A DNA stretch of 64,000 nt from Owenia fusiformis (taxonomy: Eukaryota; Annelida; Polychaeta; Sabellida; Oweniidae): assembly GCA_903813345.2 (NCBI GenBank), contig CAIIXF020000008.1:257341-321340 (forward strand), read 5' to 3'. A model generated the notes under the pieces. It was not told where the DNA came from and ran no database searches. It saw only the letters and a program-made list of their open reading frames with translations. This document shows, one piece after another, positions 1 to 64,000 of this stretch; the first letter of the stretch is position 1, and each line of letters opens with the position of its first letter. The position numbers and the translations under genes were made by a program.

Positions 1-3000
1 TTGTTAGATGCAAGTTTTAACCAGGAAGTGATGAAGTATGACAGCATTCAGAACAAATGGTGCCTGAAGAACAACCATGCTATAATACATGACACTAACA
101 TCTGTTGCTATGTATTCCAGGTGTTGTTAGATGCAAGTTGTAACCAGGAAGTGATGAAGTATGACAGTATACAGAACAAATGGTGCCTGAAAAACAACCA
201 TGCTATAATACATGACAATAACATCTGTTGCTATGTATTCCAGGTGTTGTTAGATGCAAGTTGTAACCAGGAAGTGATGAAGTATGACAGGATACAGAAC
301 AAATGGTGCCTGAAGAACAACCATGCTATAATACATGACACTAACCTCTGTTGCTATGTATTCCAGGTGTTGTTAGATGCAAGTTGTAACCAGGAAGTGA
401 TGAAGTATGACAGGATACAGAACAAATGGTGCCTGAAGAACAACCATGCTATAATACATGACACTAACCTCTGTTGCTATGTATTCCAGGTGTTGTTAGA
501 TGCAAGTTGTAACCAGGAAGTGATGAAGTATGACAGCATACAGAACAAATGGTGCCTGAAAAACAACCATGCTATAATACATGACACTAACATCTGTTGC
601 TATGTATTCCAGGTGTTGTTAGATGCAAGTTGTAACCAGGAAGTGATGAAGTATGACAGGATACAGAACAAATGGTGCCTGAAAAACAACCATGCTATAA
701 TACATGACAATAACATCTGTTGCTATGTATTCCAGGTGTTGTTAGATGCAAGTTGTAACCAGGAAGTGATGAAGTATGACAGCATACAGAACAAATGGTG
801 TCTGAAAAACAACCATGCTATAATACATGACACTAACATCTGTTGCTATGTATTCCAGGTGTTGTTAGGTGCAAGTTGTAACCAGGAAGTGATGAAGTAT
901 GACAGCATACAGAACAAATGGTGCCTGAAAAACAACCATGCTATAATACATGACACTAACATCTGTTGCTATGTATTCCAGGTGTTGTTAGATTCAAGTT
1001 GTAACCAGGAAGTGATGAAGTATGACAGCATTCAGAACAAATGGTGCCTGAAAAACAACCATGCTATAATACATGACACTAACATCTGTTGCTATGTATT
1101 CCAGGTGTTGTTAGATGCAAGTTGTAACCAGGAAGTGATGAAGTATGACAGGATACAGAACAAATGGTGTCTGAAAAACAACCATGCTATAATACATGAC
1201 ACTAACATCTGTTGCTATGTATTCCAGGTGTTGTTAGGTGCAAGTTGTAACCAGGAAGTGATGAAGTATGACAGCATACAGAACAAATGGTGCCTGAAAA
1301 ACAACCATGCTATAATACATGACACTAACATCTGTTGCTATGTATTCCAGGTGTTGTTAGATTCAAGTTGTAACCAGGAAGTGATGAAGTATGACAGGAT
1401 ACAGAACAAATGGTGCCTGAAAAACAACCATGCTATAATACATGACAATAACATCTGTTGCTATGTATTCCAGGTGTTGTTAGATGCAAGTTGTAACCAG
1501 GAAGTGATGAAGTATGACAGCATACAGAACAAATGGTGTCTGAAAAACAACCATGCTATAATCAGTGTTTTCAGTAGGCTTGTCCAAAATTGCGTCCCTT
1601 GGACGTAATGATTTTCAAAAAATGCGTCTCCCTTCAAAAAACTGCGTCCCTTGAAAAAATGTTCCCGGGAATTCAAAAGTCACGTTTTTACACTGGATGA
1701 AATAAATTGATGAAATTTTGTACCACTGCTTTTGCTATTTATCGGTCTGAATCAGCGTTCTTGCAAGTCTAGTATGTCATTGAATGATACAGATACCATC
1801 ATAACTTATATTCTCCCATTTAAAACACCTTTTCCTTGCGAATTTCGAAACAATTTGCTATTGATTTTGCTTTAGCATGTTTAGTTTAGGGGCAATCTGC
1901 GCGAGGTTCAACTTTTTAGTTCAGTTTCTTGCGCATATGCAGTCTCAAATAATGATCACGTGATCACACTTGACCAATTGAAAATGGTTTGAATCAGGTC
2001 TTAAGCTACCGGCCAATCGTAGGACTCATACTGATTACTGCTCGGAAATCGAGTATTGTATAAATTTTTGTCCTATCACATGCCTCGTACTATTTCGATC
2101 AGAAATCAACTTCCGGGAAGGAAATTTCGAAAGAAAATTTTATTTCTTTTAGAAATAGAATTTTCTTCAATTATTTATTGGATTCTGACGAAATAAAGAG
2201 ACTGAAGGTAAGATCTTTATCAAATCATTCATCCAAAGTTGATTGTATGAGTATGGCTTGCACTGCGTCCACAAAACGCAATCACTTTTTATTTCCGGGT
2301 CCATGGATTTTTCATTACGTTTTTGCAATACTTGGACGGCGTTATTGAAATAGCAGTATAATACATGACACTAACATCTGTTGCTATGTATTCCAGGTGT
2401 TGTTAGGTGCAAGTTGTAACCAGGAAGTGATTAAGTATGACAGCATTCAAAACAAATGGTGCCTGAAAAACAACCATGCTATAATACATGACACTAACAT
2501 CTGTTGCTATGTATTCCAGGAGTTGTTAGATGCAAGTTGTAACCAGGAAGTGATGAAGTATGACAGCATACAGAACAAATGGTGCCTGAAAAACAACCAT
2601 GCTATAATACATGACACTAACATCTGTTGCTATGTATTCCAGGTGTTGTTAGATGCAAGTTGTAACCAGGAAGTGATGAAGTATGACAGGATACAGAACA
2701 AATGGTGCCTGAAAAACAACCATGCTATAATACATGACAATAACATCTGTTGCTATGTATTCCAGGAGTTGTTAGATGCAAGTTGTAACCAGGAAGTGAT
2801 GAAGTATGACAGGATACAGAACAAATGGTGCCTGAAAAACAACCATGCTATAATACATGACAATAACATCTGTTGCTATGTATTCCAGGAGTTGTTAGAT
2901 GCAAGTTGTAACCAGGAAGTGATGAAGTATGACAGCATACAGAACAAATGGTGCCTGAAAAACAACCATGCTATAATACATGACACTAACATCTGTTGCT

Positions 3001-4118
3001 ATGTATTCCAGGTGTTGTTAGGTGCAAGTTGTAACCAGGAAGTGATGAAGTATGACAGCATACAGAACAAATGGTGCCTGAAAAACAACCATGCTATAAT
3101 ACATGACACTAACATCTGTTGCTATGTATTCCAGGTGTTGTTAGATGCAAGTTGTAACCAGGAAGTGATGAAGTATGACAGCATACAGAACAAATGGTGC
3201 CTGAAAAACAACCATGCTATAATACATGACAATAACATCTGTTGCTATGTATTCCAGGAGTTGTTAGATGCAAGTTGTAACCAGGAAGTGATGAAGTATG
3301 ACAGCATACAGAACAAATGGTGCCTGAAAAACAACCATGCTATAATACATGACACTAACATCTGTTGCTATGTATTCCAGGTGTTGTTAGATGCAAGTTG
3401 TAACCAGGAAGTGATGAAGTATGACAGGATACAGAACAAATGGTGCCTGAAAAACAACCATGCTATAATACATGACACTAACATCTGTTGCTATGTATTC
3501 CAGGTGTTGTTAGATGCAAGTTGTAACCAGGAAGTGATGAAGTATGACAGCATACATAACAAATGGTGCCTGAAAAACAACCATGCTATAATACATGACA
3601 CTAACATCTGTTGCTATGTATTCCAGGTGTTGTTAGATGCAAGTTGTAACCAGGAAGTGATGAAGTATGACAGCATACAGAACAAATGGTGCCTGAAAAA
3701 CAACCATGCTATAATACATGACAATAACATCTGTTGCTATGTATTCCAGGAGTTGTTAGATGCAAGTTGTAACCAGGAAGTGATGAAGTATGACAGCATA
3801 CAGAACAAATGGTGCCTGAAAAACAACCATGCTATAATACATGACAATAACATCTGTTGCTATGTATTCCAGGAGTTGTTAGATGCAAGTTGTAACCAGG
3901 AAGTGATGAAGTATGACAGCATTCAGAACAAATGGTGCCTGAAAAACAACCATGCTATAATACATGACACTAACATCTGTTGCTATGTATTCCAGGTGTT
4001 GTTAGATGCAAGTTGTAACCAGGAAGTGATGAAGTATGACAGGATACAGAACAAATGGTGCCTGAAAAACAACCATGCTATAATACATGACACTAACCTC
4101 TGTTGCTATGTATTCCAG
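1..4118 (+). repeat. 123-bp tandem array of LYST exon plus 3' splice site
   Basis: Twenty-eight copies are in view counting the exon copy at 4119: thirteen from 1 to 1562 (the last interrupted) and fifteen from 2363 on. The array continues past the left edge. Each unit holds about 105 bases of the exon at 4119 followed by an intron end that reads as pyrimidine-rich sequence ending CCAG. The unit is 41 codons and stop-free in the LYST frame. Copies differ by a few point changes (Ser/Arg, Thr/Asn, Val/Glu, Asp/Gly), several silent. Units carry an acceptor but no donor, so they could only be added to the following exon, not spliced in as separate exons. Most likely intronic, but coding use is possible. 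Confidence 0.95.
1563..2356. mobile_element. 794-bp TIR element inserted in the 123-bp array
   Basis: The array is broken within one unit. The flanks carry TATAAT at 1557-1562 and again at 2357-2362, and the ends are imperfect inverted repeats of about 30 bases sharing TTTCA, TCCAA and TTGC in order, starting CAGTG on the left and ending TAGCAG on the right. Removing the element and one TATAAT leaves 86 + 37 = 123 bases, the exact unit length, which fixes the boundaries. No transposase is present, so it is non-autonomous. The superfamily is unresolved: the 6-bp duplication is unusual for hAT (8) or Tc1/mariner (2). Confidence 0.8.
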
Positions 4119-7100
4119 GTGTTGTTAGATGCAAGTTGTAACCAGGAAGTGATGAAGTATGACAGCATACAGAACAAATGGTGCCTGAAGAACAACCATG
4201 CTATAATACATGACACTAACATCATCAAGCATCTCATCTTAGCCTGGAAGGTTAGCAGCCATATATGTTTTCGTTATCAAGTTGGACTCCAACATTGTTT
4301 ATCCATTTCACTACTTGCCACAATCAATCTTACTGTCAGCATATCAACCCAGCCCCGTCCATCAAACTTAGTCAAACTATCGTTCAAAAATCAGGTTGTC
4401 ATGTTTACCAAAGCTTTATAGTTACTATGGCAACAGTGAAAATAGGAATAAAAATGAGTACAAAAACACCCAAACCTACCATAATAGCACTAGTTTTTTA
4501 GATAGGCATACATCTTTTCTTAAGCTTTAATATTGTCTAGAACACTCATATACAACAAAAAATGGGGTAAATTTACCACTTGGATTTCTTTCTAGGCATG
4601 GTCAAAGTAAAACTCATTTTCACTATAGAATTACCTATTATCGTCCAAAGGGCTTTATTTATTCAACCTCATGGTTTCTATGTTAAACATAGAATAACAG
4701 AGCTTCAGGCAATGATTGAAAGGTATTTACCATGGAACAAATATCTTTGCACTGGAACACCCCTCTTCAAGAAATAACACATGTAAAAGGGGAACTATGT
4801 CTATAAATGTCATCAAAACTTTGTGTCAAAATGTAAAAAGGCCATTTCTGCACTACTTTTGGTGTAATAATTTCATTACTTCTAAACCCATAAATAACAC
4901 TCTGTTACCTTATTATTATGTTGTGTTAAATATTGGATGGATAAACTATTGGTCAGTAAGGCTTTGTACATAAAAACTGAATCACAGTTTGATTACGGTA
5001 ATTCTGATTGTGTGGGCCATAGTTAACCTGAACTTGGTCAGGCCCAATTTGAGGATTAATCACATCCACCATGTTAATATAATATTATGAAACGTCATCT
5101 GAACCAAACCAAGAGAAAAGAATCATAGTCCAATACTAACCCAATAGTAATGGACCCTACCTGGTATAATATTATATAAACTTTACATTGAAGCATCACC
5201 ATTATTTATACAAATTCTATTTTCTTTAGGTCTGGCAGAGATCCGAACATGTTATATGGCAAATGTCATTCCAAGCCCTTGAGAATCTAACACACGAGGA
5301 GAACCCTTATAGAGAGTTCAACATTAAGAAACTACAGTTTGCTGATATAGTTGCTGATCTTATGCATATTTGTCTGGTAAATAATAATATTTGTATCATA
5401 ATTATGGTGTTATATGGAATTTAGCGAAAAGTACTATGGAACTCTTATTTTTCAAAGGAATGATGAAAGTCATATCTTATATATTTTATCTAATGGATCA
5501 AATGATATCCCCTCGAAAAGTATAGGATATCATATATGTTACAGGATATGCTTTACAAAATGTACATGTATTCACAACTTAAAAATATTTTGAGGGATTT
5601 ATAAGTAGTCTTCCGGCAAATTGATTAACATATTGTTGAGTTCAGAAATTGTGTGAGAAAGGACTGATAGGTAACTATAGCAATGTGTATTCTGTGTTTC
5701 AGGAACGTATACAAGAATCCTACAGTGCTGTTCATCCAAGTATAGCACTAAGTATAGTGAACATCGTCCAAGACTTACTAGGGTCACCCCCAGATATTAA
5801 CCTCCTGGTGACAATATGTGACTTCTTACTATTGTTACATCCTGCTATGTGTACCTATATATCACATACTGCCTCTAAGTTTTACTTTCTACACAAGTGG
5901 AGTAAGTTTGGTTTTGCTTGTTTATTCAACATAGAATAATATTGATATTTACCTAAAATGATTCCTTGTCCTTTCATGCCTCTATATTATGTAAACCATG
6001 AGAACTGAACATTAAAAATTGGAATTATTTCTCTTCGTGTTATTTATTTAAATATTTTGATGTTTAGTTTGTGCAGAAGTGGAATAGTTGAGTTTGGGGG
6101 AAAACTTTTAATGTACATGCATTGGTAATCTAATAATACATCCCCATTTAAAGCCCAACCCATGTTTGCTCATTTTGAATGTTGAGATATAGCACTGTAA
6201 TATTTCCTAGGTTCAAGTGAGACTAAGGTTAAGAAGTTACCGCAACCCAGCTATGTTTCACGTCAGATCAGCAAAGAGTCCAGGAATAGATCAGCTGATC
6301 ATGTACCTGTACACGTCGTCAAACTCAGGAACTCACAATCTGAATCTGAGTCAAATGGTTTGTAATACAGTTTCATCATTATACTGACAAAACTTCTCTT
6401 ACATTATCCCATCTATGATGATATTTTTTCATATCCATAAAAATGTTAAAGGTTACCAAGTTCTACATTTTGTTTTCTCGCAGCCTTTTATAAGTTTTAG
6501 ATATCTATTCAATAAGATTTTTGTCCAATTCAGACACATGACAGAGGCCGCTTAGTTATGCATCTGGTTTTCTTTTTGGTGGCCATTTTTTCTGGCAGTC
6601 ATATAATAAAATTATTTGATAAATCTTGTCATTTGAGTAAATCCACTCATCAGATTTTCTTTGAAGATAACTTTATATTTTATGCTTTCTTGTTGGCATG
6701 ATAACATTCACATTATGTGCCTGGTGTATATTGTGAGCTAATATTATTTAACAGAAAAAGGTGCCAGACCAAGATCATCAAGTCTACCATTGGTGCCTCA
6801 TGTAGAGAAATCCATGCAGTTCTTCCAATCCCAGAGCAGTGATGAAGACCCCAAAATGCTAGTTAAGCCAGCCTCCGATACTCTCCTCCCCACACTCTCC
6901 AAGACAAACAGACAGCACACTCCAAATATGGAAGACCAGAAAAATGGAGAATCGTTTTTCTTAGATACTGATGATGAAATCACAAATATGTTTTCCTTTG
7001 TGAATGAACTTGAAAATGTTGAAGAGGAAAGTATTACAAAGGATTTTAAGGATCTACAGAATTTAGCACTGCAAAAACAATATATTGATGATACTAGCAC

Positions 7101-7219
7101 AAGGAAAGGCCTGTATGAGGACCAGCCTACACTAAACAATGTAGCATCTGAGAACAGTATGTCTTCTATTGGGAGTAGGGTTGAGGCAGGGGAAGAAGGT
7201 CTTGTGGAGATTACAACAG
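4119..7219 (+). CDS. LYST: LYST exons 1-5 of the window (middle region)
   Basis: Exons are 4119-4250, 5230-5376, 5703-5901, 6211-6357 and 6755-7219. The first is the functional end copy of the 123-bp array: it runs past the repeat boundary (after codons D-T-N-I) into unique codons ending AWK and a GT donor. Exon 2 carries the conserved FNIKKLQ and exon 3 the [11 protein letters not shown] block typical of LYST before the BEACH region. Exons 4 and 5 encode a polar, Ser/Glu-rich segment of about 200 residues without recognisable domain, matching the known disordered linker in LYST. Exon 5 (465 bases) is the longest exon in the window. Phases run 0, 0, 1, 1, 1. Confidence 0.9.
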
Positions 7220-10200
7220 GTATGCTCAAACATTTCATGCCTTTGTTTATATGACGGGACTTTTTCGTAAAAATCATAAATTTTTCATTCTAAACCAAAG
7301 TAATTAATATTATTGTTTGAAATTTTGGTAGTATATTCGCAACATCTATCTATTTCACATATATTCTGTCCCCCAGGGGCCGTGTATGGGGGTCAGGAAA
7401 ACAGAAATTTTTGCTAATTTTTAGATCTTTCTGAAGTATAGCTTTATTATACTCAAATGAAAGGCAATTAAGAGTAGATTGCAAATATTGTATCTTTTTT
7501 CTGATTCGAGTCTCGTAAAATTCAAAATGGCCGTCTAATGTACGATTTCGCAATAACTTTTCGATCCCTTCAACAGATGGCTATATATTACTCAAATTGA
7601 AGGAATTTTGGAGTAGATCACAATACACTGTATTATTTTTCAGATTTGTACCTCAGAAAATTCAAAATGGCTGCTTTGCAGGAATTCACAATTCTAAATT
7701 TTTCAATTTTAACCAAAGTAATGAGTATATTAACGCATAACGTGTATGGGGGTCAGGAAAATAGAAATTTTTGCTAATTTTTAGATCTTTCTGAAGTATA
7801 GCTTTATTATACTCAAATGAAAGGCAATTAAGAGTAGATTGCAAATATTGTATCTTTTTTCTGATTCGAGTCTCGTAAAATTCAAAATGGCCGTCTAATG
7901 TACAATTTCGCAATAATTTTTCGATCCCTTCAAAGTATGGCTATATAATACTCAAATTGAAGGAATTTTGGAGTAGATCACAATTATGGTATTATTTGTC
8001 AGATTTGTACCTCAGAAAATTCAAAATGGATTTTTTCAAGATGGCCGCCGCTTTAAAAATGACGGGATTTTTTCGCAAAAATCATAAACTTTTCATTCTA
8101 AACCAAAGTAATTAATATTATTGTTTGAAATTTTGGTATTGTATTCGCAACATCTATGTATTTCACATATATTCCATGTTTTTCATCCTGACCCCCAGGG
8201 GCCCGTGTATGGGGGGTCAGGAAAACAGAAAATTTTAGATCTTTCTGAAGTATAGCTTTATTATACTCAAATGAAAGGCAATTAAGAGTAGATTGCAAAT
8301 ATTGTGTCTTTTTTCTGATTCGAGCCTCGTAAAATTCAAAATGGCCGTCTAATGTACGATTTCACAATAACTTTTCGATCCCTTCAACAGATGGCTATAT
8401 ATTACTCAAATTGAAGGAATTTTGGAGTAGATCACAATACACTGTATTATTTTTCAGATTTGAACCTCAGAAAATTCAAAATGGCTGCTTTGCAGGAATT
8501 CACAATTCTAAATTTTTCAATTTTAACCAAAGTAATGAGTATAATAACGTAGATGCGAGTAGGTAGTAACCAGTTTCACCACCAGGTGGCTCGCTCGGGT
8601 CAGATAGCATGGCGGATATAGTAGAAAGTTCCCTTTAACTTAAATTACATCTGTTTTAGTGGTTCAATTTTCATATAACCCTTATGTATCTAATAGTTAT
8701 GCAAATCAAAATATGTCCAGTAAATGAAAATGTTATCTGGCCACAAGAAAAGATATTTTACTTTTTGTGATTTTGTAACATGGGCTCTATGGAGAATCAA
8801 CCCGAACTAGAAGTCACACTTTCAAAAATAATTAAATTTTCAAACTTGATAAACAATTTTCGAAACCATATTTCTAGACGTAATTTTACATGTAGATTTC
8901 AAATATAACATCGCTTTGACTGGATTTTGAATATTTAATGGCGTAAATCAAGATTTTTTCTACTTGCATCTAGTCAATTGATTGGAATTCGGTAATTGAT
9001 ATTTTGTTCGTTGGGATTTGCTACTCCGCGGAGTTGCCATTATCTAGTTGCATATTTGTTTTACAACTAGCATTCTGGTAAATCATGTCATCTAATCGTT
9101 ATAATGTCATTTTGGACAGGAATGGTATTTCCTGCAAAGAATAACATCGTAAATCTATCCTATATACCCTAGTTCCATCAATTCATCATATTGAATCAAT
9201 TGACTGTTATGTATTTTGCCCAGGGAAATCTACTTAAAAGTGTTATCCAAGAAAGTAAGGGGTCACCTGACCCACCTTTTATTTCTTGTTCCTTTGTATT
9301 ATAAAATATATTATATAATATTATATTCTTGTTTTCTTGTAGGCTTGCTGGACATTTTGAGTAGCTGTGTGTTGAATCTTGCTGACAGTATGGCAGGGAG
9401 AGTGTTGGGCACAGTCATTAGACCTCAGATGTTTCTAGTTCTGGCCAACCACACATGTAGCCCAATCAGGGCGGCTGTAATCAAGGTACTATCTTGAAAA
9501 AAATGTCAGTATTTAATGGAAATGCAATATATCTATCCGAGAGACCTCAGCAGGTGATATATATATATCACTCGCTCACTTCAGATATCAATTATTTACC
9601 CACATGTTATCTACCTATAACACTACTAAGTATGGAATAAAGGTCTTAAATGAACACCTCTCTCTTAAGTGAACACCTCTTTCTAGTGAACACCTGTCTT
9701 TTGTGAACAACTCTCATAATTAGGGAACACATGTTCGTTTTAAAACAATTTCCTGGAGCATATTCCATTTACTTTATTTTAAAACCCATTCTAAAGTGGA
9801 CACTAAGTTTAACTATACGTCATTTACTATATCCATATGTCATGTTTCAGTTGTTGGGTGTCTATCTCCAACGTACCAATACTGCAGAATGGGATAGCTT
9901 TTTGGGTTATCAGGGTTTTCAGCTGCTAGCCAGCCAACTACACCAGTACCCTTGTACAGAGGATGTCTTCCATGCATGCTCTTCTCTTGTACTTGGGCCC
10001 CAACACATGGATGAGTATGTTAGATTTAAATGTGTTTACTGTAAGATTTAATGCGAAGACAATTCTATTGTAATGATGTTTTACACTAGGATGCAATAAT
10101 GAAGTTTTTGCCTTCTTAGGATTGTACATTGTTGTGACAGTTTATTTCAAAAATCACTAATAAGTCTAATTATACAAGGTTTGCACTGGAGATGATGGAG

Positions 10201-13200
10201 GAGGCGCCATCTATTCAGCAACAAGGTGTTGTCACAATCCTGGCTCTTCTAGAAGGTGCTGTTCATAGTGTGGAGCTACTCTCTTCTCTCTTGGAGACAA
10301 TAAAACAGGTAAATGCTTTATCATTGTCTTGTTTGGCTTAAGCCACACACTGAATGTGTAGAATTTCATTCATCAAATGCCTCAAGTGAGTAGCCCCTGC
10401 CCCTGTTGTTTCTGAAAGTATGAGACTCATTAGCTATTATTCATGTCATTTTTTCATTTTTATAATCATACATACTTTTCATCAATATATTTCTCACATT
10501 TTTGGTAGATATTTGCACGTTATTGAAGAATTAAAATCCAAAATCATTTTTGATTAAAATGTTTAAATGACAATTCAAGTTTTTGTGAATATGCAGACCT
10601 ATCTTTAAATCAATATAGATTTTACATTTTACTCAGTACACAGGGTCTAAATGTCTCACAAAATGTTTTACACATGTGAATGGGCAGTTTTCATGCATCA
10701 TTTTAGCACATATGTTTTTCATCCTGCAGCTGTTTAAGAGTTCTCCAGTCATGGCTGCTATTATGTTAGAGAGAGGACTAGTGGAGTCATTATGTAACAC
10801 CACAGTGGCCATATTGGAGCAGTCTCAAAGGTTAGCAGAAAGATTGCATTCTTTTAAATGACTTACATTCTGGCATATTGCTCTGCAACTTGTTCCTTGT
10901 AGGTATATGTAATGTCTGTCTTAAGTAAGTTATACACCAATGATGTATTGAACATTTTACAATAAAATTGTACATATAATTTATCATTTATTATTTGGCC
11001 TCCCAATGTATACACCTGCCTTGGAAAATGTAAATGTAATTTTTTGGGTTTAAACATACAGCAAACAATATATTAATGAGAATGATGTTTGCAGTGGGCA
11101 TGTATTGTTGTATCTTGTGTTCCTTTTAATATTAATTGCAAAGTACAATAAGTTTATGGTTTATTTTTATTTCCTAGGGATGATTGGCCTTCAGAGGCTG
11201 AAAGATCAAGACTTTTGGAGCAAATACAACACCTATTCTGCCTGATAGCCTTGACAGATTTCAAGTAAGCGATGAATTATTTCAAATAGATTCTCACATG
11301 TTTTGATTGCTTAACACAATCTGATCCAGTTTGTTTAAATTCATTAAAACGTTGTCATAACATTAGCACATGTCAAGTGTAAGAGCCATACTACATTTAA
11401 GTAAATATTAATACAAGTATTGAATGAGTGTAGTATGTTCTGTCTACACAGGTCCAGCACCTATGCAAGCTATAACAGTATCCGAGAGCTAATCTCATCA
11501 TTGAGCTGTCTAGAGCGCCACTTACAGGTGCCCCTGAGGGTCTATGTGAGACGCATACAGTATGAACTGCTGTCATATGTTCTACACTATGCCTTCTCCA
11601 GAACCTGCCCTGGTCTACTTCATATACTCAGTCCAAAGTACTTGTTTCGTAAGTGTTAAACATTTATGATATAGAGGATATCCTATGATTTATGAGTGAT
11701 ATCAATATATGCAGATATCAATATCCATGAGTGGATTAAAATCATATCACGAGTAAATCATAGGATGTTCTTTTTATTCCATAGTTAAAGTCATCATCAG
11801 AATCGTCGGAAATTAAGTGATTTAATTCGAATTTTCCAAACGATCCGGCGATGTTGACACTTAGCCTCATTTTGAGTCTGAAGTAGCAAAAATCCATAAT
11901 TCATAGCATACGACCTCTAATATAAATACTCATCAACTTGGCCATTGCGTATTTTGGACCAAATACTATCATGTCATATAAAATAGAAGCCAAATCATTT
12001 ATGTACAGTGATTTTTATAGTCAGTTTGTTTCATCACAGAACGTGTACAATATTGCTTACCAATTGCCTTTATACGCTTGCATCACAGAGGCTTAATACT
12101 GTAGATTGGGTTAATTTGGCGCCCGCTTTAATTTGGCGAAATTGAAAAATTCGCCAATATAAATCTTCGCCAAAATTTAGAATGAATCCCCGGGAATTAT
12201 CTAGGGTATTTCGTCCAGTGTATTTAGGTCACTTCCGGTTAAGTTTTTTCCAAAAATATGAAAAAATGTCTCTCCTAAATTGGCTTAGAACTGGTCAGTC
12301 ACTCATTAATACTCAGGGAAAAGGTGATGTATAGTAGCAGCATCGATCGAGGTGCAAAATGTAAAGGATGATCTCACAAAAATGTACAAACGTGGTGAAT
12401 ATCGCCAGTGGTCCTCAACTTTTGAGGACTTTTAAAAAATGAACATGCCCATTTACATAGTAATTTGCTAACAGCGCGCAAGTATAACATTGTATTAAAT
12501 TTTTTTTGCATATCCGCCAAATTAAATAGCCGCCAATATGCCAAAAATGGCAAAATCGCCAAATTAAGTAGCGCCAAATTAACCCAATCTACAGTAGTTA
12601 TTCTTTCTTGTAAATCTTACAGAAAATCCCAGGTTACAGCAACTACTGCAGGGTGGTGTGGAAGAAAAGCGAGTGGAAGATTTGGGTTATATTGAGTTGC
12701 AGGATAGGTTTCACAAGCTTGCCATTCTATGTATAGATGTCGCTGTTAGCTCCGGTAGGTGCCATTTCATCTTGAAATTTTATCTATTAAATAAATATAT
12801 AATCTCGGGTTTTCATTTTTTTACAAAACTAGTTAGAAACCCATGCCTCTCTATCGTTTCAAAAAATTTACCCAACGTGGCGGTCTCTGTTAATTTATGG
12901 CATCCATACTTTTCTGAGAGGTAACACTTTGAGGTTCAATTTTTTGCCGGATGCCCTTGCAAACTCTCATTTGTTGCTCTGTATTGTAGCATTCCGTTAC
13001 CATGGTTACGCATCTATAGGCATCTTACCTTGGAATCTTAAATCATTTGTAGCTTTGTCATTATTTTGTCTATAGATATGATATTGGTATCAAATTAAAC
13101 CTAATTAAATTTCGAATATAATTGAAATATTCAATTATGCAAATGAGCTAATTTGCATAAATTGTGACGTCATAAATCTATTTTTGGTTCAGAATTTTCA

Positions 13201-16200
13201 AGTATAGCAATGTATCTTTAAGAAATGAAGCCGTATGGTAGAATTTCTTCAATGTGATGACTTTTATTCTATGAGCAGAAGGTTTAAGCAACATAAAAGT
13301 GAAAACAGATTCAAAATTGGATCAGAACTAACAAAGTTATTAAGCTTTCTGGGCAGCTACCATGAACGTTATCATTGAACAATTAACTTTAAACATCTTA
13401 CCTTAGAATTGAAATGTTTGGTAGCTTTGTCATTATTTGGTCTATATAGGAGGTCTTGGTATTGAATTGATCCTAATTGAATGAACGGTATGGTAACGAT
13501 ATTCAATTATGCAAATTAGCTAATTTGCATAAATTATGATGTCATCAATCTATTTTTGGCTCAGAACTTCCAAGTATAGCAACAAATTTATAAGATCCGA
13601 GGTTGGATGGTGTAGTTTCTGCATAGTTCGTCATTTATACTATGAGTAGAAGAGGTATGAGCAACATCGAAAAATATTCAAAATTGAATGAGTATTAGTA
13701 AAGTAATTCAGCTTTTGAGGCAGCTGCTATGAACGTTACTATTTGACAAACATAAATAAAACACTGAAATAACAAAAATGAAACAAAGTTGATTCAAGCT
13801 TATTGAGTGAAAAATATATATTTTACATGTCACTGAAGTAGTTGGTGTATAGAAATGATATGGGTATTCATAATTTTGACTATCATTGACAGGGGTCAAA
13901 ACAGTTTTTTTTGATTTTGTAACATGATTTATTGTTTGTGAGAAAGTTATGGATTAATCAGTTAATGAATGGGTGAATCAGTATGGTGAAATCTGTTATG
14001 TAATCTATAAATCATTGAAATGATTTGCTTCATAGGCGTCAATCTATTTAAAAATTCAAAACATCGTGACTGGTGAAACATCAATATTTGTGCTGCAATT
14101 CAAGCAGTGAACATCTACATGAATTTTTAAACTGATTTGCTTCATAGGCGTCAATCTATTTAAAAGGACGAAACATCATGACTGGTCAAACATTAATATT
14201 TGTGCTGCGATTCAAGCAGTAATCATCTACATGACCTGTTAATACAAATTGATGACGTTATATCACAAAATGTATGTCATTGCTGTTTTTTATGTCACCA
14301 CCAAAAGCGGTGACATATTGTTCTCCATTTGTCTGCATTTTTGAGACGGCGTTTGACATCTGGTGTCTGGCCTTTGGCATCTGTAACAAATGGCAGGTTG
14401 AGACATTTTTCATGTGTATGCCTTGTTTGAATTATTTACAAAATGTTATAAAAATTGACTTTTTGCATGCTGGTGACGTTGCGCCATTCTTACACCTAAA
14501 ACCTAACTGATTTTACCATACTATATGCTTTTTGAAGAAAGAAATCTTATTTGTTGAATTTTCGAGCAGAAATCGACTCCCTTCACTCATTTTGTCAGAT
14601 TACTGGCAGTGACATTAAAGAGACAATTTTTATAATCTAGAGTGTCTCAAAAAATGAACCAAAGGTATATCAACAGCAAAGATAAATCAATCAATATTTT
14701 CAGATATTTTGCATGGTCATTTAGGAAAAGCAGGTAAGTTTTCTCTCTAATACTAATTTTTTAGTTCAGTCTTGCCTTTTTGATGCTTTGACCCTTTTTA
14801 TACCATGTGTTTAATTTCACCTCCTTACGATAAAAGCCTGCATTCTTACTGCTACATTGCTTATTGTATATGACAATTTTTCTGGTGGAATGTTTTGAAT
14901 TTCCTTTCACATGTCATTCCAGAGAAAATGTTTGGGGTGTCAAATCTCTTGAATAGGGAGGCCTTCACACTGTCTTTATATAGAGAGAAGAAACTGCTTT
15001 CATGGGAATTTTTGTGTGGCCCTTGCTGTACATGGAGGGGCTCAAACTGTCTGGAACCACAGAGTTCTCATTTGGATATCATTCAGTCTCTGTAACTCTG
15101 GCAGATGGAACTCCATTATCAATTAACTGCTAAATCATTTGATGATAATTGAGCTGGTTCTCTGTGATTGTTCTGCCATCTTCAACCATAAAGCCAACAC
15201 CCAAAAAGAAATTCAAAACGTTCCACCTGAAACATTATCAAATGTGATGAACAATGTAGCACAAGGATACAGGCTGTCATCGAAATATGAAGTAAAAAGT
15301 AAAGGGTTAAATCATCAAAATGCAAGACTGAACTGAAAACTTTGTATTGGGGAGGAAACTTACATGCTTTAGCAACATGACCATGCAAAAAATCGTGGTG
15401 TTAATATACTTTTCGGTACATTGAATGAAAAGGATACAGTCAGCATAGGTTTTATGTTTTCTTCCAATATTGCATCAGGCTCCGTACACTGACTTTTGCG
15501 ATGTTTATATCTTGGCCCCAAGCTAATTTTGGCCCACTTTGCAAATGGAATGATTACTCGCCCAACCATGACCAAATATCAATGAATGATATATCATTGT
15601 AAAGAGGAGACACATGGCTTCATGGTGCATTGAATGAAATCAATGATGTTATCACTGGTTTTGTGCTTTTCCGAGATGACAATCTTTTTGATACACACTG
15701 TATTGATTAGATCTTCATTAGATTAGATCATTCAATATTAAAGCTTCTAAACTATAAAAAGTGTAAATTAAAATAGTTTAGATTCAACCTCTGTCAATCA
15801 TCTACGTGATTAACTCCTTTATTCTGCACTTAAATCTCCTGTTGTTACGGTTCTCAGTTTTGAATGGTATCTATGGAGATATACCTGAAATCCATCCATT
15901 TGAGACTCATATTTTTCATAGATTTTTGGTATTTCATATTTTGGAAACCTTTTAAAACAAGTTCAGATTACAAGTCCTATACCATACATACTTTGGGACA
16001 TAAGAGATAGATGTAGGAAACCTTTATGTAGATGTAGGCAGGGTTAGTTAAAGTCCTACAACAATCAATTCTTTCAAAAATATTTTAAAGGGCATTTTTT
16101 CGTCGTGACTATTTTGATCAATAGACTTTAATTTCAGGATTACTGGTACTACTACTGAGCTCTTGTATGGATTTTGTCATCATTTTTCATTGCATATCGA

Positions 16201-19200
16201 AGAGGTTATATTATGTAAAATTATATTAAAAATTACTTTTCATTTTGCTTCTTTAAGTACCTACTATCTGCTTATAGTCCATTTTCAGAAAAGCTATAAC
16301 ATAAATCATTCTAAGGTTGAATCACCAAGGATTTTGAAGGTTGAAAAATTCCCCTAAAGTAGTTATCACATTAGCTGTATGGGCTCGCCATTTGCCACCG
16401 ATTGACATATTTTGGGCATTGATTTTTGGAAATGTTAACATATAAGTTCTAAAGTTGACACTCTATCTGTATTTTAAATATAAAATGGTAGTTAAGATTT
16501 ATTTAGTTTATGTCCAAATATCAACAAAATTTTGTTTTCAGCTTTTTCACATGCTAGAAATCAAATGAAACCAGGAATACTCTTCCATATAGATTTTGTA
16601 AATATTGATATGTACAGGGTGTCAAAAAACAACGGCACCCCCCTCTACAGCAAAAAGTACTTAATGTTACATGGTGTGTCATATCTCATTTTAAAGACAA
16701 TTTAATTCTGGAGTTACCAGAGAAATTTCAGCTTAATATCATATAATTTTACAGATTTAAAGCTGATTCTTAGTAGTTGGTATGACCACCAGTTGCTGCT
16801 CAACCAGCAGCTTATCTGGACGGATATGATTTCAATAAAAATTCAGATAAAGGTGTAGCATTGCATAATCCTCTAAGCACTTTCCTCACATTCTTCAGAA
16901 ATACATCCTCACTGTATCTTTTTTCAAGAGGCTCTTTGTCCATCAGTTCCTATACCCTGTTTTTCAGAACTGAACCCATATATTCAGTGCAGTTGAAATC
17001 TGGGCTAATTCTTTCACATTCCACTTTCTGAAGATTTGACCTTTATCAGTAACAGAGCAGCAAACAAAGCACCCAAGTAGCAAACTTAAAAACAATGTAG
17101 CTTGTTTAGTATAAAGTTTTATTATATGAAATTTGAGGAGTAACTCCAGAATTAGATTATCTTTCAAATGAGGTATGACACGATATTGAACATTCAGGAC
17201 TTTTTGCTGTAGAGGGGGGTGCGGTTGTTTTTTGACACCCTGTATATCTAAGTCAGCATATGTCAAAATAGCATAATTAAAGCATTACTATGTATTCATA
17301 TGGATCATTGACAGTTTATGGTAAATTATAAAATTAGATTTTAAAATACAAGATCAAGATCACATGATTTTGACCCCTGTGAATGATAGTCAAAATACAT
17401 GTAACATTTCCACATACTTCATGTACAGTTCAATGGAAAAATATGAACAAGTCATGTACATTTTTACTCAATAAGATTGAAACAACTATGTTTGTTTCTT
17501 TTTTTGTTATTGTAATATTTTTATAATTGTCAAACAATGACGTTCACAGTAGCTGCCGCAAAAGCTGAATAACTTTGCTAATTCTGACCCAATTTTGAAT
17601 CTGTTGTCTCTTGAATGTTGCCTCTATCTTCCACTCATCAAATAAAGTTCAAAACTATGCACACATTCTGTCATTCGGCCTAAGTTCTAATATGTATGTT
17701 GCTAACTGTGATATTCTGAACAAAAATAGATTGATGACGTCACAATTTATGCAAATTAGCTAATTTGCATAATTGAATATTGTAATCGTACAGGAAATTT
17801 TATAAGGTTTAATTTGATACCAATATCATATCTATAGACCAAATAATGACAAAGCTACAAACACTTTAAATGTCCATGGTAAGATGTCTGAATAAAATTG
17901 TCAAATAATGACATTCACAATAGCTGCCTCGAAAGTTTAATAACTTTGGCAATACTGATCCAATTTTGAATCTGTTTTCACTTTTATGTTGCTTATACAT
18001 TCTTCTTATAGTCTAAAAGACCAAACTTTGCCGAAATTCTGACATACAGCCTCAGTACAAATAGATATGTTGCTATTCTCGAAATTTCTGAAACAAAAAT
18101 TGATTGATGACGTCACAATTTATTCAAATTATCTAATTTGCATAATTGAATATCATTACTTTATGAGAAAATTAATTAGGTTTAATTTGATACCAATATC
18201 ATCTCTATAGACCAAATAATGACAAAGTTACAAATGATTTAAGATTCCAAGGTAAGATGTCTATAGATGCGTAACCATGGTAACGGAATGCTACAATACA
18301 GAGCAACCAATGAGAGTTTGCAAGGGCATCCGGCAAAAAATTGAGCCTCAAAGTGTTACCTTTCAAAAAAGTATGGATGCCATAAATTAACAGAGACCGC
18401 CACGTTGGGTAAATTTTTTGAAACGATAGAGAGGCATGGGTTTCTAACTATTTTGTCCAGTCTTCTTGAAAACATGAATCTCCTGGTCTAATATTATTTG
18501 TTTGTTTCAGGGTTGCTAGGAGATGGTGTAGATCCAGATTCTGATGTTGAATCTGCCAGAATAATGTTCATTCAACAATGTCTGTCTTTACTTGGTACAT
18601 GTGTTACAGGACTTGTGGTGAGTTACATACATTATTGCCATTGTACTTTTGAATTAATCTGAACTATTATTGAAATACCAGTTCAAAAATATTCTTGGAC
18701 GAATACTGTCTATGAATTTCTTTTGAAATTTTCACTTCTTTTTACTGTAAAATATGAAGGACAATAAAAATTCAAATATGACATTAACTATCACCATGGA
18801 AACAGTGATTGAGTGGTGACATATTGTTATAGTCATCAACATTTTTGTGGATGGTGTTCAGTGGTTGGTTTGACGGTAGGTCTGTAATCTGGAACAAATG
18901 GCTTTCAGCGCTTGGCATCTGTATCAAATGACAGGTGGTGACATTTTGCATATTAATGCCTTGTTTGTTTTTACAGCAGATGGTTCCAAGGCCTCTTTAC
19001 ACGAGGTCTTACAGCAATGGGGGCCAGGTGTCAGCTAACATGAAAGATCACCTTAGATATCAGGTAGCCATTTATTTATTTCATTATTCAAATAAATGAC
19101 AAAATTCTGGTATGTGTATGGAGCCAAGTCATGCAGGAGGCTTCCAAATTAAACATCTGAACATTTTCAAACAGAGAAGACCTTGTTCAAAATCACAATA

Positions 19201-22200
19201 TGCTAATACTATCTGATTCTATTTCTCCTTTGACTGAAGTGATTGATCTCCTTGTATTTCTGTATTGTATCACAATTCATGTTAATGGACTCTCCACTTT
19301 CTCTGTTTTGCATTTTGAAACACAACAGTGACAACATTCTTGACATAATTTTCCAGTTGCAAAGGTTGTTAGCATACATGTTATCACCATGGGAGACTTT
19401 GTCTATGAGGCTACAATTGGTGGAGATGTTAGTAGAAGCTGATGCAACCATCTTTAGAAAGGCCATGGCAACTGTCACTCATGTAAGTTACTATGGCAAT
19501 CATTGTTTCTAAATATTAAAATTGGAATGCTGTGACTCTGGCCCTCAGAGGTTGATAGAATTATTGTTAAATTATTTCTCTAAATTATTTTTTCAGGAAG
19601 GTGAGTTGATTATGGAACATGTTTGTATGATATCTCTCCTTGACAACCAGAGGAATCCTAGCAATTTGGAGCATCCCATTGACAACTATGAGTATCCTCT
19701 TAGTGACCAGGAGAAATTCACTAGCCATCAAGAGCATTCCCATAGCAACCAGGAGAAATCTACTGGCAACCAGGAGCATCCTCTTAGCAACCAAGCAAAA
19801 CAAAATTTGAATATTATTCTACAAGCCCTGGCAGATAATGGATACCAAGTGCCATCTCCAGAAATGAACCAAGAACAAAATGTTGAAAAGGTTCGAAATA
19901 AGATTTTGTATATTTTCTTTGTATGGTAAACATTGAATTGTTAAAATACAACTCATTCATATTATGTTAGTTAAATTTTGCAAATATTTCAAAAGACTAA
20001 ATCTTGATTCCCTCCCCCTGGCTGTGCTGCGTACATTATGATTTGGGGTCTATTTTAGGATTCTGCAAGTTGGCACGAGGAGTGTGCAAAGAATATCAGC
20101 ATTTGGCAAGACAGGTGTAAGGCTGAACATGCAAGGTGAACTAATTAAAAGTGTTTTTGTAAATTGCTTATTGGAATGAACAAAAGTGAAAATGGCCAGA
20201 AATTGTGCAAAAGAGAATAGATTCTATCAGAAGATATCACTTATTGCAATTCAGACCACATAATTTGCACATGTGGTGTGTCATATTTGATAAAATGTGC
20301 GTGTGATGTTAAATATGCATTGGTGACCATATAAAACCCAAGATGACACGTATCAAGTCAAGCAAGACGGTCCAGAGTTGGTCACTTGTGAAAATTTCTT
20401 TATTAATTTTAGAGCATGTGACAGAAGTGAGGCTTTTGCTAAGACTGTGTCTGGTTTAGCAATGGAAGTGACACAAAATGTGACGCAGAGTCAGAATAAA
20501 GAACGCAGACAGTTCCTTGATTACTACAAAAGGGGCTTAACCAATGGATTGTTTATTAAAAAAGCCTGGAAAAATATTATTGAACAATTAACGCATGAGA
20601 GGTATGTGAAGACATGTATCTTTACTTTTTATTCATTTTTAATATTTGCAAACTTATGTATTTTTATCATTTCACATGAATCATTAAATCTGCTTTCAAT
20701 ATAATTTAGGATTTATCACTTTGCCAGTTACAGACTAAGGTTTGTTTCTCTCACTTTTTTGTCTGTTAAAATAATATGTGCCAATATTATGCTACAATAA
20801 TATACTAGAATATTGTTCCCCAGGGCTGTTTGGCACTACCCAGAGTCCTACCCCCAAACCTGGCAGCTTGACCCCACAGAGGGACCCCACAGGGTCAGGT
20901 GTCGACTACAGAGAAGTCATCACACTATTGAGCAACGATTCTACGATGAAGAACATATTTCAAAATTAGGTATGAAACACCAACCATGAGAATAATATTG
21001 TGTGGTTACATTTGAATGTGGATATAGGTATATATATATAGATGGAATATTGCAAAGAATGATTTTAACAGATATTGTGTAAAAATATCTGACAGTCAAG
21101 CTATATTTCCCAGAGAAAAACTATTTTAGACCAGAAAAAATATTAGAATTTGTATGAAATGAGAATTATACTAAATGGTTATCCATTATATTGCAGACCC
21201 TGAGTACCATAGTGCTCCATTGACATTCCTCTTGGAGGAAGAAGCAGAGTCTGCTCCTTACTCTGCTGCCATGATCTCCAAACTACACTCTAATGAAAAA
21301 ATAAGGTAGGTTCTTTAAGTCATTAGTCACTCCTCTCATTTATAAATAGTACTGACTTTTAGTGGCCAGAATCAAAGACAACTGAAGGTGGTTGTTTGTC
21401 CTTGTTTACAGTGTTCAGGTCCTCATTTGGGCATTGTTTTATAAATATGAGCATTATTTTTCAAAATTTGGGCACAAAATTACTTTACATTACAAAGGAA
21501 GTTGGTTTAGCATTGAAAAAAAAAATTATGTTTGGTTGGGGGGTTTAGAGCCATACAGTTTTTGGTGATGGTTACAGCCATGGGGCTGTCAGAAATATCT
21601 TGATATTTTTAGAAATTAATATGTTTACTGGCAATACACTTTCCCAATATGCTTGATATTTATCCCACAGAAAAAAGTTCAAGGGGGATATAGAGAAGCC
21701 GTCTGCCTGTATGGGCAATAACTCAAATTCCGGTTGACGGATTTGATTCAAATTTTATAGGCTTATGTCTCTAGGACCTCAGCTCAAGAAGAAATTTTCA
21801 ATATGGCTACTCAATTTTAAAATGGCCACCATTTTTCGTATGATGTTTGATGACTCAAATACTAGTTGAAATGCTGATGCCTAGGTACAAAGCAGTATTG
21901 CTCAAGAAGATATTTTCAAAATGGCCACCATTCTAAAATGTAATCTTTGATAACTGAAATACTATTGGATGGATTTGGTTCAAGTTTTATATGCTGATGC
22001 CTGACTACAAATGAGCTCTGGGCAAGAGCAAATTGTCAAGATGGCGGTTGAATTTCAAAATGACCACAATTTTTGTAAAAGAACATAATTTTTGATAACT
22101 CAAATTCCATTGGTTCAATTTGGATTTGGTCCAAATTTTATATGCTGATGCCAAGGGAGCTCTGCCAAAGAAGGCATTTTCAAGATGGCCACTTCATTTC

Positions 22201-25200
22201 AAAATGGCCTCCATTTTTCATAAAAAAAGGTGATGTGTGTTAACTCAAATATCATTGTACGGATACGGTCCATCCACATTCAATTTATGTATCTATAGTG
22301 CCCATTTGACCTGTCATCGCCATTTCCCAGTTCACCCAGTTCTCGAGAAATTGCCAATTTTGAGGTAAAAAGTCCAATTTTTATGTCACCACCAAAAAGT
22401 GGTGACATTTTGCATGTTAATGCCTTGTCTCCAAATATCAGACACTTTGTTAAAGTAGAACTTTCAAATAAATGTTAGAAATTGCCATATGTGTAACATA
22501 TGTTCTCTGAAGATTTCAAAGCTCTTTGAATTACAGTTTTCAGTGTTTACTCTAGCCTTGCCCAAGTCGGTCTCTTTTACTATCTGATTTCTATTATGAC
22601 CGCCTTGTACAAAAGAGAAAGCCACGTGCTTTACCGACTCAATGTTTATGTCGGTAAAATTTGACCAATCAACGACGGCCCTGCAGTGCTAGCTCATTAT
22701 TATGCATGGTCAAAAACAAGTACACTTTCGTCGGGACTTTTCACGAACAAATCTTGCATGAATTCATAATGAAAATACAAATATTTTATCAGATAAATAT
22801 CAATCAGAGTTAAGTGGATGCTAGACATCGATCGGTAACCGGAGGTTAGAAGATTTCAACAATAAATGTTGAAATGATCGCTGAATTCAAATGAACATGT
22901 AGGCTGAGATTCAATCACTGATCGACGAGTGTACATGACCCGCTACATTGGACTAGGTCTTGCATTTTCATCGCAAAATCAGTTTTAAATCTATTGCATG
23001 ATTTAATTTATATTAATGACTCTTACATTCCCTATGTACATTTAATTACATAATATATTGTAACTCTTAAGAAACGATCGATCAGATCATTGAATTTCAA
23101 GTCGTAGACGGGAAGATTGCTTTGCTGTGCAGCTCAACCTGATAACGTTTTGATTGGTCAATCAGCCTGAAGTCACACGTCGTGTCCACGCGTATATCTG
23201 TCAATCAATAAGGTTTCGCGATACCCCTGATAGCGTAGGTATTATGGAAATCTCGAAACCGTTGAATATCTCAGCATAATAGCAGCGGAGATGTATTGGA
23301 TTGTACAAGGCGGTAATAATTCAAGATCAGATAAGTAAAAAATACCAACTTGGGCAAGGCTATGTTTACTCTTTAAAGTCAAAAAGTAGGACTTTGTCAT
23401 TTTCAGGGAATTTTCTCATGTATAAGGTCAATGGCAGGTTTTGTGATTGAAAATTGTTTTAAAGTAACTATAAGTAACTGAGTAACTAACTCAATGACTT
23501 AGTACCTACCTAAGTCTAAATATGAGTACCTTAATGACTTAGTAATTAACTCGTGTAAATTGGACAAAAAGAGTTCTTTCTGTTCAGAGTTAATCCTTTC
23601 CAAACATAATGTGGTCACAAATCACTGTTTGGCCACAGGGCAATAGGTCCTTCATGTAAAATAATGAAACCAAATGACATTGTTGTAGCCATACTGCAAG
23701 CTGTATAAGTGTCACTGTTTGGCCACAGGGCAATAGGTCCTTTATGTAAAATAATGAAACCAAATGACATTGTTGTAGCCATACTGCAAGCTGTATGAGT
23801 GTCACCCAATCCAGTGAAACCAGAGGAGAAATTCTGTTTGGTAAGCTGCTATGATTAATAGAATTTTCAAGTGAAACTAAGAGTTTTAATTCTTAAATAT
23901 GATTATAATGAGTAAAATAGAAAAATTTAAGATGTTAGCCTTTTCAAAGAATTTTTCTCATTTTCTTAAAGAAGGTTCCAAAAGTTTCCTTTTAAAAGTT
24001 ATTATCCACTGGTTTTTTTTATTTGGTCATAATGTCAAATTATTTCTGGCTCAACCTGCAAAAATTATATTACAGTCATTAGGATTTAATTTTTATTAAA
24101 TTGTCTATTTTAGGTGAGAAGACCATATATTTTGTTGGTGATGAAACCTTTCTGGAGGGGACAAATGTCCAGGTAATTTGATTGGTCATAGTTTATGGTA
24201 TCTTTGTCAGTTTTCATATTTTTAGCGTAAAACAATCAAAATGTATTTTCTAGCGTAAAACATTTATAATGAGAATCTCAATATTCCCAATAATTATTTT
24301 AGAAAACACTTTTTGTTTATATGAGCTTCTGGTTTGAGTTCTGATTTCTTGATTTTATGTTTACTGTGTGGTATTTCCCACATGTAACCACAATCTAGCT
24401 TAGGGATTAAAATTTTGCCCATGGTCAAAAAAGCATGTATAAAAATGCAGTCTAATTAATACCTGGGTCACATTTGCATTCACAAATGACAAAATATTTA
24501 TATTGAACATTTTCGTAATATTCTTTTTGTTCAAAACAATGAAATTGTAACATTTAAACTTAAAAAATTTAAATTTTAAAATTAAAGAATTAAAACTGGA
24601 TATTTAAACTTTTTTAAACTTTTGAAAAATTCCCGGGAGCGGGATAGATATATTATATCTGCCCGCATTTGGCCTGGAGCGGGACATATACAATATATCC
24701 TGCCCGCTCCTCAGATACGATATATATTCCCGGGTGATATCTACCCCAAACCCACTCAAGTATGAGATACGACCATGTACATGTACTGTTATAATACCAT
24801 TTTCATCCTTTTTATTTTATTTAGAGTACACCACGCCATGAGACTTGGCCATTTGAAGATATTCGGGAGATCTTGAAACGCTGGTACCAGTTGAAGGACA
24901 ATGCACTTGAAATATTCCTCACCCATGGCAATTCTTACCTCTTAGCCTTCCAGTCTACAAAGGTATTCACTTTATTGTAATATTCCGCACCCATGGCAAT
25001 TCTTACCTCTTAGCCTTCCAGTAGGTATTCACTTTATTGTAATATTCAGCACCCATGGCAATTCTTACCTCTTAGCCTTCAAGTCTACAAAGGTATTCAC
25101 TTTATTGTAATATTCCGCACCCATGGCAATTCTTACCTCTTAGCCTTCCAGTAGGTATTCACTTTATTGTAATATTCTGCACCCATGGCAATTCTTACCT

Positions 25201-28200
25201 CTTAGCCTTCCAGTCTACAAAGGTATTCACTTTATTGTAATATTCCGCACCCATGGCAATTCTTACCTCTTAGCCTTCCAGTCTGCAAAGGTATTCACTT
25301 TATTGTAATATTCTGCACCCATGGCAATTCTTACCTCTTAGCCTTCCAGTCTACAAAGGTATTCATTTTATTGTAATATTCCGCACCCATGGCAATTCTT
25401 ACCTCTTAGCCTTCCAGTCTACAAAGGTATTCACTTTATTGTAATATTCCGCAACCATGGCAATTCTTACCTCTTAGCCTTCCAGTCTACAAAGGTATTC
25501 ACTTTATTGTAATATTCCGCACCCATGGCAATTCTTACCTCTTAGCCTTCCAGTCTACAAAGGTATTCACTTTATTGTAATATTCCGCACCCATGGCAAT
25601 TCTTACCTCTTAGCCTTCCAGTCTACAAAGGTATTCACTTTATTGTAATATTCCGCACCCATGGCAATTCTTACCTCTTAGCCTTCAAGTCTACAAAGGT
25701 ATTCACTTTATTGTAATATTCCGCACCCATGGCAATTCTTACCTCTTAGCCTTCCAGTCTACAAAGGTATTCACTTTATTGTAATATTCCTCACCCATGG
25801 CAATTCTTACCTCTTAGCCTTCCAGTCTACAAAGGTATTCACTTTATTGTAATATTCCGCACCCATGGCAATTATTACCTCTTAGCCTTCAAGTCTACAA
25901 AGGTATTCACTTTATTGTAATATTCCGCACCCATGGCAATTCTTACCTCTTAGCCTTCCAGTCTACAAAGGTATTCACTTTATTGTAATATTCCGCACCC
26001 ATGGCAATTCTTACCTCTTAGCCTTCAAGTCTACAAAGGTATTCACTTTATTGTAATATTCCGCAACCATGGCAATTCTTACCTCTTAGCCTTCCAGTCT
26101 ACAAAGGTATTCACTTTATTGTAATATTCCGCACCCATGGCAATTCTTACCTCTTAGCCTTCAAGTCTACAAAGGTATTCACTTTATTGTAATATTCTGC
26201 ACCCATGGCAATTCTTACCTCTTAGCCTTCAAGTCTACAAAGGTATTCACTTTATTGTAATATTCCGCACCCATGGCAATTCTTACCTCTTAGCCTTCAA
26301 GTCTACAAAGGTATTCACTTTATTGTAATATTCCGCACCCATGGCAATTCTTACCTCTTAGCCTTCAAGTCTACAAAGGTATTCACTTTATTGTAATATT
26401 CCTCACCCATGGCAATTCTTACCTCTTAGCCTTCCAGTCTACAAATGTATTCTCTTAAATGTTTCATTATAAGTTCAGTTTGTATAAGCTTTTAAATGTG
26501 AACTGATTTGACTCTGTCTAAAATTTGAAAGATCTAAGAACACATAAACAGAATACCTCCTGATTTCTTAAAAATATTGTGTGAGTGCGATCATTGATTC
26601 AGGAATACTTTTTGTAGTCTTGCCAAGATTATTCCTATTGGTTTGATTGGCAAAATTTTTCCCTGGGATAGGTTCACAAAGAGCATTTCAGTACATTCTT
26701 TAAATTTTTACTACATCTCTGATTTACAATATTTAGCCATTGTGATAACTCCTTTTCTGTCACTCTTTGCGTCTTAAAAGTTAATGACTGAACATACCAT
26801 TGTGTTTTATATCAGGAGAGGGATGCTATATACAGATGCTTAGAATCATTAGATCTGCCAAACGTCATACGTGGTGAGGACTTTCAAGCTATCCACCAGT
26901 TCTGGATCCGTGGAGAGATGACCAACTTTGAGTACCTGACCCACCTTAACAAGATGGCTGGAAGGTCTTTCAATGATCTAATGCAATACCCAGTGTTCCC
27001 CTTTATACTGGCTGAATATAAGAGCAGCACAATAGACCTTAAAGATCCCAGAATTTACAGGTATAAGTGAGGTCAATGTTCTCACTATATGTAAATACTA
27101 TGTGCATTATGTGGACTATGTTATCACTATAATTAAGGAAAATGTTAACAGTATTAGTGACGACAATGTTTTCACATATATGTTAGGAAAATGTTTGTTC
27201 TACAAGTGAAGACTATGTTTGCCCAAGTTGGGGGCAATGTGCACTCTAGCTGAGAACTGCTGTTTGCTTGAGAGTTTGATGTATACTTTGATTCCTGTTT
27301 GCTTGAGGGTTTGATGTATACTTTGTTCCTGTTTGCTTGAGGGTTTGATGTATACTTTGATACCTGTTTGCTTGAGGGTTTGATGTATACTTTGATTCCT
27401 GTTTGCTTGGGGGTTTGATGTATACTTTGATTCCTGTTTGCTTGAGGGTTTGATGTATACTTTAATTCCTGTTTGCTTGAGAGTTTGATGTATACTTTGA
27501 TTCCTGTTTGCCTGAGGGTTTGATGTATATTTCGATTCCTGTTTGCTTGAGGGTTTGATGTATACTTTGATTCCTGTTTGCCTGAGGGTTTGATGTATAT
27601 TTCGATTCCTGTTTGCTTGAGAGTTTGATGTATACTTTGATTCCTGTTTGCCTGAGGGTTTGATGTATACTTCGATTCCTGTTTGCTTGAGGGTTTGATG
27701 TATACTTTGATTCCTGTTTGCTAGAGGGTTTGATGTATACTTTGATTCCTGTTTGCTTGAGGGTTTGATGTATACTTTGATTCCTGTTTGCTTGAGAGTT
27801 TGATGTTTACTTTGTTCCTGTTTGCCTGAGGGTTTGATGTATACTTTGATTCCTGTTTACCTGAGGGTTTGATGTATACTTTAATTCCTGTTTGCTTGAG
27901 AGTTTGATGTATACTTTGATTCCTGTTTGCCTGAGGGTTTGATGTATATTTCGATTCCTGTTTGCTTGAGGGTTTGATGTATACTTTGATTCCTGTTTGC
28001 CTGAGGGTTTGATGTATATTTCGATTCCTGTTTGTTTGAGAGTTTGATGTATACTTTGATTCCTGTTTGCCTGAGGGTTTGATGTATACTTCGATTCCTG
28101 TTTGCTTGAGGGTTTGATGTATACTTTGATTCCTGTTTGCTAGAGGGTTTGATGTATACTTTGATTCCTGTTTGCTTGAGGGTTTGATGTATACTTTGAT

Positions 28201-31200
28201 TCCTGTTTGCCTGAGGGTTTGATGTATATTTCGATTCCTGTTTGCTTGAGGGTTTGATGTATACTTTGATTCATGTTTGCTTGAGGGTTTGATGTATACT
28301 TTGATTCATGTTTGCTTGAGGGTTTGATGTATACTTTGATTCAATGTCTCACATTTTTATGAAGGTTTCAGGGATGGGACCAACAATTTGTTGATTTGCC
28401 AAAGTTCACTGATAGGATGAAAATGAAAAAACACATAATTCATGAACAGTATGTCCAAAAAAATGATAACACTTGACTGATCTTTACTTGCAGAGACCTA
28501 AGCAAGCCTATGGCAGTGCAGCATAAGGAGAGAGAGAAGAGATATATAGAGAATTACAAGTGGCTAGATGCTGAGTACAAGCGCTCTGCAGGCCATGATG
28601 AATACAAGCCTCCACCCTATCACTATGGCTCTCACTACTCCAATAGTGGAACTGTGCTACACTTCCTTGTGAGACTCCCTCCATTCACACAGATGTTCCT
28701 GTCCTACCAGGGTGAGACTACCCCCCCCCCTTCCATCACTGCCTCTGTCTCTTTATCTATTAAGTGATGTCCCTCAGGTCATACCTAAAATATATCCCAT
28801 TATAATTATGAAACATTTTCTGCTTGCAGCAAAAACACCATTCAGTTCTCCATTTCTTTTTCAGACAATAACTTTGACATCCCAGATCGAACATTTCATA
28901 GTATGGAGACAGCATGGCGACTGGCCAGTTACGAGTCAACTACAGATGTCAAAGAGCTCATTCCTGAATTTTTCTTTCAACCCCTTTTCTTGAAGAATAC
29001 TGAAGGTAAATGGAGGGAATGGTGTATTGGTGTGGATTGCGATTAAGCAAATGATTTGAGAAAATAATTTTAAAAATTGCATGTTAAATGAAGAAAGCAT
29101 TAACCCTTAGCTTACATTATTATTATATATACACTACTCTGAATATGCTGTTTCTTTTTATAATCTGCAAAGCATTATTTGTTTCGTAATTCGTATCTTC
29201 CACAGGGTTTAACTTTGGAAAACGACAAAATGGTCTGAGAGTTTGGGACGTGAACCTCCCACCTTGGTGTGGGGGTGATCCACGGTTGTTCATTTTGGTC
29301 CAACGTCAGGCATTGGAGTCTGCCCACGTCACCCAGATGCTACCCCATTGGATTGACCTGGTGTTTGGCTATAAACAGCAGGGCAAGGCTGCAGTCGAGG
29401 CCATCAATATGTTCCACCCTGCAGTAAGTACAGCCAGACAGCTACAGAGTGGTCTTGTTGTAGTAGTAGAATATAGTTCAGCAGAAGGAATGGGAATGTA
29501 TTTCCCAATGTCAAAATATTATATTCTGTTACATTGTAATTCTATTTATTGTTGTAATATGTTATACCTATATATTGGCTGTGAAGGGGCATATCACACC
29601 CACTGACTATTGGATGTAGCTCTCTTGATTAATGAATATGGCTTCCTTTTGAAATTATAAACCAAATAGATAACCAAAAAGAAAATGAATTATTGACTTA
29701 ACTATTTCTGTATTGCATTAACCAAATTGATTTTAAAATATGTTTTTGTTTGTTTGTAGACTTACTTTGGCGTGAATGTTGATGACATTGCAGACCCTGT
29801 AAGGCGCAATGCCATTAGGACCATGGTGAAGACATATGGTCAGACACCTAAACAATTGTTCACCTCTGCTCATCCCACTCCTGTGCCTGCATTGGGTGAT
29901 CCTGTCCCCAACAAGGTAATATTATAATCCATTCTCTGTCATTGTATTACTATTTATATATTGTGTTGACACTGATCAGTTCATTCATGCAATATTTCAT
30001 TTATCTTTATATCCCCAATATTTCAGGAGTCATCTTCACATGCAAGTTTATCCCATGCTGAAAGTACAAGAGCCAGCCATAGCCAGAGGCCACCTGTACA
30101 CAATGTGGAAGGACTCCAATGGGGTAGATTCGTAGGCTCCCCCAGGTGTAAAACACCTGTGGTATCATGGCAGAAGACCTACCCTACCCCCATGTCTACA
30201 CTTGTGGCCCTACATACAGGGGAAGTGTTTGGCCTTGGTGAAAATTGTACGCTGTTAGATATATACAGTAAAGAGACTGGTAAGGAATTATATTAAAGAC
30301 AAAAAATCATATCACGTTTTAAATCATATCTCTATATCTTTAAATTAAATAATTTTATGAAAGAAAAGGTATTACAAGAGGAATGTGCAATAAATATTGA
30401 GTCACATAAAAATTGAAATTGCAGTATTTCAAACAATTCATGAAAACTTACACCTCCCCTTATGTTGTTATATATGTGTCATGTATCTCACTAATACTCC
30501 AGGTGTGAGGTCAATCAGTAACAAAGATGTCAAGTGGGCAGGCATCATTAGCTGGAAGCACCCAGATAGCATCATTCGTATCAAGAACCACTCAAATCTG
30601 CCTCCTGTTAACTTCTTACACTGGGACCTTGACACACAGGTATATATAACAACCGTAATAGTACAATACAGTGCAGTGCTGTGCTGTGCAGTGTAGTGCT
30701 GTGCTGTGCAGTGTAGTGCTGTGCAGTGTAGTGCTGTGCTGTGCAGTGCAAATATTTCATTCTGTTGAAGCGAATACCAACATGCATCTTGAAATCTGGA
30801 ATATCATCTTGCCACAGGTATTCACCATAACTATATAGAATGGAGTATTTGTTGTTTTATTATATTCACCAGGTATCTCATTTGATAAACGTGACTAGTG
30901 ATTATCGCTAGGATTCTTTCATGTCACTCAACAATATTTGAACAATCATACAAAAACATTTGTACAATTCAATTTTGTTGAGTTCAACATGTGTTAATAT
31001 AAAGCAAATATATTAAAGTCACTTCCTCCAAAACCCCATTGAATTCCCATATGTTCTCATCCATTGAAATGTGTGCTTAGGTGACTTGCTGTGGCTGTGC
31101 ATCGGACTGTAGGAGATTGTTCTTTGGCTGCCAGTCTGGTGTTATTGTCATTTACACGACTGTCTTCAACCCAAGCAAGGTAATTTATGGGGAGGGAATT

Positions 31201-34200
31201 TATTATCATTCTGCCAGTTTATGAAGCCATAAAAATGGATGAAGAACATGTTTTGATTTAAAAGTATGCTACAGTTTCCAATGTGTTTTCTCAAAACAAT
31301 ATCTAAAAAAGTCGATGAATAATTTTCGATTAAGTTGTAACTATTCAAAAGATGACCACTACATTGATGATGATTTTTCAGAATTTTTGACGACTGGTTT
31401 AAGAGAAAAATGTGTTAGTTGACAGACAGCATATCGCTACAAATCCTTTCATATTCCATCAGCACTTGAAGGGTCTTATGTTAGCTTTAAATAACATGTC
31501 ATATCTATTGAGTATACATGCTGTTAATAAACACAAGACTCTGATGCATAACACTCTCTTGCAGCAATGTGACATCCAAGTTATCGGCCCAAGGCTGTAT
31601 CTCTATGGTCACTCTGCAGCAGTCACCCAATTAAAGATCTGTAAACCCTATAGCATTCTGGTCAGTGCAAGTCAAGATGGGACTTGTATCATATGGGATC
31701 TTAATAGGTATGTAAGTTTGAAATCAGCTAAGCATGTAAGCTGTTTGGATGAGATATATATGGGACATAGGTACTGTAGCCTACTCAACTCTTAAATCAG
31801 GAAATAGAGAAATTATATACAGTTGTTTCACAGGTCTCACATTAAATAAAAATTATTTATTTCAGGTTGAGTTATGTGAGAGACATCAGAAGCCATCATA
31901 ATGCTGTAGATGAGCTTGCTCTCAGTGACACTCTTGGAGATATTGCCTCTGTCAGTCGTCATGGTATGTAGTAATTCAACCATAATGATTAGTGATATTC
32001 TTAGAGATATTGCCTCCACCAGTCCTCATGGTATGTTATGATTGGACCATAATGATTAGTGATATTCTTAGAGATATTGCCTCTGTCAGTCGTCATGGTA
32101 TGTTATGATTGGACCATAATGATTAGTGATATTCTTAGAGATATTTCCTCTGTCAGTCCTCATGGTATGTTATGATTGGACCATAATGATTAGTGATACT
32201 TTTGGAGATATTGCCTCTGTCAGTCGTCATGGTATGTAGTAATTGGACCATAATGATTAGTGATACTTTTGGAGATATTGCCTCTGTCAGTCATCATGGT
32301 ATGTAGTAATTGGACCATAATGATTAGTGATACTTTTGGAGATATTGCCTCTGTCAGTCATCATGGTATGTAGTAATTGGACCATTATGATTAGTGATAC
32401 TCTCGGAGATATTGCCTCTGTCAGTCATCATGGTATGTAGTAATTGGACCATAATGATTAGTGATACTTTTGGAGATATTGCCTCTGCCAGTCATCATGG
32501 TATGTAGTAATTGGACCATAATGATTAGTGATACTTTTGGAGATATTGCCTCTGTCAGTCGTCATGGTATGTAGTAATTGGACCATAATGATTAGTGATA
32601 CTCTTAGAGATATTGCCTCCGCCAGTCATCATGGTATGTTATGATTGGACCATAATGATTAGTGATATTCTTAGAGATATTGCCTCTGTCAGTCCCCATG
32701 GTATGTTATGATTGGACCATAAGGATTAGTGATATTCTTAGAGATATTGCCTCCACCAGTCCTCATGGTATGTTATGATTGGACCATAATGATTAGTGAT
32801 ATTCTTAGAGATATTGCCTCCACCAGTCCTTATGGTATGTTATGATTGGACCATAATGATTAGTGATATTCTTAGAGATATTGCCTCCACCAGTCCTCAT
32901 GGTATGTTATGATTGGACCATAATGATTAGTGATATTCTTAGAGATATTGCCTCCACCAGTCCTCATGGTAAGTTATGATTGGACCATAATGATTAGTGA
33001 TACTCTTAGAGATATTGCCTCTGCCAGTCATCATGGTATGTTATGATTGGACCATAATGATTAGTGATACTCTTGGAGATATTGCCTCGGTCAGTCATCA
33101 TGGTATGTAGTAATTGGACCATAATGATTAGTGATACTTTTGGAGATATTGCCTCCACCAGTCCTCATGGTATGTTATGATTGGACCATAATGATTAGTG
33201 ATATTCTTAGAGATATTGCCTCCACCAGTCCTCATGGTATGTTATGATTGGACCATAATGATTAGTGATATTCTTAGAGATATTGCCTCCACCAGTCCTC
33301 ATGGTATGTTATGATTGGACCATAATGATTAGTGATATTCTTAGAGATATTGCCTCCACCAGTCCTCATGGTATGTTATGATTGGACCATAATGATTAGT
33401 GATATTCTTAGAGATATTGCCTCCACCAGTCCTCATGGTATGTTATGATTGGACCATAATGATTAGTGATATTCTTAGAGATATTGCTTCCACCAGTCCT
33501 CATGGTATGTTATGATTGGACCATAATGATTAGTGATATTCTTAGAGATATTGCCTCTAACAGTCCTCATGGTATGTTATGATTGGACCATCATGATTAG
33601 TGATATTCTTAGAGATATTGCCTCTAACAGTCCTCATGGTATGTTATGATTGGACCATAATGATTAGTGATATTCTTAGAGATATTGCCTCCACCAGTCC
33701 TCATGGTATGTTATGATTGGACCATAATGATTAGTGATATTCTTAGAGATATTGCCTCTGTCAGTCCCCATGGTATGTTATGATTGGACCATAAGGATTA
33801 GTGATATTCTTAGAGATATTGCCTCCACCAGTCCTCATGGTATGTTATGATTGGACCATAATGATTAGTGATATTCTTAGAGATATTGCCTCCACCAGTC
33901 CTTATGGTATGTTATGATTGGACCATAATGATTAGTGATATTCTTAGAGATATTGCCTCCACCAGTCCTCATGGTATGTTATGATTGGACCATAATGATT
34001 AGTGATATTCTTAGAGATATTGCCTCCACCAGTCCTCATGGTATGTTATGATTGGACCATAATGATTAGTGATACTCTTAGAGATATTGCCTCTGCCAGT
34101 CATCATGGTATGTTATGATTGGACCATAATGATTAGTGATACTCTTGGAGATATTGCCTCTGCCAGTCATCATGGTATGTAGTAATTGGACCATAATGAT

Positions 34201-35257
34201 TAGTGATACTTTTGGAGATATTGCCTCTGCCAGTCATCATGGTATGTAGTAATTGGACCATAATGATTAGTGATACTCTTAGAGATATTGCCTCCACCAG
34301 TCTTCATGGTATGTTATGATTGGACCATAATGATTAGTGGTTTTTATGTGAGAAGTAAAGCCCCACCACATTCTAATACTAGTACTGAACCCATATTACA
34401 TTATTCATATACATGCTTCTGATCATCCTCCGATCACAGGGCTTCAAAATCCAGAATATCTTCTTTCTTTTTACCCCCTGCTATAACCAAGTTGGACGCG
34501 CCGATTAAACTGAATCACGTGATCTTATTATGCGCCGATGACGAATACATGATTTCTGTCGCAGTGATGCGACAGCCAATCAAATTGCGAGTTCTTAATC
34601 GGGGAAATGCTAACTGCTTATAGCAGGGGGAAGAAGGAGGTACGGATTCTGGACACCTGCTTAGGAGGATGGCTTCTGATTGATAGCACATTTTTACAGG
34701 AAATGGGAGTTGTCTGCAGTTACACACTGTGAATGCTGAACATGTGAACACAACATACACGGAACAAAAAATCATCTGTCTCTGTTATTCCAACCTGGAT
34801 GAAGGTCGATCAATGAATGTCATTGCTGGGGGATTGTCCGATGGCTCTGTTGTATTATGGCATAGCTGGAACTTGTCGAAGATACGCAGAATCCATGTCA
34901 GCTCTCTAACTAGCAGTATAACCAGGTATATATTCATTCAACTTATAATTGACCTACCGTAAAGCCTCTCTATTAGTGTCTTATCTGAATGCTGTTGGGA
35001 CTGGCCAAAACTGTGTGTTCATATTGACAAGAGTTCACATGAGAGAAGGTGTTTGGTGTACTCCTTGCTTTCCATAATTTTTATCGTTAGAATATTGTGC
35101 TTGCATGTTTATAATCAGATTTCTATCTATTTTCAGTTTGACATTTTCTCAAGATTGCCAGAGACTGTTTGTGACCAACAGCATGGGTACTGTATTTATG
35201 TGGGAACTACCCACCTCTGGTAGGCCAAAGCCACCTAACTTCATATCATTCACATAG
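4119..35257 (+). CDS. LYST: LYST/Beige lysosomal trafficking regulator, 3' half (35 exons)
   Basis: LYST is a very large cytosolic BEACH-family scaffold that controls the size and fission or fusion of lysosome-related organelles; human loss causes Chediak-Higashi syndrome. I placed 35 exons by GT-AG sites and matching phases. Their lengths sum to 5481 bases, exactly 1827 codons with the stop at 35255-35257, so the visible part is 1826 residues against about 3800 for the full vertebrate protein. Order in the partial protein: helical/concanavalin-like middle region (residues about 1-1060), PH-BEACH (about 1060-1145), BEACH (about 1160-1450), WD40 (about 1490-1826). Key matches are the BEACH stretch [16 protein letters not shown], the block [19 protein letters not shown] and WD-repeat ends such as CIIWDLNR. 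This pattern fits LYST better than NBEA, LRBA or WDFY3 because the pre-BEACH and C-terminal blocks also align with LYST. The start codon is outside the window. Identification rests on recalled family sequence, not a search. Confidence 0.95.
4251..5229 (+). other. LYST intron, no recognised element
   Basis: A 979-base AT-rich intron with GT-AG ends. Short open frames here show no recognisable product. The later introns 5377-5702, 5902-6210 and 6358-6754 are likewise without visible structure. Confidence 0.7.
7253..8548. repeat. Three tandem copies of a ~490-bp repeat in a LYST intron
   Basis: Copies lie at about 7253-7737, 7740-8043 (missing its first ~120 bases) and 8059-8548. Copies 1 and 3 both start with a GACGGGA-TTTTTCG motif and end AACCAAAGTAATGAGTAT. 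They differ by point changes and small indels. Each holds several phrases of the form 'ATTCAAAATGGC', seen again in diverged form near 21.8-22.2 kb. No coding capacity is recognised; the same-frame open frames at 7350-8298 on the minus strand are shadows of this repeat. Confidence 0.8.
8549..8972. mobile_element. Possible small TIR element
   Basis: The stretch starts with TAGATGCGAGTAG and ends with CTACTTGCATCTA, a 13-base inverted repeat with one mismatch. No clear target duplication is seen and the internal sequence is not recognised. It directly follows the three-copy repeat. Confidence 0.3.
9343..12754 (+). CDS. LYST: LYST exons 6-12 of the window (helical repeat region)
   Basis: Exons are 9343-9485, 9851-10014, 10179-10308, 10730-10830, 11178-11264, 11452-11648 and 12623-12754, all bounded by AG and GT with consistent phases. 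They encode a leucine-rich helical stretch that follows the LYST order: a GLLDIL start, a VLANH motif, LLASQLHQY, and then a segment ending in [12 protein letters not shown]. These are ARM/HEAT-like helices expected to act as a protein-binding scaffold; no catalytic residues are expected. The introns are short except the last, where a 5.6-kb foldback transposon begins 77 bases after the donor at 12755. Confidence 0.88.
9636..9736. repeat. Degenerate short tandem repeat
   Basis: About five imperfect copies of a ~17-19-base phrase containing GTGAACACCTCT lie in the intron between 9486 and 9850. No other feature is seen in this intron or in 10309-10729 and 10831-11177. Confidence 0.6.
11675..11770. 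repeat. Imperfect hairpin of about 95 bases
   Basis: The phrase ATCCTATGATTTA near 11678 recurs inverted as TAAATCATAGGAT near 11755, with further pairing of GATATC-rich inner parts. It resembles a small foldback MITE in the intron after exon 11452-11648. Confidence 0.5.
12099..12594. mobile_element. 496-bp MITE with TA duplication (Tc1/mariner-like)
   Basis: Both ends read CTGTAGATTGGGTTAATTTG inward for at least 20 perfect bases, then diverge with repeated GGCG/CGCC motifs. The element is flanked by TA at 12097-12098 and 12595-12596. There is no transposase. It sits in the intron 27 bases upstream of the acceptor of the exon at 12623. Confidence 0.75.
12832..18448. mobile_element. 5.6-kb foldback element with ~1.1-kb inverted arms
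   Basis: It fills almost all of the 5.76-kb intron between exons at 12623 and 18511. The arms 12832-13915 and about 17360-18448 are inverted copies: nearly identical over the outer ~190 bases, then about 75-85% alike. Within each arm a ~370-bp unit is repeated in tandem, each with an AT-rich octamer palindrome next to a CRE-like site. Flanking TA at 12830-12831 and 18449-18450 suggests a TA duplication. The core (13916-17360) has a ~110-bp near-direct duplication (14020-14235), a GGTGACA palindrome repeat (14292) and a nested MITE (16615-17242). No transposase is recognised, so it is non-autonomous. Confidence 0.8.
16615..17242. mobile_element. 628-bp CAGGGTGTC-type MITE nested in the foldback element
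   Basis: It starts CAGGGTGTCAAAAAAC and ends with the inverse, flanked by TA on both sides (16613-16614, 17243-17244). The inverted arms extend well over 100 bases with moderate divergence and include TTTTTGCTGTAGAGGGGGGT on the right. TA duplication and the ends fit Tc1/mariner. It belongs with the element at 39522-40104. Confidence 0.8.
18511..21305 (+). CDS. LYST: LYST exons 13-20 of the window (pre-PH region)
   Basis: Exons are 18511-18617, 18977-19063 (or from 18980, see NAGNAG finding), 19357-19482, 19597-19890, 20059-20135, 20413-20601, 20824-20969 and 21197-21305. The block WQLDPTEGP in the seventh is a strong LYST signature just upstream of the PH-BEACH domain, and the preceding exon ends in IEQLTHER, also LYST-like. 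Exon 19597-19890 contains a lineage-specific run of about five imperfect 10-residue repeats built on SNQEK/NQEHP, a low-complexity insertion where vertebrate LYST has a different linker. Phases are consistent throughout. Confidence 0.88.
18815..18970. repeat. Dispersed GGTGACA repeat next to a LYST acceptor
   Basis: About 155 bases beginning GTGGTGACATATTGTT and running to GCCTTGTTTG also occur at about 14310-14432, and parts recur at 22400-22430. Its right edge merges into the pyrimidine tract of the exon at 18977, so the repeat may supply part of this 3' splice site. Confidence 0.6.
21690..22270. repeat. Degenerate tandem repeat with ATGGCC phrases
   Basis: Four to five diverged units of about 115-130 bases share phrases such as 'TATGCTGATGCC', 'TTTTCAAGATGGCC' and 'ACTCAAAT'. 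They lie in the 2.5-kb intron 21306-23790. The phrase set overlaps with that of the repeat at 7253-8548. Confidence 0.65.
22383..22408. repeat. GGTGACAT palindrome of a dispersed repeat
   Basis: ATGTCACCACC and GGTGACAT pair around an A-rich loop. The same structure is at 14292-14317 in the foldback element, so this is likely the conserved end of a dispersed family. Confidence 0.55.
22553..23362. mobile_element. 810-bp Mutator-like non-autonomous element
   Basis: Both ends read TAGCCTTGCCCAAG inward, and imperfect pairing continues for about 60 bases to CCGCCTTGTAC. It is flanked by the 9-base direct repeat TGTTTACTC at 22544-22552 and 23363-23371. A 9-bp duplication with a long TIR is typical of MuDR/MULE elements; Merlin (8-9 bp) is the alternative. 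No transposase is visible. Confidence 0.82.
23622..23803 (+). repeat. 90-bp duplication across a LYST 3' splice site
   Basis: Two copies, offset by exactly 90 bases, each contain CACTGTTTGGCCACAGGG, the intron end and the first ~14 bases of the exon at 23791. The second copy is the functional one. Splicing at the first copy (near 23701) would meet an in-frame TAA within the second copy. Confidence 0.85.
23791..24962 (+). CDS. LYST: LYST exons 21-23 of the window (PH-BEACH domain)
   Basis: Exons are 23791-23840 (only 50 bases), 24114-24172 and 24825-24962. Together they encode the PH-like domain that packs against BEACH: a strand with [17 protein letters not shown], then [10 protein letters not shown], then the helix and strands with [13 protein letters not shown] and YLLAFQSTK. 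The region is about 80 residues, the usual length. Two of the three exons are flanked by junction-spanning tandem repeats: the acceptor side of the 50-base exon is duplicated (90 bp) and the donor side of the 138-base exon is the seed of the 68-bp array. Only the copies chosen here keep the frame. Confidence 0.9.
24632..24740. other. GC-rich patch with inverted motifs
   Basis: In an otherwise AT-rich intron (24173-24824) this stretch starts and ends with TCCCGGG and holds inverted GAGCGGGA / TCCCGCTC-like motifs around ATATATAT runs. Nothing else is seen in the intron. Confidence 0.4.
24908..26450 (+). repeat. 68-bp tandem array of LYST exon end plus donor
   Basis: About 23 copies, the first being the real end of the exon 24825-24962. 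Each unit holds ~50 bases of exon, the AAG/GTATTC donor and ~20 bases of intron. A few early units lack six bases (CTACAA). The last copy has a changed donor (AATGTATTC). Because 68 is not a multiple of three and an in-frame TAA follows the first donor within 18 bases, only the first donor is productive. The remainder of the intron, 26451-26815, shows nothing. Confidence 0.95.
26816..29915 (+). CDS. LYST: LYST exons 24-28 of the window (BEACH domain)
   Basis: Exons are 26816-27060, 28494-28711, 28865-29005, 29206-29423 and 29760-29915. They encode an intact BEACH domain of about 290 residues. Visible landmarks in order: [75 protein letters not shown] and the end block YGQTPKQLF. No gap or stop is present. 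BEACH domains act in membrane trafficking together with the adjoining PH-like fold. The 1.4-kb intron between the first two exons is largely filled with a 35-bp minisatellite. Confidence 0.95.
27258..28345. repeat. 35-bp minisatellite in a BEACH-domain intron
   Basis: About 31 copies of a unit containing CTGTTTGCTTGAGGGTTTGA with a few variant positions (CTTGAG/CCTGAG, ACTTTG/ATTTCG). Blocks of variants recur in the same order, so segments of several units were duplicated together. Unlike the 68- and 67-bp arrays it does not include an exon edge. Confidence 0.93.
30027..35257 (+). CDS. LYST: LYST exons 29-35 of the window (WD40 propeller and C-terminus)
   Basis: Exons are 30027-30279, 30503-30639, 31081-31179, 31565-31707, 31866-31963, 34700-34925 and 35137-35257. 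WD40-type landmarks include [37 protein letters not shown] and GTVFMWELP. The product ends shortly after, at a TAG at 35255-35257, close to where LYST ends relative to the last repeat. The exon 31866-31963 is the source of the 67-bp array that fills the next intron; using any later donor copy would run into the in-frame TAG located four bases after the donor GT. Confidence 0.92.
30655..30752. repeat. Microsatellite-like GTGCTGTGCAGT repeat
   Basis: Simple repeats of GTGCTGTGCAGT and GTAGTGCT lie just after the donor of the exon 30503-30639. The rest of this intron to 31080, and the intron 31180-31564, hold nothing recognised. Confidence 0.7.
31914..34345 (+). repeat. 67-bp tandem array of LYST exon end plus donor
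   Basis: About 36 copies, the first being the end of the exon 31866-31963. Each unit includes ~40 exon bases (GATATTGCCTC core), the CATG/GTATG donor and ~20 intron bases ending GGACCATAATGATTAG. Two main variant groups exist (GTAGTAATT versus GTTATGATT after the donor; CTGTCAGTC versus CACCAGTCC), and long blocks of the array repeat each other in order. Later donors would include an immediate stop, so only the first is productive. Confidence 0.95.
34430..34675. mobile_element. Possible ~245-bp MITE
   Basis: Near the left edge CCAGAAT...CCCCCTGCTATAA pairs with the inverse on the right edge (TTATAGCAGGGGG...ATTCTGG), giving imperfect inverted ends of about 50-60 bases. No target duplication was confirmed. 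It lies between the 67-bp array and the exon at 34700. Confidence 0.45.
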
Positions 35258-36236
35258 ACTACTATTCATCAAAGAAGGATTTGCCCCATAAACCTATGCT
35301 AGGCCTAAATAGTGTTATGATGCTGAAGGATTGAGTGTAAAGTAAAATACACTATAATCTATCAATCACTGCCAGAGAAAACCTATATAAACCTATCCCA
35401 TTAACATATTCTGAGGGAGGATTGACTCCCATAATCCTCTCTATCAAGTTCAAACTTTTTGTCAGAGCAGGTTAATGTAAACAGGATAAAGTTATCATGA
35501 TTACTTACCTCTGGTAGAGAAAAATCACCAAGTTTTCATTCCCATTAAGCTGTGTAAGATATAATGTCAAAGAAGTATTTCTCTCATGGTCCTCAAATAG
35601 CCAGGGATTATGATATTGAATTCTGGAAACTATCAGTCTTTGTAGACTAATAGTTCAGTGCAGTAAGAAACAAAAGCTGACTTACTTGCAGGAATGATGA
35701 CAACTTCGGAAATAGGAAGACTTCACATGTTCATGTAAAATCTCCGTCGAAGACTCTTTTCGAGATGGAAACTGAATTCAAAATGGTTGCCACTTTTCAT
35801 GAAAATGTATTTTGAGAGCTTTAAATACTGGACATTGTTATAATATTTTGATCAAGTACACCTTTCCCTTCTGGTAGGTTTTCAATCTTTACTTTTTCAC
35901 GACACCATTCTTTCTGAACATCTACTTCTATAACTGGGAAAGATGATCCATTGATACATAAAGCACCGATTTGTTGGAGGAAGCCTTGACCAGGTTTCTC
36001 AACATTCTTCAATCTGCAGCTTTAATGCAGCGTGTTGTACACCCCCCCCCCCCCCTTGCAAAATGTCTTTACATTACCATAGAGTTTTGACAACACAATA
36101 AAATATTAATAAAAAGAGAATGTTAAAGTGTAATTCTGGCAGCATTAACTTAAAATGATGAAGACACTTGATTGCTTGGATTTTATTTACTTAAACTGAG
36201 GAAGACACTTGTTCATAAAGGGGTCAAGCCCTTAAT

Positions 36237-36704
36237 GTAGAGGGTGAAAGCAAGGTGAATATAAACCTCATTAATGTTGAGGGTGAAAGCAAGGTGAATG
36301 TAAACCTCATTAATGTTGAGGGTGAGGTGAATATAAACCTCATTAATGTTGAGGGTGAAAGCAAGGTGAATGTAAACCTCATTAGTGTTGAGGGTGAGGT
36401 GAATATAAACCTCATTAATGTTGAGGGTGAAAGCAAGGTGAATGTAAACCTCATTAGTGTTGAGGGTGAGGTGAATATAAACCTCATTAATGTTGAGGGT
36501 GAAAGCAAGGTGAATGTAAACCTCATTAGTGTTGAGGGTGAGGTGAATATAAACCTCATTAATGTTGAGGGTGAAAGCAAGGTGAATGTAAACCTCATTA
36601 GTGTTGAGGGTGAGGTGAATATAAACCTCATTAATGTTGAGGGTGAAAGCAAGGTGAATGTAAACCTCATTAATGTTGAGGGTGAGGTGAATGTAAACCT
36701 CATG
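36237..36704. repeat. 72-bp higher-order minisatellite downstream of LYST
   Basis: Alternating 39- and 33-base subunits (with and without AAAGCAAG) make a 72-base unit repeated about six times. Both subunits are multiples of three, so frames stay open on both strands; that is a by-product of the period. It lies 1 kb after the LYST stop, likely in the 3' UTR or just beyond. Confidence 0.9.
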
Positions 36705-37484
36705 AAGAGGCACTTCTGTTTTATTTAGCATGAATACAATATTTTAACAATTATCTCTACTACAATGTGTGTATAACACAAGTTATGAATGTAACAGATA
36801 AAGATGTAGACCCACTAATCTTTCATTTAATTGCTTTTGAGAGTAACCAGTCTGTATCTTCATATTAATGATTTATAATTTATATATCAATGTCTTAAGG
36901 AAGACAGCTCGTTGGAAAGTGTTCAAACCTAACGTGAAGAGGTGGTGACATAGTGTTATTATAAAAGTATTTCTGTTTTTGAATTTATAAATTATAATGC
37001 ACACAAATATTGAAAAATGTACTTAAAATAAATATCTGTGCAGCTCTACTTTTATATCATTTTAAACATATATCCACAACTGCAGTAGCAATAGTGAGCA
37101 TCATAATGTAAAATTTATTTGCTAAAACAGTCAGAGTAAAAAGAACAAAAGTATACCAGAGGTTTGTATAAAGTGACCCAGTTAGGTGAGAATATATTTT
37201 GTGTTTTTAAAAGTAGTTAAAATGTATCTAAAACTGTGGTCAAATAATAGGCAAATCTCTGGTACACTGTATGAATTTGTATATTTATTGTAGAGTAGTA
37301 TAGAATGTAGTTTATTTTAATATTGCTAAATCAGTCAGAATCATGTTCCATTTATTTGCAGAGGAGTCTATTTAGTAAATGATTTTCCCCCAAAGTTATG
37401 TGTATTTTACATCCAATGATGGTTTTCTTATCATTACTTTTTGCATGAATTTGTAACTGCATTTTAATGTAATTTGTTGACAAT

Positions 37485-37490
37485 AATAAA
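37485..37490 (+). promoter_or_regulatory. Candidate LYST poly(A) signal
   Basis: AATAAA on the plus strand, with further copies at 37529-37534 and 37552-37557 and an earlier one at 36097-36102. Which is used cannot be told from sequence alone. Confidence 0.3.
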
Positions 37491-38032
37491 TATATCCATA
37501 TTAGAAGCAATACATGTAAAGTAGTTGCAATAAATGAACAACTGGAACACTAATAAATTATTGTGTTATGATTTATTAATCTACGATATATAGGATTTTA
37601 CAGTATGCTGTCCATTTCTCCATCCTACATAGTAGCAAGCATATAAAATCTTTGGAGTCCTGTAATCAGAGGATCTTGTCTTTTCATAGACATGTAAAAC
37701 ATGAAAATACTGTTTTATCACAAATATAGGGCAGATCCAATTTAGCGCTCTCTCTCCCAAACAACAAGGGCAGATCCATCATGTTCCATATTATTATTAT
37801 TATCATCAAGATCTTTAGTCTTATAAAGTCGTCTCTCTCATCTATTTTTCATTTATTTTACGAGAGGTCCATTTCAATTGACTCTTGCCAACAATGGTCA
37901 CTCATACCCATGCAAATATTGTGCATGTACACTTCTTAAAATATTTCTTAAGTCAGGAACTTTTAAGAAAATAAACATGATGAGAGCAATGCGTTATTTC
38001 TGTATTATGACACTCCCTTTTAGTCATAAAGA

Positions 38033-38038
38033 TTTATT
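38033..38038 (-). promoter_or_regulatory. Candidate NKIRAS poly(A) signal
   Basis: AATAAA on the minus strand, about 620 bases after the NKIRAS stop codon and just beyond the 25-bp minisatellite, which would then be in the 3' UTR. Confidence 0.35.
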
Positions 38039-38086
38039 GAAATGGAACAGATAAGAGCTCATTACAACAAAGCAAACATGTTCAAT

Positions 38087-38343
38087 ACAATACAGAGCCA
38101 ACATGTCCGATACAATACAGAGCCAACATGTCCGATACAATACAGAGCCAACATGTCCGATACAATACAGAGCCAACATGTCCGATACAATACAGAGCCA
38201 ACATGTCCGATACAATACAGAGCCAACATGTCCGATACAATACAGAGCCAACATATCCGATACAATACAGAGCCAACATGTCCGATACAATACAGAGCCA
38301 ACATGTCCGATACAATACAGAGCCAACATGTCCGATACAATAC
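38087..38343. repeat. 25-bp minisatellite in the NKIRAS 3' region
   Basis: About ten nearly identical copies of a 25-base unit containing ACAATACAGAGCCAACATGT. Because the period is not a multiple of three, all three frames of each strand show repeated open frames, none meaningful. Confidence 0.95.
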
Positions 38344-38661
38344 ATGCATTTTCCAATAAATACTTGATAATTTCCATTTAGGTTCATCTAATTTTGTGCA
38401 TTCTCTATAAATGCTACATGGATATGATGTCATAATACATGTACATGTTTGTGTCATCATCATTGGAGCCCATGGGTCATTAAATAAGTCTACTAATATA
38501 ATCACCCATTGGTTAATAATCCCAAGAAGCACCATGGTCTGAGATGGTCACCAATACTCATATTCCCAATTTAATCTCATCAATTTTTAGAATATCAGAG
38601 TAGTACATGCACTCCCAGAATGCAACAAAGCAGAATATCCACTCCAAGTATACAACTGTCT

Positions 38662-41600
38662 CTAGTCTGGTTGGGTCGGGGGTGCAGACTTTTGTTTCCT
38701 GCTCAATGGGTTAAAACTCATGGTCGACTTTGCTGGAGGCTGGTTCATTTTGGTGGTGAGCCACACAAAGGCATCCATCATAGACTGCCTTTTAGCACAC
38801 GAGATCTCCCATAGTTTCACTGGAATGATATACGAAGAGTAAGCTAAAGATAATCATAGACTGCCTTTTAGCACATGAGATCTCCAATAGTTTCACTGGA
38901 ATGATATATGAAGAGTAAGCAAAAGATAATCATAGACTGCCTTTTAGCGCATGAGATCTCCCATAGTTTCACTGGAATGATATACGAAGAGTAAGCTAAA
39001 GATAATCATAGACTGCCTTTTAGCACACGAGATCTCCCATAGTTTCACTGGAATGATATATGAAGAGTAAGCAAAAGATAATCATAGACTGCCTTTTAGA
39101 ACATGAGATCTCCCATAGTTTTACTGGAATGATATACGAAGAGTAAGCAAAAGATAATCATAGACTGCCTTTTAGCACATGAGATCTCCCATAGTTTCAC
39201 TGGAATGATATACGAAGAGTAAGCAAAAGATAATGAGTTGAAAACTTGGAATGCAGGCCTCCTAGACCTCCACTCCAGCAAACTTCAGTTCCAACTTCAT
39301 GAACTATGTTCCTATATATAAACTAAAAATAATATATATACAAATATAAATGTACCTTTCTCTTTCTGTGCCCAAGTCTGAGCAGTTGCAAAGTCTACTT
39401 GTCTGCTCTCCTTCAAGTCACATTTGTTCCCAAGGGCTATAATGACTAGCTGAAACATATAGAGGTTCTCAGGAGTTATTGTAGTCATCTTTCACATTTA
39501 AAATAAATACATGTATATGTACAGGGTGTCCCTACAGTATTGGACCCCCCTAGATGGACATAAACCAGTGTCTCCGTAGTATGTGTCATATATCATTTTA
39601 AAGCTTATCCAAAGTTACATTGATTTGTTAAGTGTCATGGTTCAACTCACAAATGATAAAAAGTTACAGGCATTTCAAAGCTTAGTGTTTGGCCAAATAT
39701 ATAGTACATTTCAGTACCCTGGAAATATGGGTGCTATTGTTGAAGATAGGATGGATATTGAGTTCTAAAAAGAGGGCATTGAGGGTAGATACTCCAAGGA
39801 AACTCTTCTAAAATGCCTTAAAACAGTTTTATGAGGATTACAAAATGCCATATCCCTATTTCAAGTTTAAAAGGTCATATTTGGAAAGCATTGCTGCTGC
39901 ATGGCCTAGGGAGCCACACGGACTATTATTTTGACTGACTTAAATTTTGGAATGCCTGTAACTTTCTCCCATTTGTGAGTTGAACCATGATACTTGGCAA
40001 ATCATTGGAAACTTTGGATGAGCATTAAAATTATGTATTACACATGCTATGGAGATATTGGCATATGTCTGCCTAGGGGGGGGCTATACTTTTGGGACAC
40101 CCTGACAATATCATTATTATGAAAATTGCAAAGCCAACTCAAAGAATCATTCTTGATAAATATTTCACACAGTATAGCATCTGAAAATGTCTACTTACTG
40201 AAGGATGACATGCCTATTACATTTCATAAATGATTGTAGAAATTCACTCATGAATGTATACTTACATCACGTTTTTCTTTATTTTTGTCAATATCTTTTT
40301 TCAATTTATCTATTGCAGCAAAGGAGTCCCAGTTTGTGACATCATACAACAATATGACACCCTGCAAAAATCATATATATTATTTTTCGTGCCTTAAAAA
40401 TATGACAAATACAAGTAAAAACTATTAAATATGTTGAATTAATTCACCATTAATATACAAGTATATACAGAATTGGTTCATACAGAAATGGCATTGATTT
40501 GGTGGGCTCACTCACATGGTGAAAAAATCTGATTTCTTCAAATAATACAAAAATATTTGTCAAAACCAATGGTGCAAATTACACCAATTAAAATGGATAT
40601 GAGCATTGATTGGTTCAGAATCAGAGCAATGACAGTTTTTGTTTGTCTTAAAATTGTTGATGGAAGGTCAGCGGACAGAAAAGTGGGCAATTTCATAGGT
40701 TCACACAATGTTAGCCACAAATTACTGTATTACATGTACATACATCAATGCAGGAGAAGTAGTGTCTGGGAAGGTCAGGTTTCTGGGGGTCACAGCCTGC
40801 TGTGTCATAGAATCGCACCTTCTCTCGTCCTCGTTCTGTGTCCACATATGCAACATAAGTATCCTCAATTGTAGAAAACATTGGCTGTAAGAAAGAACAA
40901 TTTTCATCTAACAATCTTAAAAAAACACAAAATCATTGACTTCTTTTTTATTTTCGTTTTATATGACCATGGGCTTTCAATCTATTGAATGCCCATGATA
41001 TGCCATATACATATGTTTCTATTTATATGTGTTAAGTTTCCAAAATCACAAATATGCTTGTCATGGGGCCTCCATTAATGAGACTGTGTAAAGCACATCC
41101 TTTCTGAGAGAAAAGCACTTAAGTCTTCTTTTTAATTGTACAGCATTTTCTCAAGACACTGCATTCAGTTTAAACAGTCATTGACGAAAAGAAAAAGACC
41201 GTGTGCAGTATGGCAAGTGATTTTAGACAGTCATATCTTTCACCATGAGTACTTTCTGGCCATAAATACAGTGGCTTTTATTAAAACAATATGTTTTCTT
41301 TCTTGAAAGATATGACCGTCTAAAATCACTTGCCATACTGCACGTGGTCTTTTCAAATTTTACCCATAGAAATGACTAAAAGTGACTAAAGGACTGGTGA
41401 GCATTGCCATGCTTCCCTTTTTTGGTAATATTTCACAAAGATTTAGATTAATGTATATGTTTATAGTATTATCTCGAAGAAAAGTCAATTTTGAACATGA
41501 TTAAAATTTGAGACATGATAAATCTCATTTGAAAGTAAAGAAAAAGACCAATTAGGGAAAGAGGAATCAAAATGTTCTCTTCAAGTCTTGCAGTGTGGGC

Positions 41601-42196
41601 ACTAATTCATGAACACATTCCAATAAAAATTAAATTCGGGGGAGAATGTTCACTTTAATAATTGCCATAATTATGATGAATTCTATTTTGTATTAAATTA
41701 TCAATGTGTATGCAGAATTGCAGATAATCATGTTTTTATTTCTGTTTTTTATCCTTGGAATATGTACAGGAAGCATTTTTTCTTCAATTTTGAAAACACA
41801 AGACAATGCTTATGTTTGGAATAATGGAAGTTGCCTACCCTTCTACTGAAAGGCCATGGTTAAATGTTTCATTTCAAAAATTGATAGAAAATAACCAAAA
41901 CAACAATTAGTACTAAAAAACAAAATAGATTACTAAAACAAAACACAAAAATCTATATAAATATTTTTCAAACTGAATCGTTGACATGATTACCATTAAA
42001 TTGAGGTTGTTTATTCTCAGATTTGTTTCACGAATTCAGATGCCCATGACACCATTCAATAGTACTAGTTAATAATAATGCCTGCTTGAATACTTACAGT
42101 TGAAATGATGTGGTTTCCATATATGAACTGTTCTAGGAGCGCTGTTTTCCCAGAAGCTGCAAGGCCCACGACAACCACTTTGCCTGTCTTCCCCAT
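38662..42196 (-). CDS. NKIRAS: NKIRAS (kappa-B-Ras) small GTPase, five exons, complete
   Basis: Kappa-B-Ras proteins are atypical Ras-like GTPases that bind I-kappa-B and damp NF-kappa-B signalling, and also restrain Ral. Coding exons on the minus strand are 42196-42098, 40884-40744, 40361-40266, 39449-39356 and 38819-38662: 588 bases, 195 residues, phases 0, 0, 0, 1. The ATG is followed by GKTGKVVVVGLAASGKT, the P-loop. Ras Gly12 and Gly13 are both Ala, and Ras Gln61 is replaced (DTAGCDP), matching the family habit of lacking the usual GTPase residues. GNKCD is the G4 motif and the end block KLWEIS is family-specific. There is no CaaX box (ends QPD), as in vertebrate NKIRAS. Length compares with about 191-192 in mammals. 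Confidence 0.93.
38778..39234 (-). repeat. 76-bp tandem array of NKIRAS last-exon start plus acceptor
   Basis: Six copies at a 76-base step (phrase starts at 38778, 38854, 38930, 39006, 39082, 39158). On the minus strand each unit has an intron end with TTCCAG and the first ~40 bases of the last exon (VKLWEIS codons). The copy nearest the stop codon continues into the real exon. Splicing at any other copy runs into an in-frame stop in the next unit, so only the last acceptor is productive. Confidence 0.93.
39522..40104. mobile_element. 583-bp CAGGGTGTC-type MITE in an NKIRAS intron
   Basis: The ends CAGGGTGTCCC... and its inverse are followed by inverted arms of about 170 bases, including GTTCAACTCACAAATG in both arms. 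TA precedes the left end; the right flank is AC, so one TA is mutated. It shares terminal and subterminal motifs (CATTTTAAAG) with the MITE at 16615-17242. Confidence 0.78.
41199..41354. repeat. 156-bp hairpin MITE in NKIRAS intron 1
   Basis: The arm AAAAGACCGTGTGCAGTATG and about 30 further bases pair with an inverted copy ending CATACTGCACGTGGTCTTTT, with few mismatches and a ~55-base loop. A diverged single copy of the arm and loop lies near 47062-47165. The rest of introns 40362-40743 and 40885-42097 shows nothing. Confidence 0.75.
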
Positions 42197-42770
42197 AGCA
42201 ACCAGCAGTATACCTGACTAATATACCTGAAACAATTTAGATAATTTTCAAATGTTTCTAAACATACAGACTCTGATGTAAGACAAAAACAAGGTAGCAA
42301 TGTGTATGAGTCACTGAGGTGATCCTGGCCTACATTAGATTCTAGCCCTTTTGAACCTCTATGGGGATTATCTGGGTATCCTCATATATAGTAATGCAGG
42401 ATTCTCACCAGAAATTAGTTAGAACCTGGAGAAAAATCGCCATTCACATCACTAAACCCCCCCCCCCTTACTCTAAAAGCCTAGTGAGAACACTGGTAAC
42501 GTTATACTCCCTTGCCCAAAGAATGGGGTTGATCTCCCCCACAACTAATTGTGTATTGTGTATTGAAAACTTTAAGTTGAAAATAAGCTGAATGTCTATG
42601 TCTATGTCAATAATCTTCAAAAGGCTAATTAGCCCATATAAAGCAGATATATAATTTAACAGTGATAGAACTTGAATAGAATATAATTTAAAACCTTAAC
42701 ATTTAAAAATAGATCTATGGTTTACAACTCATTTTAAAATTGAAAGGAACCTTCCTGGTTGGCCCCTGTA
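42197..42770 (-). promoter_or_regulatory. Region upstream of the NKIRAS ATG
   Basis: About 570 bases up to the 3' end of a LINE fragment. It would hold the NKIRAS 5' UTR or an upstream intron. A splice-like AG lies close upstream of the ATG on the minus strand, so a non-coding first exon further out is possible. There is a 9-base C run near 42458. No TATA box or clear promoter is identifiable. Confidence 0.25.
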
Positions 42771-42924
42771 CCCCCCTAGGAAGTCCCTTTATGTTGAAAT
42801 ACCCTGGGGCGACTGTCAGGCTACCGCATTGACATCACCCCTCTTTGCCAGTAGTGCAGGCTTGTTGCTGTGCACTGGGGACCTTTTACATTAAAACATA
42901 GATCTATATTAAAAACACACCTAT

Positions 42925-43773
42925 TTAATTGCAGTTATTGACATAGGCATAGTATGATGATTTAAAACTACTTAGACTGTCACAGTCTAAGATGTCACCA
43001 GGTAGAGTGTTCCATTTAGCTATTGTCCTAGGGAAATAGCTAAATTTGTATGCATCCGTTCTAGTTGATGGTTGTATGAACTTAGAAGGATGATACAACC
43101 TAGTGTTGGTATTGATCTGTTGGCGGAAGTATGGAGGCACGTCGATGGCTGCTAGGTTCTGCTTTCCTTTGTAGAAGAGGAAAACTCTAGCAGCCTCTCG
43201 ACGCTCCTTCAGTGGCTCCCACTGTAGGTCTTGAAGAGCTTTGGTGACGCAGCCTGGTTCCCTCGAGTGACATTTGGTTACAAACCTAGCTGCTCTTCTC
43301 TGTACCTGTTCCAACATATCAATATCCTTTTGTCGGTATGGATCCCATGCCGAGCTGGCATACTCTAAATTAGGCCGGACTAGTGACTTGTACGCCTGAG
43401 CCTTCACTTTTTCAGGGCATTGATGGAGGTTGCGCAAGAGGAATCCAAGCACCTTATTGGCTTTGGATACAATAGTTTGAATATGTGTAGTCCAGCGTAA
43501 GTTATTTGTGATGTCAATACCTAGGTATGGGATGTGTGTTACCAACTTAAGGTTTTCCCCTAGCATGGTGTAATTGTGAATGATAGGGGATTTACCTTTG
43601 TGAATATTTAGCACATAGCATTTTGATGGATGGAATTTCATTTGCCATGTTGATGCCCAGGAGACCAGTTTATCAAGATTCTCCTGTAGTGTTAATGCAT
43701 CTTGCTTGGTTTCGACTGTCATGAATAAAAGGCTGTCGTCAGCAAATAGTGGTGAATGAGTGGTCTCTAGATA
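42925..43773 (-). pseudogene. LINE reverse transcriptase, 5'-truncated (Jockey/CR1-like)
   Basis: The frame encodes the C-terminal part of a non-LTR retrotransposon reverse transcriptase. It opens at the catalytic FADD motif (43748-43737), continues with the KCYVLNI and YLGI blocks after the palm, then the thumb-like segment with LVRPNLEYASSAWDP and VQRRAARF, and ends at a TAA. It is an uninterrupted ~280 codons but lacks the endonuclease and most of the polymerase, so it is a dead, 5'-truncated copy. A 3' tail continues to about 42770. It lies head-on to nothing and only 0.7 kb from the NKIRAS start. Confidence 0.85.
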
Positions 43774-44242
43774 AAATTCATTTTTACGTCAACTACTGGC
43801 AATGTTTTTTTAAAAGTCAGATCCACATTTATGGGGGTACCTGTGACATGATAAGCTTTTTGTTTCCGCATTTAAAAGGCTGACTGATCTGAAATTACAG
43901 CCTTTGTTTGCCCCTTATTACTCAGAATCATATCAGCTTAAACTGAAAAACTGAAATCAGTTGCTTACTTTACATGTTTGGCTGAGTTCCACAATTTACA
44001 TAGTACGAGGGATGGCATAGAACATACTGGTAAGTAGATAACGTGATTACATCACATCATTTCGTTATTTTAACCATATGAACTATGTCCCAGAATAAAA
44101 AAAATGAGTGTAATTAGCTGATTTCAAAAAGCTCTGTAAGGTCCAAAAAGGACTTGATACAACTTCCTGATATGGTATATGACGAGTGATGAATCTCTGA
44201 CGTATATGGACTAGATCTAATAATAATAATATAATTAGTCTA

Positions 44243-44474
44243 CAGGGGCGTAGCCAGGATTTTTGGGCTTATTTGGCGCATTCTGAGCGATTCTAGGTGC
44301 TATTCTACGGTTATAAGCGGTAATAAACTCTGATCACTTGTTTGACAATTAAAAACATAACACTATAACAACACTATTGGATTAAATATATGATTTATTT
44401 CAATTTACACTTTTGGTTTTTGACTCTCAGTAGTACGCGGCTGCGTATTCTGGGTACATGTGGCTACGCCCCTG
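44243..44474. mobile_element. 232-bp CAGGGGCG MITE (hAT-like ends)
   Basis: Ends CAGGGGCGTAGCCAGG on the left and the inverse GGCTACGCCCCTG on the right, flanked by GTCTA at 44238-44242 and 44475-44479. CAGGGGCG ends are common in hAT MITEs, but the visible duplication is only five bases. It has no coding capacity. Confidence 0.75.
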
Positions 44475-45439
44475 GTCTAATATATGGAGACTCTGACATA
44501 AGCATCTCAATCATAGCGATACAAGTTTCTTTGAGAAAGAACTTCAGAACGAATGATTTAGATTGAGATGTTTTCAGGCTAAATAAAATTGAGTGAATAT
44601 TTTACTGGTCTTATTATGACAATTGCGTGTCATTTACAAATTAATATATTAAATTAATATTTGGGTGTTGTAAATTTAATGTTTAAAATCAAATAAAATG
44701 GTATTTAGACAGTAATTTACCTCCAAATATAGTAATATCATCGCACCACCAATCTACTTTTATTTGGTAAAGTATTTTCTTCAGTAGAACTTCGGTAAAA
44801 CAAAATTCGCTAAAGCGAGTTGATCTTATTTCGTTCCGTGCATAGCTGTAATGTTTGTGCTGAAGACCCGGGATTGGAAATAAACTGCATTTTGTTATCA
44901 TATGAGATCCAAAAACTAGTTGCCGAGACAGAACAAGTCATCCATCTCTGATTTAATCATCAGATTACACGATACAGTCATTTACTGATTAAGCTTACTA
45001 CATAGCAGAATAATTCTCAATACTTTTCCATGAAATTTTCACTGAATAAATATATATATACAGTACTATTTCACTGAAAATATTTAAAGCATTCTATCTG
45101 TAACAAACAGTGAATAATATGTTTAACTCTGAAAAATATTTGATAGCTTTTCAAAAGTGAAGGCCTAATTCTGATAAGATACCAATTTGTCGTCTCGTCT
45201 GAAAATGATGAATGATCTCTTTCTTTCTTTGACTTTCATGACTTTTCAGCATCTAACACAAATGTAACAGTCTCATTTGTTACCTAGCATTTTAACACAG
45301 CGTCTTTGAATTGACCTTATTTAAATCTGTCTCAGTTTAAATTCAACTCAAAATCAATAACTCCATTTTCAACAAACGGAAAATCGAAAATCTGCATTAA
45401 AAGTCTTCTACTGTAACCTATACGCGGTGTCAATCGGCT
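44475..45439. other. No recognised feature
   Basis: AT-rich sequence between the MITE and the LINE fragment. One short minus-strand frame (44689-44901) has no recognisable product. Confidence 0.5.
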
Positions 45440-45715
45440 TAACACATCATATTAAGAGAGATGCGTACACTCTCGCCTTGTAAGCTTTCTAAACAAATTT
45501 GAAATACTTTATAAAAACCAATTTGGTTTCCAGAAGAAAAAGTCTACATACATGCCACTTCTAACTTTTATTGAAAAGATAAGATGTGCAAATGAAAGCA
45601 AAATTCCTTCACTAGGGATATCATTAGACTTCTCAAAAGCATTTGACACTATTGATCATAATATATTATTAGATAAACTCTCACACTACGGAATGCGCGG
45701 TGTTACCCTTTCTTG

Positions 45716-48700
45716 TAGTGTGTGCCAAAACCCCAGAAAATCACAAAAACCTATGTTGTGGTAGCTTACTATGAAGTGACCCATTCTCATTATAGATTGG
45801 TCCATCAACTATTCATTTTTACTTGTCTGCACTCAAAAAGGTGACACGAATGGGCTAAACGGCTTGCCACAAGGTGCAACCATCAAAAAGATGAGTTTGA
45901 TAAAAAATTATTTTTTTCAAATAATAGCAATGGGTATACAATATAGGAGGTAAATTTGATATTGATAAGTATAATAGTCCATTTGCGTGTGGCCATTTTT
46001 ATAAAAAACAATAATTGTGAAGAATTATATATTTCCTACCTGAAAATACTATCTTAATTCAAAAGTCATGGTTGTTAATGATAATATTCCTATTTCACCT
46101 ATTCAATGTTTTCAAAATATTTTAATTACCATTATATTCATTTTTGGCCAAGTAAATAAATATAGGGCTCACACAGGGATCAACTTTATTTGCAATATTT
46201 TCATATTTAGTGATGTTTTGAAAAAATATAAGGTTAAACACAATTTTATTTGTTAAATGTTTAACAAAATAAACATAGTGTGTTTATTTCATTGTTTCAA
46301 CTGAAAAATCGCAATTCATTGCTCTTCGTCTTAGAACGGCAAGGGATATACAAGTACGTAAACAGTCTTAAAAAACTTTGATCCTTGTGTAAGCCCTACA
46401 CTTATTTACTTTGCCAGAAACTGATATAATGGTTATTCGTCAGTATGAAAATCATTTCAAAGGTAAACTAGGAAGAATGTCATTGAACTTGGAATAAAAA
46501 GCATTATATGGTTAGAAATACCCAATTTTTTACCATAATTGTTTTTAATAATATAACCATACACTAATGGACTATCTTTACATTTCAATAACCAATGTGT
46601 ATAATATTTTGCATGTTTTACTGCAATCATTTGTAAAAATATTTTTAAATCTTACATTTTTGACTGGAAAGTGAAGAGACAATGCTCAAATATACTCATA
46701 TTATTGGTCACATTTGGTTATTTCACCCAAACAGATTCGGGATTTTTTAGTCCAGGCATATGAAGAAACTAGTGTGAGTTAAATGGTCATATTATTTGTT
46801 GTTTGATTTAGCTAAACATAATATGTTGAACCTGCTTTGGCCATTAAACTTTAAATTTGCTTTAAATTTAGATTTTGTGAAACACATCCGCTTACTGATC
46901 CAATTCAGAACTACTGGAGAAAGTAACTCTCGTGAAAAACTTGGTCAACGTGACTGTTGATTACTGATTGCACTAGTGATTAAACTAATGACCTCATATT
47001 TGGATAACCTCTCTTCTGATATGATTTTACAATTCACTTCAAATTGGCAAAGGACCAGATATAGTATGGCAAATGATATCTGACGGTCATATATTTTACC
47101 ATGACTACTTTCTCAATATAAATATGACATTTCTCAAAAACACAATATGTTATCTTTCAAGAAAATTCAATTCTCAATGATTATAAAAATATCATTCGAA
47201 CAATCTAAAAAACTATGAATGGGGAACCCATCTCAACATTTTTTGAAATTATCTACTCAACAGAGGTTCTTCTTTTTTATTTGAATTGCATGAAAATATT
47301 ATTCAACAAGTGGTCTAAAACTTTTTCATTAGAAGAATTGTAATGAAAGTCTAGTTTTGGAGATTTCAATTTTCAATGACCAAAATTATGCTGAAAACAA
47401 TGGATAGTTTGACTTTTTCCAATGGAAAATAACATGGAATTTGTGGTTTTTAACTTTATCGCATTTCAATACCCGTCCCCTTTTCAGAACTTGTTAATTC
47501 ATTAGCGTAGAAGAACTTTTGATATATTCAAATTCAGAAAAAATACTTTAGAAAATAAGCCTAATATTTTTCAAAAAGTGACAAGGTGGGGATTTTATCA
47601 ATAATATTTCAGATATATTTTCATGTATTTATATTTTTAATTTCAATTTATTCATACATTCAAGCATTATGTTTACGAATATTATTAATAACAGGTGGCA
47701 CTACAGGTGATGCTTATACCCGTACGTATAGTAGTAAAATCATGTAGTGTATCACTAAGTTGTCAAGGAATCAAACCAGAATGAAATCATAAAAACTAAG
47801 TTGAAAAATAAAGGTTGAGGGGGATTCATGATGTTTTTTCTTTTCACGTGAAGTAGTTGGATGATATCATTTTTATCATAGGGACTTAACATAAGAAAAA
47901 TCATATTGTTTTCACAAAAACACGTTCAGCCCCAAAATGCCAAATACTAATTAGATATTGAGCTATGACCTTGAAATGATCTTGATCAATAGACACTGAC
48001 ATATGGATCTCTGGTCACTTTATCATTGGTCATTAAATAGGACTGTAGCCCCACAGTTGCCAACTACCAAGATATTGACTTTGACCTTAAAATGACCTTG
48101 ACACCAGGTCACCTAATCATTGGTCGCCAAAGGTCACAATTGTTCTCAATTGCCTTTAAACTCCAAATTGCCCCCCCCCCTTGAGTGGGCCCAAAAAAAA
48201 AATTGGGCCAAAAAAGGCATTTAGGCCCCAAAAAGTGGGCCTTTTTGGTCATTACTGGGCCTTTTAAGGCCTTATTTTCTAATTTCAGGTCAAATTTTGA
48301 AGAAAACGGGCCTCAAAATTTGGGCCCACTCTTCGGTTTTAGGGGCCCAAAAAATTTTCCGCTGACGTTTTTTTCTCTGCCTTGAAATTCCCCCCCCCCC
48401 TTGTTTGTTCCCAGATCCGCCCCTGTGATGTAATGCAAATTGGTCTCTTTAATATGACGTCCGTAAGATAAACCATCAATACTAGGATTGTCAAAACTTG
48501 CATTAATAAAATCAATTCCCGTCTCATCACTGTCACACCCACTACTACAAGATAATGTCTCTTAGATATTAAGCTGCAAGCTATAAACTAAAAAGAATCA
48601 ACTTCACTATCTGCTGCATCACTATAAATATAGAGGGTTAATTATTGTCCTGGAAGTGATGCACTATATGCTCGTAATACTTTTTTATTCAAAATCAAAA

Positions 48701-49466
48701 GTCAATGATACTATTCCTATTTTACCTATTAAATGATTTTTATATATCCGAATAACCATTATATAAGTTTTTGGCAAAGTAAATAATTGTAGGGTTCACA
48801 CAAGGATCAACTTTTTGTACTGGTGTAGACTCTCCTGCTTGCAAAGCAAGGGCGATGAATTGAGATTTTTCAGTCGAAACAAGAAAACAAACATATAATT
48901 ATTTTTTCTTCAACAAATAAAAGATAAAATTGAGTTTACCTTCGTATTTTTTCAAAACATCACTTAATATGAAAATGCTGTGAACAAAATTGATCCTTGT
49001 GTGAGCCCTATAATTATTTACTTTGTCAAAAACTAATGAAATGGTTATTGGTATATTTAAAAAACATTGACTATATAAAATAGGAATAATATCCTTGACA
49101 ACAGTAACTTTTTAATTGAAAACGCATTTTAAGGTCATAAATATCCAATTTTTTACCATAATTGTTTTTCATAAAATTACCACACCCGAATGGACTATCA
49201 TTACACATCAATATCAAATTTGCATCTTATTTTGTAAACTTACAAGTATTATTTCAAAAAATGTATATTTTTCAAACTCATCTTTTTGACGGTCGCACCT
49301 TGGTGCAAGCCGTCTAGCCCTTTCGTGTCACTATTTTGACTGCAGACAAGTAAAAATTAATAGATAATAGATCAATCTAATATGACTATGGGTCAATTCA
49401 TAGTAAGCTACCACAACATAGGTTTAGCCTAACTAAGCCACTTAGAAAGCAATTTGGCACACACTA
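45716..49466. mobile_element. 3751-bp long-TIR element inserted in the LINE
   Basis: Ends are the perfect inverted repeat TAGTGTGTGCC, flanked by TTG at 45713-45715 and 49467-49469. Inner arms pair over several hundred bases: AAACCTATGTTGTGGTAGC, GTGACACGAA and GGGCTA-ACGGCTTGC blocks recur inverted. Subterminal segments such as the one with TTTTTTACCATAATTG are also repeated inside (46530, 49150), in direct orientation. No transposase is seen, so it is non-autonomous. A 3-bp duplication suggests PIF/Harbinger- or CACTA-like mechanisms, but TTG is not the usual TWA of Harbinger. It contains a truncated GGCGGATC-type MITE near 48170-48426. Confidence 0.85.
48170..48426. mobile_element. Truncated GGGCC-rich MITE
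   Basis: About 255 bases with many GGGCC/GGCCC phrases, ending CCCAGATCCGCCCCTG. It aligns with the complete copy at 53838-54068, but the left inverted end is replaced by a C run, so the left end looks truncated. Confidence 0.65.
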
Positions 49467-50652
49467 TTGGTTTCAAAGTTACTTAACTCAACGTCTTCAG
49501 ACTGTTATTTCTAATGGCTGTAAATCGAAACAAACCTCATTATCTCATGGTGTCCCTCAAGGTTCAGTGCTTGGTCCTATTTTATTTCTTCTTTACATAA
49601 ATGACATCTACAAATCCTCTGATTTCTTTGAATTCATACTATTTGCTGATGATACCAATCTCTTGGCCTCTCACAAAGATTTACCCACTCTATTTGACAC
49701 CGCAAATGAAGAACTTTCAAAGCTCAGTGACTGGATCAATGCCAATAAACTTTCTTTAAACATTGACAAAACTAAATGGATTCTCTTTGGACCAGGTAAA
49801 ACTTCTAACAATCATTTTCTCAAAATAAATGACACCAAACTCAAGCAAGACATCATTATATCTTTCTTAGGAATAGCTATTGATGCCAATTTAACTTTCA
49901 AAGAGCATATCAAAAACTTAGAAAAAAAGATTTCTCAGTGCATTGGGGTCTTGTATGGAGTCCATAATCTTTTAACAAAAAGTGCTTTGCTCAGTATATA
50001 CTACTCTCTTATTCACTCTCAACTCAATTACTGCAATATTATTTGGGGTAACAACTACAAATCTTATCTTAATAAAATTCACATGATTCAAAAACGATTT
50101 GTTCGCATTGTTTTAGGAAAAAAATACCTTGATCATACAGCTCCATTATTCAAAGAACTTAATCTTCTGAATATATATGATATAAATAAGCTGAATACAG
50201 CAATTTTCATGTACCAAGTAAAAGATGGTGACCAAATACTAAATTCACTACTCGATACAAATTTCCAAATAAACAGTGATACACATAGTTATAATACCCG
50301 CCAATGTGACAACTTCCATATTGAACATGCGAACAAATTTTCCATAAAACGGAATGGGCCTTCACTATGGAATTCTCTTAAAAATTCCACAAAAATGTCA
50401 AAATCTATAACCTCCTTTAAAAAGGCCTACAAATCTGACCTCTTGTCAAGCTACTTATAAAAAATCTGTCTTATTAAACATCTTTATTTACTATCCACGC
50501 ATTGTATATTACAATAGTCATGGCACATCATTTAAACACAACGTACATACATGCTTAGTGTATGCATTGTACTATGTTATATCATGTAAATACTTGTATA
50601 TATGAAACTCATATACCTATATACCCTTGTAAACTAGTTAGACTATATATTA

Positions 50653-53191
50653 GGGTGGTCCAAAATATGGCGAAAATCAACTTTCTTTCGGATCATCTTC
50701 CTCATTTGACTTACTGTTGTCCATGACCTAAAACACATGCACACCAAATTTTGAGACCCAAATCCCATGGGAAATTTACCCACGCTTCGACTGAAAAATT
50801 CGGTTATTTCATGATTTTTTGTTATTTTCGATAAATTGCCATCTCCTTTTTCCTGGTATAAAATGTTTCTATTTTTTCATAATAAACATTTTTGTAGGAC
50901 TCTTTATTACTTAATAATACTAGGAGCCCAAACACCAAATTTTGAGACCCAAATCCCATGTGAAATTTACCTATGCTTTGACTGAAAAATTGTGATTTTC
51001 ACAGTTTTGTCCGATTTTCAATAGATTACTGTCTCCATTTTCCTGGTATAATATGTTTCTATTTTTTCATAATAAATATTTTTGGATGACTCTTTATTAC
51101 TTCATGATACTAGGAACCCATACACCAAATTTTGAGACCCAAATCCCATGGGAAATTTACCCATGGTTTGACTGAAAAATTGTGATTTTCACATTTTTTC
51201 CGATTATCAATAAATTGCTGTCTCCATTTTCCTGGTGCATATGTTTTTATAATAAACATTTTTGAGGACTCTTTATAACTTCATAATACTAAAAACCCAT
51301 ACACCAAATATCCACCAAATTTTGAGACCCAAATCCAATGAGAACGTTACCCATGCTTTGACTGAAAACTGGTGCTTATGATAGCTTATGATGTCTGTTT
51401 TAGGGGCATAATATGTTAATAAACATTATGGTAATTCCTTCGTAATCCAAAGAAACACCTAAATATCAAGACTTTAAGTCTTATTGAAAGGCGACAAATT
51501 CAGTAGTTTGGGGAAAATTTAGGATCTTTTACTTGTACATTTATATAATGTGGTTAATATTAAGAAGTGATGACTCGACAGCAACTCAAATGCCTTGACG
51601 ATTTGGTTTGTTGGTTTCAGTAGGGATACATCACAGGACTTTGTTTGGATTTGTGTGAGATGTCATATTCTTTCTCACATCTTTGCAGGGTAAGGTCAAA
51701 TATCAAATCTGATTTTCTTAGGAGAAATGATTTTTTGATTGATCAATGTATCAATGGCATGGTCTCTGTTGTAACCAGTAAGCCTGTACCAAATCTTCAA
51801 GGGATTCGAGCTTCCACTGAGCTTTGTCATTTCTCTGAAAATGTTCATGCCCTGAAAGTTCTACATAGGAAGAGCAATGAGAAACACTTAAGGTAATTCT
51901 GTATGTTCAGAAATTTTAAGTGGAGTCCAATGTTATTTCTGGAACTCATTCCATACTTGGTCAGCTCTTTCAATTTTACACTGAGTTCAAATATGTATTT
52001 AGATTATTAGTTGATGGTTAGTAATTTTCTATAATGTACTATGTGCTATGTTTATATACTGTTTGTGCATCTGAATGGAATGAGTTATGTGTTCCTGAAA
52101 AAACACGGGGTTCCAATTAGGAAGCAATTAAAACTGAAAATAAGGAATTACCTTAAAGTACTATATAACCATCTTTCACGATGTAACGTATGTAAGGCCA
52201 AACAGGATAATTAAGACAACGTGTAATACAATTTATTACAAATTGCACATCACACAACAATGGTATGGTGCTCTAAACGACAAAAAATCAAAAGTATATG
52301 ATCAAAGCAAACGTGAATTTCCCATGGGGTTCAGGTCTAAACATTTGGTACATATTAAATGTATGGGTTCCTAGTATTAAGAACGTATTAATGTCCTCCT
52401 AAAATGTTTAAAAACTAAATATAAGATAAATGTTGATCTATTGAAAATAGGAGAAAATTCGCAGAAAATCACAAATTTTGGGTTGAAGCATGAATTAATT
52501 TCTCATGGGGCCAGGGTCTCAAAATTTGGTGCATATTTGGGGTATGGGTTCCTCATATTATGAAGTAATAAAGAGTCCTCCCAAAATATTTATTATAAAA
52601 AATAGAAACATATAATACCTGGAAAATAGAGATGTATTGTATTGTATATGAAATAACCCAATTTTTCAGTCGAAGCGTGGGTAAATTTCCCATGGGATTT
52701 GGGTCTCAAAATTTGATGTATGGGTTCCTAAGTATTATGAAGTAATAAAGAGTCATCCAAAAATATTTATTATGAAAAGACATCTACCATTTTATACCAG
52801 GAAAATGAAGATGGCAATTTATCGAAAATAGCAAAAAATCATGAAATAACCAAATTTTTCAGTCGAAGCGTGGGTAAATTTCCCATGGAATTTGGGTTTC
52901 AACATTTGGTGTATTGGTTCCTAGTATTATGAAGTAATAAAGAGTCCTACAAAAATGTTTATTATGAAAAAATAGAAACATATTATACCAGGAAAAGGGA
53001 GATGACAATTTATCGAAAATAGCAAAAAATCATGAAATAACCAAATTTTCAGTCGAAGCGTGGGTAAATTTCCCATGTGATTTGGGTCTTAAAATTTGGT
53101 GTGCAGGTGTTTTAGGTCATGGACAACAGTAAGTGAAATGAGGAAGATGATCTGAAACAAAGTTGGTTTTTCGCCATATTTTGGACCACCC
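50653..53191. mobile_element. 2.5-kb foldback element with GGGTGGTCC ends
   Basis: Ends GGGTGGTCCAAAATATGGCG and its inverse, flanked by TA (50651-50652 and 53192-53193). The arms, about 50653-51360 and 52290-53191, are inverted copies made of tandem ~180-base subunits (four left, five right) each with ACCAAATTTTGAGACCCAAA or its inverse. The middle (about 51400-52250) is unique, with one 83-codon frame at 51645-51896 of unknown meaning. TA duplication and the same GGGTGGTCC end as the transposase relic at 62562 suggest a mariner-like source. Confidence 0.82.
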
Positions 53192-53315
53192 TACTATATA
53201 TATATATTTTTTATATTTGCTAGTGATACTTTTTTTTTGATACTTGACATTATACTTTTATATGCCATTTGGTGTCAGTATTAGTCATGTATTATTATTG
53301 TATATACATTTTTTC

Positions 53316-53340
53316 TAAATAAATAAATAAATAAATAAAT
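53316..53340 (+). repeat. TAAA repeat tail of the LINE
   Basis: A run of TAAA units, the typical 3' end of CR1/RTE-type LINEs, closes the element that began near 45440. A second such run lies at 53553-53578, suggesting another LINE tail nearby. Confidence 0.65.
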
Positions 53341-53370
53341 ATTGATGTCAATATATACTCAATTGTACCA

Positions 53371-53402
53371 AGGACGTCTGTCTCAGAGATAGACGTCCTT
53401 GA
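53371..53402. repeat. Hairpin with a 10-bp perfect stem
   Basis: AAGGACGTCT pairs with AGACGTCCTT around an 11-base loop. It is followed at about 53447-53490 by three to four copies of a 12-base GAGGTAAAATGC repeat. Confidence 0.55.
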
Positions 53403-53837
53403 TTGTACTAATCCCTTGGCTTATGTCACTACGTCCATATATCACTGGGTAAAATGCGAGGTAAAATGCGAGGTAAAATGCGAGGTAAAATATAGGCAGA
53501 GGTGATTAGCCTCCACCTGTATTTAGCGGTTGCCCCAGTTAAATATCCGGATTGAAATAAATAAATAAATAAAAATAAAGTACTGTTCTGTTCTGCATGC
53601 AGGAGATCCATAGCGTGAGGCTCAGAGGCTCTGTTAAATGTTTTTTTTATATTTTCTGATATAAAATATTATATAGGATCATAGGGATGCTTAAATACTA
53701 CATGCTTCGATTAATTTACTCTCTTTCCGTTGCTGCCACTTTATATAGACTTCTGTTTTTTATTTTAATCTTAATGTGACTTCTAGTAAACTGGCACTAC
53801 AGTGGCATTATCACTGAAAATACACCGTTGCTCATTT

Positions 53838-54068
53838 CACTGGCGGATCTGGGGGAGGGGCTGGGGCCAAAAAAGGCCCCAAAAAGTGGGGCTTTTTACT
53901 CATTACTGGGCCAAAAAAGGCCTTATTTTTTATTTTCAGGCCAAATTTTGAAGAAAATGGGCCTCAAAATTTCAAATTTTGGGCCCACTTTCAGGGGCCC
54001 AAGTTTTTTCTCTGACCTGAAATTTGCCACGCCCCCCCCCCCCTTGTTGGTTCCCAGATCCGCCCCTG
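53838..54068. mobile_element. 231-bp GGCGGATCTGGG MITE, complete
   Basis: The left end CACTGGCGGATCTGGG pairs with the right end CCCAGATCCGCCCCTG, and CATTT flanks it on both sides (53833-53837 and 54069-54073). The interior is rich in GGGCC and AAAAAGG phrases and has a long C run. Related copies are at 48170-48426 and, more diverged, at 61090-61272. Confidence 0.75.
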
Positions 54069-54073
54069 CATTT

Positions 54074-55499
54074 ATATTTGGCACTTCATATTCAAAGAAA
54101 TTAGAATATTGTCTTAACGAGACAAAAGCTAAATAATGTTTGAAAATATGTTTATTCATATCTACATTCACTTGCATGAATACAGAATTAGTCCTGCTGT
54201 TTAATTCTTTCAACTTGCCAGTTTCTAAAATAAGAAGAAAAACATTTCATCAATGATGATATGAGTGTTGTAATGCAAAACACTACAAAAGTATTTTAAA
54301 CACAGTTCCAACTTCCAAGGCAGTTCTTACATTGTCATTGAGGAACTAGCAATTGCAAATAAGTAAATGTAATCATAAATAAAATGAAAATACCTTACTC
54401 TAAATCAGGTGGTTTTGAAATAGCTTTTTTAAATAAGTTTTTAAGACTTAAAGTAAAAATATATAAATTGAAAATTCACAGTTCAGATTACGACCCCGAT
54501 TACAGATCATTCTTGAAGTGCTTACTTCTTGTTCACTGGCGATCCACTCGATTATTCTGGTTTTCGAAACGGTTCGTTTCCGGGTAACAAAATCCCAAGA
54601 CATATTTATCACAAACGTGTACCAGTATAATATGTTTAAGAAATGTACATATTTGCGAACAAATAGTTCAAAAGACAACTACACCCAATCGTCGATTTAA
54701 TACCTCACTATTGAGAGGTATCATTGATGTTGAAAACTTGTATCTGGGTGTACATATTGACAATAAGAAAAATCAACAACTTAAAAATTGATCATTATTA
54801 ATTGATCATGCATTTTCACTATGAGTTCAACTTTTATTCTTTACCAACATCTTCTCAGTCATTCCCCTTTGTCACCCCCCTCCCCCACTAATATCTAACT
54901 CTGCTTTTTCTTTAGTATTGTTTTGATTTTACCATTGCACGCATATTTAATAGAGATAACAATTTTTCGAGATGAGTCAGTCCTTGTGATATTGCATTTG
55001 TTTTAGTATTTCATCTCAGTCATCATCCAAGTCAATAAACTAATTGTGTTCCGATTTCACAGCGACCCATTTATATGGTAATTTCCCCTCGTCTTGTAGA
55101 ACGCTGGAACCTTTAATTCTCCGGGGATGACTTCTCAAGTTACTTTCTGCATAGACATATCGATAAAAACACGTGTTCTACTATTAGTCATCCTTAACCC
55201 TTTTAATATCTTGTTTTGTTGACATATCCGCATCTCTTTCGACAACCGGAGCACGTTTAAGTTTTAAGCTATTGGACGTTTCGTAATTTTATAGGTTTGA
55301 GTTATTGCAGGTTTCATGAAGTTATTGAACATTACGTATTACTTCTAGACTATTGCAGTTTCGTACTTTTGAACAATTACACGTTTCGTACTTGCGTACA
55401 TTTTAAAATGCACGTACACTCAGAAAGAAGACAAAGAATCATTGGCGCCCTCTGTTGCCGGTTTCCACCGGCTTGAAATCTTTCAGTCTCCTTGCCAAT
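54074..55499. other. No recognised feature
   Basis: AT-rich sequence. Short open frames on both strands (for example 54384-54700) show no recognisable product or splice-consistent coding. Confidence 0.5.
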
Positions 55500-55502
55500 G
55501 GC

Positions 55503-57778
55503 TCATCTTCCATAATGTTGAGTAACTAGTTTTTCTATTACCTCATACGTGATCATGTCCAAGACTGAGAGGGTCATAACTTCTTTCACATTGTGCCCGA
55601 GTATATCTGACGACAAGGGACCAATCTTATTCAGAATCTCAATCAACTTAAACAATACAATATAATGCAACAATACTGTAATGCAAGACATGCAATGCAA
55701 TGTAATGTATTGCAATGCAATACAACAAAATAGATACACTTATCGAACATAGGACAAAACTTAATAGTAATAGACATTTTCGTGACAAGCCATTCTGATA
55801 CTCATAGCATCTCTCTCTGTTGGATCTCTCCAGAAGGAAAGAGATGGAGAGGGCGTGGCCGTTTACCACGATGGTGACAAGCATCATGACACCAAATCCA
55901 AAATGAAGTATATGTAAATGACTATCAAATCCATGGTAATGTAAATGACACCAGCCCTATGTAATGTAAATGACACCCGCCCAATGTAATGTAAATGACA
56001 CCAGCCCAATGTAATGTAAATGACACCCGCCCAATGTAATGTAAATGACACCCGCCCAATGCAATGCCAACAATGTACCAATGTGTAAATGTAAACATAT
56101 CAGTAAGACAATGTCGTTGTCTAATCATCGTGCTAATGATTTGAAAGGCCAAACTAATATTATCGATAACTAGGAAAACATCACTTCTGTCTGAATTAAT
56201 TTCAAATCAAAACATCGCGTTCTTTCATGTCCCGGTTAGTCTATTATTTAAATCATTTATCTTGCAAAAAATCTTTTATATCATATTATTTTAAAGTGAT
56301 AATCATAATAACTAATTAAATCATGTTGATCATGGCGTCACTAATGAATTAGATTAACACTTAGATTACCGATATTCTATGATTCATAACTCCTAGATCA
56401 AGAATGGTTGAAGAGCGAATGAGGATTTTTGATCAATTAGGGAGTATCAATCCAGTCATTGTAAAGATATAGAACAAAGCGGTGTGTATGATAAATGACA
56501 TTGAGACAGAATTGCCAATAGATTTCTGCATTATATTATGGTAACAAAGAAAATTAAGAATATATGGCTTGCACCAACATTATTGATTTAAGCCACCTTT
56601 TAATATCAAATTACTCTTAGCACGTGGTCTTTTGTTAATTGCAAGCTTAGGGCTGAACTATTTTCAAACAAAATATTGATTTCTCAGAGTTTTATTAATA
56701 AAAGGAAACAAAGGATTATTTTGAATGGTATGTATCGTAAAGGTTATTGAATAGACGCGATAATTCATATTCAATATTATATTCCTTGCTGACTAAAGGT
56801 TTTTCCGAGAAGGATTCTTCACAGGGGTCGTGTGCCACTGAGATACCTCCGAGATACCCCAGTATATTCTTGTGGACGTTCCTGCGTCCGGTGGGGTGAA
56901 CCAGTGGAATAGGATATCTTTCCTCGTGTGTAATATTGAATACTCCCGGAATTACACCTCTATATTTATACAAACGACCTGTAAACTATTCAGGTTATTT
57001 GCTCTGCCAAAAGATAAGCTAAGAAAATAAACAGATTCTCTCAATAACTCACTGGATCAACGTGGAACAGAACCCTCAGTCTCCCAACTACTATAGTACT
57101 TTATCACATGTATTCTGCTAATCTTTCGAATGCAGCAACACAAACTATTTTTTAATTTCTTATTTTCTCTTGTTTTCTTGGCCACTTCATTTTTCGATGC
57201 GAGCGAAGCGACGCAAGGAACATCTTACATTGCAATGTATGTTTAAATGCTGACATCCGAGGTTCTGTAATTATAATGCAAGAAATTGGTAAAGCTCTGA
57301 TGATCGACTGAAATAAATGATATCAAGAATTAATTCCACAGCGAATTTCTAAAATCAATAGGGAGCTATTACCTTAATTATTTACAAGTAATTCTTCAAA
57401 AATAGTTCCTATGACTTAACTACAATAAAATTCAGCAACTGCGTCCGAGACTCTTGATGAATGATTCTGTTATTCTTGAGTCTGTCTTCTGACCATTGTT
57501 ACTTTCCCAGTGGACCATGCTACAGACTGGCTCAGTCTGTACTATCTCAGGGGGAGTCACTTGGGAAATCAGAATACTTTAGGGTAGCTAGCTACCCCGG
57601 CAGCTAGCAAGCCAGCCAAAAAGACACAGATTAACAAATAAGGCCGGCTTGAACCGGGGCTTGAACTGGTTGAATCGTGGGGATTGAACTTACCCTTTGA
57701 ATCCGTTCGACTTCGCTTCTCAAAAGAGAGCTTTGTCTTTATAGTCTCTGCGCACGGGGTAGGTTGAACTATATACAT
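55503..57778 (-). other. Possible small minus-strand gene (weak)
   Basis: Several open stretches have protein-like composition and are not repeats. At 57660-57570 a frame reads through a hydrophobic segment, PYLLICVFLAGLLAAGVAS, resembling a signal peptide. At 56978-56716 a frame after an AG ends in a stop at 56716 and contains YPIPLVHPTGRR, where Gly-Arg-Arg could be an amidation and cleavage site. At about 55650-55503 a third frame ends in VTQHYGR. The phases of the first two do not join simply, so I cannot propose one model. A secreted peptide precursor is a speculation; chance open frames are the alternative. Confidence 0.2.
55932..56066. repeat. 25-bp tandem repeat, about six copies
   Basis: Units contain CCAATGTAATGTAAATGACA followed by CCCGC or CCAGC. 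The open minus-strand frames here are by-products of the repeat. Confidence 0.85.
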
Positions 57779-58416
57779 AGGCTGAGTAAAAGCTCCCTAG
57801 ATATCTATCTCAAATCTACAATGGAAGTGCAATCTGTTGAATAAGGAATATTGATATATATTTTCCCGTTTCACCTGTATTTTAATTAGAAGCATTATTG
57901 ATTATCTTTGTCTTTGAAAGAGAATTCAATCTGGACCGGTGGTATCATGGTTCAGGGACCATTCAGACATATGGACCGGTGGTATCATGGGACCATTCAC
58001 ATAATGAGCGGAATCATTGGAAAGCTATAAACTTTATTTCTAGATCGAAAACATAATTTGTTCAACAATTGCATACAATGTGATAATATTTGAAGAACTG
58101 ATTTAACATGCCACACAAACACAAAGGGCATCATTTGAACAACCACTACATACATATAGATAGCTCACTTACAAGCTGTTTCCTTCACCGGTTGAGTGGA
58201 CCCCGGGAGTGGACCCAGTCTCATAGAATACTAGTCTATGCCCCGGATCATCTTGCATACTCTATCTAGAAATGTAATATTTGGCTGTGATAAGGGCATG
58301 TGATATGAAATAGTTAGTTAACCTTATCTTCGACCTTCATGGTTATTTCATTTGATCGTAGCTCCTCCTTGGAAATCGGAGATGGTGCAAAGTGACGTCA
58401 CATTACATACATTATT

Positions 58417-59900
58417 AGACTCCAGATGTAAATCTGGAGTCTATTGTTTTCGTCAGTATTCTTATTCTTATTATTATTCTTTGTTTATTATTCTTTCCCA
58501 GTTTTCTCGTTAACTAGAAGATATTGAGTCAAGTCCTATATATGGTCCATTTAGGTCCTAGATGTAGTTTCTCGGAAATTGGGTCAAATTTTTATCTAGG
58601 TCAAAGGTCAAGAACTAGGTCAAATCCAGTACTTTGTCACTTTTTTCGATTTTCTCGGTCGTCCTTTAATATTTTCGATCCGGGTTTTTTTCATTGTGTT
58701 CCTTATAAAAAAGTAGGAAACCTAGGGTCGATTTAGTTTTTTGATATCTCAAACCGATTTCGAGATATCAGTGTCCGAAAACGAGGTCCAAAACAAAGTT
58801 CTCCGAATCAAATGTCCAGGATATTAGTCTTATAGAAAATTTTCTCAGGATTCCGAATCTGAAAACGAAATTTGGATTTGACTACCAGTTCGGAAGTTAT
58901 GGCGTTTTGAAAACTCAAAAATCGCTAAATTTGGTGCCCATGTTAAGTCAATGGGAAAAAATATTTTTTTGAAGTGAAAAATACGGAATATAGACTGAGT
59001 TCAGCTTCATATAATCAAAGCTTTTAAAAGAAGGGGACCTCAAAAGCCATCTAGCTTCACAATTTGGACACCGAAATGCCTAGATCAAAATCTAGGTCAA
59101 ATTCATAGGTTTTCCTTATTTTTTCGATTCTGACACTACACTTTAATTATATTCTTCGAAATTGTGTATACATGTAGCTAAGAATATGCTAATAGTGTTA
59201 GCCTTTTGCCGTCAGAAAGTATTTTGACCCACTTTTGAGATATGGTGTCCGAAAAGTAGGTCAAAATAAAAAGTTCTCCAAATTTGACGTTTGAGTTATG
59301 AAAAGTATAAAATTTTCTCAGGAATCCGAATCTGCAAACCAAATTTCGATCCGACTCCCGGTTCGGAAGTTATGGCGTGTCCGAAAAGTAGGTCAAAATA
59401 AAAAATCTCCAAATTTAACGTATGAGTTATGAATTAGGGGTAGAATTTTGTCAGGAATCCGAATCTGCAAACCAAATTTCGATCCGACTTCCGGTTCGGA
59501 AGTGATAGCGTTTTGAAATTTCGAGAAAAATCGATCTGATGGTATCCTGATAGAAAGTCAAGAGTAGAGAAGAAAATATTGAAAAATTCATCCATCCTTC
59601 CTATCTCATCCTACCCTATCCTTCCTATCTATCCTTCCTTCATATCTTTTCCTTCCTATCCTTCCTATCCTATCCTATCCTTTCTTCCTATTCTATTCTA
59701 TCCTATCCTTCTTTCTTATTCTATCCTATCGTTCTTTCCTATTCTATCCTATCCTACCTTCCTATTTTATTTATCCATCTCTTTCTAGATGACTCAGCTT
59801 ATTCTGGATGACTCGGCTTATTCTGGATGACTCGGCTAAAAAAAAAGTCTAGATCTGGAGTCTGAAATTGAACTTCGTTCAATTTCCAAAATCTAGTTAT
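58417..59900. repeat. Dispersed-element-like region starting with a CTCCAGAT palindrome
   Basis: It starts with a perfect 11-bp stem, AGACTCCAGAT / ATCTGGAGTCT with a GTAA loop (58417-58442), and ends near a related AGATCTGGAGTCT at 59850-59862. Inside are three diverged copies of a ~65-base phrase containing GGAATCCGAATCTGCAAACC or close variants (near 58850, 59310, 59455). This looks like a non-coding mobile element, but the boundaries are not proven. Confidence 0.5.
59586..59772. repeat. CCTAT/CCTT pyrimidine microsatellite
   Basis: Imperfect repeats of TATCC, TTCC and TTCTT on the plus strand, inside the preceding element. Confidence 0.85.
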
Positions 59901-61085
59901 ATTATATTATTGTATGTAGTCTAACAAGGAAACACGTTGCACACAACGCGCGTGAATACTTATCGTCAACCTTATATTATCTACCCTTTGCATTTGTTCG
60001 ACTTCACTTCTTAAAAGAGAGCTTTGCATGGCTTCATGAACTATTGCCGGTTAGCCAAACTACACAGGGGTCGGTAGGCAGCATGTCAAAGGCGGGGGTG
60101 CGTTTTTTGGGTTTCCATCAGTGCGAGCGAAGCAAGTCCCAAAAGGGGGAGTAAATTTACGTTGTACTATATGGTACATTCTAAGCATTCAGTCAAACTA
60201 TATTTTGTTAATGTTTTTGTTAATGTTGCTAAAAGAAATCATCTTACTAGGTATTTTGACAAAATATTTAACATTTTCGATCGATTAAGTTTCCACTTAC
60301 TAGCAAATGTAAAATAACATTAATTTATGATTTATGATTGTTTTAATGAAATGACATGTATTGAGGAAAGATTTAGAAATAATATTATTGCATCAATCAT
60401 CTTTCATTGTTTCAATTCCTGCTGATGTTAGCGCTTTACCAGCTGCAACCTCAGCAAATATACCCCTACGTTAAATCACATATTTCACATACATTCATCC
60501 CGCCATTCATCTTTCATTGGGTTCTCGGGCTATCTGCCATTTTTGTAGTAAGTCGGATTTTGTGCGTTTCCATTAGATACCATCCCTCGTAATTTCACTT
60601 TAATTAAAATTTTGCAGTTTATTTTAAATCCGAAACATCATATAGAGGTACATTGACGGTTCATTTACGGGCAACTACATCAATCTGTATCTCTGACATC
60701 ACTTACCACCCTTGCTTAAAGTTTTAGTTGTCACCTATTCCGCATTTTTCTAATAGATTGAGGCTCAAAGAGGCCAATAATATTATTACTGCCAAAAGTA
60801 AAGCTACAATTTAGAGGAGCGAAATATAACTTCATGAAATGTTAAATATTTGAAGTAATATCTGAGTTTCTGTCATTTTTGTTCAACATCATTAGTGTCG
60901 ACTTCGTACTAGATTATATTGCTCATGGTTAAATCAACTCTTCGGTTCCATCCGATCAAATATTTCAACCATAACAACGTTGACATCAAGTTTATCATGC
61001 ATGGACATCTTCTCATCTTTAACCAGAGACGTATAAAATGTTGTAACAATGTCTCTGCTTCAACACACGAATCAACGTCAGAATA
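59901..61085. other. No recognised feature
   Basis: AT-rich sequence. A ~40-base phrase with TTCGACTTCACTTCTTAAAAGAGAGCTTTG-like content at about 59990-60027 also occurs at 57705-57735, indicating another dispersed repeat. Confidence 0.45.
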
Positions 61086-61089
61086 CACT

Positions 61090-61272
61090 GACCCTTTCGT
61101 GGGCCCAGAAAAAGATTTCAGGGCCCCAACAATTTTGTAGGTCCTCAAAATATGGGCCTTTTTGGGCATAATTTGACCTTTTGAAGCCTTTTTAGGCAAA
61201 ATTATCAAAAGATTTCTCAAAATGTTCCTGACTCAAAATTTGGACCCCCTTGTTAGCTTCTGGATCCGCCAA
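61090..61272. mobile_element. Diverged GGGCC-type MITE remnant
   Basis: Shares GGGCC, GGGCCTTTTTGGGC and the end CTGGATCCGCCAATGG with the MITE at 53838-54068, but with an altered left end. It is followed by three copies of a ~34-base phrase with TTTCATGGGCCAATTATG (61274-61370). Confidence 0.5.
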
Positions 61273-61370
61273 TGGAATAATACATTTCATGGTCCAATTA
61301 TGGGAATATTACATTTCATGGGCCAATTATGCAATTATGGGAATAATACGTTTCATGGGCCAATTATGGG

Positions 61371-62561
61371 CTGTTGCTCTATGGTCACCTTGTATATCTC
61401 CATGACAATCACAAAAGAACCCCAAAAACGATATTAATCTCCATTGCAAGTTGCAACCCCTCGAGAACCAAATAGTAGGTGAAATAATTAACATCTGGTC
61501 CAAAGGAGGTTATCTTAGGGAAAGAATGCAGAATGAGTCCTGGTAGAGATCACGTCTATAGCTGCAATCCGACACTTGAAAGAACCCACCTAAGCTCTCA
61601 ATGAGTAAAACTAAAAGACACTCTTGAAGTGAAATACTCGTCACTCAAATTAAAATCTTCGAAATCTTATCTTATTTGTCATGTGCGTGATGCTCAAGTG
61701 ATTGTACTCTTTGTTTGTTGTTTGTCTGTTTGTTGTTTATACGTATGTTTGTTTATTAGTGAGATCATGCAAGCCAGACTCTTTACAACTCATTCTTTCT
61801 CCTAAGGAAACACATTGCACATTTGACCTCATACAAGTAGTCTGCACGCAGAGTCTAGTTGCAAAATCTTGAAGTCGAACGAATACAAAGGGTATCACAT
61901 AGAAGCCCATTTTCACAGGATGTCGATATTTTACGAATGTAATGTCAATAGCCGGGGGAGGGGGTTCGATGTGTGACCACCCCCCCCCCATAACCAAAAA
62001 CTATAAGGTAAAATAAGAGCTTTAAAATGCTTTTAATTTGCATCAATTTTGTAAAAGTTTTACAAATCTATTTTTGCCCATGCCACGATCGCACCCCCCC
62101 CCCGACTGAAAAAACGTTTTTGGTGATCCCAAAACGTCCTGCTCTGCGTTTATTTTGGCTCATATAAGAAGCAATTCCCTTATTTTGACATATATTATTC
62201 GTGAAATTCAGAGTGAACGGATGATAACAATAGTATGGCCTTAGGCTGATATCAGTCATGAGCATTGTGAATGTAGGCTACAGAGCAAGTAAGACAAAAG
62301 GCAGAGAGGTTAATACAAGGTCTTTAACAACATCCTGAAACTCTTGAAAACAAAAGTGTTTCTCTGAATGGCATGTGGTGTTGTCTTTTCATTTACATCA
62401 ACTTCTTCCATCAATTGCGTTCCTGGTTTGTGTATGAAACAGGAGAGTATTAAAGATGAAGACATATTAACAAAACAAACGTGCAGCAATACTGGGATCG
62501 TTTGTTTGTTTGTTTGAATACAGCATACAATGGCAACATTTGGAAACAAAACACAAACTAT
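61371..62561. other. No recognised feature
   Basis: Short open frames only. Long C runs occur near 61980 and 62094. Confidence 0.5.
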
Positions 62562-63290
62562 AGGGTGGTCCAAAAAATGGGACACTCGTATTGAAAAAAT
62601 AAATATTGATTTTATTGTTGTCGGAAAACATATCATATTATATATCAGTGGATAGGGATTTTAATCATCTTTAATTTGGTATATCATATGTTCAACTTAT
62701 TATAATGCCTGTCAACCAGCGTCCATAATATGTCTACCGTTTTGATCAATTATAGCCCTCAGTCTTGGCATCAATGCATCATTGATATGCTTTAGAAATA
62801 ATGAATTCCACTTCTCAACATTGCTGTCCTTGAGGAATCGAATAGATGTAAGGGTTTAATGGTTCACCAACTTTATTAGTTCTCCCAATACATGGTAGTC
62901 ACAGACATTAGCATTGGATGATCTGGAGAGGGGGGGGACAGTGATTAGGGGTTGAATCAATGGAGTCAAACACAGAGGACTTATTCCTGGTCTCATATTG
63001 GGATCATTACATTTTCCAACAAGACGGGGCTTCAAACCACAGATCCCACAAGGCAGTCAACTATTTAAAGGAGAGTGTGCCTAGATTCACATCACTAATC
63101 ACTGCCCCCCCCCCCTGGATCATCCGATGCCATTGTCTGCGACTACCACTTATGGGGAGAACTAACAAAATTGGTATATCATGAACTCCTTACATCTAAT
63201 TGTACATTCATTATATCAATGATGCTATTGAGAAGTTAAGGCCAAAATTGAAGGCTATGATTGATCAAAATTATTACAAATCTTAGAGAA
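62562..63290. pseudogene. Broken mariner-like transposase, two C-terminal pieces in inverted order
   Basis: On the plus strand 62990-63290 shows FQQDGASNHRSHKA, the second-aspartate block of a Tc1/mariner DDE transposase, then after a frame change CDYHLWGELTKLVYHELL and a segment ending KLKAMIDQNYY. On the minus strand from about 62945 to 62700 a second, more decayed copy shows NVCDYHVLGELIKLV and later LRAIIDQN. Its outer edge is GGGTGGTCCAAAAAATGG next to TA at 62560-62561, the same terminus as the foldback at 50653. Both copies have stops and frameshifts, so neither is functional. Confidence 0.7.
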
Positions 63291-64000
63291 ATACAATATG
63301 CGGTTTCGTAACCTTTTAGTAACTTTTTGAAACTTAGTAAATTAGTAAAGTAGTAATTTTACTAATTTTAGAGAAATAGACCCCTGGTTTTAAAAATATT
63401 GTATTTTGGATAATGCCGTCAACGTTCAGTGTTCAATCTTATTTTCAACCACGGGGAAACTACTATGATCTGCAGATCATATCCAATCGGACATAAGTAA
63501 TAATTGTATCTTTCTCAATTTGATATTTAGCATATTTTGCCATGCTGACTAAATGTCATGATATAGTGGGTGGATGATGCCATACTTCTGAAGAATATCT
63601 TCCCCATCTTATGAAATAACAAATGCACCGATCTGTGAAAAATCATATTAGACATTAGGGAGTTTAAGCTTGCAATGTTTTTCAGAACTTAAACGTGAAC
63701 GGAAAATATTTAAGGAATGCATTTGTATGGGCGATTGCTCATACGTATAGGTTGGCGTTTCAATTTTATATGCAAGCTTAAAACTCCCTATTATTAGATA
63801 TTAGTATTGCACGTTAGATTATAGTTTGGGATATTTGGGGTTTGTTTTCCTTATGATTGGTTGAACTTTCTTGCTCTGTTTGTCACATTTTTCCCTTTAG
63901 CTCTTGTGCAGTCATACTTTGTATTTCACATGCTAAGCACCATGGTGATTTCTGGTGTAGTGCAATTTCACTCGGACAGATACAAATGATCAGAATGTCG
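63291..64000. other. No recognised feature
   Basis: AT-rich sequence. A pair of related inverted phrases (TTAGGGAGTTTAAGCTTGCA near 63655 and TGCAAGCTTAAAACTCCCTA near 63771) forms an imperfect 135-base palindrome, possibly a small MITE. Confidence 0.45.

Follow-up and report, generated by a model that had tools for sequence, protein, structure and literature searches.

In the window, the whole stretch of 64,000 nucleotides that was analysed, five tandem arrays cross exon-intron junctions of two neighbouring genes, with periods of 123, 90, 68, 67 and 76 bp. All five were found by TRF as boundary-crossing tandem repeats, and each repeat unit contains the edge of an exon together with its splice site. 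The first four arrays belong to a LYST-like BEACH gene on the forward strand, and the 76-bp array to NKIRAS on the reverse strand. Events of this kind, in which the edge of an exon is repeated in tandem along with its splice site, are already known. The arrays themselves go far beyond what chance would give, which cannot clearly be said of their number at junctions. We think that the arrays probably arose by ordinary minisatellite expansion, that the survivors include units crossing a junction, and that these are tolerated because exon definition picks the site attached to the exon.

Structure of the arrays and of the gene models

An earlier note on this sequence had described five such repeats, two on the donor side and three on the acceptor side, with the productive site in the copy continuous with the intact exon. 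This is confirmed: the TRF arrays and the gene models agree on the five junctions, the working sites of the models match the division between donors (68 and 67 bp) and acceptors (123, 90 and 76 bp), and the copy joined to the exon gives an open frame at each of the five model junctions. Table 1 lists the features involved.

Table 1. Junction arrays, the exons attached to them, and the insert in the 123-bp array (positions in the window)
Feature	Position	Strand	Remarks
123-bp array, first block	1..1562	+	12 full copies and a part copy, cut by window start; 12 acceptor motifs TTCCAG/GTG
Insert splitting the 123-bp array	1563..2356	n/a	794 bp; flanked by 6-bp direct repeat TATAAT (1557-1562, 2357-2362)
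123-bp array, second block	2357..4223	+	about 15 copies, 15 acceptor motifs; TRF
First LYST-like exon of window model	4119..4250	+	attached to 123-bp array; gene model
90-bp repeat	23622..23805	+	2 copies and 4-bp edge homology TCAC; TRF
LYST-like exon 20 (PH_BEACH)	23779..23840	+	adjoins 90-bp repeat; hand-placed; phase agrees with both neighbours
LYST-like exon 22 (PH_BEACH)	24825..24962	+	3' edge seeds 68-bp array
68-bp array	24907..26456	+	23 copies, two of them 6 bp shorter; TRF
LYST-like exon 32 (propeller region)	31866..31963	+	3' edge seeds 67-bp array
67-bp array	31924..34339	+	36 copies, the highest number at a junction; TRF
NKIRAS last coding exon	38662..38819	-	5' edge seeds 76-bp array
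76-bp array	38777..39234	-	6 copies; TRF; acceptor motif in 6/6

On the acceptor side, the 123-bp unit consists of about 20 intron and 103 exon bases, and the 76-bp unit of 31 intron and about 45 exon bases; the gene models place the working acceptors at 4118/4119, within the last copy of the 123-bp array, at 23778/23779 in the 90-bp repeat, both copies of which have the acceptor TTGTAG, and before 38819 on the minus strand in the 76-bp array. On the donor side, the units are made of about 55 exon and 13 intron bases (68 bp) and of 40 exon and 27 intron bases (67 bp). The donor GTATTC is present in all 23 copies of the 68-bp array, the last being preceded by AAAT, not AAAG, and the donor GTATGT, replaced by GTAAGT in one copy, in all 36 copies of the 67-bp array. 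The working donors, 24962/24963 and 31963/31964, are those of the first copies, which lie in the joined open frame and in the PH_BEACH and propeller matches, respectively. Two blocks of six units in the 67-bp array differ at only 1 of 402 bases: this array thus also grew by copying several units together.

With the arrays masked, the LYST-like model joins 34 exons into a single frame of 1774 residues with no stop. One of the 34, exon 23779-23840, was placed by hand: it replaces exon 22544-22653, rejected as spurious, and fits both the phase and PH_BEACH. This choice makes the 90-bp repeat a junction array, and thus affects the junction counts. The NKIRAS model has five exons, of which exon 3 and the limits of exon 1 were placed manually, and 196 residues before a stop.

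Protein families back four of the five predicted junctions. At the 90- and 68-bp arrays, the spliced exons fall within a match to the Pfam family PH_BEACH (E 1.7e-19). The 67-bp junction is bridged by beta-propeller families, most with scores under their curated cut-offs (NBCH_WD40, 44.4 vs 50), and the IFT140 propeller with a score above it (36.7 vs 27, residues 104-217 of the piece). At the 76-bp junction, the alignment with human NKIRAS1 (PDB 9qu1) has E 5.7e-06 up to 'EK', and E 0.028 from 'V(K/R)LWE'. The junction of the 123-bp array is a prediction of the gene model: a Pfam search with its exon gave no match, so that the support of this junction consists of splice scores and an open frame. 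Over three frames of a 9-kb stretch, Pfam yielded one weak match, below its cut-off, and a pattern search with the BEACH exon in genome and viral contig collections returned 31 and 1 matches, none encoding a relative.

Decoy copies and their possible use

The decoy copies keep their splice motifs, and thus no purge of decoys is visible; with motifs intact, the idea that decoys decay under selection was rejected. Another candidate, an RNA structure that hides the decoys, was also rejected: five unit stretches, when folded, did no better than shuffled ones (z -0.78 to 1.02). Variable columns are found to a like degree in the exon-derived (34/242) and intron-derived (9/92) parts of decoys, and synonymous changes make up 12 of the 39 scored decoy changes, compared to the 20-26% expected without constraint; there is no clear coding constraint on decoys.

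According to the earlier note, the choice of a wrong site would hit a stop, except in the 123-bp array. The rule holds for simple use of decoys in the 68-, 67-, 76- and 90-bp arrays, where a stop is met in 63 of 63 cases. The exception was drawn too broadly: 14 of the 26 decoys in the 123-bp array would lengthen the exon in frame and stop-free, but the 12 others would run into a stop inside the 794-bp insert. The rule also fails for pairs of sites internal to the 67-bp array, in which 91 stop-free AG...GT pairs delimit possible frame-keeping pseudo-exons of 75, 93 and 105 nt.

These frame-keeping decoy acceptors and pairs speak for a reading in which decoys are used and the arrays act as alternative-splicing switches, which would yield either shortened messages prone to decay or, from the 123- and 67-bp arrays, proteins with extra in-frame repeats. 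The unmasked gene finder does call array copies as exons, two downstream repeat units act as donors in human IFI6 (as reported in PMC4526556), and boundary repeats can yield alternative splicing in human segmental-duplication genes (as described in PMC2812944). However, the gene finder was trained on the arrays that it then called, simple use leads to a stop in all 63 cases, and the synonymous share among 123-bp decoys, 5/12, is above the expected 20%, with tiny numbers; we hold the use of decoys to be quite unlikely. The related idea that the 123-bp array is one long coding exon was set aside on similar grounds: the unmasked finder prefers it, but had been trained on its own output, and a sample of 12 changes is too small. 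It is kept as a rival.

Junction counts and the origin of the arrays

Here, a unit counts as crossing a junction if 5 or more of its bases lie to either side of it. Among all 18 arrays in the two genes, 5 are at junctions, compared to an expected 2.5 when any placement is allowed, or 3.0 when only survivable placements are, with P between 0.08 and 0.16. The 18 arrays comprise 15 merged TRF arrays and three known from self-comparison only (7381-8549, 13021-13749 and 21914-22257); the TRF row 1614-1661, inside the 794-bp insert, was left out, and the row 19668-19793 (21 bp x 6) was counted together with a 42-bp row. Restricting the set to periods of at least 20 yields P 0.07-0.14.

Narrower counts show an excess. 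For periods of 50-150 bp, 5 of 7 arrays are at junctions (P 0.005-0.008). Removing three arrays inside an element with inverted ends leaves 5 of 15 (P 0.02-0.04), and removing two further repeats, possibly within mobile elements, leaves 5 of 13 (P 0.004-0.007), the two sets together spanning P 0.004-0.036. Of the six arrays with at least 5 copies that lie in the genes, 4 are at junctions (P 0.003-0.005), as are 4 of the 10 such arrays found window-wide (P about 0.002); without the 21-bp array and, for the second count, the 23-bp array at 59590, these become 4 of 5 (P 0.002-0.004) and 4 of 8 (P 0.0013). The arrays with at least 5 copies that lie away from junctions include one in an intron (35 bp x 31) and three outside the two coding regions (72 bp x 6, 25 bp x 11 and 25 bp x 5). 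The narrower sets (P 0.001-0.14) were picked post hoc, and the window itself was selected by a pattern-seeking reader; the excess at junctions in the window is not proven.

The earlier note left the choice between a mutational bias towards junctions and a general duplication process filtered by selection; of the two, the latter is favoured by the window. A bias would mean that units with a junction duplicate in tandem or expand more readily in this genome, for instance by way of co-transcriptional structures or of template switching at the edges of exons. The counts for periods of 50-150 bp, for at least 5 copies and for sets freed of mobile elements all speak for it, but they are the sets chosen after the fact, the wider counts are within chance reach, and the unit stretches fold like shuffles: we regard a bias as rather unlikely. 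On a larger scale, tandem expansion might be drawn to, or kept at, junctions throughout the lineage, in which case many genes would carry ladders of dozens of intact decoys, the exon edge would be part of the minisatellite, and decoy use at the 123- and 67-bp arrays could add in-frame peptide repeats. This we judge unlikely. Some introns could also have been born by tandem duplication of exon sequence (the Rogers model), an array being what remains of the birth. Units do hold AG and GT in close proximity, as in CACCAG/TCCTCATG/GTATGT (67 bp), CTTAG...AAAG/GTATTC (68 bp) and CAG/GT (123 bp), and worked cases are described for potato RdRp (PMC4974935) and fission yeast (PMC3629103). However, the 68-, 67-, 76- and 90-bp arrays each cover one intron end only, with the other splice site outside the array, and the upstream end of the 123-bp intron is beyond the window; birth of introns in this way seems very improbable.

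Under ordinary minisatellite expansion, tandem duplications would start at random in an animal genome rich in repeats, and the resulting minisatellites would grow through slippage or through unequal exchange. By chance, some of the founding units would cross an exon edge. What may let such duplications survive is that the added copies end up on the intron side, and that splicing, under exon definition, would still pair the sites nearest across the exon: the copy attached to the exon would be used, and the decoys removed as intron. The presence in the window of arrays of like sort away from junctions, and a junction count within reach of chance, support this origin. The 4-bp direct homologies at the edges of two arrays, TCAC (90 bp) and AGTG (67 bp), are what simple tandem duplication leads one to expect.

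The switch to exon definition is placed at an intron length of about 250 nt, beyond which the closest sites across the exon have the advantage (PMC9225289). The introns that carry the 68-, 67-, 76- and 90-bp arrays, with 536-2736 nt, exceed this length and thus fit exon definition. For acceptors, the same source describes the upstream site, which here is a decoy, as significantly less preferred under exon definition, and does not, in the part that bears on this point, state a reversal; the three acceptor arrays are thus less well explained. Two further observations count against this explanation: the excess in the narrower counts, and the short intron, 158 nt, upstream of exon 31866-31963, to which the 67-bp array is attached.

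If the copy attached to the exon is used throughout, these genes offer natural competitions in which a single working site faces as many as 35 nearly identical decoys, for both donors and acceptors. An intron-proximity rule and an exon-proximity rule are both described in PMC9225289; since they predict opposite winners here, one RNA data set could separate them. An excess at junctions, if true genome-wide, would indicate a bias in the birth of minisatellites, for which a single window is insufficient.

Comparison with known systems

Among the matches listed in a literature search, none was a survey of such arrays across the genome of an invertebrate. In the earthworm metallothionein gene, the minisatellites described in PMC12783039 are intronic, not junctional. 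In potato RdRp, a two-copy tandem duplication crosses an intron-exon boundary, and RNA evidence supports the splicing of a new intron at that place (PMC4974935). The duplicated segment spans an existing acceptor junction, as in our acceptor arrays but, to judge from the sequence, the extra copies here appear to stay intron. Fission yeast has introns within 24-nt tandem repeats (PMC3629103): these, too, are tandem repeats containing splice sites in a coding gene, but there exon repeats give rise to new introns, whereas here existing junctions are repeated.

In human genes of segmental duplications, internal tandem repeats occur at the boundaries between exons and introns (De Grassi and Ciccarelli 2009, PMC2812944), with variable units of about 30 bp repeated 4 times on average. 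Both sets are minisatellites found by TRF across exon-intron boundaries; in the human study, repeat number varies between paralogs and transcripts were examined, whereas we have one copy per gene, as DNA. The human gene IFI6 (6-16) has a minisatellite with multiple splice donors, two downstream units of which are reportedly used (Turri, Cuin and Porter 1995, as cited in PMC4526556). As in IFI6, repeat units here supply splice donor motifs in a coding gene, in 23 of 23 copies of the 68-bp array and 36 of 36 of the 67-bp array, and the first copy belongs to a real exon, according to the gene model and the PH_BEACH and propeller matches. Unlike IFI6, with its reported use of downstream donors, the motifs here are those read from the sequence, and there are five arrays, in two adjacent genes, at donors as well as acceptors.

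The two gene models and the arrays at their junctions

Five tandem arrays, named here by the length of their unit, lie across predicted exon-intron junctions of two adjacent genes. The first is a BEACH-family gene on the forward strand, extending up to position 35254 of the window, a class backed by the Beach, PH_BEACH and propeller families of Pfam and by neurobeachin and LRBA in the PDB. We provisionally call it LYST, rather than another BEACH protein, after the earlier note and general background on the family; a PDB search with this gene gave two matches, neither of them to a LYST structure. The second, NKIRAS, runs on the reverse strand from 42196 to 38662, and was compared with human NKIRAS1 (PDB 9qu1).

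Both gene models are predictions. The gene finder was custom-made for this analysis and run with the arrays masked. The predicted LYST-like model has the 34 exons of this run with one exchange: exon 22544-22653 gave way to 23779-23840, the choice of an unmasked run. Joined, these exons form a single frame of 1774 residues without a stop. For NKIRAS, three exons come from the gene finder, exons 1 and 3 were placed by hand, and the five joined exons read 196 letters, then a stop. Predicted coding exon 15 of the LYST-like gene holds, in frame, a repeat at 19706-19793 to which TRF assigns a unit of 42 bp in one row and 21 bp in another, encoding a peptide repeat that contains Gln and Glu.

Tandem arrays at predicted junctions, in window positions; the working site is the splice site of the copy joined to the rest of the exon
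Unit	Gene	Strand	Array	Copies	Working site	Position	Copy with working site
123 bp	LYST-like	+	1-1562; 2357-4223	12 and part; about 15	acceptor TTCCAG/GTG	4118/4119	last
90 bp	LYST-like	+		2	acceptor TTGTAG	23778/23779	
68 bp	LYST-like	+		23	donor AAAG/GTATTC	24962/24963	first
67 bp	LYST-like	+		36	donor CATG/GTATGT	31963/31964	first
76 bp	NKIRAS	-		6	acceptor TTCCAG	before 38819	last

These positions bear out the two donor and three acceptor arrays reported in the earlier note, and each array does have its extra copies on the side of the intron, as it said. The 123-bp array is divided by a 794-bp insert (1563-2356) with the 6-bp direct repeat TATAAT on both flanks; this insert is probably a short mobile element that came in once the array had already expanded. 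The 67-bp array grew by the copying of several units at a time, as is shown by its six-unit blocks 32661-33062 and 33733-34134, which have a single difference in 402 bases.

A match to PH_BEACH supports exons 20 and 22, which adjoin the 90- and 68-bp arrays respectively: spliced exons 20 to 22 cover profile positions 1-98 of 99 (E 1.7e-19). A neurobeachin alignment also extends into the exon edge that the 68-bp array repeats (E 0.0013). Propeller families of Pfam span the 67-bp junction: for example, in the protein piece searched, NBCH_WD40 matches residues 36-193 (E 1.3e-11) at 44.4 bits, where the family cut-off is 50, and the IFT140 propeller matches residues 104-217 at 36.7 bits, above its cut-off of 27. 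At the 76-bp junction NKIRAS1 aligns on either side, the second alignment with an E of 0.028. The exon at the 123-bp array gave no match in a search of Pfam families.

State of the decoys and outcome of their use

The splice motif persists in the extra copies, whose sites we call decoys: 27 acceptor motifs were found in the 123-bp array, and every copy has the motif in the 90-bp (2/2), 68-bp (23/23), 67-bp (36/36) and 76-bp (6/6) arrays. In the final 68-bp copy, GTATTC is preceded by AAAT instead of AAAG. Mean pairwise differences are 2.4% (123), 3.0% (68, excluding two copies with a 6-bp loss), 8.2% (67) and 3.9% (76). Among decoys, 34 of 242 exon-derived columns vary, against 9 of 92 intron-derived ones, and synonymous changes make up 12 of the 39 scored in exon columns, the expectation under no constraint being 20-26%. 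These counts exclude the exon-attached copies, the 90-bp repeat, three copies of the 68-bp array (the final one and both short ones) and the copy of the 123-bp array that the insert interrupts. Nothing in this variation clearly suggests a coding role or purging.

That a wrong choice would hit a stop, except in the 123-bp array, holds for every decoy of the other four: simple decoy use leads to a stop in 22/22 (68), 35/35 (67), 5/5 (76) and 1/1 (90) cases. The exception itself was too broad, since only 14 of the 26 decoys of the 123-bp array lengthen the exon in frame and stop-free, and the other 12 run into a stop within the insert. This open frame is unsurprising in itself: a unit whose length, 123, is divisible by three and which is mostly exon accounts for part of it. 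Frame-keeping, stop-free pseudo-exons could also be formed by 91 AG...GT pairs (75, 93 or 105 nt) in the 67-bp array, and by 31 in the 68-bp array.

Number of arrays at junctions

Each array was reduced to one unit, and units of the same length were placed randomly within the two genes; a stricter null excluded placements entirely inside one exon or spanning more than one junction. With all 18 arrays, 5 are at junctions for 2.47 expected (P 0.08), or 3.00 under the stricter null (P 0.16). The figure is 5 of 15 for periods of at least 20 (P 0.07-0.14), 5 of 10 for periods of at least 50 (P 0.04-0.09), 5 of 8 for TRF scores of at least 300 (P 0.006-0.012) and 5 of 7 for periods 50-150 (P 0.005-0.008). 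Arrays of at least 5 copies give 4 of 6 in the genes (P 0.003-0.005), or 4 of 5 with one array merged away (P 0.002-0.004); over the whole window, taking the junctions of the gene models as the sole junctions, they give 4 of 10 (P about 0.002), or 4 of 8 with two arrays left out (P 0.0013). Three non-junction arrays fall within a 5.6-kb element with inverted ends: without them the count is 5 of 15 (P 0.02-0.036), and without the 360- and 139-bp non-junction repeats as well, 5 of 13 (P 0.004-0.007). Whether there is an excess depends on the counting choice, the subsets were defined post hoc, and the window itself was picked for its pattern: we take it as a hint, not as a result.

The 5.6-kb element (12823-18456) lies in one LYST-like intron and looks like a foldback-type DNA transposon, its inverted ends being about 1.1 kb long, 80% alike, and containing tandem subrepeats of about 373 bp. 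A 35-bp minisatellite (31 copies, 27260-28342) sits mid-intron in the same gene, away from junctions. Two others lie between the two coding regions: one of 72 bp (6 copies, 36253-36703), situated within a frame open over 169 codons, and one of 25 bp (11 copies, 38067-38344). Open frames at 42928-43788 (-) and 49381-50457 (+) are non-LTR reverse transcriptase-like, judged from translation alone, and 50644-53200 holds two sequences of about 740 bp in inverted orientation, which are 85% alike and carry tandem subrepeats about 190 bp long.

A probable mechanism and known counterparts

Tandem duplications most likely start and enlarge at any place. Inside an exon they would mostly disrupt the reading frame; intronic ones would be unconstrained, and those crossing a junction would be tolerated provided that the exon-attached site still wins. 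The choice would most likely be made by exon definition: according to passages of PMC9225289, sites nearest across the exon are favoured when flanking introns exceed about 250 nt, and sites nearest across the intron when introns are short, the Reed and Maniatis rule as told there. The array-bearing introns measure 1853 (68), 2736 (67), 2473 (90) and 536 nt (76), so that under exon definition the donor attached to the exon would be the one used. As to acceptors under exon definition, the same passages describe the upstream-site preference as significantly reduced, and do not state a reversal; decoy use would thus be likeliest in the acceptor arrays.

The five arrays are an additional case of a kind already described. 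The human gene IFI6 (6-16) has a minisatellite with multiple splice donors, two downstream repeat units reportedly acting as donors (Turri, Cuin and Porter 1995, as cited in a passage of PMC4526556); passages of other papers describe boundary-crossing tandem repeats in human segmental-duplication genes (PMC2812944), a duplication spanning an acceptor junction in a potato RdRp (PMC4974935) and repeats containing splice sites in fission yeast (PMC3629103). Compared with these, what is notable here is the presence of five arrays in two adjacent genes, with high copy numbers.
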